Source: Pseudomonadota bacterium (GTDB taxonomy: Bacteria > Pseudomonadota > Alphaproteobacteria > Rhizobiales > Xanthobacteraceae). Taken from it: a DNA stretch of 64,000 bases. Position numbers and translations under genes: made by a program. The DNA is taken from the NCBI GenBank assembly GCA_963204905.1, contig CAUJJN010000382.1, forward strand, positions 1 through 64,000. The letters run 5' to 3'. Below are positions 1-64,000 of this stretch, one piece after another; position 1 is the stretch's first letter; each line of letters opens with the position of its first letter. The notes under the pieces were generated by a model. It did not search any database and had not been told where the DNA came from. It was given only the letters and a program-made list of their open reading frames with translations.

Positions 1-90
1 CTCGACCAGCGCCTCCCCGCCGCCTTGCAGCACAGCCTCGTGCCGGCTTCGTAACGTTTCCACCAGCGCCTCAAATCGTGATGCAGTCAT
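1..90 (-). CDS. Acyl-CoA carboxylase carboxyltransferase subunit, N-terminus only (partial)
   Basis: Only the first 30 codons are in the window; the gene runs off the left edge. The start ATG is at 90 on the minus strand, preceded by a GAGGGG-type ribosome binding site. The visible peptide contains LRSRHEAVLQGGGEALVE, which resembles the extreme N-terminus of biotin-dependent acyl-CoA carboxylase beta subunits (propionyl-, methylcrotonyl- or geranyl-CoA type). The gene diverges from the acyl-CoA dehydrogenase at 249 and shares its 158-bp intergenic region, including the operator candidate at 150. Substrate cannot be told from this fragment. Confidence 0.5.
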   Translation of the reverse strand, partial: MTASRFEALVETLRSRHEAVLQGGGEALVE

Positions 91-149
91 CCGCCCCTCT
101 CGTCGGCCGATCGCGGGTCCTGGCTTGCCGCCAGCCTCCCAATCCGTTA

Positions 150-169
150 TACCTAACAACTGTTAGATA
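150..169. promoter_or_regulatory. Putative TetR operator in the divergent carboxylase/dehydrogenase promoter
   Basis: TACCTAACAACTGTTAGATA is an imperfect inverted repeat centred between the divergent genes starting at 90 and 249. It matches 16 of 20 bases with the site at 4315-4334 in front of the acyl-CoA synthetase. A TetR-family gene lies between the two sites at 1492-2133, so autogenous or local control by that protein is the likely explanation; binding is inferred. Confidence 0.5.
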
Positions 170-248
170 GGGAAGCTGGAAACCCCAATTCCGCCGATCG
201 GGCCCCGCCGACGCGTCGATTGATCACGGTCAATGAGGAAGATCGCAA

Positions 249-1409
249 ATGAACGACCTCGCGCGAATGTCGTCGCCGTACTTCAGCACCGAACACGAGA
301 TGCTGCGCGATCAAATCCGTCGCTTTGTCGAGGAGGAGATCAAACCGCACGGCGACGCATGGGAGCAACAGGGATTCACTCCCCGCGAGGTGCTGCGGCG
401 CATGGGGTCGCTTGGTTTCTTCGGCATCCGCTATCCGGAAATCTACGGCGGGTCGAACATGGACACGCTGGGCAGCGTCGTATTGGCGGAAGAGCTCGGT
501 CGCTCGACCTTCTCCGGCGTCGCGATCACCGCTCTGGTCCATACCGACATGGCATCTGTTCACGTCTTCAATGCCGGGAGCGAAGCCCAGAAGGCGCGAT
601 GGATGCCGAAGATCGTGTCAGGTGAGGCCATCTGCGCGGTGGGCGTCACGGAGCCGGACGCGGGCTCCGACGTCAAGGGCATCCGCACCATGGCGCGCAA
701 GACCGACGCCGGCTATGTGCTGAACGGCGCCAAGATGTTTATCACCAACGGCGTCCACGCCGATCTGTATTGCGTCGCTGCGAAGACCGGCGAAGTGTCC
801 GGCGGCAGCAAGGCGATCACGATGTTCCTCATCGAGAAAGGAACGCCCGGCTTTCGCGTCAGCCGCGCGCTCGACAAGCACGGCTGGCGTTCGTCCGATA
901 CCGCCGAACTGGTGTTCGAGGACTGTCTGGTCCCGCACGACGCCGTGCTCGGCGAGGAAGGCAAGGGCTTCTACGCCATCATGCGCAACTTCCAGAACGA
1001 GCGCACGGTCATCGGCGCGATGGCGATGGGTGAAGCACAGGCCGCGCTCGATCTGACGGTGGCTTACCTGAAGACGCGCCGGGCCTTCGGTGCACCACTG
1101 TGGGATAAGCAGGGCATCCGGCAACGGATCTCCATGCGCGCCGCCGAGGTCGAAGCCGGACGGCAACTTGTCTACGCCGCCGCGTGGGGCGATGCGCAGG
1201 GGCGCGACGTCACCCGCGAAGTCTCGATGGTGAAAGCGTATTGCGGCGAGCTGGTCAACGCGGTGATGTACGATTGCCTGCAATTCCATGGTGGCGCGGG
1301 CTTCATGCGCGAAAGCGTTATCGAGCGAATGACGCGCGACGCACGCGTTCAGTCGATCGGCGGCGGGGCAACCGAAGTGATGCTCGAAGAAGTCGCAAAG
1401 CGGCTCTGA
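249..1409 (+). CDS. Acyl-CoA dehydrogenase
   Basis: A 386-residue FAD-dependent acyl-CoA dehydrogenase, which would introduce the alpha-beta double bond in an acyl-CoA. Family length and domain order are normal: N-terminal helical domain, central beta domain with the signature VTEPDAGSDVKGIRT (about residues 132-146), C-terminal helical domain with GGAGFMRE and the terminal GGGATEVM segment. AGGAAG 8 bp before the ATG fixes the start. It is transcribed away from the partial carboxylase and towards the convergent TetR gene. Together with the MaoC hydratase and acyl-CoA synthetase it makes a small beta-oxidation or branched-acid module. The substrate is unknown. Confidence 0.9.
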   Translation: MNDLARMSSPYFSTEHEMLRDQIRRFVEEEIKPHGDAWEQQGFTPREVLRRMGSLGFFGIRYPEIYGGSNMDTLGSVVLAEELGRSTFSGVAITALVHTDMASVHVFNAGSEAQKARWMPKIVSGEAICAVGVTEPDAGSDVKGIRTMARKTDAGYVLNGAKMFITNGVHADLYCVAAKTGEVSGGSKAITMFLIEKGTPGFRVSRALDKHGWRSSDTAELVFEDCLVPHDAVLGEEGKGFYAIMRNFQNERTVIGAMAMGEAQAALDLTVAYLKTRRAFGAPLWDKQGIRQRISMRAAEVEAGRQLVYAAAWGDAQGRDVTREVSMVKAYCGELVNAVMYDCLQFHGGAGFMRESVIERMTRDARVQSIGGGATEVMLEEVAKRL

Positions 1410-1491
1410 GAGTCGCGACCCAATTGACAGAAGCGGGAAAGACAGCGCGCGTCAAAATATCAGGGTCTGACCAATATCGATCAAGTGTCGA

Positions 1492-2133
1492 TCAGGTCCG
1501 CCGCGCACCGAAAGCGATTTGCGCGAAATCGCTGGCGATCTTGTCGATGGGCACGCGACCCGGACGATACCACTCTCCGGCCCAGTTCACCGCGCCGAGC
1601 AGCATCAGACGCGCCGCATCGAGCGTCACCTCCTTGGGGAGATAGCCCGCCTGAGAAGCATCCCGCATCAAGTGTTGCCAGATGTCCTCATAGCGCCGCC
1701 GTTCGACGCCGCAGGTCTTGCGCAGTTCCGGCGGGAGGAATGCAAAAGCCCGGATCGACGCTGATGTATAATCGCTGTGCTCCAGGGATGACAGCAGGTG
1801 AGCCTTGATCGCGGCCTGCAAGCGATCGCGCGGCGTCGCCTTGTCAGGCAGCGCATCCAGGGCCGCGGTAACCGCTTTGTTCACAACGAGCACACCCTCG
1901 TTGATCACGCGTTCGACGATCGCGTCCTTCGACGGAAAATGGTGATAGATGCTGCCAGCCTTGATGCCGACCCTTTCGGCAATTGCGCGCGTGGTCGTCG
2001 CCTCGTAGCCGCGATGACGCAGCAACCATGCCGTGGCATTGAGGATTTGTCGGGCCCCACCGTTCTTATCCGACGTTTCGGACTTGGCGGCGGACGCCTT
2101 CGCGGTCCGTGCGGCTGCCTGGCTAATGGTCAC
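1492..2133 (-). CDS. TetR-family transcriptional regulator
   Basis: A 213-residue TetR repressor. The N-terminal helix-turn-helix is clear (AIAERVGIKAGSIYHHFPSK, about residues 50-69), followed by the helical ligand-binding domain. The N-terminus is extended by about 30 Ala/Lys-rich residues. It ends 13 bp before the downstream-oriented MaoC gene starts on the same strand side and faces the acyl-CoA dehydrogenase convergently. The two similar inverted repeats at 150-169 and 4315-4334 flank this gene and are its likely operators; an acyl-CoA or free acid is the probable inducer (inference from neighbours). Confidence 0.88.
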   Translation of the reverse strand: MTISQAAARTAKASAAKSETSDKNGGARQILNATAWLLRHRGYEATTTRAIAERVGIKAGSIYHHFPSKDAIVERVINEGVLVVNKAVTAALDALPDKATPRDRLQAAIKAHLLSSLEHSDYTSASIRAFAFLPPELRKTCGVERRRYEDIWQHLMRDASQAGYLPKEVTLDAARLMLLGAVNWAGEWYRPGRVPIDKIASDFAQIAFGARRT

Positions 2134-2145
2134 CTCTCCTTGCGG

Positions 2146-2613
2146 TTAAACGCTACCCCACTTCGCTTTCTCATGCCGCGTCTTCCGCATCAAGAGGCGT
2201 GCATTACCTTCCTGGAGCGCCTTATCGTTTTCGTCGACCAACGCAATGGACAATCCCAGCAGGCCATGAGCCGGGTTGCTGACATTGCGGGCTTCGACGA
2301 CCTCGATCATAGCGCGGATCGTACTGCCCGGTCGCATCGGCGCCTTGAAATCCCAAGTGACGCCGAGCAAGGCGACCACCGTACCGTCGATCAGGTCGAG
2401 ACGCGAGGCAAGGCCGAATGCAATGCCGATGCCCATCGGGCCGTGAGCGATACGCCCCCCGAACCCTGTCGCCGCCGCGAAAACCTCATCGGTGTGGACC
2501 GGATTGTAGTCGCCGGTCAAACCCGCGAACGTACCGATATCTGCCTCTGTGATGGTTCGGGACGGCGTCTCGAAACGCTGACCGACAGTGAACTCGTCAA
2601 AGAGGCGTCCCAT
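2146..2613 (-). CDS. MaoC-like (R)-specific enoyl-CoA hydratase
   Basis: A 155-residue hot-dog fold protein. The hydratase motif GDYNPVHTDEVFA with Asp and His in the usual spacing and the following HGPM turn are present in the first half. I chose the ATG at 2613 because AAGGAA stands 6 bp upstream; the open frame extends to 2655 but those starts lack a ribosome binding site. The gene lies between TetR (2133) and the acyl-CoA synthetase (2666) and is probably co-transcribed with the latter. It would hydrate the enoyl-CoA made by the dehydrogenase. Confidence 0.85.
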   Translation of the reverse strand: MGRLFDEFTVGQRFETPSRTITEADIGTFAGLTGDYNPVHTDEVFAAATGFGGRIAHGPMGIGIAFGLASRLDLIDGTVVALLGVTWDFKAPMRPGSTIRAMIEVVEARNVSNPAHGLLGLSIALVDENDKALQEGNARLLMRKTRHEKAKWGSV

Positions 2614-2665
2614 CAATTTTTCCTTCATACGGTCGCGGTGACCAAAGCCGTGCAAGCAACTACGC

Positions 2666-4294
2666 TTACCTGATCGCGGCCCTCGCCTCGTCGCGAAGAT
2701 CCTTGCGGCGAATCTTGCCGGTGATCGTCATCGGCAACGCGTCGCGAATCTCGATCTGCCGCGGATATTCATGAGCCGACAGGCGAGCCTTGACGAAGCG
2801 TTGCATATCTTCCCGAAGCGCCTCATCGACCGTCGTCCCCGCGCGCGGAACGATAAACGCCTTCACCACTTCGCCGCGAACACTGTCCGGCACCCCGACA
2901 ACGGCGACGAGCGCAACCGCGGGATGCTGCATCAGGCAGTCCTCGATCTCAGTCGGCCCGATCCTGTAGCCACCGGATATGATGACGTCGTCGTTGCGGC
3001 CATGGAACCAGAAATAGCCATCCGCGTCACGATGGCCGGTGTCGCCCGTCATCAGCCAGCCATTGCGGAACTTTTCGGTGGTTGCTTCGGGCTTGTTCCA
3101 GTAGCGCAGGAAGAACACCGGATCAGGCGCCTTGACGGCGATGGTCCCGGTCTCACCGGGCCCGACGGGATGTCCGTCATCGTCCACCACCTCCACGACA
3201 TGACCGGGCATCGCCCGACCCATCGATCCCTCCTTGAGCGACATGATGGAGGCGCAATTTCCGATGGTCAGATTGGCTTCGGTCTGCCCGTAGAATTCGT
3301 TCATGGTCAGACCGAACACATCCCGGCCCCAGCCCAGCATTTCCTCACCGAGCCGTTCGCCCCCGCTCGCGATCGAGCGCATCGCGTAAGAAAAGCGCTC
3401 CCGCGGCCGCGTCACCTGACGCATCATCTTGAGTGCCGTCGGAGGCATGAAGGCGTTTCGCACACCATGCCGGCCGATCAATGAGAACGCTTCCTCGGGG
3501 TCGAATTTCTTCAGGCGCTTGGCAAGCACAGGGATGCCATGAAACAGCGAGGGCAGCAGGACGTCCATCAGGCCGCCTGCCCAGGCCCAGTCCGCCGGCG
3601 TCCACATGCGATCACCCGGCTGGGGAAAGAAATCATGCGGAAACTCGACACCCGGCATATGGCCCAGCAAGGTGCGATGCGCATAGAGCACCCCTTTCGG
3701 ATTTCCTGTCGTGCCGGACGTGTAGACGATGATGGCAGGGTCTACCGCTGCGGTGTCGACCATCGTGTGATGGGTTGACCCGGCCTCGATCAGCCCCGAC
3801 CATTCAAGTGTCGTGGCGTCAACACGATCGTCGATCGCGATCAATATCGGGTGGGCCGGCAGTTGATCGCGCAACTGGATCAGTTTCTCGATACCTTCGG
3901 TGTTCGACACCACGACTTTCGCACCGCTGTCGTTGAGCCGATAGGCCAGCGCGTCCGGTCCGAACAAGGTGAATAATGGCAATGCGACCGCACCGATGCG
4001 ATACGCGGCGAGATGCGTGATCAACGCTTCCGGGCATTGCGGCAGCAGGATGCCGATCCGGTCACCACGATGGATGCCCTGCGCCGCCAGCGCGTTGGCC
4101 AGCCGCCGCGAGTACTCCTGAAGCACTTCGAAAGTGAAATTGGTAACAGCCCCGTCCGTCGCCTCGTGAATCAAGGCGGTGCGCCCGGTCCCGACATGCC
4201 GGTCGCAAACCGCCTCGGCAATGTTGAAGCGGTCCGGGATATCCCAGGAAAAGGCTCCGCACACGTCTTCGTAGGATCGTCCGGCGAGCGACAT
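2666..4294 (-). CDS. AMP-forming acyl-CoA synthetase
   Basis: A 542-residue member of the ANL (acyl-CoA synthetase) family. Key motifs are in order: P-loop IVYTSGTTGNPKG (about 190-202), YGQTE (about 338), TGDTGHRDADGYFWFHGR with the hinge Asp, and C-terminal TGKIRRKDLR with the adenylation Lys. It activates a carboxylic acid to its CoA thioester in the cytoplasm, feeding the dehydrogenase and hydratase nearby. The promoter side carries the 20-bp operator candidate at 4315-4334, only 20 bp upstream of the start, where a bound repressor would block transcription. Substrate class (medium-chain, branched or aromatic) cannot be decided. Confidence 0.9.
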   Translation of the reverse strand: MSLAGRSYEDVCGAFSWDIPDRFNIAEAVCDRHVGTGRTALIHEATDGAVTNFTFEVLQEYSRRLANALAAQGIHRGDRIGILLPQCPEALITHLAAYRIGAVALPLFTLFGPDALAYRLNDSGAKVVVSNTEGIEKLIQLRDQLPAHPILIAIDDRVDATTLEWSGLIEAGSTHHTMVDTAAVDPAIIVYTSGTTGNPKGVLYAHRTLLGHMPGVEFPHDFFPQPGDRMWTPADWAWAGGLMDVLLPSLFHGIPVLAKRLKKFDPEEAFSLIGRHGVRNAFMPPTALKMMRQVTRPRERFSYAMRSIASGGERLGEEMLGWGRDVFGLTMNEFYGQTEANLTIGNCASIMSLKEGSMGRAMPGHVVEVVDDDGHPVGPGETGTIAVKAPDPVFFLRYWNKPEATTEKFRNGWLMTGDTGHRDADGYFWFHGRNDDVIISGGYRIGPTEIEDCLMQHPAVALVAVVGVPDSVRGEVVKAFIVPRAGTTVDEALREDMQRFVKARLSAHEYPRQIEIRDALPMTITGKIRRKDLRDEARAAIR

Positions 4295-4314
4295 AGAGAA
4301 CGGCTCTCATGATG

Positions 4315-4334
4315 TACCTAACGATTGGTAGGTA
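4315..4334. promoter_or_regulatory. Putative TetR operator before the acyl-CoA synthetase
   Basis: TACCTAACGATTGGTAGGTA has exact 6-bp inverted arms (TACCTA/TAGGTA) around an 8-bp centre. It is the better-matched twin of the site at 150-169 and lies 20 bp upstream of the synthetase start on the minus strand. Confidence 0.55.
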
Positions 4335-4429
4335 TACCCGAAAGCGTTTCCCTCAGCAAGTCATGAGCAAAATTGCTTGATTGTCGAACCACGTACCGGG
4401 GAATGGCCACGGAGAGGCAGCGCGGCTCG

Positions 4430-5252
4430 TCAGGCGATGGCGACGGGCCGGATCGGCGAACCGGTGGCGCCGGTCAGGCGCAGTGGCAGCGCCACGAACA
4501 GAATACGCAGCGGACGTTTCTTCGCAATGTGTTCGAGATTGAGATTCTCGATGATGTGAATGCCGGCATCAACCAGCAAAATGGCGTGGACCGAAACGCC
4601 GGGCGTCGGCAGGCATTCGAAGCCGGGCGTGTCCGATCCCATCAAGGTTGCGCCGCTCGATCAGCCAGCGCGTCGCCTTCTCGCCGGGGCCGGGCATCCC
4701 GCCACGCCGGCCGATGAACGTCTCCGCGTCCGTCCAGTATTTCGACCAGCCGGTGCGGATCAAGAGCGCATCGCCGGGCTTGATCGACGCGCCGCTTAAC
4801 GCCAGCGAAGCCTCGAGATCGGCGATGGTGATTTCTTGCGCGGGTGCGAGACACTCGACGCCTTTGGCGGCGGCAACGTCCAGCACCACCGCGCCCTGAA
4901 TGATCGGCGGGATATCAGCCACCGAATGCGCGCGGTAGCCGTCGCGGGTTTCGACATCGGTCACGCGAACATCACCATGCAGGCAGCCGTTACGGGAGAA
5001 ATGGCCGAGCGCATCGATATGCGTGCCGGAATGGCCGGACGTCACGATAACCTCGTTGGCGAAACTCGAGCCATCTTCCCGCTTCACCGGATGCGGATCG
5101 CCGTGGCGGCGATGCAGCGCGAGCGAATACGGAATGTGCTGGTGATAGACCGGCATCGAGGGCGCCATTGCGTGCGACAGCTCATAAAGCTGCGCACCGG
5201 CGGCGACCGCGCCGAGAATGCTGGCATCAAAGCGCGGAAGCTTGCTTTCCAT
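4430..5252 (-). pseudogene. Cyclase-family (kynurenine formamidase-like) hydrolase, frameshifted
   Basis: The first 190-200 residues, from the ATG at 5252, read as a cyclase family protein (PF04199) with the metal-binding motif HSGTHIDALGHF. Near 4645-4655 the frame fails: after WLIERR the same frame yields NLDGIGHARL, which is not family-like, while the next frame continues with LMGSDTPGFECLPTPGVSV and runs to a stop at 4430. The joined product would be about 270 residues, the normal family length. So the gene is either broken by a one-base indel or carries a sequence error. It follows the aldehyde dehydrogenase by 26 bp and would be its operon partner. The intact family hydrolyses amides or esters such as N-formylkynurenine. 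Confidence 0.75.
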
Positions 5253-5278
5253 TGCCGTCTCCCTCTGCGCCGCTCAGC

Positions 5279-6817
5279 CTAGACGCCGATCTTCGGCGCA
5301 CGATGCTTGTCGAGACCGATGGCGATGTTCTTCTGCTCCATGTAGATCTCAAAAGCATAGTCACCACCGTCGCGACCGATGCCGCTGGCCTTGACGCCGC
5401 CGAACGGCGTCGGCAGATGCCGCACGTTCTCCGAGTTCACCCATACCATGCCGGCCTCGACGCTTTGCGACACGCGATGAGCGCGGCCAACATCGCTGGT
5501 CCAGATGTAGGCGGCAAGGCCATAACGCACGTCGTTGGCGATGCGCAGCGCATCAGCTTCGTCGTCAAACGGGATCGCAGTCAGCACCGGCCCGAAGATC
5601 TCCTCCTGCGCGATCTTCATCGAGTTCTTCGCGTCAGTGAACAGCGTCGGGCACACGAAGTTGCCCTGTCCTTCCATCGCACGCTTGCCGCCTGTAGCGA
5701 CGGTGGCGCCGTCGGCCTTGGCGTGATCGGCATAGCTCAACACTTTCTCGACGTGTCGCTTGTGGATCAGCGGCCCGATCTCGGTGGCGGGATCGAGCGG
5801 ATGGCCGACTTTGATCTTCTCGACGCGCGCCTTCAGTTCCGCAGTAAACTTGTCGTAGATCGAGCGCTGCACCAGCGCGCGGCTCGACGAGGTGCAACGC
5901 TGACCGTTGAGGCTGTAGATCATGAACAACACGGCGTCGCGTGCGCGGTCGAGATCGGCATCGTCGAACACAATCACCGGGTTCTTGCCGCCGAGCTCGA
6001 AATGCACGCGCTTCAAGGTCGGCGCGCCCTGCGCCATGATGTGGCTGCCGGTAATCGACTCGCCGACGAAGGCGATGGCTTTGATCGCCGGATGCTCGGT
6101 CAGCGCCTTGCCAGCGCTTTCGCCGAAGCCATGAACCAGATTGACAATACCCTTGGGCAGGCCCGCACCTTCAAACACCTCACTCATGATCTCCGACAGG
6201 ATCACGGCGGAGAGCGGGCTCCACTCAGCCGGCTTGTGCACGATGGTGCAACCGGCCGCGAGCGCTGGCGCGATCTTCCAGGTCGAGAGCATGAACGGCG
6301 TATTCCACGGCGTGATGACGCCAACCGGACCGATGGGCTGGCGAATGGTGTAATTCAGATGCGTTTCGGTCGGCAGTGACAGGCCGTCATTGGCTTCCGG
6401 CGCTTTATCCGCATAGAAACGGAAGTTCTCGGCGCCGCGCAAGGCCGCCTTCGCCATGTAGCGAATCGCCTGTCCGCTATCGATACTCTCGATCAGCGCG
6501 ATTTCTTCGGCACGCGCCTCGATTTTGTCGGCGATTTTATGCAGCAAAGCTCGACGCTTCTCGCCCGGCACGGTGCGCCAAACCTTGAATGCTTCTTCGG
6601 CCGCGCGCGCCGCACGATCGATCTCCGCCACGCCGCCCGACGACACCTGGCACAGTACCGTGTTGTCCGCCGGATCCAAATTCTCGAACGTCTCGGCGCC
6701 GGTTACGCTCTCCCCGGCAATTCGATGCGGCACTGGGCCGCTTTTGAAGCGAGCCAGATAGGTCTGCGCCTTGCGCAAATTATCGCTCAGGACATCGTTG
6801 GCGAGAGGCTTGTTCAT
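5279..6817 (-). CDS. Aldehyde dehydrogenase, HpaE/2-hydroxymuconic semialdehyde type
   Basis: A 512-residue NAD(P)-dependent aldehyde dehydrogenase. It has the cofactor segment TPWNTPFMLSTWKIAPALAA, the general-base motif ELGGKNPVIVF, and the catalytic cysteine in NGQRCTSSS. The segment KPAEWSPLSA and the C-terminus VNSENVRHLPTPFGGVKASG are typical of 5-carboxymethyl-2-hydroxymuconate semialdehyde dehydrogenase (HpaE) and relatives, which oxidise meta-cleavage products of catechols. That fits the extradiol dioxygenase at 13793 in the same cluster. A palindrome at about 6903-6914 sits before its start, so it may have its own promoter with the cyclase gene. 2-Aminomuconate semialdehyde is an alternative substrate given the RidA genes. 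Confidence 0.87.
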   Translation of the reverse strand: MNKPLANDVLSDNLRKAQTYLARFKSGPVPHRIAGESVTGAETFENLDPADNTVLCQVSSGGVAEIDRAARAAEEAFKVWRTVPGEKRRALLHKIADKIEARAEEIALIESIDSGQAIRYMAKAALRGAENFRFYADKAPEANDGLSLPTETHLNYTIRQPIGPVGVITPWNTPFMLSTWKIAPALAAGCTIVHKPAEWSPLSAVILSEIMSEVFEGAGLPKGIVNLVHGFGESAGKALTEHPAIKAIAFVGESITGSHIMAQGAPTLKRVHFELGGKNPVIVFDDADLDRARDAVLFMIYSLNGQRCTSSSRALVQRSIYDKFTAELKARVEKIKVGHPLDPATEIGPLIHKRHVEKVLSYADHAKADGATVATGGKRAMEGQGNFVCPTLFTDAKNSMKIAQEEIFGPVLTAIPFDDEADALRIANDVRYGLAAYIWTSDVGRAHRVSQSVEAGMVWVNSENVRHLPTPFGGVKASGIGRDGGDYAFEIYMEQKNIAIGLDKHRAPKIGV

Positions 6818-6897
6818 GGTGCTCTCCTGTGACGATCAGCAGATCGAATGCTTCAACGGGATAGCCGCGGCGGGATGGTCCCGTCTGGCAGGTGAAA

Positions 6898-6919
6898 TAC
6901 ATTTAACATGTTAAGTATA
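6898..6919. promoter_or_regulatory. Palindrome TTAACATGTTAA upstream of the aldehyde dehydrogenase
   Basis: A perfect 12-bp palindrome (6903-6914) inside a weaker 22-bp dyad, in the 136-bp gap between the amidohydrolase stop and the dehydrogenase start. Its size suits a MarR- or similar dimeric regulator, but no such gene is adjacent; the two Crp/Fnr proteins of the cluster are candidates only by proximity. Confidence 0.35.
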
Positions 6920-6953
6920 TCTCCGCAAGACCTTGGATAGCAGCCGCTGCGGC

Positions 6954-8555
6954 TTATTTTGCAGTCAACGTTCCGTCCGAAAAGACCGTCTCGCCGCCTA
7001 TCAGCGTCAGCCGCGCCCGCGCCTGTTCGATCGCCTCTGGCGGAAGCTCCAGAATATCGCGATCAAGCACCGCGAGGTCGGCATACTGCCCCACAGCGAT
7101 GCGGCCGCGGCGCTGCTCGTGTCCCATTGCGAAGGCCCCGCCTTCGGTATAGGCGGCCAGCGCCTCAGTGGCTGTCAGCGACTCCCTGGCGTTGAGAACC
7201 AAACCATTGGAAGCCTTGCGATCCATCGCAGCAGCGATGCCAAGATAGGGCGAAAGCGGTCCAATCGGATGATCCGAGCTGCCGGCAACGACGATGGCCG
7301 CATCCCGCAACGTCCGGCCGGGATAGAGCCGCTCAGCACGGGCCTCTCCAACTGCTTCGGCAAAGGATGCGCCCAGCCGGCGCAGGAAGCCGTACTGCGG
7401 CACGACCACCGCGCCGAGCGCCTGCACTTGCGCCACAGCCCTGCGACCGCGTACCGCGAAATGCTCGATGCGGTGACGCGCGTCATCCCGTGGCCATGCC
7501 TTATGCGCGGCTATCAGACAATCCAGCCAATGATCGATGCCGCGATCGCCAATCACATGTGCGGCGAGCTGCCATCCGCAGGCATGGCCATCGATTACCT
7601 TGGCGCGCAAATCCGCCGCCGGCTCCATCAGCAGGCCTGCCGTGTCGCGATCGGCATAGGGTTCAAAAAAAGCCGCGGTACGCGCGCCGATGATACCATC
7701 GACAAAGAACTTCAACGTCCGCACCTGCCAGCGATCGTCGATGCCGGACGGCGCCAGACCATATTCTCGCGCCTCATCTGGATCGATCCGCAGCATGAAG
7801 CCCATGCGGAGCGGCAATCCGCCCTCGCCACGCAATGCGTTCCAGATGTCCCACTCGACTTTAAATCCGTTATTAAAACCGACCGCCGCCTCGGTGACGG
7901 CGACGATGCCATAACTCAGGCACTCGTCAGCGACCTTGCGGATGGCGGCGATGGTACGCGCCTGCGACGGCGGCGGGATCAGAGCCGCGACGATATCGGC
8001 GGCGTTCTCGGTCAGAACACCGTTGAGTCGACCGTTGCTGCGCTCAATCGTGCCGCCGACGGGATCGACTGTTGCCTCGTCGAATTGCGCGCGCTGCAAG
8101 GCGGCCGAATTGGCAACCGACAAATGGCCGCCGGTGCGCCGCAGCAGCACCGGGCGCCCGCCGGACACGGAATCCAGTTCCTCGCGGGTCGGATGGCGGC
8201 GCTCGTCGAGGAATTGCTCACTGTAATCCGCCGACATCACCCATTCATCAGGGGCGGCGGCTTCGCAGGCTCCGCGCAGACGTTTCAGAAGTTCCGCGAT
8301 CGTGCTGGCGGTGGGGCCGAGTTGCAAGTTCAGCAACTCCTGGGCCCGCATGAACAGATGGGCATGGGCATCGGTGAGCCCCGCGACGATACGGCTGCCA
8401 TCGAGATCGATGATGCGGCCGGCACGCGGTGCATCCTTGGCCGCGCCGATCCAGGCGATACGGCCGGCCTCGATCAGAAGACTATCGGCATCACGTTGCG
8501 CGGCGGTCGCAAGGCGTCCACCGCGCAACAGTATCGTGGTCGCCTCAGACGGCAT
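6954..8555 (-). CDS. Amidohydrolase family protein (YtcJ-like)
   Basis: A 533-residue metal-dependent amidohydrolase of the YtcJ / Amidohydro_3 type. The first metal-binding motif DAHAHLF is near residue 62, and the C-terminal metal/Asp region SSDHPIGP is near residue 430. No signal peptide is visible, so it should be cytoplasmic. Its start overlaps the end of the RidA gene by 11 bp, which implies translational coupling. Members hydrolyse C-N bonds in varied amides and cyclic ureides; the actual substrate is unknown. A second YtcJ-like gene sits at 19668-21338 in the neighbouring cluster. Confidence 0.82.
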   Translation of the reverse strand: MPSEATTILLRGGRLATAAQRDADSLLIEAGRIAWIGAAKDAPRAGRIIDLDGSRIVAGLTDAHAHLFMRAQELLNLQLGPTASTIAELLKRLRGACEAAAPDEWVMSADYSEQFLDERRHPTREELDSVSGGRPVLLRRTGGHLSVANSAALQRAQFDEATVDPVGGTIERSNGRLNGVLTENAADIVAALIPPPSQARTIAAIRKVADECLSYGIVAVTEAAVGFNNGFKVEWDIWNALRGEGGLPLRMGFMLRIDPDEAREYGLAPSGIDDRWQVRTLKFFVDGIIGARTAAFFEPYADRDTAGLLMEPAADLRAKVIDGHACGWQLAAHVIGDRGIDHWLDCLIAAHKAWPRDDARHRIEHFAVRGRRAVAQVQALGAVVVPQYGFLRRLGASFAEAVGEARAERLYPGRTLRDAAIVVAGSSDHPIGPLSPYLGIAAAMDRKASNGLVLNARESLTATEALAAYTEGGAFAMGHEQRRGRIAVGQYADLAVLDRDILELPPEAIEQARARLTLIGGETVFSDGTLTAK

Positions 8556-8940
8556 CCTTCACCACGGCGATCATGTCGATCTCAATCTTGAGGCCTGCGC
8601 GGGCGAGATGCGCGACGCCGACGGTGGTGCGCGACGGCGGATCTTTCGGGAAGAATTCGCGGAACACCTCGTTCATCGCAGCGAATTCATTCATCATGTC
8701 GGTCATGTGAATGGTCATCTTCAGCGCGGTATCGAGCGACGCGCCGCCGGCTTCCGCAAGCGCCTTGACGTTCTCGAGCGCGATCCGGGTTTGCGCCTTG
8801 ATGTCTTCAGGAAATTCACGCGTCACCGGATCGGAACCGGTCTGGCCCGAGACGAACAACAGCTTGTCCCAGCGAATCGCCGGCGAATATGGAATGCCTG
8901 CACGAAGGCCGGTAGGTGGAACGACAACAGTACGTGGCAT
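8545..8940 (-). CDS. RidA family protein (enamine/imine deaminase)
   Basis: A 131-residue RidA/YjgF/UK114 protein of normal length, with FVSGQTGSDP near residue 29 and TVGVAHLARAGLKIEIDMIA at the C-terminus; an Arg in the usual substrate-carboxylate position is seen in the SRTTVGVA segment. The family deaminates enamines; some members are 2-aminomuconate deaminases. It lies between the LivF gene and the amidohydrolase and overlaps the latter. With the extradiol dioxygenase and semialdehyde dehydrogenase in the same cluster, a catabolic deaminase role is plausible but not proven. Confidence 0.85.
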   Translation of the reverse strand: MPRTVVVPPTGLRAGIPYSPAIRWDKLLFVSGQTGSDPVTREFPEDIKAQTRIALENVKALAEAGGASLDTALKMTIHMTDMMNEFAAMNEVFREFFPKDPPSRTTVGVAHLARAGLKIEIDMIAVVKDAV

Positions 8941-8970
8941 ATTTCTTCCTTCTTCTATGGGAGAGATGAT

Positions 8971-9729
8971 TCAAGTATCGGTCATTGCTTCGCGATAGCG
9001 GTCGCCGGCACCGAGATAGGCCGCAAGCACACGCGGGTCCTGGCGGAGCTCTGCGGCCTCACCCGAAGCGACAACATTGCCGACCTCGAGCACGAAGCCG
9101 CGCTCGGCCACAGACAGCGCGAGGTTGGCATTCTGCTCGACAAGAATGCCGGTCATGCCGGCGGCCTTCAGCCGGTCGATAGCCTCGAAAATTTCTTCGG
9201 TGATACGCGGTGCCAGCCCGGTGGATGGCTCATCGAGCATCAGAAGTTGCGGCTCGGCCATCAGCGCACGGCCAACGGCGACCATCTGCTGCTCGCCGCC
9301 GGACAGCGTGCCAGCGAGTTGCTTGCGCCGCTCCTTCAGCTTCGGTAGCAGCGCGTAAATGCGCTCCAGCGCGGCAGCCATCTTCGCGCGGCCTTCGTGA
9401 CGACGCAGGAAGGCACCAAGTCGCAGATGATCCTCGACGCTGAGTCCAGGAAACAGTTCTCGCCGTTCCGGCACGATGACGATGCCTCGCGCTACGCGCG
9501 ATTCGGGCTTGAGCCTCTTCAAGTCTTCACCAGCAAACGTCACGGTGCCGGACGTCTGCTGCAATACGCCCATCAGGCTGTTGAGCAACGTCGTCTTGCC
9601 CGCGCCGTTCGGACCGATAAAGGTGATGAATTCGCCCTTCGTCACCGAAAAACTGATGTCATCAATGGCGACGGCTTCACCGTAGCCGACGGTGAGATTC
9701 GCCACCTCAAGCAGCTTTGTCACGGCCAC
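8971..9729 (-). CDS. livF: Branched-chain-type ABC transporter ATP-binding protein LivF
   Basis: A 252-residue ABC ATPase with Walker A GPNGAGKTT (about 38-46), signature LSGGEQQMVAVGRAL and Walker B LLMLDEPSTGLAP. Size and the final extension are typical of LivF. It overlaps the LivM-LivG fusion by 23 bp and would pair with it at the membrane to import an organic acid, amino acid or aromatic compound. In this context the ligand is likely the substrate of the surrounding catabolic genes. Confidence 0.93.
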   Translation of the reverse strand: MAVTKLLEVANLTVGYGEAVAIDDISFSVTKGEFITFIGPNGAGKTTLLNSLMGVLQQTSGTVTFAGEDLKRLKPESRVARGIVIVPERRELFPGLSVEDHLRLGAFLRRHEGRAKMAAALERIYALLPKLKERRKQLAGTLSGGEQQMVAVGRALMAEPQLLMLDEPSTGLAPRITEEIFEAIDRLKAAGMTGILVEQNANLALSVAERGFVLEVGNVVASGEAAELRQDPRVLAAYLGAGDRYREAMTDT

Positions 9730-11473
9730 CTCCGAGGTATGCGGAAATCACCGCGGGATTGGCCTGCACATCCTTGGGCGATCCCTGTGCAATGGTGCGC
9801 CCACGATCGAGAACGACGAGACGTTCGACGCACCCCATCACCAGCTCCATGTCGTGCTCGACCAGCAGAATGGTGACATGTTCTGCCTGCAACTGCCGAA
9901 GGATTTTCACCAGGGTCAGCTTCTCGGAGAAGCGCAATCCAGCGGCTGGCTCATCCAGCAACAGAATTTGCGGGTCAGCGACGAGGGCACGCGCGATCTC
10001 GACGATGCGCTGCTTGCCGAGCGGTAGACTACCGGCGGCGAGATCAGCCTCCATCGCAAGCCCGACGCGCTCCAGCGCAGCACGCGCGCTGGCGAGCGTC
10101 CTCCGGTTCTCTTCACCATCAAGCGCCAACAACCCACGAATGAAACCTGCGTCGGTACGGCAATAGGCCCCGAGCGCGACATTCTCGATGACGGATAGCT
10201 CCGGTATCAGTTGGACATGCTGAAACGTGCGCGCCATGCCGCGACGGACGATGTCGTGGCCTGCGGGAAGCGGTTCGCCGAACAGGGTCACCCGACCGGT
10301 GGTCTGCCGCTGTAATCCGGAGATGATGCTGAACAAGGTGGTCTTGCCGGCGCCGTTGGGGCCGATCAGCCCAACGAACTCGCCGCGCCTCAACTCCATA
10401 TCGATACCGTCGAGTGCCTGCAGCCCGCCGAACCGGATGCCGATTCCCTCAAGACGTAACAACACCTCGCTGCGATTTTCCGTCAGCGTCGTGCGCGGAA
10501 GATCTTCGCCCGCCCGGCTGCGCAGCGTCGGTCTCGGCAGAAAACGTTCCACTGCCGGCCATAGCCCTTGCGGCCACTTCAGCAACATCACCACGAGGAT
10601 GACGCCGAACACAATCACCTCGAGATTGCCGGAAAGTCCCCAGCGGGCCAGAATGTCCTGCAACGTCCACTGTGCGCTTTCGAGCGTCAGTGCGCCGATG
10701 ACACCGCCGGCCGCGCTCATCGGTCCACCGACGACCGCCATAATCAGCAGCTTGAACGAAGTCAGAAGCGAGAATGGCGACGGACTGACGAAGCGCAAGA
10801 GATGCACGTAAAGTGCACCGCCCAACGCCGCGAGGACGGCTGAAAACACGAACACCTTGACCCGCAGCAGCGTGGTGTCGACACCGAAAGCCTGCGCCAG
10901 ACCGTCGTGGCCCTCGAGCGTCGCGATCGCACGGCCCGTCCGCGAGATTCGCAGCCGCGACAGGCCAAGCACCGCGAGCAATGTAATGGCCCAGATCAAC
11001 TGGGTGTAGATGCGGTCATCTGTCAGCGCGAAGCCGAAGAACGACAGCGGCGGAATCTTGTCGAGGCCGGATGCACCACCGGTCACCTCATGCCAAGCGG
11101 TGAAGACGCTGGCGAGCGCGATACCGTACGCCAGCGTCGCCAGCGGCAGATAGTGTCCGCGCAACCGCAGCGTGATGAAACCGATCAGCGCGGCGACCAG
11201 TGCGGTCGCGCTGACGCTGAGAACCAGCGTCACCAGCGTATCGATGCCATAGGCCCGCGCCACCAACGCCGATCCGTAAGCGCCCAGGCCCATGAAAGCG
11301 CCTTGCCCCAACGAAATCTGTCCAGCCTGCAACAACAGAACCAATCCCACCGCAACGAGCGCGTAGATTCCGGCATAGGCAAAGATACCGACGTAGAACG
11401 ACGGCAGCACCCATGGCACCGCCAGCAGAACGAAGCTAACAGCAAGCGCAAGCGTGGTCCGGGCACTCATCAT
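9707..11473 (-). CDS. LivM-LivG fusion: ABC permease joined to ATP-binding domain
   Basis: 588 residues in one frame. Residues 1 to about 310 are a LivM-type permease with multiple hydrophobic helices and the segment LLQAGQISLGQGAFMGLGAY. A linker rich in Arg leads to a LivG-type ATPase from about residue 335, with Walker A GPNGAGKTT near 369, an Ile/Leu-rich core and LLLDEPAAGL. The normal two-gene arrangement is thus replaced by one polypeptide. It overlaps LivF downstream and starts within the stop of LivH. Such fusions are known in this bacterial group. Confidence 0.9.
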   Translation of the reverse strand: MMSARTTLALAVSFVLLAVPWVLPSFYVGIFAYAGIYALVAVGLVLLLQAGQISLGQGAFMGLGAYGSALVARAYGIDTLVTLVLSVSATALVAALIGFITLRLRGHYLPLATLAYGIALASVFTAWHEVTGGASGLDKIPPLSFFGFALTDDRIYTQLIWAITLLAVLGLSRLRISRTGRAIATLEGHDGLAQAFGVDTTLLRVKVFVFSAVLAALGGALYVHLLRFVSPSPFSLLTSFKLLIMAVVGGPMSAAGGVIGALTLESAQWTLQDILARWGLSGNLEVIVFGVILVVMLLKWPQGLWPAVERFLPRPTLRSRAGEDLPRTTLTENRSEVLLRLEGIGIRFGGLQALDGIDMELRRGEFVGLIGPNGAGKTTLFSIISGLQRQTTGRVTLFGEPLPAGHDIVRRGMARTFQHVQLIPELSVIENVALGAYCRTDAGFIRGLLALDGEENRRTLASARAALERVGLAMEADLAAGSLPLGKQRIVEIARALVADPQILLLDEPAAGLRFSEKLTLVKILRQLQAEHVTILLVEHDMELVMGCVERLVVLDRGRTIAQGSPKDVQANPAVISAYLGGGRDKAA

Positions 11474-12492
11474 CTCGTCTCCACGCGCGAACGCGCGTTG
11501 CGCCAGAGCAAAATGGGAATCAGCAGGCTGAACACCAGCACGTCGCGGTAGGCGCTGGCGACATAGGCCGACGTGGATTCCAGAGCGCCGACGATCATCA
11601 CGCCGGCCAGTGACAGCGGATAATCGATCAGCCCTCCCATGGCTCCACCCACGAATCCCTTCAGGCCGACCATGAAGCCCATTTCATAGTTGGCGGTGAT
11701 CAGCGGTGCGAGCAGCATTCCGCTCACCGCGCTGAACGCTGCCGCCAGCAGGAAAGCCAACGCGCCGGTGGCATTCACGGGGATGCCACAGAATTGCGCG
11801 CCAAGCCTGTTCATCGCTGAGGCCTGCAACGCCTTGCCGACCAGCGTGAACTCCGAAAACAGATAAAGTCCGCCCATCGCCAGCAACGCCGTGATCAGGA
11901 TCGCAAAACTCTGATACGGAATGAAAACCGGCCCCATCATCACGCCCCCGGCCGCGATCGGGTCGACTGGATACGGGTTCGCGCCCCAGATCAGAAGGCC
12001 GAGCCCCTGCACGCTCATTGACACGCCCACCGAGATGATGACGAAGACGATGGTGGTCGCATTCGGAATTGGATGCACCGTGAAGCGGTAGATCAATGCG
12101 CCGAGCGGCGCCACCAGAAGCAGCGCGACCGCCATCATGGCGATGACCGGCAGATGCAATGCCAGCGCGCCTTGGGTGAGCGCCAGCGCGGCGACCCCCG
12201 CCGCGATCAGCCCCCCCGTGTAAAGCGACGCCTGCCGCCAGTCGCGCCGCCAGCGGCCGGCGTCCAGGACAGCACACAAGGCGAGCCCACCGATCAGGAG
12301 ATACAGCGTACCGGGCATCCGGCCCTGCAAAAGATCGGCAAGCGTGAGCGCGCCGAGCATCACGTACTCGCCTTGCGCGATGTTCACCACACGCGTGACG
12401 GTGAACACCAGCACAAGGCTGAGCGCGAGCAGCGCGTAAACAAGGCCGTTGGTCAGACCATCGACCAGCAGAAACAGAATGGTGTCAGTCAT
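11470..12492 (-). CDS. livH: Branched-chain-type ABC transporter permease LivH
   Basis: A 340-residue inner-membrane permease. The N-terminal VDGLTNGLVYALLALSL and VVNIAQGEYVMLGAL segments are diagnostic of LivH. It is about 45-50 residues longer than usual because of an extra stretch around residues 60-115 (DAGRWRRDWRQASLYTGG and neighbouring hydrophobic helices), which would add one or two membrane segments. It starts 3 bp after the binding-protein stop and touches the LivM-LivG start, so the transporter genes form one translation-coupled unit. Confidence 0.92.
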   Translation of the reverse strand: MTDTILFLLVDGLTNGLVYALLALSLVLVFTVTRVVNIAQGEYVMLGALTLADLLQGRMPGTLYLLIGGLALCAVLDAGRWRRDWRQASLYTGGLIAAGVAALALTQGALALHLPVIAMMAVALLLVAPLGALIYRFTVHPIPNATTIVFVIISVGVSMSVQGLGLLIWGANPYPVDPIAAGGVMMGPVFIPYQSFAILITALLAMGGLYLFSEFTLVGKALQASAMNRLGAQFCGIPVNATGALAFLLAAAFSAVSGMLLAPLITANYEMGFMVGLKGFVGGAMGGLIDYPLSLAGVMIVGALESTSAYVASAYRDVLVFSLLIPILLWRNARSRVETR

Positions 12493-12495
12493 GCC

Positions 12496-13677
12496 TTACT
12501 TGGATTCGTACAGGCGGAACTCACCGTTCTTGACCACGGAGATGAAGGTGCTCCGATGGTCGAGACCGAGGTGATCGGTCGGGCTGTAGTTGAAGATGCC
12601 GCCGACGCCGACAAAATTCTTCACGCCCTCGATCTTGTCACGCAATGCCGCGCGGGAGGCATCGAGATCGTCGAGCTTGACCCCGGCCTTCACGGCCTCC
12701 TCGGCAGCCTTCAGCGTGATGTTGCCCGCGTCCCACGACTGCCCGGGGAAGATGTCGACCTTCGGCACGTTGAATCGCTTCTCGTAGAGCGCGGCGAACT
12801 TGGCGATCACGGGCTTCAGCGGATTGCTGTCCGGCATGTCGGTGTAGACCAGCACGGGAGTGGTGCCAAGCAAAGCGCCCTCGACATCCTGTTTGCCGAT
12901 CGAGAGGAACGCGTTGTTGGCGGACCCGCCGGAGTGATAGATCGGGCCGGTATACCCGACACGCTTGAGCGCCTGATGCACCAGCGCCGAGGACGGCGGA
13001 ATGGCGTGGATATACACCGCGCCCGGGCTGGACTGCCGGACCTTCAATGCTTGCGGCGTGAAGTTGGTATCGGTACGCGAGAAGCGCTCGGACGCGACGA
13101 TATCGACACCCTTGGCCTTGGCAACGCTCTGCAGCGCGATCCAGCCACCCTCACCGAATGAATCTTCAAGGCCGAGGAAAGCCACTTTTTTGATGCCGCG
13201 CTTGACCATGTCATCAACAAGACCGGTGACCTGAAGCTGGTCAGTGCTCGGCGTCTTGAAAATCCAGTGCCGTTCTTTCACCGGCTCGATCACGCTCTGA
13301 CCGAGCGCGAGCGAAATATTCGGCACCTTAGCCTGCGTCACCGTTTCCAGAATCGCCATCGAGGTCGGCGTGGTTGAGCAGCAAATCACCACATGCGCGC
13401 GATCCTCGGTGATCAGCTTGCGGACGTTGTTGACCGCCTTGGTCGGGTCCGACCCATCATCATAGGTGATGAATTTGACTGTGAACGGCAGGCTGGTGTC
13501 CTTGGCAAGCTGTTCCTGCAGCAGTTCCAGCGCGTTCTTTTCCGGCAAGCCGAGAGCTGAGGCAGGGCCGGTCATCGCAACTACCGAGCCAATGCGCAGT
13601 TCGGGTTTGTCGGCCGCGTATGCCGAAGCCGAGATCGCCAGCGCGACCGCAGCCGTAGCAACTGAAAAAATTCTCAT
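12496..13677 (-). CDS. ABC transporter periplasmic substrate-binding protein
   Basis: A 393-residue Leu/Ile/Val-binding-protein-like (type I) solute receptor. I start it at 13677, where GGGGAG precedes the ATG and the product begins MRIFSVATAAVALAISASA, a signal peptide cut after AYA. Mature residues ELRIGSVVAMTGPASALG and the later YDDGSDPTKAVNNVRKLI are typical of the family. It delivers substrate to the LivH/LivMG/LivF complex encoded immediately downstream. The ligand is unknown; catabolic neighbours suggest an aromatic acid or amide. Confidence 0.92.
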   Translation of the reverse strand: MRIFSVATAAVALAISASAYAADKPELRIGSVVAMTGPASALGLPEKNALELLQEQLAKDTSLPFTVKFITYDDGSDPTKAVNNVRKLITEDRAHVVICCSTTPTSMAILETVTQAKVPNISLALGQSVIEPVKERHWIFKTPSTDQLQVTGLVDDMVKRGIKKVAFLGLEDSFGEGGWIALQSVAKAKGVDIVASERFSRTDTNFTPQALKVRQSSPGAVYIHAIPPSSALVHQALKRVGYTGPIYHSGGSANNAFLSIGKQDVEGALLGTTPVLVYTDMPDSNPLKPVIAKFAALYEKRFNVPKVDIFPGQSWDAGNITLKAAEEAVKAGVKLDDLDASRAALRDKIEGVKNFVGVGGIFNYSPTDHLGLDHRSTFISVVKNGEFRLYESK

Positions 13678-13792
13678 ATTCCACTCCCCTATAACATCGA
13701 CAAAACGAGATGATTTACGGGAACAGCACGTCCGGATCATAGCGGCTGCTCACGATGGAAGGTTGTTGTTGATTGCTACTTCTCTGAGAGCT

Positions 13793-14806
13793 TCAATCAA
13801 GAACGTAGGTCGGGATCGCCGGCAACAGCGCTGGTTTAGTGTCTTTCATGCCGGCACCATCGAAAGTTTCCACCGCCATTGCCTCCTCGAACCACCGTCG
13901 CGGTGGCGGAGCACCCCACAACGTCTGCCGTACCGGATTGTTGAGATTCCAGCGGATCGGTTCGCTCGTGGTGTTTCCGGTGAGATAATCGCCGGTGTAA
14001 AGTTCGAAGCGATTGCCGTCAGGATCGCGCACGTAAACGAACAGCGCATTGGAAATGCCGTGGCGGGCCGGGCCGCGCTCGATCGAGTCATGATAGCCGG
14101 CACCCGCCAGCATATCGCAAGCGCGGATGATCGCGAGCGGATCGGGCAGCGAGAAGCCGACATGATGCGCAGCCGGCCCCGCTCCTGTCATCACGGCAAT
14201 GTCGTGCACGGTCGACTTGCGGAATAGCCAGCTTGCCCAGATGCGCTTTTCCGGCGGATCGGACTCGGTCAATTCAGCGCAGCCGAAGCCGAGTTCTTGC
14301 GTGTACCACTCATAGCCCGCCTGTGCGTCCGGCGTCAGTACGTTGGCGTGATCGATGCGGGTCGGCGACGCTCCCTTGTGCAGATGATATTGCTGCACAA
14401 GCCACGGCACCTGCGCGATCTCGGCGTAATAGTCGATAATGAAGCCGAACGGATCCTGGGTGCGGAGCGTGCGACCCTGACCCAGCATATCGTTGCCGGC
14501 CCAGCGGGTTGACAGACCCAACTCCTCGAACCGGACTTTCATCCGGTCGAGGTCGCCCTCCTCGGCCACCACGAAGCCGATGTGGCCCACGCCGGCGGAC
14601 TCAGCCTTGCGCAACACGAAGGTATGATGCTGCTTGTCTTCAGTGCACCGGAGATAGATGCGGTTTTCGTCGCGGGCGGTTTCGTGCAGTCCGACCAGGT
14701 TGACATAGAAGTCCCGCGCCCGTTCGAGATCGGTGGTGCGGAACTCGATATGTCCCAACTTCTGGATATTGGCGATATCCTTGATGCGGCCAGTGCTCAC
14801 GGTCAT
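13793..14806 (-). CDS. Extradiol ring-cleavage dioxygenase (VOC superfamily)
   Basis: 337 residues with two vicinal-oxygen-chelate domains. The N-terminal domain begins LGHIEFRTTDLERARDFYV. The catalytic C-terminal domain has the three expected iron ligands: His in RIDHANVLT, His in AAHHVGFSL and Glu in NRFELYTGDY. This is a type I extradiol dioxygenase that opens a catechol next to its hydroxyls. Homoprotocatechuate 2,3-dioxygenase is a good model because an HpaE-like dehydrogenase and a two-component monooxygenase share the cluster. It lies between the binding protein and a RidA gene on the same strand. Confidence 0.85.
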   Translation of the reverse strand: MTVSTGRIKDIANIQKLGHIEFRTTDLERARDFYVNLVGLHETARDENRIYLRCTEDKQHHTFVLRKAESAGVGHIGFVVAEEGDLDRMKVRFEELGLSTRWAGNDMLGQGRTLRTQDPFGFIIDYYAEIAQVPWLVQQYHLHKGASPTRIDHANVLTPDAQAGYEWYTQELGFGCAELTESDPPEKRIWASWLFRKSTVHDIAVMTGAGPAAHHVGFSLPDPLAIIRACDMLAGAGYHDSIERGPARHGISNALFVYVRDPDGNRFELYTGDYLTGNTTSEPIRWNLNNPVRQTLWGAPPPRRWFEEAMAVETFDGAGMKDTKPALLPAIPTYVLD

Positions 14807-14924
14807 CCCTCGCTCGTTTCGACGCGGTTCTGGATGTCAGGTTAGCGGGCGGCCGGGGCGCGTCTGTATCAGCCGCTACCAAGCGCCGACAATCTTTGCC
14901 GCAGCCGCCCTCCTGGCCGGACCA

Positions 14925-15338
14925 CTATTTCGGCACGTAGGCCACCGCCTTGATCTCGATGACGAGGCCCGGCCGGGCCAGACCCGCGATCTCGAGGATG
15001 GTCCAGGTCGGGAACGGCTCGCGGATGTAGCGGCTTTTGATTTCAATGAATTTGCCGAGATGGTTCTGCAGCCCGACGTGGTAGCTGACCAGTTCGACGA
15101 TATCGTCGAGCGAGGCGCCAGCCTCCTCCAACACGATCTTGAGCCGGTCGAAGGCATTGACGATCTGGCCTTCGTCGTTCGCCGGCATCGAGCCGTCCGG
15201 ATTGAGGCCGATCTGGCCCGCGACGTAGAGGAAATCACCCGCGCGCACCGCCGGCGAATAGCCGAACTTCTTGAAGATTGTCGATCCGTCGGGCGTAGCG
15301 AAGATCGGATTGGTGGAGTTGATAGCCTGTTTCTTCAT
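14925..15338 (-). CDS. RidA family protein
   Basis: A 137-residue RidA protein, distinct from the one at 8545. The motifs DFLYVAGQIGLNPDG and GLARPGLVIEIKAVA are present. It sits between the monooxygenase (21 bp upstream) and the dioxygenase. Two RidA members in one catabolic cluster suggest an enamine or amino-muconate intermediate, but some extradiol clusters carry RidA proteins of unknown role. Confidence 0.85.
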   Translation of the reverse strand: MKKQAINSTNPIFATPDGSTIFKKFGYSPAVRAGDFLYVAGQIGLNPDGSMPANDEGQIVNAFDRLKIVLEEAGASLDDIVELVSYHVGLQNHLGKFIEIKSRYIREPFPTWTILEIAGLARPGLVIEIKAVAYVPK

Positions 15339-15359
15339 TGTGGTCTCCGGTGAACGAAA

Positions 15360-16577
15360 TCAGATGCGGGCGGTCGGCGGGAGCGGCAAGTCGAGCAGCA
15401 GACGGCCATAGGGCTCGCCGACGGCATCGGGTTGCAGCAGCATGTGACTGCTCATGGCATGAACGTCGCGGAACAACCGCTCGATCCGGGCGCCACACGG
15501 CAGTACTGAGCCGCCAAGCGCAGCAAACAGTCGCTGTGTGGTCTGCAAGGCGAGCCGCGAGGCGACGGCGAAGCGGGTGCGCATCGCCGCGCGTGCGATC
15601 AAGCTGACATGGCCCGCCTGCGCAGCTTCAAGAATTTCGTCCGCATCATCGAGCAGCGAACGGCGCAGGATCGCCAGTGTCGCCTCGCTGGTCGCCGCCT
15701 CGATCTGCGCGACGCGATCTTCCACCAACGCCTTCTGCGCCGCCGGGCTGACTTTTGCTTTGGCGATGGCGCGAAACTCCTCCACCACCGCCGAAGCGAC
15801 GCCCAGTGTCGGCGCAAGCGTGGACATGGCGTTGATGGGATTGAGCGGCGTAGCGGTGATGGCACCATGCTGCGGACAAGTCGGGTGACAGCCGCCATCC
15901 TGCAGCACCTGCCAGCTCATCCAGCGATGCGCGGGCACGAAGGCTTTCGTCAACGAAATATCCTTGCTGCCCGTACCGCGCATACCCAGCACGTTCCAAC
16001 TCGCCTGATCGATCACGAAGGCATCCGCCGGCACCAGCACCACATGCGGCATCATCTGTCCATCGATCGGAATCGGGACCAGAAGACCCGCCCAGGTCGC
16101 GACATCAATGCCGGAGGCATAGCGCCAGCGGCCGCTGAGCAGGACGCCGCCCTCTACCGGTTCAGCCACCAGATCCTGCCCGACACCGCCGGTCAGGAGC
16201 GAGACGATGGTCGGCTTGCCGGAGAGAAAGACGTCGCGCTGGGCTTCCTCTGAGAATTTGCCGATCATCACGACGTTGGCGCTGGAGAGGCCGAGAATCC
16301 AGGCCGTGGACGAGCAACCGCGCGCAATCTCATAGGTTGCTTCCCAAGCAGCTCGCGGATCGAGCCCGAGCCCGCCATAGAGGCTCGGCTGGGTGATGCG
16401 AAACAGGTCATTCGCCACCAACCGCTCGACCACTTCCGGCAGAAGACTGCGGCGCTGTTCGATCTCGACAGCCTTGCCTTGCAGCCAGTCTCGCATTCCC
16501 GCTGCATTGGCTATCACGGTTGCGGAGCTGACGCTGCCGTTCTCCGCTGGTCGGCTTTCCGTCTGCGCAAGTGCCAT
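15360..16577 (-). CDS. Flavin-dependent monooxygenase, acyl-CoA dehydrogenase fold (two-component type)
   Basis: About 405 residues from the ATG at 16577; the frame is open to 16682, and ATGs at 16586 and 16595 are alternatives. The protein has the acyl-CoA dehydrogenase fold but lacks the catalytic Glu motif and matches the oxygenase components of two-component phenol hydroxylases (HsaA, 4-hydroxyphenylacetate C2, DszC group). Segments EIARGCSSTAWILGL and RFAVASRLALQTTQRLFAALGG are typical. It would use reduced flavin, supplied by the reductase at 17372, to hydroxylate an aromatic ring and give the catechol cleaved by the dioxygenase at 13793. It diverges from a Crp/Fnr gene across a palindrome. 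Confidence 0.82.
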   Translation of the reverse strand: MALAQTESRPAENGSVSSATVIANAAGMRDWLQGKAVEIEQRRSLLPEVVERLVANDLFRITQPSLYGGLGLDPRAAWEATYEIARGCSSTAWILGLSSANVVMIGKFSEEAQRDVFLSGKPTIVSLLTGGVGQDLVAEPVEGGVLLSGRWRYASGIDVATWAGLLVPIPIDGQMMPHVVLVPADAFVIDQASWNVLGMRGTGSKDISLTKAFVPAHRWMSWQVLQDGGCHPTCPQHGAITATPLNPINAMSTLAPTLGVASAVVEEFRAIAKAKVSPAAQKALVEDRVAQIEAATSEATLAILRRSLLDDADEILEAAQAGHVSLIARAAMRTRFAVASRLALQTTQRLFAALGGSVLPCGARIERLFRDVHAMSSHMLLQPDAVGEPYGRLLLDLPLPPTARI

Positions 16578-16649
16578 TGACGCCATCGGCTCCATCCGAA
16601 AAACTAATGCTGTCAACGCTAGACCGGTCGATTTCGCCGGGCTGTATCG

Positions 16650-16666
16650 CGCTATACGAGATAGCG
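16650..16666. promoter_or_regulatory. Inverted repeat between monooxygenase and Crp/Fnr genes
   Basis: CGCTATACGAGATAGCG has perfect 6-bp arms and a 5-bp spacer. It lies 26 bp before the Crp/Fnr start and 73 bp before the monooxygenase start, a natural place for autoregulation plus control of the catabolic operon by that protein. It does not match the classical FNR (TTGAT-N4-ATCAA) or CRP boxes. Confidence 0.45.
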
Positions 16667-16691
16667 TATCTTTTCCGTTCAATCTGGGATC

Positions 16692-17375
16692 ATGCCCCGG
16701 ACATCACATTCCATGTCGAAAAAGAAGCTCGGCACATGGCGCATCGATCGGCAGCTGGTCGAACAGATCAGCCGACACGCCGCCTTTGGTCGCCGCCGCA
16801 AATTCAAGAAAAACAGCGTCCTTTACGAGCAGGGCGACGTCTCGACACGATTCTATTTCGTGCTGAAAGGACTGGTCCAAATCTCGATCTTCCGCGCCGA
16901 CGGCTCCGAGGTGGTGCTGGAATTGATGGGGCCGGAGACCATTTGCGGCGAGGGTTCGGCGTTCGACGGCCTGCCGCGCTTCTCCAGCGCCGCCGCCATC
17001 GAGGACACCGAGGCGATCGAGTTCGACACCTCGAAGATGACGGAAATTTTCCGCGCCCATCCGGAATTCGCAACCTCGCTGTTGCGCGTCACCAGCCTGA
17101 AGCAACGTGTCGTCGCAATTCGCCTCAAGCACCTCGCCTCCCGCGAACCGCGGGACCGCATCATGGAGTTATTGACCCGGCTTGAGGAAATGTTCGCGAT
17201 TGATCATCCGAAAGGGCGGCTATTGGTCACGCATGTTACGCACGAGCAGATCGCGACGATGACCGGCACGTCGCGCGTAACCGTGACGCGCACCCTGCAG
17301 CGGCTCCGCGAGCAGGGCCGTATCGACGTCATCGAAGGACATATCCTGCTCAGACGCCGACGGTATGACAACTAA
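16692..17375 (+). CDS. Crp/Fnr-family transcriptional regulator
   Basis: 227 residues: an N-terminal cyclic-nucleotide-binding-type beta roll (about 30-130, with GDVSTRFYFVLKG and GEGSAFDGLPRFS) and a C-terminal winged helix with recognition region THEQIATMTGTSRVTVTRTL. No Cys cluster for a 4Fe-4S centre is seen, so it is not a classical FNR. It diverges from the monooxygenase operon and overlaps the convergent flavin reductase by 4 bp. ATG at 16713 is an alternative start. It probably senses a catabolic ligand or flavin/oxygen state (inference). Confidence 0.87.
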   Translation: MPRTSHSMSKKKLGTWRIDRQLVEQISRHAAFGRRRKFKKNSVLYEQGDVSTRFYFVLKGLVQISIFRADGSEVVLELMGPETICGEGSAFDGLPRFSSAAAIEDTEAIEFDTSKMTEIFRAHPEFATSLLRVTSLKQRVVAIRLKHLASREPRDRIMELLTRLEEMFAIDHPKGRLLVTHVTHEQIATMTGTSRVTVTRTLQRLREQGRIDVIEGHILLRRRRYDN

Positions 17376-17881
17376 ACTGCTGATCTATCCGTACGCTCCA
17401 TCGGGTGCGGATGCATTATGCTATATCGACCTTCGTGATAGAGCAGTGGCTGCCTTGCTGTATCGGGACCGACAATCTCCCGCACGGCCCCGACCACGAT
17501 GGTGTGATCGCCCCCGGGATAGGTGCTCGACACCTCGCAGAACACGACCGCGTTACAATCCGGGATCGAAAACCATTCACCATACCGCCGACATGCATCG
17601 ACGTTCCAGCCTTCGGCCTGACCCGCGAAGTATCCGGAGACATGCCGCTGCGTATCGGACAGAATGTTGACCGAGAACGATCCACTGGCGATTACCGCGC
17701 GCCCCGCCCTGCCTTCATTGCGCGCGCAAAACAGGAGAAGCGGCGGATCAAGACTGAGAGAGGTCAATGAATTGACCGTCAGTCCGATCGGCCCCTTCTC
17801 GCCCGCCGTCAGCACCACCGCGACACCGGTGGTGAAACGGCCCATCAGCCGACGAAACATCAAGGCAGCAGGATCGGTCAT
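17372..17881 (-). CDS. Flavin reductase domain protein (NAD(P)H:FMN/FAD reductase)
   Basis: 169 residues from the ATG at 17881, chosen because the family fold begins there (MTDPAALMFRRLMGRFTTGV); the open frame goes further upstream without homology. The flavin-binding segments GLTVNSLTSLSLDPPLLLFC and SFSVNILSDTQ are clear. It would supply reduced flavin to the oxygenase component at 15360, although it is encoded across the intervening Crp/Fnr gene and thus transcribed separately. Confidence 0.88.
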   Translation of the reverse strand: MTDPAALMFRRLMGRFTTGVAVVLTAGEKGPIGLTVNSLTSLSLDPPLLLFCARNEGRAGRAVIASGSFSVNILSDTQRHVSGYFAGQAEGWNVDACRRYGEWFSIPDCNAVVFCEVSSTYPGGDHTIVVGAVREIVGPDTARQPLLYHEGRYSIMHPHPMERTDRSAV

Positions 17882-17969
17882 CCGCGTCGTCCGGTTGTTG
17901 CATCGACCGGAACATGACGGATCGGATCTGGGAATGTCGTATCGCGGTACACAGGCTGCGAAGGCTAAA

Positions 17970-18656
17970 TCACGCCTGCGCGTGTAAGCCACCCGCAAGT
18001 TTTGACCGCACCAGTTCGTACTGGCCACGCTGGCAGCGCACCGCGCCGCCGCGCCGCAACTTCTGCATCGCGCGTGTCACGGTGATGCGCGAGGCGCCGA
18101 TCAGATTTGCGATCTGCTGATGGGTCAGAACGATCGTCGGCGCATCGGGAGTCGTGATCTGCGAGAGGAGTTCGGTAATCCGAAACTCCGGGGAGGCCTG
18201 CGTCACCTGCGCAAGGCGCGTCGCCAACATTCGCTGCTTCAATGCAATGGTCTGCACCACCAATGGCGAGAGCTCCGCGTGCGCGGACATCAGCTTGCAA
18301 AAATCCGTGGCGGAAATCACCAACACTTCACAATCTTCGAGAACAGACGCGCTGGAGAACCGCGGCAAGCCGTCGAAGGCGGCACCCTCGCCGCACAAAG
18401 CTCCGGCACCGACGATATCGATCAGCAACTCCTGCCCATCGGAGCGCAGCATGGTGATACCAACACGGCCCGATACCACGACGAAAACCCGATCGCTCAC
18501 CTCATCCTGCCGGTAGAGCACCTGCCCCTTGCCGATCCGACGACGAGCCAGAGCCGGCACAATGCCGAGAAGGTAGGCCAGCATGGCCTGCGGAACACGC
18601 AGGGTTTCGCTCACGCCCGCGCGGATACCTTGGGAAACCGCCTGAACCTGGGACAT
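17970..18656 (-). CDS. Crp/Fnr-family transcriptional regulator
   Basis: 228 residues with the same architecture as the regulator at 16692: sensor beta roll with GAGALCGEGAAFDGLPRFS and a C-terminal winged helix (LTHQQIANLIGASRITVTRAM). Conservation of the GEG-AFDGLPRFS segment shows the two are paralogues. It lies upstream of the flavin reductase on the same strand (88 bp). A pair of related Crp/Fnr proteins around one reductase suggests split control of the two transcription units. Confidence 0.87.
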   Translation of the reverse strand: MSQVQAVSQGIRAGVSETLRVPQAMLAYLLGIVPALARRRIGKGQVLYRQDEVSDRVFVVVSGRVGITMLRSDGQELLIDIVGAGALCGEGAAFDGLPRFSSASVLEDCEVLVISATDFCKLMSAHAELSPLVVQTIALKQRMLATRLAQVTQASPEFRITELLSQITTPDAPTIVLTHQQIANLIGASRITVTRAMQKLRRGGAVRCQRGQYELVRSKLAGGLHAQA

Positions 18657-18718
18657 CCTGTCATTCCTTACGACACGATCGGGAAACCGACCTGCTACAT
18701 AGCTCGACGGCTAGTATA

Positions 18719-19645
18719 TCATCGCGCCGTCTCGCGTAGCCACAGCGTCATTGCCTCATGCTCGGCCTGGGCCGCTTCGCACACCGTACGGGCGCGCACA
18801 AAGCCGTGAATGAGTCCTCGACCGGGCCGGAATGTCACGGGAACACCGGCAGTCCTCAGCCGCTCGGCATAAGCGTGGCCATCGTCACGCAGCGGATCGT
18901 GCTCGGCCACGACAACGAAGGCCGGCGGCAGGTTCGACAGATCCTCGCAACGCATCGGAACGGCAAGCGGATTCCTGCACTCTCCGGTGTCCGGGCAATA
19001 CTGATTCCAGAACCAGATCATCTCCGCCGCTTTCAGGTAAGGCGCCTGTGCCTCGCTGATGTAGGATGGCCGTTGGAAATCGACATCGACGCAGGGATAA
19101 AGCAACAGTTGTCCGCGCAACCGCACGGGACCGTCGCGGAAGGCGATGGTCATCGCCGCCGCGAGGTTGCCACCTGCGGAATCGCCACCGACGAAAATAG
19201 CGGCGGGATCAGCGCCGATCGCTTCGGCATTGGCGAAAACCCAGGCGACGACCGTGCGGCAATCTTCCATCGGCGCAGGAAACGGATGCTCGGGCGCACG
19301 CGCGTAGTCCACGCTGACGACGACGCAAGGCGTATCCGCGGCAATCGCCGCGGTGATCGAATCGTGGCTGTCTATACTGCCGATGACCCACCCGCCGCCG
19401 TGCATGTAAACCAGCACGGGAAGCGGCTGCGACGCGCGCGGACGATAGATGCGAACGCGCACGGGGCGGGGTCCATCAATGATCCGGGTCTCGACGTCAA
19501 GACCGTCGGGATAAGGTGCACGTGCCGCCGCAGACAACCGCTCGACACGCTCGCGCCACACATCAACCGGCAGCGAAAGGACCGGTTCCGGCCATGCTTC
19601 TTCAAGTCGCGCAATGAATGGAGCGAGTTGTGGATCTATGGCCAT
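18719..19645 (-). CDS. Alpha/beta hydrolase, hormone-sensitive-lipase family
   Basis: 308 residues from the ATG at 19645, which lies 23 bp after the amidohydrolase stop. The HSL-family oxyanion motif MHGGGW, nucleophile GDSAGGN, catalytic Asp in AEHDPLRDDG and His in GLIHGFVRA are all present. It has no signal peptide. It is the last gene of the minus-strand operon that begins near 29 kb and would hydrolyse an ester or carbamate-like intermediate in the cytoplasm. Confidence 0.87.
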   Translation of the reverse strand: MAIDPQLAPFIARLEEAWPEPVLSLPVDVWRERVERLSAAARAPYPDGLDVETRIIDGPRPVRVRIYRPRASQPLPVLVYMHGGGWVIGSIDSHDSITAAIAADTPCVVVSVDYARAPEHPFPAPMEDCRTVVAWVFANAEAIGADPAAIFVGGDSAGGNLAAAMTIAFRDGPVRLRGQLLLYPCVDVDFQRPSYISEAQAPYLKAAEMIWFWNQYCPDTGECRNPLAVPMRCEDLSNLPPAFVVVAEHDPLRDDGHAYAERLRTAGVPVTFRPGRGLIHGFVRARTVCEAAQAEHEAMTLWLRETAR

Positions 19646-19667
19646 CGTGTTGCCCCGAGGAGTTGAA

Positions 19668-21338
19668 CTAGAAGTTGCCGTGAACGAAACGTCCGCCAAC
19701 CATGGTGGCGAGGCAAGACAGCGTCTCGAGATCCTCGCCCGGCATCGTCAGTGGGCAGCCGCTGAGCACGGCGAGATCCGCGAAATAGCCCGGCAAGATA
19801 CGGCCCTTGACATTTTCCTCGAAGGAGAACCACGCGCCGTTTTGCGTCATCGCGCGCAGTGCCAGTTCGGGGGAAGTTCGCCCACCCACCCCCAACACTT
19901 CGCCCGTGGTGCGTTCGCGGCGGGTGCGCATCGCCCGCATGGTAGCCAATGGATTGAACGGGCTGTTATCGGTGCCGCACGCGACCGGAATACCGAGCGC
20001 ATCGAGTTGCGCTGTCGGCGAAACCAGTTCCCGGTTATCCTCTGACAGGGGAAAGAAGCGCGTGCCGACTTTCCAGATGTGATAATCCGGGATCAGCGTG
20101 ACCCCGATACCGAGCGCCTTGAGCCGCGCGAGATCGGATGCCGCCGCATGGCTCATGTGTTCTACCACCCATCGACGGCGCGAGATGTCGTGAATGGCGT
20201 TAACACGCTCGAAGATCGGCAGCAGTTCGTGCAGCTTGTCGACAGCGATGGTATGTATGCGCAGATCGTACGCGGCCGCGAGCATACAGAGCTTTTCAAA
20301 CTCCACCGGTTCATTGGCATGTTTGATGTAGCACGACCAGCCGAGGTCGGCCGGATCCATCCGCGCCGCGCGGGCCGCCGTAGGCTCGCCGCCATAGCCA
20401 ACAAAAATGCCGCCGATGCGCAAAGTCGCATCACCGATGCCGGCCCCCCGCGCGTGTGGTAACCAATCGCGCATCATCGTTTCAGCTTCGTCGCTGGTCG
20501 CCCAGGTAGGACTGACAACGAGATGCATCCGCATCGTCAATTCATTCGCCTGCCACAGATCACGATAGGCGCTGATGACGTCGGGCGCGCACCCGTGGCC
20601 CTCATAGACGCTGGTGGTGCCGACGGTGTGATAGGCCCGCACCGAGCGCTGAATACCATCGCGGCGGTCTTGCGGCGAAAAGCGCGGCACCGCCGGCAGC
20701 AACGCGATCTGCGCCGAATCCGGATAGTTGTGCTCGATGATGACGCCAGTGAGTTCGCCTGCCGCGTCCCGCTCCAGTTCAACGCCTTCGACCGGCGACG
20801 TCGACGTACGATCGAGCCCATTGCGCTTGAGGGCCAGCGAATTCAGCGCCGTATAGCACGGCACCAAGCTCCAGTAGCCCGACGGCGGCAGGATGCAGAC
20901 CGGATGATCCGGTGCCGCACGGTCCAGTTCGTTGCGGGTCGGCATCCGGCGTTCATTCAAAACGATGGGACCACCGAAATAGAACGGCGCGTCGCCCACC
21001 GGCATGGTGACGATCCATTCGCCGCGCGGCGTTGTCCGGGCCAGCTCCGAAATCCGCGCCAGCACGTCGGCAACGCTGCGGACGTTGCCAAGGGACGGAA
21101 AACGATCACGCAACCCCTCAGTATCCATATGAGCATGTGCGTCGTTGAAACCGGGAATGATCGTGCCATCAGTCTCGGTGACTCGCGTTTGGAGCGTCTT
21201 CAATTCCAGTATCCGGCGCCGTTCCCCGACCGCGACGATACGATCGCCAGCGATGGCGACCGCATCAGCGATGCTTCCCTCGTCATCGAGCGTGATGATT
21301 TTCCCGGTAAGGATATGATCGACGTTACGCGGGCTCAT
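19668..21338 (-). CDS. Amidohydrolase family protein (YtcJ-like)
   Basis: 556 residues; metal motif GFNDAHAHMD near residue 63 and a C-terminal CGTDNSPFNPL region. Its start overlaps the LivM stop by 14 bp. It is a paralogue in kind of the gene at 6954 but clearly divergent. Grouped with an acetamidase, an HSL hydrolase and a transporter, it suggests the imported compound has amide or cyclic C-N bonds. The specific reaction is unknown. Confidence 0.82.
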   Translation of the reverse strand: MSPRNVDHILTGKIITLDDEGSIADAVAIAGDRIVAVGERRRILELKTLQTRVTETDGTIIPGFNDAHAHMDTEGLRDRFPSLGNVRSVADVLARISELARTTPRGEWIVTMPVGDAPFYFGGPIVLNERRMPTRNELDRAAPDHPVCILPPSGYWSLVPCYTALNSLALKRNGLDRTSTSPVEGVELERDAAGELTGVIIEHNYPDSAQIALLPAVPRFSPQDRRDGIQRSVRAYHTVGTTSVYEGHGCAPDVISAYRDLWQANELTMRMHLVVSPTWATSDEAETMMRDWLPHARGAGIGDATLRIGGIFVGYGGEPTAARAARMDPADLGWSCYIKHANEPVEFEKLCMLAAAYDLRIHTIAVDKLHELLPIFERVNAIHDISRRRWVVEHMSHAAASDLARLKALGIGVTLIPDYHIWKVGTRFFPLSEDNRELVSPTAQLDALGIPVACGTDNSPFNPLATMRAMRTRRERTTGEVLGVGGRTSPELALRAMTQNGAWFSFEENVKGRILPGYFADLAVLSGCPLTMPGEDLETLSCLATMVGGRFVHGNF

Positions 21339-22371
21339 TCTGCGTACCTTTTATCGCTTCGATTTCGTCGCGCGTGGAGCTGGCGCCTTGCACCCAGCCG
21401 AGCCGGGTGCAAATCCAGGTAAAGACACGCTCGCCCAACCCGCCGATGCCCGCTGGAATGACCACAAGCGTGACGATCAATGCGGCGCCGAACACCAGGC
21501 CGCCCAACGCAACGTCGATATCGCTGGCCCAGATCGGCACGAACTGGATGAACATCGCTCCAATGATCGCGCCGTTCAACGATGTGATCCCGCCCACGAC
21601 CGCTCCGACGAACAGACTGAGACTCATCATGACGTTGAACGTATCTGGCGACACGAAACCGACAATCATGGCGTAAAGCGATCCGGCGACACCGGCGTAG
21701 AGGCTGCTCATCGCGAAGGTCGCTGTGGTCAATGTCGCACGATCGACGCCCATCACCGCTCCGACAAGCTGATTGTCACGCGCGGCCACCAGTGCGCGTC
21801 GCAACGGGCCAGACAGAATACGGCGCGCCACCACGTAGAGTACCGCGGCAACCACGAGGCAAACGAAGTATATCCATTGCGAATCGTCGAGCGGCAGAAA
21901 CACCGGTGCTTCCGGATTTCCGACATTGAGCCCTTGCACGCCTCCGGTGAACCCGTCGAACCGTTTCAGCACCGGCGGCACTGTGATGGACAACACCAGC
22001 GTGCCCAGCGCCAGATAGAGACCTTGTAGCCGCAGCGCCGGGAAGCCGAGGCACCACCCGGCGATCCAGCTCAGCGCGGCGGAAACCGGGACGGTTGCAT
22101 AAGGATTCCAGCCGTAGCGCACCACCAGAATCGCGGTGGTATAGGCACCCAGCGCGACGAAAGCCGCATGGCCGAGCGTGATTGCTCCACCAAAACCCGT
22201 CACCAGATTGATGCCGACGATGGCGATGGCGAATACCAGCACCGTCGCGAACTGGCTCACCAGATAACTCGGAATGACGAATGGGATCACATAGAGAAAA
22301 ACGACGGCGAGCGCGGCTGCCACTGTCAGACGAACTGCGGTCGGGACCTTTGGTTTGATGACGACGCTCAT
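21325..22371 (-). CDS. livM: Branched-chain-type ABC permease LivM
   Basis: 348 residues from the ATG at 22371, whose ATGA overlaps the LivH stop; the longer open frame upstream is ignored. LivM features: about nine hydrophobic helices and NLVTGFGGAITLGHAAFVAL. It forms the membrane channel with LivH. Confidence 0.92.
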   Translation of the reverse strand: MSVVIKPKVPTAVRLTVAAALAVVFLYVIPFVIPSYLVSQFATVLVFAIAIVGINLVTGFGGAITLGHAAFVALGAYTTAILVVRYGWNPYATVPVSAALSWIAGWCLGFPALRLQGLYLALGTLVLSITVPPVLKRFDGFTGGVQGLNVGNPEAPVFLPLDDSQWIYFVCLVVAAVLYVVARRILSGPLRRALVAARDNQLVGAVMGVDRATLTTATFAMSSLYAGVAGSLYAMIVGFVSPDTFNVMMSLSLFVGAVVGGITSLNGAIIGAMFIQFVPIWASDIDVALGGLVFGAALIVTLVVIPAGIGGLGERVFTWICTRLGWVQGASSTRDEIEAIKGTQNEPA

Positions 22372-23249
22372 AACCGCACGACCTTCTTCCGACCGAACAA
22401 TCCATCCGGCTTGACCAGCAATGTTCCGAAAATCAAAATCAACGCCACGATGATCTTGAGATCTGGCCCGATCCACGGAATGTAAGTGCCGACAAGATTC
22501 TCCACGACCCCCACGAGGAGACCCCCGACAACCGCGCCGACGACACTGTCGAAACCGCCGAGCGTGGCTGCCGCGAAGGCGTAGATGATGATACCGAACA
22601 TCATCGTCGGGTTCAGGAAGACACGCGGCGCCACCAGGATGCCGGATAGCGCGCCGAGCGCCGCGGCGATGCCCCAGCCGATCAGCAGCATCGCCGGAAC
22701 GGATACACCTACCAGAATGGCGGAGTCGGGCGTCGAGGCCGCGCCGCGCATCGCCAGCCCGACCTTCGTCGTTTCAAACAGAAGATAGAGAAGTAAGAGC
22801 ACAATGCCGACCACTGCGATGATCCCCGCCGTCTCCGCTGACACGGTAAACGAACCGAGTTGCAGATGTGCTTTCGGAAACAGGCTCGGCAGCGCTTTGA
22901 TGGTATATGTCCACACAAATCCAGCGAGGCTGTTGAGCGCGAGATACAGGCCGATCAGCACACTGACGACGGTTAGCAGGCTTGCGTGGGAGAGCGGCTT
23001 GACAATGCTGGCATAGAGCAGAGCGCCACCGACAAAGGAGATGGCAATGCTCACCAGCGCCGCCGGCACCAACGGCATTCCCCATGCCATCAACTGCCAC
23101 ACAAGATAGGCGGACAGCATCGCCATTTCGCCCTGGGCGAAATTGACGATGCCGGTCGACCGATAACTGAAGACAAGCGCCAACGCGAGCGACGCATAGA
23201 TCGCGCCGTCCGCGAGACCATCGATAATCTGGCTGGCGAATAGATTCAT
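22368..23249 (-). CDS. livH: Branched-chain-type ABC permease LivH
   Basis: 293 residues, normal LivH length, unlike the enlarged copy at 11470. The N-terminus IIDGLADGAIYASLALALV and GIVNFAQGEMAMLSAYL are diagnostic. Four-base overlaps with LivM downstream and LivF upstream show translational coupling. Confidence 0.92.
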   Translation of the reverse strand: MNLFASQIIDGLADGAIYASLALALVFSYRSTGIVNFAQGEMAMLSAYLVWQLMAWGMPLVPAALVSIAISFVGGALLYASIVKPLSHASLLTVVSVLIGLYLALNSLAGFVWTYTIKALPSLFPKAHLQLGSFTVSAETAGIIAVVGIVLLLLYLLFETTKVGLAMRGAASTPDSAILVGVSVPAMLLIGWGIAAALGALSGILVAPRVFLNPTMMFGIIIYAFAAATLGGFDSVVGAVVGGLLVGVVENLVGTYIPWIGPDLKIIVALILIFGTLLVKPDGLFGRKKVVRL

Positions 23250-23956
23250 TCGTACCCCAAATAGATGCGGCGAACCTCATCATTGCCCGCAAGATTTTGC
23301 GCAGAATCCCGCAGCACGATCTGGCCGCTTTCCAGCACAACGCCAGAATCCGCGGCCTCCAGTGCGAGATTGGCGCTTTGCTCAACGATCAGCATCGTCA
23401 TGCCTGTTTCCTCTCGGATGGCGGCGAGAGTCTTGAACAAACCCTGCGTAATGATCGGCGCCAATCCCAGCGACGGCTCATCGAGCAGAAGCAGCCTTGG
23501 CCGCAGCATTAACGCACGTGCGATCGCCAGCATCTGCTGCTCGCCACCTGAAAGACTTCCTGCCTGCTGCGACAGGCGTTCGCGCAAACGTGGAAAGAAC
23601 GTCAGCCATCGCTCGCGATCCTGCCGCGCTTCCGCGCTCGTGCGCAGATAAGCACCGAGCCGGATGTTTTCGTCCACCGTCAGATCGGAGAAAGTGCCGC
23701 GCCCCTGCGGGACGTGCGCGACGCCTGCGGCGACGATCTTGCGTGCCGACAGATGATCGATGCGGGTGCCACCGAATACTATCTCACCCTGGCGAGCGAC
23801 TGTTCCCGAGATCGCGCGCAGCAATGTGGTCTTGCCGGCACCATTCGCGCCAAGCACGACCTGTATCTGGCGCTCTTCGACCTCCAGATCGATACCGTGC
23901 AACACGGGGCGCCCGCCATAACCAGCGCTCAGCCCTTTGATGCTAAGCAGACTCAT
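23246..23956 (-). CDS. livF: ABC ATP-binding protein LivF
   Basis: 236 residues with Walker A GANGAGKTT, signature LSGGEQQMLAIARAL and Walker B LLLLDEPSLGLAP. It overlaps the LivH start and the LivG stop by 4 bp each. It energises the second Liv system of the window. Confidence 0.93.
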   Translation of the reverse strand: MSLLSIKGLSAGYGGRPVLHGIDLEVEERQIQVVLGANGAGKTTLLRAISGTVARQGEIVFGGTRIDHLSARKIVAAGVAHVPQGRGTFSDLTVDENIRLGAYLRTSAEARQDRERWLTFFPRLRERLSQQAGSLSGGEQQMLAIARALMLRPRLLLLDEPSLGLAPIITQGLFKTLAAIREETGMTMLIVEQSANLALEAADSGVVLESGQIVLRDSAQNLAGNDEVRRIYLGYE

Positions 23957-24717
23957 GCCGCCGCTCCGAGATAAGCCGCCGCGACATTCGGATCGGCCTT
24001 CACCTCGACCGGCGTTCCGTCAGCGATCTTGACACCGTTCTCCAGAACCACCACGCGATCGGATATCCGCATCAGCATCCGCATGTGATGCTCAACCAGC
24101 AGCACCGTCAGGCCGTAGCGCTGCCGGACGCGCAATATCACGTCGGACAATTCATCGACTTCGCCGTGCGATAGTCCGTTGGCTGGCTCGTCCAGCATCA
24201 AAAGCCGAGGATGTGAAATCAGCGCACGAGCAAGCTCGATCCGCTTCAGGGTGCCGAAAGGCAAGCCGCCAGCGAGGTGATCAGCTACTCCCGACAGGTC
24301 GAGATCATGAAGGATGACACGGGCCTCTTCCTCGGCAGCGACCGGATCGATAACCGCGCCCCTGCCGAATACGGCATTGATGAAGCCCGGCCGCAACCGG
24401 TGATGCGCGCCAAACAGCACATTTTCCGTCACCGACATCGCGCCCAACAATCCGACATTCTGGAGCGTGCGGGCAATACCGAGACCAATGATGCGGTTCG
24501 CCGGCAATGCCGTGATATCCTCCCCGGCGAAATGGATCGTGCCCCGGCTGACCTGATAAACACGCGAAATCGCGTTGAATAGCGTGGTCTTGCCGGCGCC
24601 GTTCGGCCCGATCAGCCCGCAGATGATGCCATCGGCGACATCGAACGAAACATCCTGGAGTGCGTGCACGCCCCCGAACTCGATCCCGACATCGCGGACC
24701 TGCAGCAGAGCCGTCAC
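23953..24717 (-). CDS. livG: ABC ATP-binding protein LivG
   Basis: 254 residues from a GTG at 24717; GGGAG lies 5 bp upstream and the GTG overlaps the acetamidase stop by 4 bp, which decides against the longer frame to 24819. Walker A GPNGAGKTT, the LivG-type insertion and LLMLDEPANGLSHGE are present. Confidence 0.91.
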   Translation of the reverse strand: MTALLQVRDVGIEFGGVHALQDVSFDVADGIICGLIGPNGAGKTTLFNAISRVYQVSRGTIHFAGEDITALPANRIIGLGIARTLQNVGLLGAMSVTENVLFGAHHRLRPGFINAVFGRGAVIDPVAAEEEARVILHDLDLSGVADHLAGGLPFGTLKRIELARALISHPRLLMLDEPANGLSHGEVDELSDVILRVRQRYGLTVLLVEHHMRMLMRISDRVVVLENGVKIADGTPVEVKADPNVAAAYLGAAA

Positions 24718-25670
24718 TTGCTCTCCCCTTTGTCGAAGATCGCCTTGGGCATGCGCGCATGAATGCCGTTGACGCCATTCACGAGCTGGGTCACCAGCAG
24801 ATCGGCTTGCAGGGAGCACAACGCATAAGCGTCGGATCGCGACATATCCTTGGTCGCGACCAACAGGCTGATCATGTCGAGCACCGCCTGCCGCGCAGCC
24901 TCGCGCAAATCCTGATGCAGCCCCATGGTGATGAAATGTTCGCGCGTTTCCGCCCAGGGTCGCTCAATCGAACGCCCCTTCACGACGGAGAGTTTCAGAC
25001 GCGCGGCGGTCATCGCGGTCTCCAGCGCAGTCTGCACGACCTCACCCGCGCCCTGCGCCGCATGGGCATCGCCTGCATAGAAGCCGGCTCCCTCGACGAA
25101 GACCGGGAGATAAAGCACGCTTCCCGCGACCAGATCGGCACAATCGATGTTACCGCCGAAGTTGCCAGGAACCGCCGAACTGCACGGCGACTCGTCAGGC
25201 GGCGGGAGCACACCCATGATGCCAAGAAACGGCCGCAGCGGAATTTTGATGCCGTCGGCGAATTTGGCCGTCATGGTCCGGCGGTCGAGTTGAAAGTGGC
25301 GCAGCTCGGCATCCTGAAAAATATCACCGAGCAACCCGCGACTACGGCCGCCAGGGAAAATCAGATTGATACCGTGATCTTCGATATCGAGGCTTTCAAT
25401 CTCGACTTTCAACACATCGCCCGGACGCGCGGTCTCGACTGCGATCGGTCCTGTGAGACTGTGGGGCCCACGTCCTTCCGCCCGAAAACGTTCGCGGAGC
25501 GCCATAGCCTGCTCGAGCGTAAGCGCTGGTCCACCGGCGTTGTCCCACATCGCCCAGGTATCGAGGATCACCGTATCACCCGACTGGACCGTATGAACGG
25601 CCTTCGCCTTTGGATCAATGATCCCGCCCTGCACGGTGGCCGCGGATGCTTTGAGAACGTGAACCGTCAT
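24714..25670 (-). CDS. Acetamidase/formamidase family protein
   Basis: 318 residues from the ATG at 25670, which overlaps the upstream stop by one base. The FmdA/AmdA family features are visible: HVLKASAATVQGGIIDP at the N-terminus, PGDVLKVEIESLDI, GGNIDCADLVAGSVLYLPV and DAHAAQGAGEV. These zinc amidases release ammonia from formamide, acetamide or related short amides. In this operon it would free nitrogen from a catabolic product or from the imported amide. Confidence 0.87.
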   Translation of the reverse strand: MTVHVLKASAATVQGGIIDPKAKAVHTVQSGDTVILDTWAMWDNAGGPALTLEQAMALRERFRAEGRGPHSLTGPIAVETARPGDVLKVEIESLDIEDHGINLIFPGGRSRGLLGDIFQDAELRHFQLDRRTMTAKFADGIKIPLRPFLGIMGVLPPPDESPCSSAVPGNFGGNIDCADLVAGSVLYLPVFVEGAGFYAGDAHAAQGAGEVVQTALETAMTAARLKLSVVKGRSIERPWAETREHFITMGLHQDLREAARQAVLDMISLLVATKDMSRSDAYALCSLQADLLVTQLVNGVNGIHARMPKAIFDKGESK

Positions 25671-26362
25671 CAGCCGGCTCGCGCTCCCGTCGCGTCGGCG
25701 GCAAATATCTGTAGCCGCATCGGCGTACAACGCCCACCATTGATCTGGCTGACGTGATCTTCAGGACAGTTTGAGATTGCCACCAGACAATCGGTCTCGG
25801 CGCGCAGTTCGACATAGTCGCCCGGCTTCGACACGGGCATCTCGGCGACCCAAGAATGACTGCCGCAATCGTGGTGGTAGTTCATGAAGAAATCGATGGT
25901 GTCGGGAATATCTTCCGGAAGGATCCCGTAAGGCGCGACAACCCCGCTGATAATCTCATGACAGCCGTCGATTCCGCTCAAACCAAAACTCTCGTAGAAG
26001 CGACGGTTGCACATCCGCTGGTTAACCTTGTGAACCCCTTTGGGTTCGGGTGTCTCTTTGATGATGGTCATCAGCGGCGTGTAGATGGTGGACATCAGCA
26101 CGTCGCCTTCAGTCAGAAAGTCCTTCGACATTGCAACCGTCGGCTCAGCCCGGCCGGCACGTCGCGCGCTATACTGCATCGCATAACGAGTCGTGGAATA
26201 AGACAGCGACAACCGATCGCGATGGTTATTGGCGTTGAAGATCGCCACGTCCACGACTTGTTGCCCTTCCAGATCGGTGATCCTGAACACCTCCCCCTGC
26301 CGGACGATCAACGCCCGGCCGGTTTTCGGCGGCAGAACTTCGTTGAGTAACTCGGTGGTCAT
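25670..26362 (-). CDS. DUF1989 / urea carboxylase-associated family protein
   Basis: 230 residues from the ATG at 26362. The conserved family pattern is seen: GQQVVDVAIFNANNH, the two Cys/His-rich patches QRMCNRRFYE and MNYHHDCGSHSW, and a closing ISNCPEDHVSQINGG. The family is often found beside urea carboxylase and amidases; its exact reaction is unsettled. Here it precedes the acetamidase with a 1-bp overlap and follows the binding-protein gene. Confidence 0.82.
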   Translation of the reverse strand: MTTELLNEVLPPKTGRALIVRQGEVFRITDLEGQQVVDVAIFNANNHRDRLSLSYSTTRYAMQYSARRAGRAEPTVAMSKDFLTEGDVLMSTIYTPLMTIIKETPEPKGVHKVNQRMCNRRFYESFGLSGIDGCHEIISGVVAPYGILPEDIPDTIDFFMNYHHDCGSHSWVAEMPVSKPGDYVELRAETDCLVAISNCPEDHVSQINGGRCTPMRLQIFAADATGARAG

Positions 26363-26375
26363 GTCGACCGCCCGC

Positions 26376-27644
26376 CTACTTGGCTTGATGAGGGGTTTTT
26401 CCCTCATACTTCGTGATCACATCACCGATAGGCAGCCAGCTTCCTTTGCTGTAGCGAACGACCTGCATGGATTCGATATAGAACGGATCACGCTCGCCAT
26501 CCACGCAGGCTTTGACACCAGGGACGAGGCCGAGCACCGTAACACCGCACAGGTTCCGCGCCGTCTCCATGATCGCCGCACGGGTCGGCATCTTGGTCTT
26601 CTCGAGCACCGCGACCATGGTTTGCGCCTGACCGAAGCCAATCATCGTCATCGGGTCATCGAGATTCAGTCCCGATGAAGCAAACTTGGTGCCTATTTCG
26701 CGATAGACCTTGATATCTTTGGTGTCGGCATAGTCCTTGGTTGTCGGATCCATCTGGGCAACCGCCGAGTAAACGCCCTCCGAAGCCTCTTCGCCAGCCG
26801 GCTCCATCACCGTTTTCTTGGAGGCGCTGATATTCGTGACGATGACCATCGGCCGCCACGAGGTATCCTGCACCTTGCGCAGCGTCTGAGCGGTGAATTT
26901 CGGAACCGCGAACACCAGCAGCACATCGGCATTGGTCGCAGCGAGATTGGAGACTTGCGAATCGACCGTCGGCGACGTCACCTCATAGGATTGCGCGGCA
27001 GCGATGCTGATCCCGCTGCCCTCGGCGGCCTGCTTGAATGCGTTGAGCAGCTCCTTACCAAAATCGTCATTCTGGTAAATGATCGCCACCTTCGCATCGG
27101 CCTTCTTCGTCTTCACGAATTCAGCGAAGATGCTGCCCTCGGTGGTATAGGCAGACTGCCAACCGATGGTCCACGGGAAAGCCTTCGAATCCGTGCTGAA
27201 CGCGGAAAGGCCGCTTCCAACGAACAACTGCGGTATGCCGCGTTTGTTGACATAGTCGCGGATCGCAAGACCGGTGGCACTCCCCAGCGGACCGATGATC
27301 AATGCGACCTGATCGCGCTCGGCAAGCCGGCGCGCCTGCTCGACGGTACGCGGTGGTGAATAGCCGTCATCGTAGTAGACATATGAGATCTTACGGCGCT
27401 TGCCGTCCCCCATCATCACGCCGCCGTCGCGGTCGTTGATGAACTTGAAGTAGGCATCCTGCATCGCGCAGATCGTGACGAAAGATGCGATGGGACCGGT
27501 ACTGGGACAAATGCCACCGATCTTGATTTCCGTATCGGTGATCCCCGGCGAGGCCTTTTCTGCCGCCGTGGCACCTGATGACACGAGGAATATAGCGGAG
27601 GTGGCGACAAGAGCACGCTTTATCCAGCTAAAGGCGAAACGCAT
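26376..27644 (-). CDS. ABC transporter periplasmic substrate-binding protein
   Basis: 422 residues; start at 27644 behind a strong GGAAGGGAG site. A signal peptide (MRFAFSWIKRALVATSAIFL) ends near ATAAE. The receptor domain begins SPGITDTEIKIGGICPSTGP and matches type I Liv-like receptors. It should serve the LivH/M/G/F set at 21325-24717 in the same operon. Two Cys residues (CPSTGP and TICAMQD) near the N-terminus could form a disulphide. Confidence 0.92.
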   Translation of the reverse strand: MRFAFSWIKRALVATSAIFLVSSGATAAEKASPGITDTEIKIGGICPSTGPIASFVTICAMQDAYFKFINDRDGGVMMGDGKRRKISYVYYDDGYSPPRTVEQARRLAERDQVALIIGPLGSATGLAIRDYVNKRGIPQLFVGSGLSAFSTDSKAFPWTIGWQSAYTTEGSIFAEFVKTKKADAKVAIIYQNDDFGKELLNAFKQAAEGSGISIAAAQSYEVTSPTVDSQVSNLAATNADVLLVFAVPKFTAQTLRKVQDTSWRPMVIVTNISASKKTVMEPAGEEASEGVYSAVAQMDPTTKDYADTKDIKVYREIGTKFASSGLNLDDPMTMIGFGQAQTMVAVLEKTKMPTRAAIMETARNLCGVTVLGLVPGVKACVDGERDPFYIESMQVVRYSKGSWLPIGDVITKYEGKTPHQAK

Positions 27645-27783
27645 CTGTAAGCTCCCTTCCATCGGCGGCGCGGCCGCCTCAACTGTTGTTCGAATATTTC
27701 TGTCTCAAGCCGCACAGCGTCGTTCCGTGCGCACGTCCCGCGCCGGTTGACAATGAATTCTGGACTTCCAAAAATGGGGGCGA

Positions 27784-28092
27784 CTAGGCTACGGATCCCT
27801 TGCCTTGCAACGATTCGACAAGTTTGTTCACCGCGACCGCCGCTCCCTTGCCGGCCTCATTACCGAAGATCAACCGAGCAAACTGTCCGCCAAGATAGGG
27901 GTGAAGGCCGATATCGTAGAGCGCGAGAAAGTTACGCGTCTCGATGGCATGCCGTTCGTCCTTTCGCAGCGGATAACGATCAAGTACCGCAGCTTCGCTC
28001 GTCGCGAACTCCTCACGCAATTCATGCGACCATTTCAGATCTTGAATAAGGTCATGCGTGGCGAGTGACGCCCTGAACTTCTCCAGTCCCAT
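27784..28092 (-). CDS. LigA-like small subunit of a class III extradiol dioxygenase
   Basis: 102 residues resembling the alpha (LigA) domain of protocatechuate 4,5-dioxygenase: HDLIQDLKWSHELREEF, ERHAIETRNFLALYDIGLHP and YLGGQFARLIFG. It lies 12 bp downstream of the LigB-like gene and should form the heteromer with it. The 139-bp gap to the binding-protein gene is the largest in this operon. Confidence 0.85.
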   Translation of the reverse strand: MGLEKFRASLATHDLIQDLKWSHELREEFATSEAAVLDRYPLRKDERHAIETRNFLALYDIGLHPYLGGQFARLIFGNEAGKGAAVAVNKLVESLQGKGSVA

Positions 28093-28104
28093 GATCGTCT
28101 CCCT

Positions 28105-28980
28105 TTAAGCCGCGCGGGATTTCGGCATGTTCGGGCTCATGTCCCATAGCACACCACCAACGCCGCACTTGAAGTCCTTGTGAACGGTGTAGCCGAAGCT
28201 CTTGCCCGGCTTTGAACCTATCGCACCCAGCACGACAACCCAGGAGAGAAGCTCGGCGGTGCCGCCAGAGCCGGCAGCTTCCATTTTCTCCAAAGTCAGT
28301 TCGTTGAGCAGCTTCTCATGATCGCCGGAGGCCACAAGTTCGAGAAACCAGCGGTCAAACTCTTCATCAATGAAATAGTACCGCGCTCCGCCCGGCTCAT
28401 GACTGAGACCACCTGACCCGAGAAGGGCGACGCGCATGTCCGCCGGAAGATCGTCGCGTATGAATTCGCCGAGAGCTTTACCGACCTCATAGCAACGACG
28501 TTGATCCGGTATCGGGGGGACGGTGCAGTTTTGCAGCACCGGCACCATCGGAATGCCTGAGCCCGCCACATTCGTGAGCAGAACGGGGACGGAGATATTG
28601 TCGTCGAACTTCAGATTCTCGGTCTGCGCGAACATTCGAATGCCGCGATTGGTCATACCGTCGAACAGAGCGGCCGCGACTTCGGGCGAACCCTTCACTG
28701 TGTAGTCTTCACAGCCGATCCACGGCTTGAACCATTCGTAAGGTCCGCGATGTTCCGCGGCCATTCCGATCAGAAAGTCCGGATACGTGCGGATACGGCT
28801 GTTGGCGAGATGGTCGTTTGCAAACACGATCAAGACGTCCGCCTTGGCCGAGGTCATGGCGTCCGCGAGACTGCGATAGGTGTGGATCACCACATCCTTC
28901 ACATCGGGGGGCGCCGCTTCCAGCAATCCGATCAGGCCCGGCGCATGAGGCGCGCCGGCGGCGTAAACGATCTCGGCCAT
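28105..28980 (-). CDS. LigB-like catalytic subunit of a class III extradiol dioxygenase
   Basis: 291 residues from the ATG at 28980 (AAGGAG 6 bp before). The Fe(II)-binding region starts with AAGAPHAPGLIG, and FANDHLANSR and GSGGLSHEPGG supply further family motifs. It opens a protocatechuate-, gallate- or related dihydroxy-aromatic ring together with the LigA-like subunit. First gene of the operon, divergent from the GntR regulator at 29115. The exact substrate is not readable. Confidence 0.86.
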   Translation of the reverse strand: MAEIVYAAGAPHAPGLIGLLEAAPPDVKDVVIHTYRSLADAMTSAKADVLIVFANDHLANSRIRTYPDFLIGMAAEHRGPYEWFKPWIGCEDYTVKGSPEVAAALFDGMTNRGIRMFAQTENLKFDDNISVPVLLTNVAGSGIPMVPVLQNCTVPPIPDQRRCYEVGKALGEFIRDDLPADMRVALLGSGGLSHEPGGARYYFIDEEFDRWFLELVASGDHEKLLNELTLEKMEAAGSGGTAELLSWVVVLGAIGSKPGKSFGYTVHKDFKCGVGGVLWDMSPNMPKSRAA

Positions 28981-29114
28981 AGCGTTCTCCTTGTTCATCC
29001 AAACCTGAACGATGTTTCCAATCATGTCAATATTTTCGATAATCTGTTTCTGCTTGGATTCTATGCAGCCGTGGCCCATACTGCATAAAGATTCGCGACA
29101 AATAGGCGCAGCGT

Positions 29115-29870
29115 ATGAGGAACACGCCCAAACAGCTCACGCGCAAGTGGGGGCCAAGTCTGCATCCATCCCGTGACGAAGCGTCGAAGACACTCGCCGG
29201 CCGCGTGGTGCAGCAGCTACGCCTGGATATCATCCGGCACAATCTCGAGCCTGGTGAGCGTCTGCAGTTCGAAAAACTGAGCAAACGCTACGAGGTCGGC
29301 ACAAGCCCATTGCGCGAGGCGCTGTTCCAGGTCGCTGCGCAAGGCCTGGTTGTCGCCGAAGACCACAAGGGGTTCGTCGTCGCGCCGATTCAATTCGATG
29401 AAATGCTGGACGTATCCAATCTCCGCGCCAACCTGGAAGCATACGCCATTCGCGGCTCCATTCAGGAAGGACGGGAGGACTGGGAGGTGGATCTTCTCTC
29501 CGCATTCCACCGCCTCAAGCTCGCCGGCATCGCCGTCTCTGCCGATCAGGACGACGAGGAACTGCGCACCGATTGGGAAGATCGTCATCGCGCATTCCAC
29601 TATGCGCTGTGCAAGGGCTGCGGATCACCCTGGCTGCTCCACTTCTTCGATGAACTTTACGACCACATGGAGCGCTATCGTCGCTACTTCTGGAAGTATG
29701 CGGAGCGCGCCGTCGCCACCGACAACGAACACGAGGCCATCATGAAGGCCGCTCTCGACCGTGATGAGGAGCGCGCGGTCAGCCTGCTGCAGGCGCACTT
29801 CCAGAAGCAGGCGCGGCTCACCATGAATCTGCGCAAGAAGGTCGAACGCGCCACCGCCGCTGCAAGCTAG
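29115..29870 (+). CDS. GntR-family transcriptional regulator (FCD/FadR type)
   Basis: 251 residues: winged helix at 30-90 (VVQQLRLDIIRHNLEPGERL, YEVGTSPLREALFQVAAQGL) and a C-terminal all-helical FCD ligand/metal domain with DRHRAFHYALCKGC. It is divergent from the LigB-like gene with a 134-bp intergenic region and is the natural controller of the 18.7-29.0 kb operon, probably responding to an aromatic acid or a ring-cleavage product (inference). Confidence 0.88.
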   Translation: MRNTPKQLTRKWGPSLHPSRDEASKTLAGRVVQQLRLDIIRHNLEPGERLQFEKLSKRYEVGTSPLREALFQVAAQGLVVAEDHKGFVVAPIQFDEMLDVSNLRANLEAYAIRGSIQEGREDWEVDLLSAFHRLKLAGIAVSADQDDEELRTDWEDRHRAFHYALCKGCGSPWLLHFFDELYDHMERYRRYFWKYAERAVATDNEHEAIMKAALDRDEERAVSLLQAHFQKQARLTMNLRKKVERATAAAS

Positions 29871-30468
29871 ACCCGAGGCCGTTGATCGCGGAGGCAACGG
29901 AGCGCGTGCGCGGTGTCCTCCGCGACGATGGGTAGTAACCTCGATGAGGGAAGGTTAGCCTTCAATCTGACGATGCGGCAGTGAACCATGCCTTCGAAAG
30001 ATCGAACGGCATCTGTCATGTCCGCCGCAAAACCAGGCAGGCCAAACATCTGCACCTGAGATTTCTTGGCTCGGCCGCGCCGGAGTGAACCGTCGACACT
30101 CCAACGCTTTCCGCGTGCCCGGCGTTACGTCGTTCATCATCGACGAAACCACGCAATTGAACGGGCGATTTCAATACCTCGCGACACGATCCGCAAGCAG
30201 CGAGAGGAGATTGTCAGGCCCGCCATGTCAGGTCGCATTGACAATTCCTTCGAAATTCTCGGGGTACGCGAGGCGATACGGAAGTCCCGGGGGGACCGCC
30301 CTGGCACTCTATGCAAGCTTCTTGGGGCATTTCGAACGTGCCCTTGAGCAACTTTCCCTGCCTCCGCACCTCGAACAGGAAGGTCGAGGCGTTCATTGCT
30401 TGACAGGCCGTGAGGCTGCTTCTTATATGCGCCGCACTCGCCTCCAGAATTCGTTGGGCGGGTACCGT
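29871..30468. other. Gene-free stretch before the tRNA
   Basis: About 600 bp with no convincing coding sequence. Short open frames exist on both strands, and one (30085-30507) runs into the tRNA, which marks it as spurious. I see no repeat or mobile-element signature. Confidence 0.6.
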
Positions 30469-30545
30469 GGCGGGGTAGCTCAGCTGGTTAGAGCACGGGA
30501 ATCATAATCCTGGGGTCGGGGGTTCGAGTCCCTCTCCCGCTACCA
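30469..30545 (+). tRNA. tRNA-Met (anticodon CAT)
   Basis: A 77-nt cloverleaf with 3' CCA encoded. The acceptor stem pairs GGCGGGG with TCCCGCT (two G-T pairs); the D arm is TAGCTCAGCTGGTTAGAGC, the anticodon loop reads AATCATAAT, and the T arm is GGGGGTTCGAGTCCCTC. The elongator form is favoured because the acceptor is fully paired; a lysidine-modified tRNA-Ile2, which also has CAT, is the alternative. Confidence 0.92.
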
Positions 30546-31400
30546 TCAGAAATTATCATTATATATCAATGCCTTATCGCCGCCGAAGGTTCCGGCCACT
30601 GTGAGACCTCTCACGGTGATGTGCCCATGGGGAGCTATGGAGCGCGTCTCCTGTTTCCCCCCGTCATGAGGGTCGCTACTGCCTTCAGGCTCGCTGCCGT
30701 CACATCGTGGCCGGACTGCTCAATCAACCCCTGTTTCGGATCTTGTCAGGACGACCGACTATCGCCAGGCACGGCGAATGTCTGAGCTGCGTCTATGGAA
30801 CGAATGACAGTATCGATTTTGCCGCGTCGTTCGCGAAAAGCACCCGACAACTGCAGACGCATCTCTCTGATCCAGAGCTTGTCTCGGATGACCATCTGTT
30901 CGCTCGGCGTAGCTACGAGAAAATGTTGAAAAACTTGAATCGCCGCGCGCGGGCGCGTGACGTAGATCGAAATGCCCGCGAGCCCAGCCACCGATAGCTG
31001 TTCAAGGCATTCGGTTAGGGTCGACTGCTGAATCCGAAGAATCTAAAGACCGACCAGGTCGAGATCACGCCACTGCCGCCCTATGATATGTTGCTGGAAG
31101 CAAAACGGGATCAGCAGCCACGTTGCTTGGGGTCGCTGGATATCAGCGACAGTCGCATCGTCGGACCGATCTCGATCCGATTGGCGTTCTACCGCTCGTC
31201 CCGCAGATACCCATCGACTGTTGTCAATCTCAACCGGAGGCTCTTGCTTCAACCGAATGACAGGTGCGGATCACAGTATTGCATCTCTGGTCCGTGAAGA
31301 GGTTTCGGAAAAGAAGATACTAGTGAGACAGCACAGCTAACCTTCAAAGGCCCTCGCCGGGCATGGTCACAAGTAATCGAATGACCGTATCAGAAATACT
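30546..31400. other. Gene-free stretch after the tRNA
   Basis: About 855 bp without a recognisable gene. Open frames of 60-96 codons occur on both strands (for example 30707-30997 plus and 30746-30991 minus) but none has a good ribosome binding site or a family I recognise. It may be decayed coding DNA next to a tRNA; no integrase or attachment repeat is seen. Confidence 0.5.
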
Positions 31401-33182
31401 TTATCTATCGCAGCCAAAAACGGGGACTGCGTCAGGAACTTGTACTTCGCGCGAGAGGATGTACTCACCCACCGCTTTACCTATCTGATCAACGCGCAAA
31501 TTGCTCGATCCACCGTTTCCAAATAGCCCGTGAACGATGAAGTGCACGGCACGCAGATTCGGAAACTCGTGCCTTGTAACTTTGAGATTTCCAGCATCCG
31601 GGAACAGTTGCCGAAATCGTTCGGTCGAAAGCGACGCCTGCAACCAGGGCCACGCCTTTTGATGAGGCGTCCAGATTCCGACGTTACTGTTTCCCCCTTT
31701 ATCGCCGCACCGGGCATAGGCTACCCGTCCAAGTGGCGCTGCTCGCCCCCTCTGAAGAGGAACGGGCTTGGGTTCATCATGAACCGGCTGCTGACTGATC
31801 ATGAATTCGTTCGGCGGATCGATGATCAGTTCATCCCCGTCATTGTGTATCACACGATGTCTAAGCGCCTTCTGGTCTAGCAATGCTGGCCAATATTCAA
31901 TGCGAGGCCGGGGAGTGACGACCGGCAACGCCGCTGTATCGGTAAAGAATCCTGGGAAGCTCGACAGATACAAACTGTCGACCTTCAGCGCAAAATTCTG
32001 CGGGCTCAGAGCGTCCTCCGAACGCGCTGTCGCCATGATCCTTAGCGTCACGGTGGAATCCCACTGTGACTTCGGATCGGCTGCGGGTACCCCAAGACGC
32101 GTCACCGAAAGTTCGTCGATGCCAGCGTCACGCGTCAACTCTTCGATCTGGGATCGCAAGAGGTCTGTCTTGGCCTCTACATCCAGCCCACTGGCGAACA
32201 CCAGCTTGACGATCTGGTATCCGATTTGCGCGAACACCGCGACCTTCGTCGTTGGTGGAGGCGGCGTTCCTTTGACGCCGGAAATCTGGATGCGATCAGG
32301 ACCGGTCGCGGTCAGCCGAACGCTATCCACGTGCGCCGTCACGTCCGGATTAAGATACCGAGGACCTTGAATCTCATAAAGGAGCTGCGCTGTTACGGTA
32401 TCGATTGTAACTGCACCGCCGTCTCCCGCGTGTTTCGTGATGATGGTCGTTCCATCTTCCGCGATTTCGGCGATAGGAAACCCCGGCTTCGTCATCGCAG
32501 GTATTTGCTGGAATCCAGCAAAATTCCCGCCAGTCGCATGTGCTCCACACTCAATGATGTGACCGGCAATCACCGCGCTCGCCAGTTGGTCCCATTGATC
32601 GCGCTTCCACTGATGCCACCAGGCTGCCGGCCCCAGCGTAAGAGATGCATCCGTCACTCGTCCGCAAACGACAATGTCGGCACCACCGCTCAACGCAGCA
32701 GCAATCCCCCAACCGCCCAGATATGCATTCGCGACAATAGGGGTATGCCCCCAGGCTGACAACGGCAGCCCGGTATCGAGACTTTCGAACGGATGGCCGG
32801 CCGCCAACAGCGCCGGCAGGTCGCGAAGAATATTGTCACCGTCGACGACCGCGACTCGAAGATCCAACCCCTCACCTGCGATCAGTTCTTTCAGCCGCTC
32901 CGCCAAGCCGGCGGGATTAAAACCGCCGGCATTGGTCACCACTCTACATCCGCGATCCGCCACCGACTTCAGATGCGGCTTGATCTGATCGACAAAATAT
33001 TCGACGTAGCCTTTCTTTGGGTTTCGCAAATATCCCTTGGCAAGCGCCGCAAGCGTGATTTCCGCAAGATAGTCTCCCATCAGAACGTCAACCGGATCCC
33101 CGGCCATAATCTCGTCGATCGCGGTGTAGCGATCGCCAAAGTATCCTGAAAAATTTGCGATCCTGATGGGAGATTTGCTCAT
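31401..33182 (-). CDS. AtuA-family (DUF1446) acyclic terpene utilisation-like protein
   Basis: 593 residues. The N-terminal two thirds matches the AtuA/DUF1446 core: RIANFSGYFGDRY, GDYLAEITLAALAKG, TNAGGFNPAGLAERL and GRVTDASLTLGPAAWWHQW. The C-terminal about 110 residues (YARCGDKGGNSNVGIWTP and following) is the extra domain often fused to it. Biochemical function is unsettled; AtuA belongs to the citronellol/geranyl-CoA route of Pseudomonas. It lies 30 bp after the BadI-like gene and ends the operon that starts with the CoA ligase at 36946. Confidence 0.87.
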   Translation of the reverse strand: MSKSPIRIANFSGYFGDRYTAIDEIMAGDPVDVLMGDYLAEITLAALAKGYLRNPKKGYVEYFVDQIKPHLKSVADRGCRVVTNAGGFNPAGLAERLKELIAGEGLDLRVAVVDGDNILRDLPALLAAGHPFESLDTGLPLSAWGHTPIVANAYLGGWGIAAALSGGADIVVCGRVTDASLTLGPAAWWHQWKRDQWDQLASAVIAGHIIECGAHATGGNFAGFQQIPAMTKPGFPIAEIAEDGTTIITKHAGDGGAVTIDTVTAQLLYEIQGPRYLNPDVTAHVDSVRLTATGPDRIQISGVKGTPPPPTTKVAVFAQIGYQIVKLVFASGLDVEAKTDLLRSQIEELTRDAGIDELSVTRLGVPAADPKSQWDSTVTLRIMATARSEDALSPQNFALKVDSLYLSSFPGFFTDTAALPVVTPRPRIEYWPALLDQKALRHRVIHNDGDELIIDPPNEFMISQQPVHDEPKPVPLQRGRAAPLGRVAYARCGDKGGNSNVGIWTPHQKAWPWLQASLSTERFRQLFPDAGNLKVTRHEFPNLRAVHFIVHGLFGNGGSSNLRVDQIGKAVGEYILSREVQVPDAVPVFGCDR

Positions 33183-33212
33183 CTCAGACTTTCTCTTGCG
33201 AGCGCAAGACAG

Positions 33213-33998
33213 CTATTTTCCAAATTTCGAAGCGTCAGGCTTGCGCCTTTCCGCAAACGACTCGGCGAGTTCCTTGCTCTCCGTAGAATCAAGATAGCTC
33301 TTCAGCAACAGATCGTGGGAAACGCGCGCCAGTCCTGCAACTCCGCCGTGGCGTGCACCGAATGCAGACTTGATTGCCGCCAGCGCGAACGGACCACGAT
33401 CCGCGACTTCCAACGCGTACTTTCTGGTTTCTTCCTTCAATTTATCGTCGGGCACGATCTTGTTGATCAACCCGATGTCAAGCGCTTCTTTCGCCGTCAG
33501 CTTCGGATTGCGGAACCACATGTCTTTCGCGCGCTTCTTCCCGATCAAGTCCTCAAGATACCACGTTCCATAACCGGCATCGAACGACCCCATCATGGGG
33601 CCGACTTGGCGGAAAGTCGCGCTTTCCTTGGCAATGGTGAGGTCGCACATCACATGCAAGACGTGACCGCCACCAACGGCGAAGCCGTTGACGCTGGCGA
33701 TCACCGGCTTCTGCAGACCGTCGATTGCCGCATACATGTCCATGGCGGGAATGACACCTGCGTAGAGATTGGTATCAGGAAGCCCCGTCTTACGCCCACC
33801 GATGCAGAAGAACTTGTCGCCCGCACCGGTCAGAACGATGACACGGGTGCGCGTTTCCCTTCGGATCGCGTTGATGCAATCACGGATCTCGTGACACATG
33901 GTAGGTGTAAACATGTTGCCGTCGTCGGGACGATTCATGGTGATCGTACCGATCGGACCATCTTCGGCATACTCGATTTCAGAATAGTTCACTTTCAT
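33213..33998 (-). CDS. Enoyl-CoA hydratase superfamily, MenB/BadI-like (ring-opening type)
   Basis: 261 residues of the crotonase fold. The segment TFRQVGPMMGSFDAGYGTWYL is shared with MenB and with BadI (2-ketocyclohexanecarboxyl-CoA hydrolase), which have QVGP-MGS-D-GYG here rather than the Glu pair of simple hydratases. NGFAVGGGHVLHVMCDLTIA supplies the oxyanion hole. BadI opens an alicyclic beta-keto ring; that reaction suits the other genes of this cluster. A plain hydratase or DHNA synthase-like role is less likely. Confidence 0.82.
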   Translation of the reverse strand: MKVNYSEIEYAEDGPIGTITMNRPDDGNMFTPTMCHEIRDCINAIRRETRTRVIVLTGAGDKFFCIGGRKTGLPDTNLYAGVIPAMDMYAAIDGLQKPVIASVNGFAVGGGHVLHVMCDLTIAKESATFRQVGPMMGSFDAGYGTWYLEDLIGKKRAKDMWFRNPKLTAKEALDIGLINKIVPDDKLKEETRKYALEVADRGPFALAAIKSAFGARHGGVAGLARVSHDLLLKSYLDSTESKELAESFAERRKPDASKFGK

Positions 33999-34052
33999 TC
34001 CTCACAGGGTTGGAGGCCTATCTTCGGTGCCGGGTTGCGTTTCCGGCAGAAG

Positions 34053-35246
34053 CTACTTGATCAGGGGGCACCCACCCTCGGACAACGGACGCCAGGCCTC
34101 CGACGGCGAAATAACCGCGAGTTGTTTCTGAACATCCCACTTGCTCTTGGACTCGGACGGCTTCTTGACCTCGAACAGGTACATGTTTCGCAGCAAACGT
34201 CCGTCTTCGCGGACTTTCGCGCCGTCCGTCATGAAATCGTTCACAGGAAGTTCCTTGATCTTCTTCATGACAGCCTGTGCTTCGTCGGTCCCCGCAGCTT
34301 TCACGGCCTTGAGGTAGTGCGCCACGCCGCTATAGGTCGCTGCTTGCATCTCGGTCGGGGGAGCACCATGCCGCTTTTCGAAGCGAGCGGAAAACTCGCG
34401 CGTCTTGTCGTTCTGATCCCAATAGAAAGCTTGTGTCAGAACCATTCCCTCGGTGGCCTTTAGCCCAATCGCCGGAATATCGGTGAGAAACACCGTGGTG
34501 CCGATAAGCCGTTGGCCACCTTGCACGATGCCGAAATCGACAGCGGTTTTGACCGATGTGACAAGATCAGCGCCTGCGTTCGCCAGCACGATTACGTCGG
34601 CCTTCGAAGCCTGCGCCTGAAGCATATAAGACGAGAAGTCAGCGGTCCCGAGCGGATGCCGGACGGCGCCCAACACCTTGCCGCCGCCTTTTTCGATCAG
34701 AGCCGCCGTGTCTTTTTGAATGGCGTGACCCAAACCGTAGTCCGCGACGATGAAAAAGAACGTCTTGGCCCCGCTTCGTAGTGCAGCCTTCACCGCACCT
34801 GCCGAAAGTGCGTAGGTATCAAACGTCCAGTGGGCGCCATTCGGCGAACAATTTGGTCCGGTCAGGAGCGATGTGCCACCCGACGTCACGATATCGATCT
34901 TGTTCTTCTCCCGCGCGATTTGCTGGACAGCGAGAGCGACTGCGGAATGCCCCAGTCCAAAGATGGCATCCACGCCATCGACGTCATACCATCGCCGTGC
35001 AATCAGGGCGCCCGTGTCGGCCTTGTTCTGATGGTCGCCGGAGAGCACCTCAATCGGCTTTCCGAGGACGTTGCCGCCGAAATCCTCGACAGCCATTTGC
35101 GCGGCGAGAAAGTCACCGGGTCCCTGAACCGCGGCATACGGCCCGTTCATGTCATCGATGACACCCAACTTGATCTTGTCCGGACCGGCCAGACAAGTGG
35201 TGATCGACATCAACACAGCCACGCTCGCCAACAAACATTTTCTCAT
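34053..35246 (-). CDS. ABC transporter periplasmic substrate-binding protein (no partner genes nearby)
   Basis: 397 residues starting at 35246 with a signal peptide (MRKCLLASVAVLMSITTCLA, cut before GPDK). The receptor begins IKLGVIDDMNGPYAAVQG and contains a typical FFFIVADYGLGHAIQKD lobe. It is Liv-like, but no permease or ATPase gene lies in this cluster, so it must share a transporter encoded elsewhere. It sits between the CoA ligase and the BadI-like gene and probably binds the acid that the ligase activates. Confidence 0.9.
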   Translation of the reverse strand: MRKCLLASVAVLMSITTCLAGPDKIKLGVIDDMNGPYAAVQGPGDFLAAQMAVEDFGGNVLGKPIEVLSGDHQNKADTGALIARRWYDVDGVDAIFGLGHSAVALAVQQIAREKNKIDIVTSGGTSLLTGPNCSPNGAHWTFDTYALSAGAVKAALRSGAKTFFFIVADYGLGHAIQKDTAALIEKGGGKVLGAVRHPLGTADFSSYMLQAQASKADVIVLANAGADLVTSVKTAVDFGIVQGGQRLIGTTVFLTDIPAIGLKATEGMVLTQAFYWDQNDKTREFSARFEKRHGAPPTEMQAATYSGVAHYLKAVKAAGTDEAQAVMKKIKELPVNDFMTDGAKVREDGRLLRNMYLFEVKKPSESKSKWDVQKQLAVISPSEAWRPLSEGGCPLIK

Positions 35247-35278
35247 GATTTCCTCCTGGATGTCCCTAAACATTTGCT

Positions 35279-36946
35279 TCAGTTCGCAACCGCGCCTATC
35301 GGGCGAACACCATTGGACGGGTTGGCCCACTCCCGAAGAATGAATTTTTGAATCTTTCCGCTGGGCGTTCGCGGCATCGCTTCAACGATCTCGAGCCGCT
35401 CGGGCAGATAATTTTTGGTGCAATCACGTTCGAGCAGGAAACGAACCACCTCATCCAGCGTGAGGCTCATCCCCTCGCGAAGAACAACAACCGCACAGCC
35501 GCGTTCGCCGAGCCGCTCGTCGGGATACGGGACGATTGCCACTTCAGCGATCGCGGGATGCTCGAACAGAAGCGCTTCTATTTCGACGACAGGAACATTC
35601 TCACCACCACGGATGATGACGTCCTTGCTGCGCCCCGTGATGCGGACATAGCCTCGCTCATTGATCCTTGCGAGATCGCCCGTATCGAGCCAGCCGTCGC
35701 TGCTGGTCGCCTCGAATTCGCTGCGCTTCAAATACCCGACAAAGTTTCCGGAGCTTCGAACCTGAAGCCTGCCTTCGACATTGCTTGGAAGGGAATTCCC
35801 ATCCTCGTCGACGACGCGGATTTCCGCGCCAGGATTTGGCTTGCCGTCGCTCTCGGCACTGGCCCCGACCGGGTCGTCGACATCCGTTGCGGTGGATGCG
35901 CCGCACTCGGTCATTCCCCAGATCGACACGATCGCGGCATCCAGCTTTTGCGACGCGCGATAAACAAGAGCGGGCGGAATAGGCGCGCCGCCGGCCACAA
36001 ATATGCGGAAATCCGGAAGATCGACTCCGCGTTTTTCAACCGCTTCCGTCAGATCCAGCAAGAATGGAGTCGACGCCATCGTGAACGTCGTTCGCTCTGC
36101 CGCCATGATCTCGAGTGCCTTCTCGGCGTTCCAAGCATCCTGCAGGACAGAGGTGCCCTGAACGAGTATCGGCATCAGTATTCCGACCAGAAAGCCGGTT
36201 TGATGCGCAAGCGGCGACGGCATGAAGATGACGTCGTCCGAGTTCAATCCCAGTCGCTCAACTCTAGGCCGCACGTCCCCCCAAAGGGTGTTGGACGTAT
36301 GCATCACTCCTTTTGGCTCACCTGTCGTTCCTGAGGTGAACAGAATTTGGCAGACGTCATCCGCACCCGGCGGCGAAGGAAATCGATCGCGACGCGGCGC
36401 TTCAGCATTTTCAAGCAGCCAATCAAAGCTATCTTCGCCCGTTCCCCCGGCGAAAAACGTATGCGCGAGATTGGGTAGAGCCTGTTGCAGCTCCGAAACC
36501 ATCTTCCGATATTCGAATTTTCTGAATTCGCTCGGTGCAATCAGTATTTTAGATTCGGCCAACTCCAGCATGAACGAAAGCTCTCGCGAGCGAAAAATTG
36601 GCATCAGCGGATTCGTCACCGCGCCAACCCGCATCGCTGCAAGATGAGCAGCCGTGAATTCCCACCAGTTCGGGAGCTGAATTGAAATGACATCGCCGGG
36701 CTGGATTCCCAGCTTGAGGAAATTGGCGGCGATGCCTGTCACCCGACGATCGAGCATCTCATAGGTCAGAACTTGCCGGCTTCCTTTCGTCGACTTGTAG
36801 TCGACGACCGCAGGATGATCGGGTCGGTTAGCAACGGCTGCATCGAAATAGTCGAGGATCGTCTCCTCGCGCCAGAGGCCCGCCTGCCGCATCGCTCGCT
36901 TGCGATCCGCTGACAAGGAAAAGGCGTGCCGGAATATCAAGGCCAA
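35279..36946 (-). CDS. Acyl-CoA ligase, cyclohexanecarboxylate-CoA ligase (AliA)-like
   Basis: 555 residues of the AMP-forming ligase family: ILFTSGTTGEPKGVMH (about 208-223), IWGMTECGA, TGDLARINERGYVRITGR and TPSGKIQKFILRE. The N-terminal GLWREETILDYFDAAVANRP resembles AliA and related alicyclic-acid ligases. It is the first gene of the leftward operon 31.4-36.9 kb. A perfect 18-bp palindrome at 36954 abuts its start, so a repressor there would control it and the divergent oxidoreductase. Confidence 0.85.
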   Translation of the reverse strand: MALIFRHAFSLSADRKRAMRQAGLWREETILDYFDAAVANRPDHPAVVDYKSTKGSRQVLTYEMLDRRVTGIAANFLKLGIQPGDVISIQLPNWWEFTAAHLAAMRVGAVTNPLMPIFRSRELSFMLELAESKILIAPSEFRKFEYRKMVSELQQALPNLAHTFFAGGTGEDSFDWLLENAEAPRRDRFPSPPGADDVCQILFTSGTTGEPKGVMHTSNTLWGDVRPRVERLGLNSDDVIFMPSPLAHQTGFLVGILMPILVQGTSVLQDAWNAEKALEIMAAERTTFTMASTPFLLDLTEAVEKRGVDLPDFRIFVAGGAPIPPALVYRASQKLDAAIVSIWGMTECGASTATDVDDPVGASAESDGKPNPGAEIRVVDEDGNSLPSNVEGRLQVRSSGNFVGYLKRSEFEATSSDGWLDTGDLARINERGYVRITGRSKDVIIRGGENVPVVEIEALLFEHPAIAEVAIVPYPDERLGERGCAVVVLREGMSLTLDEVVRFLLERDCTKNYLPERLEIVEAMPRTPSGKIQKFILREWANPSNGVRPIGAVAN

Positions 36947-36953
36947 CGCTCCA

Positions 36954-36971
36954 TGAATGATTAATCATTCA
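36954..36971. promoter_or_regulatory. Perfect palindrome, putative TetR operator (copy 1)
   Basis: TGAATGATTAATCATTCA is an 18-bp perfect palindrome 8 bp upstream of the CoA ligase start. Both 7-bp arms recur exactly at 42650-42667, in front of the acyl-CoA dehydrogenase. The TetR gene at 38103-38777 lies between the two copies and is the likely binder. Confidence 0.6.
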
Positions 36972-37101
36972 ATGATAACTCTCAAAGACCTCCTGTCAAT
37001 GCTGAATGCAGGGGTTTTGGTATGAAAAACCGCGAAAATCTAGCTTATTGACATCTGTTATTGAACAATGATTCTAGTTTCGAATTCAGATGGAGCGAAA
37101 T

Positions 37102-38094
37102 ATGCGCGCACTCGTCAGCACCCGCCCCGGAGGGCCAGACACACTCTCAATCGTCGACCTGCCCGCTCCCCCGGTAGGCCACAAGCAAGTTCAGATCGCC
37201 GTGCGCGCCTGCGGAATCAACTATCCGGACACGTTGATCATCGAGGATCGCTATCAATTTAAACCGGCGCGTCCGTTTTCGCCGGGAGGAGAAGTCGCGG
37301 GCGTCATCACGACCGTTGGCCGGGATGTCACGAGCGTGAAGGTCGGCGACCACGTCATCGGAACTTCGATCTGGGGCGGCCTCGCCGAAAAGTTCGTATG
37401 CGACGAGCATCGCTGCGTACCGATCCCAGACGATATGGCATTTGATGACGCCGCAGCTCTGCTCCTGACGTTCGGCACCTCGTATTATGGCTTGAAGGAT
37501 CGCGCTCACCTGCAGGCCAACGAAACGGTGATCGTGCTTGGTGCCGCCGGCGGCATCGGGCTTGCTTCGGTCGCACTGGCAAAAGCAATGGGAGCACGCG
37601 TCATCGCTGCAGTTTCGACAGAGCAAAAGGCAGAGCTTGCCCGAGACGCGGGCGCCAGCGAGGCAGTCATCTACGGGCGCGACCAGTCCGCGGCCACGAA
37701 CAAAGAATTTACGAATGCCTTGAAAAGCATATCCGGCTCCAACGGAGCCGATGTCATCGTCGACGCCGTTGGCGGCAATTACGCAGAAGCAGCCCTACGT
37801 GCCATCGGATGGAACGGCCGTTATCTCGTCGTCGGATTTCCTGCTGGCATTCCCTCGATCCCCCTTAATCTTCCCCTGTTGAAGTCCTGCCAGATCATCG
37901 GCGTTTTCTGGGGAGCGTGGATTGATCGCGAACCCTCGGCGTTTCAGCAAAGTGCCGGTGAACTGATCGACCTTTATCGCGGCGGGAAGATCAAACCTGT
38001 GATATCGGCCAGATATTCGCTTGAGGATGCTGCCATTGCATTCAAGCAATTGAGCGGACGGGGCGCCGTGGGTAAACTTGTCGTCACCCTGTGA
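37102..38094 (+). CDS. NADPH:quinone oxidoreductase family (zinc-independent MDR)
   Basis: 330 residues from the ATG at 37102, with GGAG 6 bp upstream. Medium-chain reductase fold: GroES-like N-terminal domain and Rossmann motif GAAGGIGLASVALAKAMGA. No structural zinc Cys cluster is present, which points to the quinone oxidoreductase / enoyl reductase branch. It is divergent from the CoA ligase and shares its operator region; it may reduce an unsaturated CoA or carbonyl intermediate. Confidence 0.87.
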   Translation: MRALVSTRPGGPDTLSIVDLPAPPVGHKQVQIAVRACGINYPDTLIIEDRYQFKPARPFSPGGEVAGVITTVGRDVTSVKVGDHVIGTSIWGGLAEKFVCDEHRCVPIPDDMAFDDAAALLLTFGTSYYGLKDRAHLQANETVIVLGAAGGIGLASVALAKAMGARVIAAVSTEQKAELARDAGASEAVIYGRDQSAATNKEFTNALKSISGSNGADVIVDAVGGNYAEAALRAIGWNGRYLVVGFPAGIPSIPLNLPLLKSCQIIGVFWGAWIDREPSAFQQSAGELIDLYRGGKIKPVISARYSLEDAAIAFKQLSGRGAVGKLVVTL

Positions 38095-38102
38095 CCGTCC
38101 TC

Positions 38103-38777
38103 TTAGGGAATACGGCCCTCTTTCCTTAATTCGGCCAACCGCCGCTCTCCTCGCCCCGTGAGGACGGCCATGAAGAACAGGTTCAAACCACGATTGATAT
38201 ACTCGTCGACGGTCATTCGTTTCGCGAAGTGCCAAGCTTTCAGCGCCCAAGCATGGGAAAAGATGACGATCTGATAGACAAACAACTCGACGTCGGTCTC
38301 GGTAAAAAGCCCGGTCGCAATACACTCACGAACGCAATCCGCGATATAACCATTCGTGGTGATTTCCTTCTGCTTGATTATGTCCCTGCGTTCCTTCCTG
38401 AGCGATTTTGTCTCGCGATAGGTTAGAACCGTGACCTCAACGGATGCATTGTTCACCCTGCAAAAGGCCCGGACAGCCGCATAGAACCGCTCAAGCGGGT
38501 CCTCGGTCGTCTTCAGCGCAGCCAGAATATGAGCATCGTACGAGTCCATGATCTCGACGATAGCCAGATAGAGAAGATCTTCCTTGTCGTTGAAATATTG
38601 GTAGATGGTCCCAATACTGACCTCGGCGCATTCAGCGATGTCGCGAATGGTCGCCGGATGATATCCTCGCTCGCTAAAGACCTTGATGCTGGCAGCTGTA
38701 ATCTGCTTTCGACGACGCTCGACCAGGGCAGGATCATCAATCTTGCTCTTTACGCTCGCGCTTTCAGGTTGAACCAT
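38103..38777 (-). CDS. TetR-family transcriptional regulator
   Basis: 224 residues with helix-turn-helix TIRDIAECAEVSIGTIYQYF (about residues 42-61) and a helical ligand domain. It is convergent with the oxidoreductase (8 bp apart) and follows the CoA transferase. It is the only regulator in region 4, and the two matching palindromes at 36954 and 42650 mark the promoters of both operons around it, so it most likely represses the cluster until a CoA ester accumulates. Confidence 0.88.
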   Translation of the reverse strand: MVQPESASVKSKIDDPALVERRRKQITAASIKVFSERGYHPATIRDIAECAEVSIGTIYQYFNDKEDLLYLAIVEIMDSYDAHILAALKTTEDPLERFYAAVRAFCRVNNASVEVTVLTYRETKSLRKERRDIIKQKEITTNGYIADCVRECIATGLFTETDVELFVYQIVIFSHAWALKAWHFAKRMTVDEYINRGLNLFFMAVLTGRGERRLAELRKEGRIP

Positions 38778-38816
38778 AGAGTCGTTCGCCTTCTGGATTC
38801 GATCGAGCCGGATCGG

Positions 38817-39968
38817 CTACGAGTTAAACATATCCCAACCGCTTGCGTCAGCCGCTTCGTCGAGCAGCGGATAAGGCGCCGCAGTCACTAGCGATCGAAA
38901 TCTTCTGTCGAAGGGCATAGGAAGCGCTGTAACGTCTCCGCTGCCGATCGCTACTTTCCTGTCGAATACTTTCCGGGACCGAAAATGCTCTGAATCCAAA
39001 GCTTCGTCAATTGTAGCCACCACGGCCACGCAAACATCATAGTCTCGAAAAATCTCGCTCCACTGTGCGGCTGTCTTTTCCCTGATTTTCGCGGCAACCA
39101 GAGACTTGGTCTTGACGGGATCGGAGCGATCGTCGCGAGCGTGACCCGGAAGATCGATGCGATCGCAAAAGCTCGCCCAAAATCGATCCTCCACGGGCGC
39201 GACCGACAGGAAGCGATCGTCGACGGTACGATAGATCCCGTATCGCGCTGAGCCACCTGTAGTCATATCCTCGCCCGCTTGGGGTCCAACGCCGGTTATC
39301 TGTTGCTTGGCAATTGCCGCATACAGAAACGGCAACACGTTCTCGGCCATCGCCACATCGATATAGCATCCCGAGCCACAATGCTGCCGTTGCAGAAGCG
39401 CGAGAAGGATATTCATGATCGCGGGGTAGCTCCCCCCGGCAATATCGGCGATCAATGCGGGTGGCAGGACGGGCGAGCCATCCGCCGACGCAACCAGAGA
39501 CAGCATTCCTGTTTCGGCGACATAGTTGAGATCATGAGCGGCGACCCCGCTCAACGGGCCCGTCTGTCCGTATCCGCTTATCGCGCAATAGATCAATCGC
39601 TTGTTGATCTGAGACAGAACATCGTACGAGAGCCCCAGACGCGCCATCACCCCCGGCCGAAACTGCTCGACCAGAATATCCGCATCGGCAACGAGATGTT
39701 TGAAATGCTCAATACCCCCGGCCGTTTTCAGATCGAGAACGATGCTTCGCTTCCCGCGATTCAGCAGCGCGAAAATTCCGCTGTCAGGCCCGACTTTCGG
39801 CTCATATTCACGAGCTTCGTCGCCGCCCGGCCGCTCGATCTTCAAGACATGCGCCCCGGCCTCAGCAAGAGCAAGCGTCGCCAATGGACCCGGGACAAGC
39901 GTCGTGAGATCGAGCACCCGTATCCCAGATAACGGTTGAACGACGTTGATTTTCGATCCAGCCAACAT
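38817..39968 (-). CDS. Class III (CaiB/BaiF) CoA transferase
   Basis: 383 residues. Family signatures are GIRVLDLTTLVPGPLATLALAEAGA, KIERPGGDEAREYEP, the catalytic-Asp region NYVAETGML and GGSYPAIMNILLALLQR. It would move CoA between acids, an ATP-free way to activate substrate next to the ATP-using ligase. It overlaps the SDR stop by one base. Confidence 0.9.
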   Translation of the reverse strand: MLAGSKINVVQPLSGIRVLDLTTLVPGPLATLALAEAGAHVLKIERPGGDEAREYEPKVGPDSGIFALLNRGKRSIVLDLKTAGGIEHFKHLVADADILVEQFRPGVMARLGLSYDVLSQINKRLIYCAISGYGQTGPLSGVAAHDLNYVAETGMLSLVASADGSPVLPPALIADIAGGSYPAIMNILLALLQRQHCGSGCYIDVAMAENVLPFLYAAIAKQQITGVGPQAGEDMTTGGSARYGIYRTVDDRFLSVAPVEDRFWASFCDRIDLPGHARDDRSDPVKTKSLVAAKIREKTAAQWSEIFRDYDVCVAVVATIDEALDSEHFRSRKVFDRKVAIGSGDVTALPMPFDRRFRSLVTAAPYPLLDEAADASGWDMFNS

Positions 39969-40720
39969 CAGTCGACCATCGTCAGACCGCCACTGACGCT
40001 CAGAACTTGCCCCGTCACGAAATCAGCCTGTGAACTCAGAAAGAACATGACGGCATCGGCGACTTCCTCTGGACGACCCAATCGACGGAAGGGAACGGCC
40101 TTCACAAGCGCTTCCTTGATCCTCTCATTCTGTTGAGCATGGAACATGGGCGTATCCGTCGGGCCGGGACAGACGCAGTTCACGCGAATCTTATATCGCG
40201 CCATCTCGCGTGCGAGAGCTTTGGTAAACGCAATCATTCCGCCTTTTGCGGAGGAGTAGACGACCTCACCCATGCTTCCGACGCGGCCGGCGTCGCTGGC
40301 GATGTTCACAATCGCACCACGCGCTTGCTCCGACATCAATTTCACAACTGCATGCGTGAGCCGCACGGGACCGAGAAGATTGATTTGAACGATGCGATCC
40401 CAGAGGTCTGCCGGATTTTGAAGAAATGGTTGAATGATCTCCCAACCCGCAGCATTCACAAGCCCATCTACAGCGCCATTCGCCTGCTTGTGGACTGAGG
40501 CCGCAAAGGCTTCGATTGAGGCTGGATTGGCCAGGTCGAGGCGACAAAAATCCACTGAGAGACCCGCAGCGCCTGCTTCCGCCTTGACCCGCGATCCTCC
40601 CTCCTCATTGACATCGCCGATGAGCACGTGGGCTCCACGTTTCGCGGCCAATAGCGCGATCGCCTTCCCGATGCCGGACGCTCCGCCAGTGACGATGATG
40701 CGCTTGCCGTTGAAATCCAT
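39968..40720 (-). CDS. Short-chain dehydrogenase/reductase (BadH-like 3-hydroxyacyl-CoA dehydrogenase candidate)
   Basis: 250 residues with all classical SDR elements: cofactor motif VTGGASGIGKAIALLAAKRGA, NAAGW, catalytic Ser in IVNIASDAG and YSSAKGG with the Tyr-Lys pair, and CPGPTDTPMF. It would oxidise the 3-hydroxyacyl-CoA made by the hydratase next door, matching 2-hydroxycyclohexanecarboxyl-CoA dehydrogenase (BadH) in the alicyclic route. Assignment rests on family plus context. Confidence 0.88.
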   Translation of the reverse strand: MDFNGKRIIVTGGASGIGKAIALLAAKRGAHVLIGDVNEEGGSRVKAEAGAAGLSVDFCRLDLANPASIEAFAASVHKQANGAVDGLVNAAGWEIIQPFLQNPADLWDRIVQINLLGPVRLTHAVVKLMSEQARGAIVNIASDAGRVGSMGEVVYSSAKGGMIAFTKALAREMARYKIRVNCVCPGPTDTPMFHAQQNERIKEALVKAVPFRRLGRPEEVADAVMFFLSSQADFVTGQVLSVSGGLTMVD

Positions 40721-40729
40721 GTCCCTCTC

Positions 40730-41497
40730 CTAACTCATTCGCTTGCGATTCAGGAATTCCATGACTGCTGAGCGCGTCTCTTCGGACTCGAAGAGTTTGC
40801 GGCTTCTTGCCACCTCGATTCCAAAACCAATATCCTGTCTCACCTCGGAGGCGCGTATGCATTCCTTCGCGGCCTTGAGCGCAAGTTGCGGCATGGCCGC
40901 GAGACGCCCAATCAGCTTGGCGGTTTGCGGCGCCAGTTCTTCCGCCGGAAACGACCACTGGGCGATACCCAGACCGACCGCTTCCGCCCCTCGAACAACG
41001 TCGCCGGTAAAGATGAGGCGCTTTGCAACAGCCTGACCGCAGATTGCGGTCAGACGCTGCGTCCCACCGATTGCGGGTAAAAGTCCAAGACAGACCTCCG
41101 GAAGACCAAGTTTTGCATCATCCGCAACGATGCGGACGTCGCAAGACAACGCCAGCTCGAGTCCCCCGCCAAGCGCGGCGCCAGCGATTTCTGCAACGGT
41201 CACGCACGATAGACTTTCGATCCTTTGGAATAGGCTTTGATATTGACGCAAGGCCGCGACAAAATCTGATGTCCCCTTGTCTCCGCCCGAGAATCCCATC
41301 GCGACGGCTTTCAAGTCGGCACCCGCGCTGAAAAACTTCAACGCGCTCTTGATGTGAAGAACGCGCACGCTGCCGCGAGCTTCCACGTCATCGATCACCC
41401 GGTGGAATCTTGCACACCAATCCAATGCTATTGTGTTGGCCGGAGGCGCGTTGAGCATGGCTAGAGCAACGTCCCCATCGAAGTAAAGATCGATCAT
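40730..41497 (-). CDS. Enoyl-CoA hydratase/isomerase (BadK-like candidate)
   Basis: 255 residues of the crotonase family: AGAALGGGLELALSCDVRI for the oxyanion hole and LGLPEVCLGLLPAIGGTQRL with the catalytic Glu positions. It overlaps the dehydrogenase stop by 4 bp and precedes the SDR by 9 bp, so the three act in order: dehydrogenation, hydration, oxidation. It lacks the QVGP-MGS pattern of the second crotonase at 33213, as expected if the two do different steps. Confidence 0.88.
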   Translation of the reverse strand: MIDLYFDGDVALAMLNAPPANTIALDWCARFHRVIDDVEARGSVRVLHIKSALKFFSAGADLKAVAMGFSGGDKGTSDFVAALRQYQSLFQRIESLSCVTVAEIAGAALGGGLELALSCDVRIVADDAKLGLPEVCLGLLPAIGGTQRLTAICGQAVAKRLIFTGDVVRGAEAVGLGIAQWSFPAEELAPQTAKLIGRLAAMPQLALKAAKECIRASEVRQDIGFGIEVARSRKLFESEETRSAVMEFLNRKRMS

Positions 41498-42636
41498 GAA
41501 GACAGTGATCCCGTTAGCTCGCGGGCGATAACCATCCGCTGGATATCGTTTGTCCCTTCATAGATTTTGGCCACGCGAACATCCCTGTAGATCCGCTCGA
41601 CGTCATAGTCAGCCATGTAACCATTACCGCCCAGCGTCTGCATCGCATCTGAGCAAACCCTCTCCGCCATTTCAGAGGCGAAGAGCTTTGCCATTGAAAC
41701 TTCCGCAAGACAGCTAGCCCGCTCGCTTTTGAGACGTGCGGCATAAAAGACGAGCTGCTCGGCAGCAGTGACCGCTGTCACCATGTCTGCAAGACGGAAC
41801 GAAACGCCCTGATAGCTTGAGATTTGCCTCCCAAATGCCTGGCGCTCTCGAGAGTACGCGACTGCCAGTTCAAGCGCCTTCCGAGCCATTCCGACAGATT
41901 GCGCGGCAATTCCGATCCGGCCGCCTTCAAGATTGCTGAGGGCGATGCGATATCCGTCTCCCTCCGCGCCCAACATGGCGGTCGCTTCGACCTCGACATC
42001 TTGAAGAAGCAATTCGCAGGTATCCGAGGCGTGCTGACCCATCTTCCGCTCGACACGCGCAACCGTGTAGCCGGGCGCATCGGTCGGAACGATGAAAGCG
42101 CTGATCCCGCGCTTGCCCGCATCGGGGTTGGTTTGCGCGAAGACCAACGCAATGTCCGACGTCGCACCGCCGGTGATAAATTGCTTCGTCCCGTTCAGAA
42201 CCCACCCAGCCTGGGTGCGCCGAGCTTTGGTTCTGATGCTTGATGCGTCGGATCCGCTCTGCGGCTCCGTCAAAGCAAACGCAGACATCACCTCTCCGGT
42301 GATCATCGGCGGAAGGTACCGCGCGATCTGAGCTTGGGATCCATAGGTTAGGATGGGCATGCATCCGACAGAATTCTGGCCGCCCATGATGGTCGAAACC
42401 GCACCGTTGCCGGCGGCGATTTCCATCATCGCTGCCGCGTAGGCAACGTAATCGACACCGATCCCACCGAATTCGCTCGGCACGGTCATACCGAACAACC
42501 CGAGCGCGCCCATCTGCCTGAAGACGTCCCTCGGGATACGACCGTTCTCTTCCCAGGCCTTCGACTGCGGCCAAAGCACATCCTGCGAGAACCGCCGACA
42601 AGTTTCCTTAATATGTTGAAATTCCATGGAAAGCAT
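41494..42636 (-). CDS. Acyl-CoA dehydrogenase (AliB-like candidate)
   Basis: About 380 residues from the ATG at 42636 (42627 is also possible; the ATG at 42660 lies inside the operator and is unlikely). Signature ALTEPQSGSDASSIRT near residue 120 and the C-terminal YEGTNDIQRMVIARELTG, with the catalytic Glu candidate region, are clear. It would oxidise the CoA thioester made by the AliA-like ligase. First gene of the operon 38.1-42.6 kb. Confidence 0.88.
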   Translation of the reverse strand: MLSMEFQHIKETCRRFSQDVLWPQSKAWEENGRIPRDVFRQMGALGLFGMTVPSEFGGIGVDYVAYAAAMMEIAAGNGAVSTIMGGQNSVGCMPILTYGSQAQIARYLPPMITGEVMSAFALTEPQSGSDASSIRTKARRTQAGWVLNGTKQFITGGATSDIALVFAQTNPDAGKRGISAFIVPTDAPGYTVARVERKMGQHASDTCELLLQDVEVEATAMLGAEGDGYRIALSNLEGGRIGIAAQSVGMARKALELAVAYSRERQAFGRQISSYQGVSFRLADMVTAVTAAEQLVFYAARLKSERASCLAEVSMAKLFASEMAERVCSDAMQTLGGNGYMADYDVERIYRDVRVAKIYEGTNDIQRMVIARELTGSLSS

Positions 42637-42649
42637 GAATGGTCGCCAT

Positions 42650-42667
42650 TGAATGAGCATTCATTCA
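42650..42667. promoter_or_regulatory. Putative TetR operator (copy 2)
   Basis: TGAATGAGCATTCATTCA has the same two 7-bp arms as the palindrome at 36954-36971 with a different 4-bp centre. It lies 13 bp upstream of the acyl-CoA dehydrogenase start, overlapping the expected promoter. Confidence 0.6.
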
Positions 42668-43076
42668 GTAACGATATGCAATTTCTCTGTCAAGCGTTGA
42701 GTCTATCGGTCCGCTGGCATGGTTCTCTCTGCCAAGGCTCACACAGAGCATCGACTTCGTGCTCAACGATAATTTTCCCAATACCGGCGCTCGACCTTGT
42801 GAAGCCGCTGCCCTGCGTATTCACCCGCGTGGTACTGACCGACGACGTGGGCAAGGCATTGAACGTGACCTGCATGGAGTTGGCCGAGGCCGACTCCTTC
42901 GAATGAATCGGAACCGTCACGATCGTCGGTCAGTTCCATAGCTTAACCGGGCAAAAGCGACTGCCGCCTCGAATCGGTGGTCCCCGGCATCGCCCCGGCG
43001 CGCTGCTCTTTGGTCCCGTATGGGGCCAGCGCATTCAGCCTTTTCCGATGCAAGCAAATCGACAGGCTGACTTGCG
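42668..43076. other. Gene-free boundary between catabolic region and stress island
   Basis: About 400 bp with only weak overlapping short frames. No repeat, integrase or tRNA marks the junction, but gene content changes completely here. Confidence 0.5.
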
Positions 43077-43178
43077 GGACAACTTGGCCGCTGGTTTTTG
43101 ACATATTGTCCGCCCACGCCAAACGACACAGCCTAAATTCTTGATTTATCTAGGTTCGCATATTGGCACGTCTGTTGC
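43077..43178 (+). promoter_or_regulatory. P1: paired upstream activator sites and sigma-54 promoter of csbD
   Basis: Left site GGACAACTTGGCC (43077-43089), right site TGACATATTGTCC (43099-43111), centres 22 bp apart. The sigma-54 promoter TGGCACGTCTGTTGC (43164-43178) has GG and GC exactly 10 bp apart, and its GG begins 54 bp after the right site. The csbD start is 82 bp further on. Confidence 0.85.
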
Positions 43179-43260
43179 GTTTGCTTGATGCGATGCGCGC
43201 CGACGCGTGGCACCCGGCACCGCGTCTGTGACGATCAGGCGAGACAACAAGGAGACGAAA

Positions 43261-43467
43261 ATGAACTGGGATCGCATCGAGGGAAATTGGAAAGCCGCAA
43301 AAGGCGCACTCAAGGCAACATGGGGAAAGCTGACCGACAACGATCTCGACGTCATCAATGGCGACAGGGAGCGGTTGGAAGGCAAGCTTCAAGATCTCTA
43401 TGGCATTGACAAGGCTCAGGTCCGCAAGGAAGTCGACAAGTGGGCCAAAGAGGCGAACTGGGACTGA
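43261..43467 (+). CDS. csbD: CsbD family stress protein
   Basis: 68 residues: MNWDRIEGNWKAAKGALKAT followed by WGKLTDNDLDVINGDRERLE and LYGIDKAQVRKEVD, the whole CsbD domain. AAGGAG lies just upstream. CsbD proteins are small, helical and induced by general stress; their molecular action is unknown. Here the gene is directly behind sigma-54 promoter P1, unlike the sigma-B control known in Bacillus. Confidence 0.93.
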   Translation: MNWDRIEGNWKAAKGALKATWGKLTDNDLDVINGDRERLEGKLQDLYGIDKAQVRKEVDKWAKEANWD

Positions 43468-43664
43468 ATTCAAGTTTTCCAAACAGCTCCGGCAGTAGCG
43501 GGGCATTCCGTTTTCAATACACCATAAACTCAACATGGGTTCAGCGCTGGCGCATCACTTGGAACGAACGCGATCACCGCCCACGTGATGAAGTATGTGG
43601 AACAAGTGCTTCGCGCCAAGCTGAACCTGGATTTATTGAATCTGAACAAGATATGAGGATCTAA

Positions 43665-43874
43665 ATGTCGAAAGATCACGACGAAGCTTCGCACGGCTCA
43701 CAAGACGCGCGCCGTCATAAACTCGACCATCAAGTACGAAACGAGTGGCTTGACAGAGACACTGGCCTCCAGCAGGCGTGGCAGACATCGGGCATGACGC
43801 GCGATGATTTTATCCGGCACAACGAAGGCATGATCGACAAGGTTATTTCCGCGAATCTTGACCGGGATCGGTAA
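43665..43874 (+). CDS. Small hydrophilic protein of unknown function
   Basis: 69 residues, rich in Asp, His and Arg (SKDHDEASHGSQDARRHKLD near the start), no membrane segment and no family I recognise. GAGGATCTAA precedes the ATG. It lies 197 bp after csbD on the same strand and may be read from P1. Its acidic and His-rich make-up resembles other small stress proteins of this island. Confidence 0.6.
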   Translation: MSKDHDEASHGSQDARRHKLDHQVRNEWLDRDTGLQQAWQTSGMTRDDFIRHNEGMIDKVISANLDRDR

Positions 43875-44286
43875 TACCTGTCGCTAATTCCTCTGCTGCG
43901 CGCGGCGTGCCGGGGAGGATCGCCGAAACGATCGACAAGGCCGCTTCGTCTCGCGACGCGCTCCAGCGCTAAAGCTGCTCCGCCCGGTGCGAGTCGCGCC
44001 GGGCGTCGCGGTGCTGATGAAAGACAGTCACGGCTATCGCCTCTGCGGCTGGATGAAAGGCTGCGTGACGTTGTGGGCGGCAAGGTCGCGGTTGCAGCGT
44101 ACCACTGACCGGCCCTGGAGCTCCGCCGCGGTCGCGCGTACAAAAGCCGGCGGTCGGGACACTCAGCCACCTCACCACCGCTTTGCGCGAAAATCCGCCG
44201 ATACCCAATACAATATGGAATTCTGGAATTGTTCTGCCAGAGTGTCTAAGAATTTCAGATACCTGAGGCGAGAGGTCTCCCGAAAC
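43875..44286. other. Gene-free stretch before the cardiolipin synthase-like gene
   Basis: About 410 bp. The reading frame of the next gene is open through most of it, but the phospholipase D family similarity begins only at about 44287. No activator site or sigma-54 promoter is seen. Confidence 0.45.
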
Positions 44287-45747
44287 ATGCTGGCGTGGCT
44301 CGAACTGCCGCTGTTTTTCGTTCACTTGATGGCAGTAGCGCGAGCAATCACCCGCGCGAACAGGGAGCCCGCTGCCCGCGTCGCATGGGTCGCGGTCATC
44401 ATGTTCCTACCGCTGCTCGGCGTCGTTGCCTATCTGCTGCTGGGAGAGACCAACATCGGACGGGAGCGGCTTCGTCGGCTAAAGGCGGCGGAAGATCGCG
44501 TGACGCGTCCTGACGAGACGAGCCATGCGACGGACGCCATTGCCCCCGAAGCGGCTGCGCAGTTCGACCTCTGCGGTTCTATCAATGGATTGGGTCCCGT
44601 GAGTGGCAACCGCATTGCACTTCTCGGCAATCCGGACGCATCGAACACTCACCCGACGCTGGATTCCGACAGCGCGATCGATGCTCTGGTGCAGGATATC
44701 GAACGGGCAACGGAGCACGTCCACATCGGTTTCTACATCTGGCTCGACGATGGCAATGGCGGCAAGGTCGCCGACGCTGTAGCTGCTGCCTCACGACGAG
44801 GCGTGCACTGCCGGGTAATGGTGGATGCGTTGGGGTCCCGCGGCTTTATCCGCGGAAAGCGCTGGAGACAGCTGCGCGGAGCGGGTGTGTCGCTTGTCGC
44901 AACGTTGAACGACATTCCACGTTTGGGGCACCTCGCCGTTGGGCGCCTCGATCTGCGCAACCATCGCAAACTCGTCATTATCGATAACAGCATCGCCTAT
45001 TGCGGCAGCCAGAATTGCGCCGACCCAGAATTCCGGATCAAGGCAAAGTACGCGCCCTGGGTGGACATCTTTTTCCGGTGCGAAGGGCCGGTTGTGCGGC
45101 AGGCGCAGTATTTATTTCTGTGCACCTGGACCGCTGAAACCGGCGATCCGCTGGAAGGGCTGGCCGCCGCCCAACCGGCGCCACAACGCTTCGAGCCGGG
45201 AGCGGTGGCGCAGATGTACGGTACCGGGCCGACGACGCCCGGCAATGCGATGTCCGATTCCTTTGTCGGCGCAGTCTATGCCGCGCGCAAGGAGCTCGTC
45301 ATCACGACACCTTATTTCGTGCCGGACGAGGCTGTCTTGCGCGCTCTATGCGCGGCCCCGCGCCGAGGTGTGGCGACCACGATCGTCTTTCCCGAGCGCA
45401 ACGATTCATGGCTGGTGGGAAATTCCAGCCGCAGTTGCTACGCGGATCTGCTCGTCAATGGTGTGGACATCTACGAATATTCGTTGGGGTTGCTGCACAC
45501 AAAATCAATTACTATCGACGGCAAGATCGCCCTGGTCGGGTCGGCCAACATGGACCGACGCAGCATGCAGCTCAACTTCGAGAACAACATGCTAGTGGCG
45601 GATGAGGTGGTCGCCGCCGCCGTTCGCGCGCGACAGCAGAGTTATCTTGGCGTGTCACGGCCAATCGCGCTCGCCACCGTCAAGGCTTGGCCATTCCATA
45701 AACGGCTCGTGCAGAATGCGGTGGGCATGACGGCGCCGGTGCTCTGA
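44287..45747 (+). CDS. Cardiolipin synthase-like phospholipase D family protein
   Basis: 486 residues from the ATG at 44287. Two N-terminal membrane helices (LAWLELPLFFVHLMAVARAI and AWVAVIMFLPLLGVVAYLLL) of the PLDc_N domain are followed by two catalytic HKD motifs: HRKLVIIDNSIAYCGSQN and HTKSITIDGKIALVGSANMD. This is the bacterial cardiolipin synthase layout (Cls, two phosphatidylglycerols to cardiolipin plus glycerol) at the inner membrane. The open frame extends to 43987, and 44215 is another possible ATG. In a stress island it would adjust membrane lipid under heat, osmotic or solvent stress. Confidence 0.88.
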   Translation: MLAWLELPLFFVHLMAVARAITRANREPAARVAWVAVIMFLPLLGVVAYLLLGETNIGRERLRRLKAAEDRVTRPDETSHATDAIAPEAAAQFDLCGSINGLGPVSGNRIALLGNPDASNTHPTLDSDSAIDALVQDIERATEHVHIGFYIWLDDGNGGKVADAVAAASRRGVHCRVMVDALGSRGFIRGKRWRQLRGAGVSLVATLNDIPRLGHLAVGRLDLRNHRKLVIIDNSIAYCGSQNCADPEFRIKAKYAPWVDIFFRCEGPVVRQAQYLFLCTWTAETGDPLEGLAAAQPAPQRFEPGAVAQMYGTGPTTPGNAMSDSFVGAVYAARKELVITTPYFVPDEAVLRALCAAPRRGVATTIVFPERNDSWLVGNSSRSCYADLLVNGVDIYEYSLGLLHTKSITIDGKIALVGSANMDRRSMQLNFENNMLVADEVVAAAVRARQQSYLGVSRPIALATVKAWPFHKRLVQNAVGMTAPVL

Positions 45748-45812
45748 CCGGAGAGCCTTTGTAGGCATCGGAACAATTTCCACCAGCGGTCTTTCAATGG
45801 GGAAGCGGTCTT

Positions 45813-46169
45813 ATGAATGATGGGCACACTGGGAACGACAATCGGTTGGGGAGCCAGCGCGACGCGGATTTGAGCAAGCGGCTTCACCACCTCGAGGAAA
45901 AGCTTGCAAAGACGAAAGCCGACCAGGAGCAAGCCCGCTCTGACGACGGCGCAGCGAGCTCGTCAACATCCGGTTCGGCCATGGCGTATGGTTTGCGCTT
46001 GTCGTCGGAGTTCGTCGCCAGTGTCTTGGTTGGCGCCTCCCTCGGCTGGGTGATGGATCATTTCCTCCCGACATCCCCATGGGGTTTGATTGCCTTTTTC
46101 CTTCTCGGCTTCCTCGCCGGACTGCTTAACCTCGTGAGGGAGACCCAGCGTCGATCAACTCGGCCATGA
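45813..46169 (+). CDS. AtpI-like F0F1-ATPase-associated membrane protein
   Basis: 118 residues: a charged, probably coiled-coil N-terminus (LSKRLHHLEEKLAKTKADQE), then two hydrophobic helices in the AtpI/YbaN-like pattern LSSEFVASVLVGASLGWVMD and GLIAFFLLGFLAGLLNLVRE. GGGGAAG lies upstream. AtpI assists c-ring assembly or Mg transport in ATP synthase operons, but no ATP synthase gene is near, so this is a stand-alone stress-island copy. It follows the cardiolipin synthase-like gene by 65 bp. Confidence 0.83.
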   Translation: MNDGHTGNDNRLGSQRDADLSKRLHHLEEKLAKTKADQEQARSDDGAASSSTSGSAMAYGLRLSSEFVASVLVGASLGWVMDHFLPTSPWGLIAFFLLGFLAGLLNLVRETQRRSTRP

Positions 46170-46290
46170 GGGAATTGTCAGGCTTACACGTTCGAGCGAG
46201 GCGCCGGAGTCGCGGCGCGTCGGCCGATATCAGGCCAAATTCTGAGGAACATAATTTCAAGCACCTAAGGCCCGCCGCCATGCCACGCCC

Positions 46291-46345
46291 GGTCATTTTG
46301 TCCATCTGAGCAGGACAGATTGTCCATAGATATCAATGATATAAT
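46291..46345 (+). promoter_or_regulatory. P2: paired activator sites next to a sigma-70-like -10 box, no sigma-54 promoter seen
   Basis: Left site GGTCATTTTGTCC (46291-46303), right site GGACAGATTGTCC (46313-46325), centres 22 bp apart. At the distance where the other promoters have GG-N10-GC there is none. Instead a perfect TATAAT (46340-46345) starts 15 bp after the right site, which would cover the -35 region. The regulator may therefore repress here or act with another sigma factor. Confidence 0.6.
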
Positions 46346-46390
46346 AAATTATCATGGAGGCAGAAGAATTTACAACATGGGAACTTGGCC

Positions 46391-48658
46391 ATGGCGGACG
46401 GCAAGGCGCGGTTCAAGACTTACAATCACCCCGCCGGGGGCTGGGGCGCGGCGGCGGCCACGACGAAGATCCTTCTCGAGCAGAGTGTTGTGACCAAGGG
46501 GTCGCGGGCCCTCCTCTCGATGAACCAGCCCGGCGGGTTCAAATGTCCGAGTTGCGCCTTTCCCGATGCCGAATGCAAGAAGACACTCGATTTCTGCGAG
46601 AACGGCGCCAAGGCGCTGGCATTCGAGGCGACGAAATTCCGTGTGACGCGCGAATTCTTCGAACAGCACACCGTTTCCGAGCTGATGGAGCAATCGGACC
46701 ATTGGCTCGAGATGCAGGGGCGTCTCACCGAACCGATGCGCTATGATGCTGCCTCGGACCGGTACGTTCCCTGCAGTTGGGACGATGCCTTCGCGCTGAT
46801 CAGCGAGCATCTGCGAGCTCTCGAAAGTCCACATCACGCGGAATTCTACACGTCTGGCCGCACGCCGAACGAAGCAGCCTTCCTCTATTCGATTTTCGTG
46901 CGCGAATTCGGGACGAACAATTTCCCTGACTGCTCGAACATGTGCCACGAGCCGACCAGCCGCGGCCTGCCGCCGTCGATCGGCATCGGCAAGGGCACCG
47001 TGATCCTGGAGGACTTCGACCACGCCGAAGCGATCTTCGTGATCGGCCAGAACACTGGCACGAACTCGCCGCGCATGATGAGCAATCTGGTCGAGGCGCG
47101 CAAACGCGGCGCACCAATCGTCGCCGTCAATCCGATGCCGGAGCGCGCTTTGGTGCGCTTCGCCGACCCGCAGGATGTCATCCAGATGGCAACCTTTGGT
47201 TCAACCAAGATCGCCAGCGAATTCGTCCACATCAAGATCGGCGGCGACCTCGCCCTGGTGAAGGGCATGATGAAGGTGATCTTCGAACGAGAAGCGTCCG
47301 GCGAACAGATCATCGACTGGGACTTCATCCGCGAGCATACAGTTGGCCTGGAGCCGATCCGCGCGGATGCCATCGCGCAGACATGGCGGGAACTGGAGCA
47401 GGCATCGGGGGTCGCGGAAGAACAGATTCGCCGCTGCGCTGAAATCTACATCCGCTCCAACGCGACGATGATCTGCTATGGCATGGGCATCACCCAGCAC
47501 CAGGAAGGATCGCGCCTGGTGCAGCAGCTGGTGAATCTGCTCCTGCTCAAGGGAAATTTCGGCAGGCCGGGTGCCGGCATTGCCCCCATTCGCGGGCATT
47601 CCAACGTGCAGGGTGATCGGACAGTCGGCATCGACGAACAGCCAAGCCAGGCTTATCTCGACCGCATTCGCGACGTATTCGGCTTTGAGCCGCCCCGAGC
47701 TCATGGCCATCACACCGTCGAGACCGTGGCCGCGGCGGTGGCGGGGACGGCCAAGGTGTTCATCGGCCTGGGCGGTAATTTTGTTCGCGCGGTCCCTGAC
47801 ACCGAGCGCTCCTACGCCGCGATGCGCCAGCTCGCTCTCACTGTTGCGATCACCACCAAGCTCAATCGCGGACATCTGGTCCACGGCCGCGATGCCTTGA
47901 TGTTGCCGGTCATCGCTCGCTCGGAGATGATCTCGACTGGCGCCGGCGAACAGTTCGTGACGATCGAGGATTCCATGTCGAATGTCACCGCGTCGCGTGG
48001 CGTGCTGACGCCAGCAAGCCCGCACCTCTTGCCGGAAGTGGAAATCGTGTGCCGGATGGCGCTCGCCACCCTGCCGGGGAGCAAGGTGGACTGGAAGAGC
48101 TATATCGATGATTACGAACTGATCCGTGACAAGATCGCGGAGGTTTATCCGGAGATTTACAGCGACTTCTCAGAGCGCATCAAGAACCCGAGAGGCTTTC
48201 ATCTCGATATCCCGCCGCGCCGCCGGGTCTGGCCGACACCAAACGGCAAGGCGAATTTCCAGCCGCTACCTGGCCTCGAAGTGAATGTGCCAGTTGCCGA
48301 TCCGGCGATGCTTCGTCTTGCGACGGTGCGCTCGCACGATCAGTTCAACACGACGATCTATAGTAACAACGACCGTTATCGCGGGGTCTACAATGACCGC
48401 ATGATCGTCTTCATGAATGCCGACGACCGCGCCGAGCGCGGGCTTGCGAGCGGCGCCAGCGTGGCGATGGAGACGATCAGCAACGATGGCGTGCAGAGGC
48501 GCGTCGATGGGCTGACAGTGCTCGACTATCCAATGCCGCGCGGCTCGATCGCCGGATATTACCCGGAACTTAATCCGCTCCTGCCACTCGACTACTACGA
48601 CAAGATCAGCGGCACACCAGCCGCGAAGTCGATCCCTGTGCGCGTTATCGCCGCGTAA
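46391..48658 (+). CDS. FdhF/YdeP-type molybdopterin oxidoreductase
   Basis: 755 residues from the ATG at 46391 (TTG at 46385 is possible). It has the molybdopterin oxidoreductase fold with GQNTGTNSPRMMSNLVEARK and a C-terminal dinucleotide-binding domain. The N-terminus has GGFKCPSCAFPD in place of the four-Cys 4Fe-4S motif of true formate dehydrogenases, which is typical of the YdeP branch (acid resistance in E. coli). No signal peptide is seen, so it should be cytoplasmic. The substrate is unproven; formate is possible, and an NAD-formate dehydrogenase occurs at 61707. Monocistronic, behind P2. Confidence 0.88.
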   Translation: MADGKARFKTYNHPAGGWGAAAATTKILLEQSVVTKGSRALLSMNQPGGFKCPSCAFPDAECKKTLDFCENGAKALAFEATKFRVTREFFEQHTVSELMEQSDHWLEMQGRLTEPMRYDAASDRYVPCSWDDAFALISEHLRALESPHHAEFYTSGRTPNEAAFLYSIFVREFGTNNFPDCSNMCHEPTSRGLPPSIGIGKGTVILEDFDHAEAIFVIGQNTGTNSPRMMSNLVEARKRGAPIVAVNPMPERALVRFADPQDVIQMATFGSTKIASEFVHIKIGGDLALVKGMMKVIFEREASGEQIIDWDFIREHTVGLEPIRADAIAQTWRELEQASGVAEEQIRRCAEIYIRSNATMICYGMGITQHQEGSRLVQQLVNLLLLKGNFGRPGAGIAPIRGHSNVQGDRTVGIDEQPSQAYLDRIRDVFGFEPPRAHGHHTVETVAAAVAGTAKVFIGLGGNFVRAVPDTERSYAAMRQLALTVAITTKLNRGHLVHGRDALMLPVIARSEMISTGAGEQFVTIEDSMSNVTASRGVLTPASPHLLPEVEIVCRMALATLPGSKVDWKSYIDDYELIRDKIAEVYPEIYSDFSERIKNPRGFHLDIPPRRRVWPTPNGKANFQPLPGLEVNVPVADPAMLRLATVRSHDQFNTTIYSNNDRYRGVYNDRMIVFMNADDRAERGLASGASVAMETISNDGVQRRVDGLTVLDYPMPRGSIAGYYPELNPLLPLDYYDKISGTPAAKSIPVRVIAA

Positions 48659-48923
48659 GACGGCGACGCGCCTGGCAGCACGTCGGCATTGCGCGCGCTT
48701 GAGAATTTGTAACCGCAGCTCCGGCTTCATCGGCCGACATGTCGCCGGGATCGCGCCTGCTGGAAAGCGCCGTGGTCTGTTGACTCGATGGCGAGGGCAT
48801 TCAATTGTTCGCCGAGATCGACCGCGATTACTTCACGATGATTACTTCACGATCATGGGTCTGCCATGGCTTGTGGTCCTTGGCGAGTTGCCGCGCCTAA
48901 GAGCTGTCCACTGTTGAGTGGGC

Positions 48924-49026
48924 GGTCATTTTGTCCGTCTGATGTTGGACAACTTGACCATGCATTGCCGTTGCCGAGCGGCAGAGCATTGAAATCGCGC
49001 ATCTTTCGATCTGGCACGCTGATTGC
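48924..49026 (+). promoter_or_regulatory. P3: paired activator sites and sigma-54 promoter of grpE
   Basis: GGTCATTTTGTCC (48924-48936) and GGACAACTTGACC (48947-48959), centres 23 bp apart; sigma-54 promoter TGGCACGCTGATTGC (49012-49026) with GG beginning 54 bp after the right site. The grpE start is 162 bp beyond the -12 element. The 529 bp between 48658 and 49188 hold no other gene. Confidence 0.87.
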
Positions 49027-49187
49027 GTTCGCTTTGAACGGAATACGCAGCGCGCCGGCGCAAAGTGACGGATGAAGTACGAGGCAATGAAGCCGCGCCT
49101 TGCACAAGGCGCTATGGCCATCGTTCTCGATGGCGCACTGAGGGCGTCGCGCAAAATGCCCGGCAATCGTGACAATAGAGGCTCGCC

Positions 49188-49838
49188 ATGACAAACAATT
49201 CACCGCCGCACCGTGCAGACCGCCGCTCGCAAAATGACCCCGATGGGGACAAGCCGTCTCACGCTACTGACCCTGCCGCAGCCCTGAAGCCCGAAGCTGA
49301 CAACGCAGCCGCTGCGTCGGAAGCCAAGGCCGCACCTGCCGGCGCTGAGGCGGGCGGGGCCGCGGAAGATGCACACGAGCTTACCGCGCGCCTCCAGGCC
49401 GAAAACGCGAACCTGAAAGATCGCTTGCTGCGCGCCCTGGCGGAGGCCGAAAACGTCCGGCGTCGCTCCGAGCGCGATTTGAACGACATGCGCCAATACG
49501 CGGTGACGAAGCTTGCCGGCGACATGGCGAATGTTGCCAACAATCTGGAGCGTGCCTTGAGCAGTTTGCCGTCGGAGCTTCGCGCCGGTGAAGGTGCGCT
49601 CAAGACTTTCGTGGAAGGTGTCGAACTCACGGAGAAAGAACTTATCCGCTCGCTCGAAGCGCATGGTGTCAAAAAGATCGACCCAACGGGAACGCGCTTC
49701 GATCCGAATCTCCACGAAGCCTTGTTCACCGTTCAGGATCCGTCTGTCCCGAGCGGAACGGTTACGACCGTGGTTCAGCCTGGCTATACGATCGGGTCGC
49801 GCCCGTTGAGGCCAGCCAAGGTTGGTGTCGCGAGCTAA
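49188..49838 (+). CDS. grpE: GrpE nucleotide exchange factor
   Basis: 216 residues. An Ala/Asp-rich disordered N-terminus is followed by the long coiled coil (LTARLQAENANLKDRLLRAL, AEAENVRRRSERDLNDMRQY) and the C-terminal beta wing PNLHEALFTVQDPSVPSG. It releases ADP from DnaK and serves as the thermosensor of that cycle. Here it has its own sigma-54 promoter P3 and stands before dnaK, separated by another sigma-54 promoter. Probably an accessory copy in addition to a housekeeping grpE elsewhere. Confidence 0.95.
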   Translation: MTNNSPPHRADRRSQNDPDGDKPSHATDPAAALKPEADNAAAASEAKAAPAGAEAGGAAEDAHELTARLQAENANLKDRLLRALAEAENVRRRSERDLNDMRQYAVTKLAGDMANVANNLERALSSLPSELRAGEGALKTFVEGVELTEKELIRSLEAHGVKKIDPTGTRFDPNLHEALFTVQDPSVPSGTVTTVVQPGYTIGSRPLRPAKVGVAS

Positions 49839-49993
49839 GCACGCGACGTACCGGCCAGGAATCTTACCAGCCACCTGTGGTCAGGCCTGCGGCAGGGGGC
49901 GCCCGAAAGCCGGTAAATCACGATGTATCCAATCGGCCCGAACCGCCCCCCTGTCCCTGATTGTTTCCAATCTTTCTTAAGCCTTCACCCGAA

Positions 49994-50096
49994 GGACATT
50001 TTGTCTTTGAGGCTTTGGACAACTTGTCTCGGGTTTGCTGAACTCTCGACTTAACCCTTTGAATTTTCGCCGCTTTGGAACTGGCACATGTGTTGC
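49994..50096 (+). promoter_or_regulatory. P4: paired activator sites and sigma-54 promoter of dnaK
   Basis: GGACATTTTGTCT (49994-50006) and GGACAACTTGTCT (50017-50029), centres 23 bp apart; sigma-54 promoter TGGCACATGTGTTGC (50082-50096), GG beginning 54 bp after the right site. I find no CIRCE or sigma-32 box in this region. Confidence 0.87.
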
Positions 50097-50107
50097 TCTT
50101 TCTCTTC

Positions 50108-50429
50108 CGCGCAACAGCACGAGCAACCCGTCAAGAAAAGCAGCAGGCGGCGACAGATGGCGAGATTTCCTACAATCCTTGGGCAAGTTGGCGACAGCAT
50201 TCTGCGAAATCACGCGTCGAAGGCACTCTTCCACACGCCCTTCGTCCACGCGCCCTTCGCGTAGAGCGCGTCTGCTTGCATTGGGGTCGGGCGTCAATCG
50301 GCCGGCCTGTTTTTCGAGCGATCAGCGATCTCCACCAACTCCATCGCCAGTCGCTCTTGTTCGGAGAAGTTCCCGAATTCAACCACAAAGATCCACAAAG
50401 CTAGAGCAGTTTTTTCAGAGGAGCATGGC
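50108..50429 (+). other. Long 5' leader of dnaK mRNA
   Basis: If transcription starts about 12 bp after the -12 element, the dnaK message has an untranslated leader of about 320 nt. No convincing small gene lies in it. It could hold an RNA thermometer or other translational control, but I could not establish a specific fold by eye. Confidence 0.4.
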
Positions 50430-52322
<1,893 letters not shown>

Positions 52323-52344
52323 CGACAAAGCAATGCCGAAACTT

Positions 52345-52398
52345 CCAAACCGAGGAGGCATCCAGTTGTTTCAACAACTCGCAACCTCCCCGGTTTGG
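52345..52398 (+). terminator. Large branched hairpin after dnaK
   Basis: Arms CCAAACCGAGGAGG (52345-52358) and CCTCCCCGGTTTGG (52385-52398) pair with one mismatch and enclose a second hairpin GTTGTT-TC-AACAAC (52365-52378). No T-run follows, so it may be an attenuator, an mRNA-stability element or processing site between dnaK and the DUF992 gene rather than a strong terminator. Confidence 0.45.
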
Positions 52399-52464
52399 CC
52401 ACGACCTCGAAAAGCAATTTTCCCTGGAGGCATGGCGCCTTCAGATTACCCGGAGCGTATCCTT

Positions 52465-52968
52465 ATGAAACGATACTACTCGACCGCCGCTATGCTCGCG
52501 CTTGGAACAATGCTGAGTGCACTCGGCTCAACTGCGCATGCGCAGCAATCGGCCCCTCCGCCCGTGCAGAAGGTGCAGGTCGGCGTGCTTGAATGCAAAG
52601 GCGGCCCGACCATTGGATTCATCGTCGGCGCGGTTACCAATCTCGCCTGCGTCTTGCGCATCAACGGGGTACCCGAAGACTACTACATCGCGACGATTCA
52701 GAAGGTCGGCATCGACATCGGCATTACCGAGAGCACCGCGCTCGCATGGGCAGTGTTTGCCCCCGTCGCCCAGCCCGGCCGCGGTGATATCGCGGGGACC
52801 TATACCGGCGTCGATGCCATGGCTGCAGCAGTCGTCGGAGTAGGCGGCAATGTGCTTCTGGGTGGTTCGAACAACAGCATTGCGCTACAGCCTGTCAGCG
52901 TGGAAGCTACAACCGGCGTGATCATCGCCGCAGGGCTGGAGAGCATGACCCTTCAGCCAGGTCGTTGA
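52465..52968 (+). CDS. DUF992 family exported protein
   Basis: 167 residues from the ATG at 52465 (GGAG 9 bp before). Signal peptide MKRYYSTAAMLALGTMLSAL ending at AHA-QQ. The mature part contains VGVLECKGGPTIGFIVGAV, NGVPEDYYIATIQKVGIDIG and a Gly-rich C-terminus (VVGVGGNVLLGGSNNSIALQ), matching DUF992, a periplasmic family common in Rhizobiales with no known function. Located between dnaK and the J-protein gene, it may be an envelope stress component. Confidence 0.85.
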   Translation: MKRYYSTAAMLALGTMLSALGSTAHAQQSAPPPVQKVQVGVLECKGGPTIGFIVGAVTNLACVLRINGVPEDYYIATIQKVGIDIGITESTALAWAVFAPVAQPGRGDIAGTYTGVDAMAAAVVGVGGNVLLGGSNNSIALQPVSVEATTGVIIAAGLESMTLQPGR

Positions 52969-53201
52969 TACCGCGGGGCACCGCAGGTCGGGCTGGGGCG
53001 AACGATGTTCCTGGCCCGACCGCCGAACAGATACTCGTTCTCGGCGAGGCAACTACGTCTTTTCGATCGCCATAGACCCGCAGGCATGGGAGCAGGACAC
53101 GGAGAAGCCAATTGAACATCCTGATGATCGAACCCACGCGGCGACATGCGGACAAACAATGCCGGCGCGAACATCCCATGCTTTGGTTCGGGGGACAGTG
53201 A

Positions 53202-54110
53202 GTGGCTACGAACCCGTATGACGTATTGGGCGTTTCTGCTTCGGCGTCGGCCGCCGACATTCAGAAGGCCTACCGCAAGCTTGCGAAGAAACTGCACCCG
53301 GACCTGAACCCTGGCGACAAAGCCGCCGAGGAGAAGTTCAAGGAGGTAGCGGGTGCCTATGACCTGCTCGGCGATGCCGACAAACGCAAGCGCTTCGATA
53401 GCGGCGAGATCGATTCGACGGGCGCCGAACGTCCCCAGCATTCCTATTACCGGGACTACGCCGATGACGGCGATTCCCATCGGTATTCCAACGGCGCCGG
53501 CTTCGCCGACTTCATGGACTCTGACGACGCGTTCGCCGAGCTGTTCAGGCGCGGTCAGCGCGCCCGGGCGAACCGTCGCGGCGAAGACATGCATTTTCGG
53601 CTGCCCATCGAATTTGTCGAATCCATCACCGGGGCGACCAAGCGGATTACGCTTCCCGACGGCGGCACGCTCGAGGTTAAGATTCCTGCGGGCCTCATCG
53701 ACGGGCAGACCCTGCGCCTGAAGGGCAAAGGCGCTCCGGGCACCGGCACGGGCGGCCCGGGCGATGCCCTGATCGATGTCGAGGTCATGCCGGATCGCCG
53801 TTTCATACGCGACGGTGACGACATCAGGATCGAGGTACCGGTATCGCTTTCCGAGGCTGTTCTGGGCGGCCGGATACGCGTGCCAACGCCGACAGGTGAC
53901 GTGACCATGGCCATTCCGAAGGGATCGAACAGCGGAACCACCTTGCGCCTCAAAGGCAAGGGCGCACCGCTCCGCGGAGGTGGCAGTGGCGATGAGTTCG
54001 TGACGCTGAAGGTGGTTCTGCCGAAATCACCCGATCCGGCGCTCGAGGCGTTTGTCGAAGGCTGGGCCAAAGGCAAAGAGTTCAACCCGCGCGAAGGCAA
54101 TCCGGCATGA
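53202..54110 (+). CDS. cbpA: CbpA-type DnaJ co-chaperone
   Basis: 302 residues, GTG start behind GGGGGA. The J domain (residues 1-70) has the HPD motif in [18 protein letters not shown]. There is no zinc-finger Cys repeat; the two C-terminal client-binding beta domains follow ([34 protein letters not shown]). This is the CbpA class, not housekeeping DnaJ. Its stop overlaps cbpM by 4 bp. It stimulates DnaK ATPase and is held in check by CbpM. Confidence 0.92.
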
Positions 54111-54397
54111 CGTTGAGCAAGCAACAATTTTTGACGACCTCGGGACTGCGGGTGCACACCCTTGAGCTTTGGCTCGAGCAGCAATGGCTCATTCCGGTGG
54201 AGACGACGGACGACGGGGCAACCTTCTCGGATGTCGATGTCGCTCGTGCGCGGTTGATCTTGAATCTCAAGGACGACTTCGGGATCAATGACGAGGGCAT
54301 CGACGTCATCCTTCATCTCCTCGATCAACTTCATGGCGCCAGGCAAGCCATGGCGGTGTTGCGCGCAGCTGGCACCGATCGACCTGGAGACGCCTGA
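54107..54397 (+). CDS. cbpM: CbpM chaperone modulator
   Basis: 96 residues of the MerR-like CbpM family: [20 protein letters not shown] and [26 protein letters not shown]. CbpM binds the J domain of CbpA and blocks its action. The ATGA overlap with cbpA implies coupled, stoichiometric synthesis. A full DnaK-CbpA-CbpM set under one regulon points to tunable chaperone capacity. Confidence 0.9.
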
Positions 54398-54446
54398 ACA
54401 TTATTCGGTTCGTCGGCGGGCCGACGGTATAGGAGCAGGTAGATCG

Positions 54447-54683
54447 ATGGCGGGAACAGCCTCATCCAACGGATCAATCGAGACGCTTGTTCTCCAGGCG
54501 CTCGTGCGCAAGCTCGTTCAAACGAAGGTGCTGAGCCGGGACGACGTGACCGCCCTTCTCACCGATGCGGCGACGCGCCTGAACATCGATGGATCTCCTC
54601 AAACGCCGCGCGCGGCGGCCACCATCGTCGGGGAAGATTTGCTACCCACGTATCTGGACGACGCCGGCTTCTCACGCCCCTAG
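54447..54683 (+). CDS. Small helical protein of unknown function
   Basis: 78 residues; AGGAG lies 11 bp before the ATG. It is predicted mostly helical (ETLVLQALVRKLVQTKVLSR and DDVTALLTDAATRLN), soluble, with no family I recognise. It follows cbpM by 49 bp and probably ends the dnaK operon. A role beside the chaperones is only inferred from position. Confidence 0.6.
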   Translation: MAGTASSNGSIETLVLQALVRKLVQTKVLSRDDVTALLTDAATRLNIDGSPQTPRAAATIVGEDLLPTYLDDAGFSRP

Positions 54684-54960
54684 TTGCGGAGCGCCCAGTG
54701 GACGTGGCGATCACCCAATATCAGGTCCATTGCGACAAGACGCGGCCCACACCGATATTGCGGTTGATCGGGGTGACTGCGTCAATCTCGATGTTGCGGC
54801 AATTGCAGATCGACAACGGTGCGCCATCAAATATTGTCGATGATAGAGCGCTGTACTTGATAACGCACCTGCTATTATGCGGATTTATAAGCGATTTCTT
54901 CGTCAAACAGGTTTCTGCGAAAGACTGGATGACAGTCAGTGACTAGCGGATGAGCGCGCA

Positions 54961-55104
54961 TTGAAGCACGGGGATCGTCTTGCGGCCGATGCCAAAGCCG
55001 TCGCGACCGGACGTTTTGGCATCGGCAGATTGCTTGCCTGGTTCGCGGCTTCGTTCGGCATGGGACTATCCATTGCACTGGAGAAGGCGATCGCATTGTT
55101 TTGA
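54961..55104 (+). CDS. Possible 47-residue membrane-anchored small protein
   Basis: A TTG start gives a short basic N-terminus and one hydrophobic helix (GIGRLLAWFAASFGMGLSIA), ending 35 bp before the response regulator. Start codon is weak and no ribosome binding site is evident, so this is tentative. The preceding 54698-54946 stretch has an 82-codon frame I do not trust. Confidence 0.3.
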   Translation: MKHGDRLAADAKAVATGRFGIGRLLAWFAASFGMGLSIALEKAIALF

Positions 55105-55139
55105 GATGAGCGCCTGGCAGGCGCCTGGAGTAAGCATGA

Positions 55140-56528
55140 ATGTCTGGAGAAACCCATCGCGAAGACGCTGAGCCGCCTGTCGCCCCTGAATTCGGGCCCT
55201 GGCTCGCTCAGGCCTCCATACTGATCGTTGATGACGAGCCCGGGATCCGCAATTTCCTGGTCAAGATGCTGCGCCCACGCTGCAAGCTCATCTGCGAGGC
55301 CGCCGACGCCAGGGAAGCATCGAGAAAGCTCGACGAGCAACATTTCGATGTCGTGATCCTGGACAATGTCATGCCGGGCAAAACAGGCCTGGATTGGCTC
55401 GCCGAGCAGCGCGCCATCGGCTTCTTCGCCGATGTGATCCTGATGACCGCCTATGCCGATCTGGATACCGCGATCGGCGCCTTGCGCATCGGCGTCATTG
55501 ATTTTGTCATCAAGCCGTTCCGGTCGAATCAATTGCTCAACGCGATCGCACGCTGTCTCGACCGTGCGCGACTGGAGCGCGAAAACTACGTCCTGCGCCA
55601 TGAGAGGCAGTTGCCCTCCCGCCAGCTCTATTTGCGCGACAAATTGCTCGGCACGTCGCCGGCAATCGACCAGGTACGCAAGACGATCGCGAGGGTCGCG
55701 CCGTTGCCGACATCGATCCTGCTGACAGGCGAATCGGGAACGGGCAAGGAGGTCGCGGCCAGATCAATCCACTCGCTGTCGAACCGGGCCGACAAGCTGT
55801 TCGTCCCGGTCAACTGCGCCGCCATTCCAGCCGATATGCTGGAAAGCGAGCTTTTCGGTCATGTGAAAGGCGCCTTTACCGGCGCTGGCAAGGCGCGTGA
55901 AGGCCTTTTCATGTCCGCCGAAGGCGGAACGCTGTTCCTGGACGAGATCGGCGAACTCCCATTCCATATCCAGAGCAAGCTGCTGCGTGCACTCGAGGAG
56001 CGCAAGGTTCGTCCGGTCGGCTCGGAACGGGAAATCCCGGTCGACGCCCGCTTCGTCTTCGCCACGAACGTCGACCTTGAGGCGGGTGCTGCGGCCGGAT
56101 CGTTCCGTGCCGATCTCTACTATCGCATCAACATCATGCAGATCCATTTGCCGGCGCTTCGGGAGCGCGAGCAGGACGTACTCGAACTCGCCGAGCTGTT
56201 CATGCGTGAGATTTCGGGCTCGCTGGGCATGCCCGCCATTGCCATCGACGGTGGGATGCGCGCCTTTCTCTCGCGCTATGACTGGCCCGGCAACATCCGC
56301 GAACTGCGCAACCTGATCGAGCGCACTGTCATTCTCGGCGAATTCCGGGAAGACCACTTGAAGCCACGCGCGCACCTGGGGACTGACAGCGTCACGCTTG
56401 CCGATGTCGAGCGGCGGCACATCCTGTTCGTGCTTCACGAAGCCGGCGGCGACCGCGAGGAGGCCGCGCGGCGGCTCGGCATTTCCCGCAAGACGATCGA
56501 TCGAAAATGCGCAAGCTGGCAGTCTTGA
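55140..56528 (+). CDS. Sigma-54-dependent response regulator (NtrC family)
   Basis: 462 residues in three domains. Receiver (about 22-140): acidic pair in ILIVDDEPG, phospho-acceptor Asp in DVVILDNVMPG. AAA+ domain: Walker A GESGTGKE (about 203), sigma-54 contact loop GAFTGA (about 244-249), Walker B GTLFLDEIGELP, Arg fingers near the C-terminal WPGNIRELRN. Fis-type helix-turn-helix: DREEAARRLGISRKTIDRK. The helix-turn-helix and the six sigma-54 promoters around it make it the natural activator at the GGACA-N3-TGTCC site pairs. GGAG 9 bp before the ATG. It overlaps the kinase gene by 22 bp. No activator site lies before its own start, so it is probably made constitutively. Confidence 0.93.
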   Translation: MSGETHREDAEPPVAPEFGPWLAQASILIVDDEPGIRNFLVKMLRPRCKLICEAADAREASRKLDEQHFDVVILDNVMPGKTGLDWLAEQRAIGFFADVILMTAYADLDTAIGALRIGVIDFVIKPFRSNQLLNAIARCLDRARLERENYVLRHERQLPSRQLYLRDKLLGTSPAIDQVRKTIARVAPLPTSILLTGESGTGKEVAARSIHSLSNRADKLFVPVNCAAIPADMLESELFGHVKGAFTGAGKAREGLFMSAEGGTLFLDEIGELPFHIQSKLLRALEERKVRPVGSEREIPVDARFVFATNVDLEAGAAAGSFRADLYYRINIMQIHLPALREREQDVLELAELFMREISGSLGMPAIAIDGGMRAFLSRYDWPGNIRELRNLIERTVILGEFREDHLKPRAHLGTDSVTLADVERRHILFVLHEAGGDREEAARRLGISRKTIDRKCASWQS

Positions 56529-58543
56529 CGGCGGCCCTGCTCAACAAGCATTCGGTGCGGTTTCGCCTTTTGGCGATCGCACTCTTGCCGATGCTCGTCA
56601 TCCTGCCGCTGCTTCTCGGCATCAGCATCCATCGCTGGAACGCGAAATTCGACGCGGCATTGACGTCCAAGGCCTATGACGACCTGACCATCGCCAGACA
56701 GTACCTGGCGCGGATCCTTGACAACACCCAAAGCCGTCTCGATGCCTCGGTTCAATCGGCGCGGTTCCAATCGATCCTCGCCACCTCCGCCGCAGCGCCT
56801 GCTCCGCTTGGCAATTTTCTGCAAGAGACAGCGACAGCACACGCGCTGAGTTTTCTCTACATCGTGGACAGTAACGGCAAGGTCGTGGCGAGTAACTATC
56901 CCATGGCGGCCGCGCCACGCGCGGATTGGCCGGTCATCACCGCGGCGCTCGGGGGAGCCGCTCGCACGGCGATCGACGTGTTTCAACCCATCGAGCTCGC
57001 CAAATTCTCGAACGACCTTGTCCGGCAGGCGTACGTCGACATCGTCGTGACGGAGCGGAGCCTGCCCACGACCAGAACCCAGGAAACCCGGGGCCTGGTG
57101 CTCCAGTCGGCCGTCCCGTTTGATTTGCCTGACGGCGCGCATGCCGCGTTGGTCGGCGGTATCCTCCTCAATCACAATCTGGGCTTCGTCGACAGGATCA
57201 ACGATCTGATCTTCTCCGAGAGGGGTCTGCCGGAAGGAAGCAAGGGGACCGTCACTCTGTTTCTCGACGATGTGCGCATCAGCACGAATGTCCTCATGTT
57301 CGAGGGGAAGCGCGCTATCGGCACGCGCGTCTCAACCGAAGTCCGAAACGCAGTGCTCGGTCGGGGCCAGATCTGGCTAGACAGCGCCTTCGTCGTCAAT
57401 GACTGGTATGTTTCTGCCTATGAGCCGCTGCTCGACAGCCATGATCGCCGCGTCGGCATGCTTTATGCCGGATATCTCGAGATGCCGTTCACGCAGGCCA
57501 AACGCCAGACGGTGATCGAAATCGCGCTCGCCTTCTTGCTTGCGGTGATCGCCACCGTACCCTTGTTCCTGAAATGGGCCGCGGCGATCTTTCAGCCGCT
57601 GGAGCGCATGACGGACACGATCTCCCAGGTTGAAGGCGGCAAACTGGATGCCCGCACCGGGCCGGTGCCTGGAACGGACGAGCTCACGCGTGTTGCTGTT
57701 CAACTCGACCGGATGCTCGATCGGCTCGGCGAGCAGGACCTGGAGCTCAGGGCCGCGAACCAGACGCTCAATCAGCGTGTCGAGGAGCGGACCAGCAAGC
57801 TCGTACAGGCCAATCGACAATTGGAAACGACGACCAAGCAGCTCATCATGTCTGAGAAATTGGCCACGATCGGCGAGATCACCGCGGGTGTGGCGCACGA
57901 AATAAACAATCCGATCGCGGTGATGCAGGGCAATCTGGAGATCATCAAGGATCTGATGGGCCCGAAAGCGGAGGAGGCAAAGACCGAGTTTCGGCTGATC
58001 GACGAGCAGATGAGCCGGGTGAGCGAGATCGTGACGCGCTTGCTTCAGTTTGCCAAGCCGCAGGAATATGTCGGCTATACGGACCAGTATGACCCCGGGA
58101 CCGTCGTCACGGACACGCTGCCGCTCGTGAAACATCTGCTGAACAAGACGACGATATCGGTCGAAAGGGACTTTCGCGCGACACGATTGGTGACGATGAA
58201 CAGGACCGAGCTGCAGCAGGTTGTCGTCAATCTGCTGGTCAACGCGATCCACGCGATGGCGAAAGGTGGTCGTCTGACGGTGCGGACCTGCGATCGCGAC
58301 GACGGTGCGCGTTACGGCATCGCGATCGAGGTCATCGACACCGGAAGCGGCATGTCGCCCGAGGTAAAGCAGCGAATTTTCGATCCGTTCTTCTCGACCA
58401 AGCAGCGAGAAGGCACGGGTCTTGGGCTTTCTATCAGCCAGATGCTGGTGACCCGCCAAGGGGGCAAGATCACGGTCAAAAGCGAGCGCGGCAAGGGTAC
58501 GGCGTTCACGGTCTGGTTGCCGTCGGTCGACTTATCGCGCTGA
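56507..58543 (+). CDS. Membrane sensor histidine kinase, partner of the sigma-54 regulator
   Basis: 678 residues. Transmembrane helix about 20-40, a large periplasmic sensor of about 290 residues (Cache-like size), second helix TVIEIALAFLLAVIATVPLF (about 333-352), HAMP linker, coiled coil, H-box ITAGVAHEINNPIAVMQG (His about 463), N-box QQVVVNLLVNAIHAMAKGG, G1 DTGSGMSPE and G2 GTGLGLSIS. The start lies inside the regulator gene in another frame (22-bp overlap), implying coupled translation. The large outer domain suggests it senses a periplasmic small molecule or envelope state. Confidence 0.93.
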   Translation: MRKLAVLTAALLNKHSVRFRLLAIALLPMLVILPLLLGISIHRWNAKFDAALTSKAYDDLTIARQYLARILDNTQSRLDASVQSARFQSILATSAAAPAPLGNFLQETATAHALSFLYIVDSNGKVVASNYPMAAAPRADWPVITAALGGAARTAIDVFQPIELAKFSNDLVRQAYVDIVVTERSLPTTRTQETRGLVLQSAVPFDLPDGAHAALVGGILLNHNLGFVDRINDLIFSERGLPEGSKGTVTLFLDDVRISTNVLMFEGKRAIGTRVSTEVRNAVLGRGQIWLDSAFVVNDWYVSAYEPLLDSHDRRVGMLYAGYLEMPFTQAKRQTVIEIALAFLLAVIATVPLFLKWAAAIFQPLERMTDTISQVEGGKLDARTGPVPGTDELTRVAVQLDRMLDRLGEQDLELRAANQTLNQRVEERTSKLVQANRQLETTTKQLIMSEKLATIGEITAGVAHEINNPIAVMQGNLEIIKDLMGPKAEEAKTEFRLIDEQMSRVSEIVTRLLQFAKPQEYVGYTDQYDPGTVVTDTLPLVKHLLNKTTISVERDFRATRLVTMNRTELQQVVVNLLVNAIHAMAKGGRLTVRTCDRDDGARYGIAIEVIDTGSGMSPEVKQRIFDPFFSTKQREGTGLGLSISQMLVTRQGGKITVKSERGKGTAFTVWLPSVDLSR

Positions 58544-58550
58544 CGGAACG

Positions 58551-58652
58551 GGACATTTCGTCTTTTGTGGACGACACATTGTCCTCCGTCGGACCGAAGC
58601 ACGCGGCCACGGCATTGATTTACGGGAACATTCGGTCTGGCATGCGGGTTGC
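58551..58652 (+). promoter_or_regulatory. P5: paired activator sites and sigma-54 promoter of the 58715 operon
   Basis: GGACATTTCGTCT (58551-58563) and CGACACATTGTCC (58572-58584), centres 21 bp apart; promoter TGGCATGCGGGTTGC (58638-58652), GG beginning 55 bp after the right site. It lies directly after the kinase stop. Confidence 0.83.
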
Positions 58653-58714
58653 TTTAAGTTAGGTCGATAGACAACACGGATCAGCGTCGCAAATCATCGG
58701 AAGGAGACCACATA

Positions 58715-58912
58715 ATGTCTCGTCATCACGGCAAGATGCCGCCCGTTCCACCGGCCAATCGCAGTTCGAAAGGCGTGGGTGGCGCCCCCGACGCCAAGCA
58801 GGATACGTCGTCGAAAAAGCGCGAGGACAATGACGCCGAACAGGGCGAGACGGCGAACATTCGCGAGAACACCACCAATGCTGGTTACTTCCGCGGTCGG
58901 CGGGTCAAGTAA
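58715..58912 (+). CDS. Small hydrophilic protein of unknown function
   Basis: 65 residues, Lys/Asp/Glu/Asn-rich, no hydrophobic segment; ending QGETANIRENTTNAGYFRGR, a pattern that recurs in short conserved proteins of Rhizobiales as far as I recall. AAGGAGA precedes the ATG. First gene after P5. Likely disordered; function unknown. Confidence 0.75.
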   Translation: MSRHHGKMPPVPPANRSSKGVGGAPDAKQDTSSKKREDNDAEQGETANIRENTTNAGYFRGRRVK

Positions 58913-58983
58913 GCCGGCCAAGTGAACTGTCGCTGACCGGCATGAGCCATCGGCCATCCGCGTAAATAACAAGGAGTTCCGAG

Positions 58984-59373
58984 ATGACCGTCGTCACTAT
59001 TGCGCAGCTTTCAAAGGATTTGCAGGCATCGGCGCAGTCGGTCATCGATCGGGCGGGGCTTATTCCGCAATCGCCCGATCAGGGTCTGAGCGCCAACGAT
59101 CTGCTGTCCTGTCTCCTTCAGACGTCGATCCCTATGGCGGCCTTTCTGCGCAACAATAGTCTTTACACCGACGACGACGGCTTGCACTTCGATCTGGCCC
59201 GCTTTCCGGCGATACAGGCCGTCGCCAGCCAGATCATTGCCGAATACCAGGCTGGCAATCGCGACGATCTCTGGCAGAAATACGATCTTCAAACGGACGA
59301 GGATGCCGACACGAATGGCGGGTATATTTTGACGGCGCTTGCCACGCTGGAGATACTTTACGGTCCGCGCTAA
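58984..59373 (+). CDS. Hypothetical protein in the P5 operon
   Basis: 129 residues, AAGGAG 8 bp before the ATG. Acidic, mostly helical, soluble (SANDLLSCLLQTSIPMAAFL, PAIQAVASQIIAEYQAGNRD). No family recognised. It follows the 65-residue protein by 71 bp and is probably co-transcribed with it and with the phosphatase. Confidence 0.75.
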   Translation: MTVVTIAQLSKDLQASAQSVIDRAGLIPQSPDQGLSANDLLSCLLQTSIPMAAFLRNNSLYTDDDGLHFDLARFPAIQAVASQIIAEYQAGNRDDLWQKYDLQTDEDADTNGGYILTALATLEILYGPR

Positions 59374-59452
59374 TCCAGGGCCTACGGCGAGCGCAGACTT
59401 TGTGGAAGTGGATGTGTTGTCCTCGGTCCGCTGGGCCGCAACCGGCGAGGGA

Positions 59453-60082
59453 ATGTTGAGCAAAGACCATGTAACGACGCCGAAGACGGTGATGATCATC
59501 CGGCACGGTGAGAAGCTTGGCGATCCTGGCGACGACAAGGACGCGGGGTCTAGTCTGTCCGCACACGGCGCGGCGCGCGCGGCCGCGTTGCCGAGCCTTT
59601 TCCTGCCACCCGCCATGAGCCGTGAGTGTGTGCTGGAACACGATTCCCACGTGGGGCTGACGGCCACCTATGTGGCCGGCAAGGTGCCCAAAGGTGCCGC
59701 GCGGTTTCCTGTGCCGGACTTCCTCTTCTCGACTGCGCACTCGCCGAAAAGCAAACGTCCGAGGCAGACCATCACGCCGCTCGCCGCTGCACTCGGATTG
59801 CCGATCAACCACGATTACAGCGACGACAAGAAGGACATCGACGCGCTCGCCACTCTGCTCCGGACCTCGCACTATGCCGGCAAAACCGTCCTGATCTGCT
59901 GGCATCACGGCACCATATCGAACCTCGCGACTGCGCTCGGCGCCACCGGTGCCACGCCCTGGGCCCCAACAGTGTTCGATCGGGTGTGGGTCATCCACTA
60001 TGATGCGGCACGCGCCATCCGCCAATTCGGCCAGGAACTTCTGTTCGGCGATGAAACAAACGTGCCTACCGCCCCTTGGTGA
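59453..60082 (+). CDS. Histidine phosphatase superfamily protein
   Basis: 209 residues from the ATG at 59453; the frame is open to 59339 but the fold begins at TVMIIRHGEKLG. The phospho-acceptor RHG motif (IIRHGEK) and the second catalytic His in ICWHHGTISN are present. The family covers phosphoglycerate mutases, SixA-type phosphohistidine phosphatases and others; substrate unknown. A protein or small-phosphate phosphatase in a stress operon could be a SixA-like brake on phosphorelay signalling, but that is speculation. Confidence 0.8.
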   Translation: MLSKDHVTTPKTVMIIRHGEKLGDPGDDKDAGSSLSAHGAARAAALPSLFLPPAMSRECVLEHDSHVGLTATYVAGKVPKGAARFPVPDFLFSTAHSPKSKRPRQTITPLAAALGLPINHDYSDDKKDIDALATLLRTSHYAGKTVLICWHHGTISNLATALGATGATPWAPTVFDRVWVIHYDAARAIRQFGQELLFGDETNVPTAPW

Positions 60083-60176
60083 TGCGCGTTCGGAATGAGC
60101 GGGCCCGTGGCGACCACGGCCCGCGGCGGATACTTTCGCTGGCCGTCTACCCCGGCAGCTTCTGCACCAAGGTCTT

Positions 60177-60280
60177 GGACATTTTGTCCGTCAACGAACC
60201 GACAACATGTCCAAGTGGCAGCGACGTCTTTCGGGTAATTGATTGATATTTCAAGCCATACGATCTGGCACAGCTGTTGC
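60177..60280 (+). promoter_or_regulatory. P6: paired activator sites and sigma-54 promoter of the DUF2171 genes
   Basis: GGACATTTTGTCC (60177-60189, a near-ideal half pair) and CGACAACATGTCC (60200-60212), centres 23 bp apart; promoter TGGCACAGCTGTTGC (60266-60280), GG beginning 55 bp after the right site. Confidence 0.87.
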
Positions 60281-60291
60281 TCTGTAGATAA

Positions 60292-60671
60292 GCTACGGTA
60301 ACGCGTCTGCATTGCCGGCCGCTCCTGCAATCCAGCGATCGGCTCCTCTATGCCGAGCACGTGAGTGCCGAAAACGGTAGACCGCCGTTTCGGGCGGCGT
60401 GTCCAGCACGTTTCGTTAGGCGAAAACGATGGTGATGTGTGGCGAAATGTCAGGTCATTCAGGCAATGGCGAACCGCGCGAGAACGCACGTAAGGTCGAA
60501 GGTTCAATATCTCGGCAGGAAAAACGGTCTCACCTTCAACGGGAAGACAACGCCAACGTTGGGCGAGGGGGATGAAATTGTCGCCGTCTGAGGATGGTAT
60601 GGGATCTGATTGACGATATCGCGAAGATCGCCGCGCCGAAATGGAATCGCACCAGCCGATGAGGCATGACG
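60292..60671 (+). other. Long leader before the DUF2171 genes, with a possible 48-codon frame
   Basis: About 380 nt separate the predicted start of transcription from the first DUF2171 gene. A 48-codon frame (60429-60575) encodes a charged peptide with no recognised family and no clear ribosome binding site; I leave it as possible only. Otherwise nothing is seen. Confidence 0.35.
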
Positions 60672-60920
60672 ATGAAGGATAAGATCAAGGAGAACATGGA
60701 GGTCGTTGGATTCGAGGGCGGCCATCTTGGTGTCGTCGACTGCGTCGAAGGGGATCGGATCAAGCTCAAGAAGCGGGACGGCGATCACGGGAAGCAAGAC
60801 AAGCATCACCACTATATTAGTCTTGATCTTGTGAATGATATCCAAAACCATAAGGTTCGGCTTTGCTGCGACGCTGACATCGACGCGCTCTTCGAGGGCA
60901 CAGGTCGGATCGACCGGTGA
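60672..60920 (+). CDS. DUF2171 family small protein
   Basis: 82 residues; start at 60672 because GAGG stands 7 bp upstream (60666 is too close). The PRC-barrel-like DUF2171 pattern is present: ENMEVVGFEGGHLGVVDCVE, GDRIKLKKRDG and HHHYISLDLV. Function unknown; the beta-barrel fold often binds RNA or proteins. Paralogue of the next gene. Confidence 0.85.
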   Translation: MKDKIKENMEVVGFEGGHLGVVDCVEGDRIKLKKRDGDHGKQDKHHHYISLDLVNDIQNHKVRLCCDADIDALFEGTGRIDR

Positions 60921-60989
60921 AATATCGCTCGCTCACGGCGGTCGCCTGGACCATCGCTCACAACTTAAGAAGCACGAAAGGAACATGAT

Positions 60990-61247
60990 ATGATGGCGAA
61001 CAACATCAAAGAAGGTATGGAGATCATCGGCGCGGACGGCGTTCATGTCGGCACCGTCGATCGGGTCGAAGGCGACCGAATCAAGCTCTCCAAGAAAGAC
61101 AGTTTCGGCACCCACGCAGGCCACCACCACTACATCGAGCTCGGTTTCGTTGCCGGTGTCGAGGGCACCAAGGTGCGGCTGTCGGCAAATGCCGATATCG
61201 CGGTGACGTTGGAAGAAGAACCGTCGGGCCGTCCGGTCAACCTGTAG
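60990..61247 (+). CDS. DUF2171 family small protein
   Basis: 85 residues; AAAGGA lies before two adjacent ATGs (60990 and 60993). It shares with its neighbour IKEGMEIIGADGVHVGTVDR, GDRIKLSKKD and HHHYIELGFV, so the two arose by tandem duplication. Behind P6. Function unknown. Confidence 0.87.
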   Translation: MMANNIKEGMEIIGADGVHVGTVDRVEGDRIKLSKKDSFGTHAGHHHYIELGFVAGVEGTKVRLSANADIAVTLEEEPSGRPVNL

Positions 61248-61313
61248 CAACAAGTCGATGCCCAGCGGCGCGCGGCCGGGCACCGATGCGGACTCGCATC
61301 ACCCGCGCACTAT

Positions 61314-61419
61314 GGACATGTTGTCATGAGCCCCATGTACAGCATGTCTGCGCGGGTGCCCGATTATTCAACCTAGCCTATTGATCGCGATAGGAACTCA
61401 AACTGACGCGTCGGTTTCT
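61314..61419 (+). promoter_or_regulatory. P7: paired activator sites with a degenerate sigma-54 promoter, formate dehydrogenase operon
   Basis: GGACATGTTGTCA (61314-61326) and GTACAGCATGTCT (61337-61349), centres 23 bp apart. A weak -24/-12 match, TGACGCGTCGGTTTCT (61404-61419), lies 55-56 bp further on, at the spacing seen at the good promoters. The second base of GG and the G of TTGC are changed, so activity may be low. Confidence 0.6.
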
Positions 61420-61460
61420 CATTCATGAGCAAGACGTGTGATCATTGGAGATAAAGGACG

Positions 61461-61655
61461 ATGCAGGAATACGATCTCTACATCAATGTGAAGAAGCCGG
61501 CGATTGGCCTTTACGTCAAAAAGGGTGCGAGCCTTCCTGATATCGCCGACAAGTCGGACTGGGTGTTCGACGGAACCTCGGCCCAAGATCTTCTGCCGCC
61601 GAGCGTCATCGAAGGGGTCAACGCCTTCGGTCACGCTTTTCGCGACATGGATTGA
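61461..61655 (+). CDS. Small protein of unknown function before formate dehydrogenase
   Basis: 64 residues, ATG at 61461 after AAAGGA. Acidic, no membrane segment (QEYDLYINVKKPAIGLYVKK, PSVIEGVNAFGHAFRD). I do not recognise a family. It lies 51 bp before the formate dehydrogenase and is probably its operon partner. Confidence 0.7.
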   Translation: MQEYDLYINVKKPAIGLYVKKGASLPDIADKSDWVFDGTSAQDLLPPSVIEGVNAFGHAFRDMD

Positions 61656-61706
61656 GCCGGACAGCGCGCGCAAGCGCCTGAAGGAAGGGGAGAGAGGATT
61701 GACCAC

Positions 61707-62867
61707 ATGGCAACCGTATTGTGCGTGCTCTATCCCGATCCGACCACCGGCTATCCGCCGCATTATGCGCGCGACGAGATTCCCCTGATCGCGGACTACG
61801 CCGACGGGCAATCCCTGCCAAGACCTCGGGGGCCGCTCGGCTTCCGTCCTGGCGAGCTCATTGGCTGCGTTTCAGGAGAACTCGGTCTCAGGCACGTCCT
61901 GGAGAAGGCTGGTCACAAGCTCATCGTGACCAGCGACAAGGAGGGGCCCGGCTCGGAATTCGAGCGATGGCTTCCAGAGGCCGATGTCGTGATCTCCCAG
62001 CCTTTCTGGCCGGCCTATCTCACCGCCGAGCGCATTGCCAGGGCACCCAGACTGAAGCTTGCAGTGACCGCAGGGATCGGCTCCGATCACGTCGACCTCG
62101 CTGCGGCCGCGGCCGCCGGTATCACGGTCGCGGAGGTGACCGGTTCGAATTGCGTCAGCGTCGCCGAGCACGTTGTCATGATGGTGCTGGCGCTGGTCCG
62201 CAACTACCTGCCCTCACACGCGATATCAGTTACCGGTGGCTGGAACATCGCCGATTGCGTCGCCCGCAGTTACGACCTTGAGGGAATGCACTTCGGCACG
62301 ATCGGCGCCGGCCGGATCGGTCTCGCGGTGTTACGACGGCTGAAGCCGTTCGATGTACCTTTGCACTATACCCAGCGTCACCGGCTCGCGGCCGAGACCG
62401 AAGCCGAACTCGGCCTGACCTTTCATCCGGATGTCTCGTCGCTGGTGCGCGCCGTCGACATCGTCAATCTCCAACTGCCGCTCTACCCCGCGACCGAAGG
62501 GCTATTCAACGACGCCATGTTCTCGACGATGAAGCGCGGCGCGTATCTCATCAACACGGCACGAGGGCGGCTGGTCGAACGCGACGCGGTCGTGCGAGCT
62601 CTGGAAAGTGGTCATATCGCGGGCTATGCCGGCGACGTCTGGTTCCCTCAACCCGCACCAGTCAATCATCCCTGGCGCACGATGCCCTTCAACGGCATGA
62701 CGCCTCACATTGCCGGCACGTCGCTGTCCGCGCAGGCGCGTTATGCAGCAGGCACCCTAGAAATACTGCAGGACTTCTTTGACGGCACGCCCATCCCGGA
62801 CGATTATTTGATCGTCGACGGCGGGCGACTCGCCGGTACCGGTGCGAAATCTTATGGGCTGACCTGA
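61707..62867 (+). CDS. fdh: NAD-dependent formate dehydrogenase
   Basis: 386 residues of the D-2-hydroxyacid dehydrogenase fold, closely resembling the metal-free Pseudomonas 101-type enzyme: VSGELGLRHVLEKAGHKLIV, TSDKEGPGSEFERWLPEADV, GIGSDHVDL, Rossmann GTIGAGRIGLAVLRRLKPF, catalytic Arg286 in NTARGRLV and His334 in TPHIAGTSLSAQ, formate-binding Asn in VTGSNCVSVAEHV. It oxidises formate to CO2, giving NADH. Sigma-54/stress control is unusual for this enzyme and suggests a role in supplying NADH or removing formate under stress. Confidence 0.94.
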   Translation: MATVLCVLYPDPTTGYPPHYARDEIPLIADYADGQSLPRPRGPLGFRPGELIGCVSGELGLRHVLEKAGHKLIVTSDKEGPGSEFERWLPEADVVISQPFWPAYLTAERIARAPRLKLAVTAGIGSDHVDLAAAAAAGITVAEVTGSNCVSVAEHVVMMVLALVRNYLPSHAISVTGGWNIADCVARSYDLEGMHFGTIGAGRIGLAVLRRLKPFDVPLHYTQRHRLAAETEAELGLTFHPDVSSLVRAVDIVNLQLPLYPATEGLFNDAMFSTMKRGAYLINTARGRLVERDAVVRALESGHIAGYAGDVWFPQPAPVNHPWRTMPFNGMTPHIAGTSLSAQARYAAGTLEILQDFFDGTPIPDDYLIVDGGRLAGTGAKSYGLT

Positions 62868-62956
62868 TGCCGATCGATTGCAGCCGTTTTGGAGAAGGCC
62901 GGCCAGGACTTAAGCCGAGACGAAATATTCCCTAGCGGGAAATCATGGAGTTCTGA

Positions 62957-64000
62957 GTGCCATCAATTGTTTCTCAATCTGTCGTCGCAAAGCTGACCCG
63001 CGCGGCGATCTTCATTGTCGTCAAGATCAATGCGGGCAAGGAGCCCGAGACGGCTGTTCGCGGTCTTTGCGCCGATCTGTCCTCCCTGGTACGCGGTGCC
63101 GGATTTCGACGCCTGAACGGACAGCTTTCCTGCGTAACCGGGTTTGGAACGGAGGCATGGGACAGGTTGTTCGGCGCTCCGCGGCCGAAGGAATTGCACG
63201 CCTTTCGCGAGATTCGCGGCGTGCATACCGCCGTATCGACGCCGGGCGACATTCTTTTCCATATTCGCGCCAGCAGCATGGATCAGTGCTTTGAACTGGC
63301 GAGCAACATCATGGGGCGGCTATCCGGCTATGTTTCGGTTGTCGACGAAGTTCATGGCTTCAAGTTCTTCGACGATCGCGATCTGCTCGGCTTTGTAGAC
63401 GGAACCGAGAATCCGGTCGACCAAGCCGCAGCGTCGGCAACACTCATCGGCAGCGAAGATCCGGAATTCGCCGGGGGCAGCTATGTCATCGTGCAGAAAT
63501 ATCTGCATGACCTCGAGCGCTGGAACAAGGTTCCCGTCGAGGAGCAGGAGAATATCATCGGCCGTCACAAGCTGTCCGATATCGAGCAGCGCGACGCCGA
63601 CAAGAAGCCTTATGCACATAACGTGCTCACCAACATCGAGGAGAACGGCGAGCAACTGCAAATCCTGCGCGATAACATGCCATTCGGCGAAATCGGTAAA
63701 GGCGAGTTCGGCACCTATTTTATCGGCTTCGCCTGTTCGCCATCACGCATCGAGAAGATCCTGGAGAACATGTTCGTCGGCAATCCGCCTGGCACATACG
63801 ATCATATTCTCGATTTCAGCCGAGCGGTGACCGGCTGTCTGTTCTTCGTGCCGACGTCGACCTTTCTCGACGCCGTCTCCGATACCGCTCCCGCCGATAC
63901 CTCGCCTGACATCGGCGATGCGGCCCCGGGTCCGGATCTTTCCGATCTGCAGGAAGCACCGGCGAAACACATGAGCGTCATTGACGCCTCACTGGGAATT
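62957..64000 (+). CDS. DyP-type (B class) haem peroxidase, encapsulin cargo candidate, partial
   Basis: 348 codons in frame to the window edge, GTG start. DyP motifs: GFVDGTENP with the catalytic Asp148, proximal His221 in KPYAHNV, distal Arg238 and Asn240 in ILRDNMPFG, and the final LDFSRAVTGCLFFVPT core. After residue about 305 comes a Pro/Asp-rich linker and HMSVIDASLGI at the very end of the window. LGI(GSL) is the consensus of the peptide that targets DyP into encapsulin shells, so the stop lies just beyond 64000. It follows the formate dehydrogenase by 89 bp and is probably in the P7 operon. Function: hydrogen-peroxide-dependent oxidation inside a protein compartment. Confidence 0.9.
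   Translation, partial: MPSIVSQSVVAKLTRAAIFIVVKINAGKEPETAVRGLCADLSSLVRGAGFRRLNGQLSCVTGFGTEAWDRLFGAPRPKELHAFREIRGVHTAVSTPGDILFHIRASSMDQCFELASNIMGRLSGYVSVVDEVHGFKFFDDRDLLGFVDGTENPVDQAAASATLIGSEDPEFAGGSYVIVQKYLHDLERWNKVPVEEQENIIGRHKLSDIEQRDADKKPYAHNVLTNIEENGEQLQILRDNMPFGEIGKGEFGTYFIGFACSPSRIEKILENMFVGNPPGTYDHILDFSRAVTGCLFFVPTSTFLDAVSDTAPADTSPDIGDAAPGPDLSDLQEAPAKHMSVIDASLGI

Follow-up and report, generated by a model that had tools for sequence, protein, structure and literature searches.

A likely formate-triggered sigma-54 island of proteostasis and redox genes

NtrBC, DctBD and ZraSR are the type cases of NtrC-type two-component activation of sigma-54 promoters with IHF. Formate-binding Cache domains are found in chemoreceptors, and the formate-binding Arg/Thr/Thr residues of one of these, PacF, have been reported (PMC12501870). 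GrpE and GroES of Bacteroidota are sigma-54 dependent according to the accessible text of PMC12316311, and that of PMC10960027 and PMC12140327 leaves the pairing of NAD-formate dehydrogenase with a DyP encapsulin at a likely stress function. A full-text literature search found no description of the sigma-54 stress/formate regulon considered here. This agrees with an earlier sequence-only reading of the same DNA, which knew of no regulon of such form; sigma-54 control of chaperones as such has its precedent in the Bacteroidota, as far as the accessible part of that source goes.

The window (the whole 64,000-nucleotide stretch of DNA that was analysed) carries an island of ~22 kb, in which protein-repair, peroxidase and formate-dehydrogenase family genes stand behind seven copies of one paired site. 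The operons behind this site are probably switched on together when the island's membrane kinase, the predicted phosphodonor of its partner regulator, senses formate. The promoter regions, P1 to P7, are as follows.

43077..43178, + strand, P1: sites 43077-43089 and 43099-43111; IHF-like TAAATTCTTGATT 43134-43146 (9/9); sigma-54 TGGCACGTCTGTTGC 43164-43178
46291..46355, + strand, P2: sites 46291-46303 and 46313-46325, then a conserved AT-rich segment
48924..49026, + strand, P3: sites 48924-48936 and 48947-48959; IHF-like 48982-48994 (7/9); sigma-54 49012-49026
49994..50096, + strand, P4: sites 49994-50006 and 50017-50029; IHF-like 50052-50064 (8/9); sigma-54 50082-50096
58551..58652, + strand, P5: sites 58551-58563 and 58572-58584; IHF-like 58608-58620 (8/9); sigma-54 TGGCATGCGGGTTGC 58638-58652
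60177..60280, + strand, P6: sites 60177-60189 and 60200-60212; IHF-like TAATTGATTGATA 60236-60248 (9/9); sigma-54 60266-60280
61314..61418, + strand, P7: sites 61314-61326 and 61337-61349; IHF-like 61374-61386 (7/9); degenerate sigma-54 TGACGCGTCGGTTTC 61404-61418

The sequence-only reading had placed pairs of GGACA-N3-TGTCC repeats, with centres 21-23 bp apart, in these seven regions, and all seven are present in the window sequence: each site matches 8-10 of 10 consensus bases, and the start-to-start spacing from P1 to P7 is 22, 22, 23, 23, 21, 23 and 23 bp. The near-perfect sigma-54 elements that it had described in five regions were also found, 3' of the pair in P1, P3, P4, P5 and P6 (9-10 of 10), and its offsets to the GG of 54, 54, 54, 55 and 55 bp equal 53, 53, 53, 54 and 54 intervening bases; the spacer had been misread, the element being TGGCA-N6-TTGC and not N8 when read directly. 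A sixth, degenerate element was correctly recognized at P7, where 7 of 10 bases match and both the -24 GG and the -12 GC are broken. Its counterpart in the related genome G112 is 10/10, and P7 reads as a decayed sigma-54 promoter in this genome. An IHF-consensus-like site, absent from the list of that reading, lies at a constant position between the enhancer pair and the sigma-54 element; this predicted site is where the IHF-type looping that had been suggested from the geometry would need it.

Alone, the N6 motif is only mildly above chance in the window (39 matches with up to two mismatches, 29.3 expected), and a scan with an N7 spacer showed no enrichment (16 against 17.8). Random occurrence of the pairs, named in the earlier reading as the finding that would count against it, was checked with 500 dinucleotide shuffles of the window, which gave a mean of 0.02 pairs (maximum 2) and 0 composites; the window itself gives 14 pair counts (seven pairs, both strands) and 5 composites. 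The genome-wide search that had been proposed returned, in the window's own genome (a 4.27-Mb draft, 87% complete), 5 matches to the composite pattern, all inside the window, and 0 for the reversed control.

The genes of the island are listed below.

43261..43467, + strand, CsbD-like protein, first gene after P1 (PF05532)
43665..43874, + strand, small conserved protein, which likewise follows a composite promoter in the islands G153 and G154
44152..45747, + strand, phospholipase D/cardiolipin-synthase-like (PF13091, PF13396); ORF open from 43987, with an uncertain start codon
45813..46169, + strand, AtpI-like small membrane protein (PF09527)
about 46385-46391 to 48658, + strand, FdhF/YdeP-family molybdopterin oxidoreductase (TIGR01701 904 bits, cut-off 582)
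49188..49838, + strand, GrpE (PF01025)
50430..52322, + strand, DnaK (PF00012)
52468..52968, + strand, DUF992 protein (PF06186); ORF open from 52264, with an uncertain start codon
53202..54110, + strand, CbpA-type J protein (PF00226 and PF01556)
54107..54397, + strand, CbpM/HspR-like partner (NF047375 27.9 bits, below the cut-off of 105)
55140..56528, + strand, NtrC-type response regulator: receiver PF00072, AAA+ PF00158 with GAFTGA, Fis-type HTH PF02954
56507..58543, + strand, sensor histidine kinase with HAMP, HisKA and HATPase domains and a periplasmic Cache region of two modules (residues 221-334 match sCache_3_3)
58715..60082, + strand, P5 genes: two small conserved proteins (58715-58912, 58984-59373) and, at 59459-60082, a protein with weak likeness to histidine phosphatases (PF00300 19.6 bits, cut-off 21.7)
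60666..61247, + strand, two DUF2171 proteins, 60666-60920 and 60990-61247 (PF09939)
61461..61655, + strand, conserved 64-aa protein before NAD-formate dehydrogenase
61707..62867, + strand, NAD-dependent formate dehydrogenase (NF005750 650 bits, cut-off 329)
62957..64000, + strand, DyP-type peroxidase, running past the window end to contig position 64030 (Pfam of G112 homologues)

The domains and motif bear out the NtrC-type regulator with GAFTGA and the kinase that had been noticed in the middle of the island. The kinase gene starts within the end of the regulator gene (56507 and 56528), and RpoN is encoded in the genome (PF04552 match in G000, a 194-aa open frame). Among 113 NCBIfam models the best 25 all scored the regulator below cut-off, the top one being AtoC (371, cut-off 714). 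Most of the targets named earlier also hold: CsbD, GrpE, the HSP70 DnaK, DnaJ/CbpA, the NAD-formate dehydrogenase at 61707, and a peroxidase, the DyP at 62957; the YdeP-family molybdo-enzyme is not a proven formate dehydrogenase. The DyP ends in ...DASLGIGSLKKK..., which resembles the encapsulin targeting motif GSLxIGSLK given in the accessible text of PMC10960027. A family-1 encapsulin follows outside the window at contig 64026-64829 (match 83%; the G112 homologue is Linocin_M18), so that a DyP with a C-terminal targeting motif adjoins its encapsulin as in encapsulated DyP systems. The match found next corresponds to a small protein (contig 64930-65127).

Related genomes were searched as the earlier reading had proposed. 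Over 18 whole genomes the pattern was matched 39 times, in 38 cases near the regulator, and the reversed control gave 0; the composite architecture occurs at 36 of 41 loci of the regulator's clade and at 1 of 57 outside it. Away from the regulator, the composite promoter is nearly absent. In eleven loci, from several Alphaproteobacteria, a Pseudoxanthomonas and two MAGs labelled Gammaproteobacteria, regulators of one clade have stress or formate genes as neighbours, with a varying cargo of DnaK, GrpE, CbpA, ClpB, Hsp20, DyP-encapsulin, NAD-formate dehydrogenase and YdeP; loci were called islands on the basis of gene content. The same arrangement recurs in other genera of the phylum. Control of a sigma-54 regulon by the kinase and regulator encoded in it, as first proposed, is strongly supported by the way the composite promoter tracks the regulator clade across genera; two of the seven regions depart from it, P7 being decayed and P2 of another type.

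No sigma-54 element was found 3' of the P2 pair. The same holds for 8 of 9 island YdeP genes, which have the pair but lack this element at 46-62 bases beyond it in the YdeP direction; the pair is followed by a segment with the 8-row consensus AT.Ga.A.CAAT.a.ATA that is seen also in Pseudoxanthomonas. P2 reads as a conserved second promoter type, different from sigma-54. It is possible, if somewhat unlikely, that the regulator serves both looped sigma-54 promoters and, close in at YdeP, a promoter of another sigma factor, with the pair just upstream of a -35/-10-like segment and the regulator acting as class I/II activator or repressor. This would be an addition compatible with the sigma-54 regulon, and the shared AT-rich segment favours it; on the other hand, the sigma factor at YdeP is a guess, and the YdeP gene of locus L084 carries the sigma-54 form. 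In G138, G149, G153 and G154 a bestrophin gene has the pair in common with YdeP, for which reason P2 was considered as a remnant of a divergent bestrophin promoter. This was rejected as a full account: the Pseudoxanthomonas bestrophin lies upstream in the same direction and the YdeP-type pair is kept. A bestrophin gene is nevertheless near in five loci, divergent behind a sigma-54 element in four (weak in G149, 8/10 with the -12 broken), and part of the pair conservation may therefore serve bestrophin.

The case for formate comes from the kinase sensor, which is matched by the sCache_3_3 (E 2.6e-28) and Cache_3-Cache_2 (E 3.1e-15) profiles. At the limits used, its only matches among PDB sequences are two weak ones, 8py0 and 8py1, both formate-bound sensor domains. 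Aligned with these, Arg257, Thr260 and Thr273, corresponding to the formate-binding residues reported elsewhere, are kept in 86 of 86 kinases. For structure comparison, 75 sensor segments were found, 66 passed the length and stop filter, and 51 plus that of the window were aligned. The fold matches 8py0 and 8py1, but many Cache domains score alike; the formate reading therefore rests on sequence and residues rather than on fold rank, and structural matches beyond these two were set aside. The weak match and the invariant residues point to a formate-triggered sigma-54 proteostasis/redox island, with formate, rather than heat, osmotic or desiccation stress as such, the likely kinase input. Another input to the same regulon (a different small carboxylate, acid stress, redox stress or a membrane state), with the formate-like pocket inherited and not the working signal, is unlikely. 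It would suit the targets, which are mainly proteostasis and redox genes, the OFA transporter, whose nearest named model is a lactate carrier, and the N-terminal Cache module, which is 46% conserved between island and transporter types against 72% for the C-terminal one (in an author-chosen list of kinases) and could bind something else. The invariant triad and the restriction of sequence matches to formate-bound structures argue against it, as do the formate enzymes surrounding both island and ancestral versions.

A conventional RpoH-driven heat-shock set, next to paired sites that belong to some unconnected regulator, is highly improbable: DnaK, GrpE and ClpB are classically RpoH dependent, but near-perfect -24/-12 elements stand at a fixed distance in several genera and track one local regulator clade, and a second full DnaK gene exists besides the island copy in 7 of 8 relatives. 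An RpoH-like gene does accompany the enterobacterial FDH-DyP-encapsulin operon in the accessible text of PMC10960027.

The island regulators form a clade within a set of regulators whose neighbours are OFA-type transporters or formate-dehydrogenase-like genes. Tentatively, a formate-sensing pair that at first controlled the uptake and oxidation of formate may have been taken over by a spreading proteostasis island together with its rigid enhancer-IHF-promoter cassette, making a one-carbon metabolite a protein-repair alarm; the enhancer pair would later have gained a sigma-54-free promoter class. A single DnaK origin for all islands was rejected on the DnaK tree, in which the Pseudoxanthomonas island copy groups with that organism's own other copy and not with the alphaproteobacterial island copies; the cargo was therefore not always transferred whole. 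Plasmids were covered by a protein search at E 1e-120, with 93 records matched, of which 9 have 60-80% identity; the one examined, Rhizobium sp. SL42, is of the transporter type and not an island. Integration anchored at a tRNA was also considered and set aside: over ten loci outside the window itself, ARAGORN gave one tRNA, which lies on the window's contig 12.6 kb past the end of the encapsulin.

In the preferred, formate-triggered reading, the membrane kinase would sense formate and phosphorylate the regulator, which would bind the two adjacent sites; IHF would bend the DNA between these and the promoter, and at the fixed -24/-12 element the AAA+ ring of the regulator would drive the opening of sigma-54 RNA polymerase. 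Formate would be oxidised by NAD-formate dehydrogenase, perhaps also by YdeP with a bd oxidase, whose gene adjoins that of YdeP in several relatives, while encapsulated DyP would remove peroxide and DnaK, GrpE and CbpA, with ClpB in relatives, would refold proteins. If so, a class of spreading stress islands has a testable signal, formate or formic acid is tied to induction of the DnaK/ClpB repair set and an encapsulated peroxidase, and there is a hint why NAD-formate dehydrogenase accompanies DyP encapsulins. The compact cassette (two sites, IHF, -24/-12) could be searched for in any genome for further regulon members.

Like NtrBC, DctBD and ZraSR, the island has a receiver-AAA+(GAFTGA)-Fis HTH regulator beside its kinase, and paired upstream sites, an IHF-like site and a -24/-12 promoter; unlike them, it has fixed site-IHF-promoter spacing and several stress operons behind one local pair. 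With TLPQC, the locus of heat resistance, it shares, as far as the accessible descriptions go, horizontally spread stress cargo, extra core chaperone copies, cardiolipin-synthase-like genes and HdeD-like genes, presumably the DUF308 proteins of the islands. DegP, HtpX and YfdX are further cargo of TLPQC. In place of the ClpG/ClpK and FtsH2 of those descriptions, the islands have DnaK-GrpE-CbpA-ClpB and a dedicated sigma-54-type two-component pair: the disaggregase scanned, that of the G138 island, passes the cut-off for ClpB and falls far short of the ones for ClpG and ClpK, and a ClpB query had no match on the window's contig. The sensor resembles the formate-binding Cache chemoreceptors (8py0, 8py1; PacF, Atu0526, McpF) in its weak sequence and fold match to 8py0/8py1 and its Arg-x2-Thr-x12-Thr motif, but those are chemotaxis receptors, whereas this sensor has a second N-terminal module and is part of a histidine kinase whose expected output is transcription. 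The reportedly sigma-54-dependent grpE/groES genes of Bacteroidota and Planctomycetota are a parallel in different phyla, and the accessible text of PMC12316311 does not describe the formate-sensing pair, paired enhancer or island. The enterobacterial transposon-borne FDH-DyP-encapsulin-RpoH operon (accessible parts of PMC10960027 and PMC12140327) has the same NAD-formate dehydrogenase, DyP with targeting peptide and family-1 encapsulin in the same order; here they belong to a larger island, with a preceding 64-aa protein and sigma-54-type paired sites.

Seven intergenic regions of the window, P1-P7, are spread over 43077-61419, and each carries two GGACA-N3-TGTCC-like sites 21-23 bp apart, as the sequence-only reading had described. 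At P1, P3, P4, P5, and P6 the pair is followed by a sigma-54 element, TGGCAY-N5-TTGC, whose -24 GG is separated from the second site by 53 (P1, P3, P4) or 54 (P5, P6) bases. The constant promoter distance claimed in that reading stands for these five, with P7 decayed; counted from TGGCA, the spacer is N6, not N8. Its seven sigma-54 operons are reduced to five that have a near-perfect element; P2 has none 46-62 bases on. A match to the IHF consensus (reverse sense, YAANNNNTTGATW) lies between the pair and the element, 22-24 bases past the second site, and scores 9/9 at P1 and P6, 8/9 at P4 and P5, and 7/9 at P3 and the decayed P7. Five composites of pair and element were observed in the window, whereas 500 shuffled versions of it (dinucleotide shuffles) contained none.

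The composite tracks the NtrC-type regulator. Within a sample of 149 genomes of the window's family, regulator orthologues (59-100% identity) turned up in 18, the window's own genome among them; the next relatives follow after a gap, at 43%, and such weaker relatives occur in all 149. One composite pattern gave 16 matches in 20 whole genomes, 15 of them at the regulator locus; the sixteenth lies in G129, where no orthologue exceeds 50%, and it lacks a qualifying site pair. A slightly different pattern gave 39 matches in 18 genomes, 38 on the regulator's contig within ~30 kb. Reversed controls gave 0 in both cases. The remaining match is on another, non-island contig of Rhizobium sp. ICMP 5592, before a DoxX-family gene (L186:5976-6368, minus strand; pair 10+8, sigma-54 9/10, IHF 7/9). 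In a regulator/kinase tree of 86 rows, made by a quick method, 36 of 41 inner-clade loci have a composite vs 1 of 57 others; the clade has a support of 87, not starred, and its border was drawn after the composites were known. Among the five exceptions, the L089 contig stops within the kinase, G048 has a weaker pair, G018 and G060 have a pair with the sigma-54 element at a greater distance, and no composite or pair arrangement was found at L110.

The island form, in which stress or formate genes lie beside the regulator, was found at 11 fetched loci, chosen by gene content:

the window
G112, same genus
G138, same family
Rhizobium sp. ICMP 5592
an Afipia MAG
two MAGs labelled Gammaproteobacteria
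Rhizobium sp. BK602
Rhizobiales AFS050986
a Sphingomonas MAG
Pseudoxanthomonas sp. 3HH-4

All these regulators fall into a single clade (SH-aLRT 100); its two most distant members, L109 and L112, are long branches joined together, for which the tree tool gave a warning. Two loci show mainly the formate/redox part within the stretch examined: L083, a 5-kb contig with NAD-FDH, and L084, with YdeP, CydA, Hsp20, NAD-FDH, DyP, and encapsulin. Across the extended island stretches, 42 composites were counted whose sigma-54 element scores at least 8/10. Behind them lie, among others, genes for DnaK, GrpE, ClpB, Hsp20, DUF308 (HdeD-like), DUF1269, CsbD, and BON; for MoeA, bestrophin, a cation-efflux protein, DUF2171, and small unknown proteins; and for a 64-aa protein with NAD-FDH, DyP, and encapsulin. 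The window's island runs past the window end (DyP, 62957-64030; encapsulin, 64026-64829); ClpB had no match on its contig. A lone AtpI-like gene (PF09527; 45813-46169) lies inside it, with a 59% match in G112 and no ATP synthase genes recognised among the scanned genes around it. The regulator gene of G138 (L035) is itself preceded by a perfect pair (10+10; record positions 537250-537284) that has no sigma-54 element, which suggests autoregulation there; the regions upstream of the other regulators compared showed no such pair.

Eight of the nine island YdeP genes seen have a pair but no sigma-54 element 46-62 bases on in the gene's direction, and share an AT-rich segment after the pair; L084 is the exception, with the sigma-54 version. 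At a guess, such a spacing could belong to promoters of a second class that use another sigma factor. The window's YdeP-type protein is above the NCBIfam cut-off of the wider FdhF/YdeP family and below that of the model naming YdeP acid-resistance putative oxidoreductase. A bestrophin-like gene stands divergent from YdeP, behind a sigma-54 element, in G154, G153, G149 (weak, 8/10), and G138, so a single pair may serve both promoters.

Seven of eight relatives carry a further full DnaK gene besides the island copy; in the eighth, G155, two more matches were seen, both partial, and in the window's draft (87% complete) the island copy is the only one seen. In a DnaK tree whose bootstrap is not settled and whose central fork is open, the non-island copies form two clusters that match taxonomy, one for the three Rhizobium-type genomes and one for the Afipia/G112/G138 group, island copies from those strains fall outside both clusters, and the Pseudoxanthomonas island copy groups with the same genome's other copy. 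Judged from these placements, the switch and much of its cargo appear to have moved horizontally, but the cargo can also be local.

A GTDB genome-set scan, from which the best 80 of at least 520 regulator relatives were retained, supplied 72 non-island loci, examined up to 10 kb either side. An FDH-alpha-like protein (53 loci), an OFA-type transporter (37), or both were recognised in 69, and a window-like kinase in 60; DnaK, ClpB, DyP, and encapsulin were found in none at the limits used. The FdsA-like proteins of G105 (98% identical to its Bradyrhizobium australiense counterpart) and L160 exceed the Fdh-alpha cut-off, which eight of nine proteins in one test set missed; two of those below it, when re-run, had Fdh-alpha as best family, sub-threshold. 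Where the transporter is directly behind the kinase, the composite, if present, precedes the transporter; the NCBI annotation of Rhizobium sp. SL42 gives the order regulator, kinase, OFA family MFS transporter. At the Shimia-type locus L120:2729-9818, a Tat-signal formate-dehydrogenase-like operon (with putative chaperone-like, alpha, and cytochrome-like subunits) and a WD40/cytochrome c-like protein lie directly upstream of the regulator gene. At the G065 locus (L037, L038), a complete composite at 731337 (minus strand) behind the kinase precedes not an OFA transporter but what by eye resemble an AMP-binding (acyl-CoA synthetase) gene and ABC transporter genes of branched-chain type; the switch may thus have a third set of targets.

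The sites, their spacing, the IHF-like match, the co-occurrence, the gene families, and the residue conservation are direct observations. In the mechanism proposed, the kinase would bind formate and pass a phosphoryl group to the regulator, which would bind the paired sites; IHF would bend the DNA at its predicted site, sigma-54 activation would follow, and the products would protect from formate-linked acid, redox, or protein damage.

No description of this regulon was among the literature matches listed, mostly from outside the subscription literature, but its components are not new. NtrC-type activation and formate Cache sensors are known. The FDH-DyP-encapsulin gene set (PMC10960027, PMC12140327), transferable proteostasis islands (PMC7685784), and, for Bacteroidota, chaperone genes under sigma-54 (PMC12316311) are already reported.
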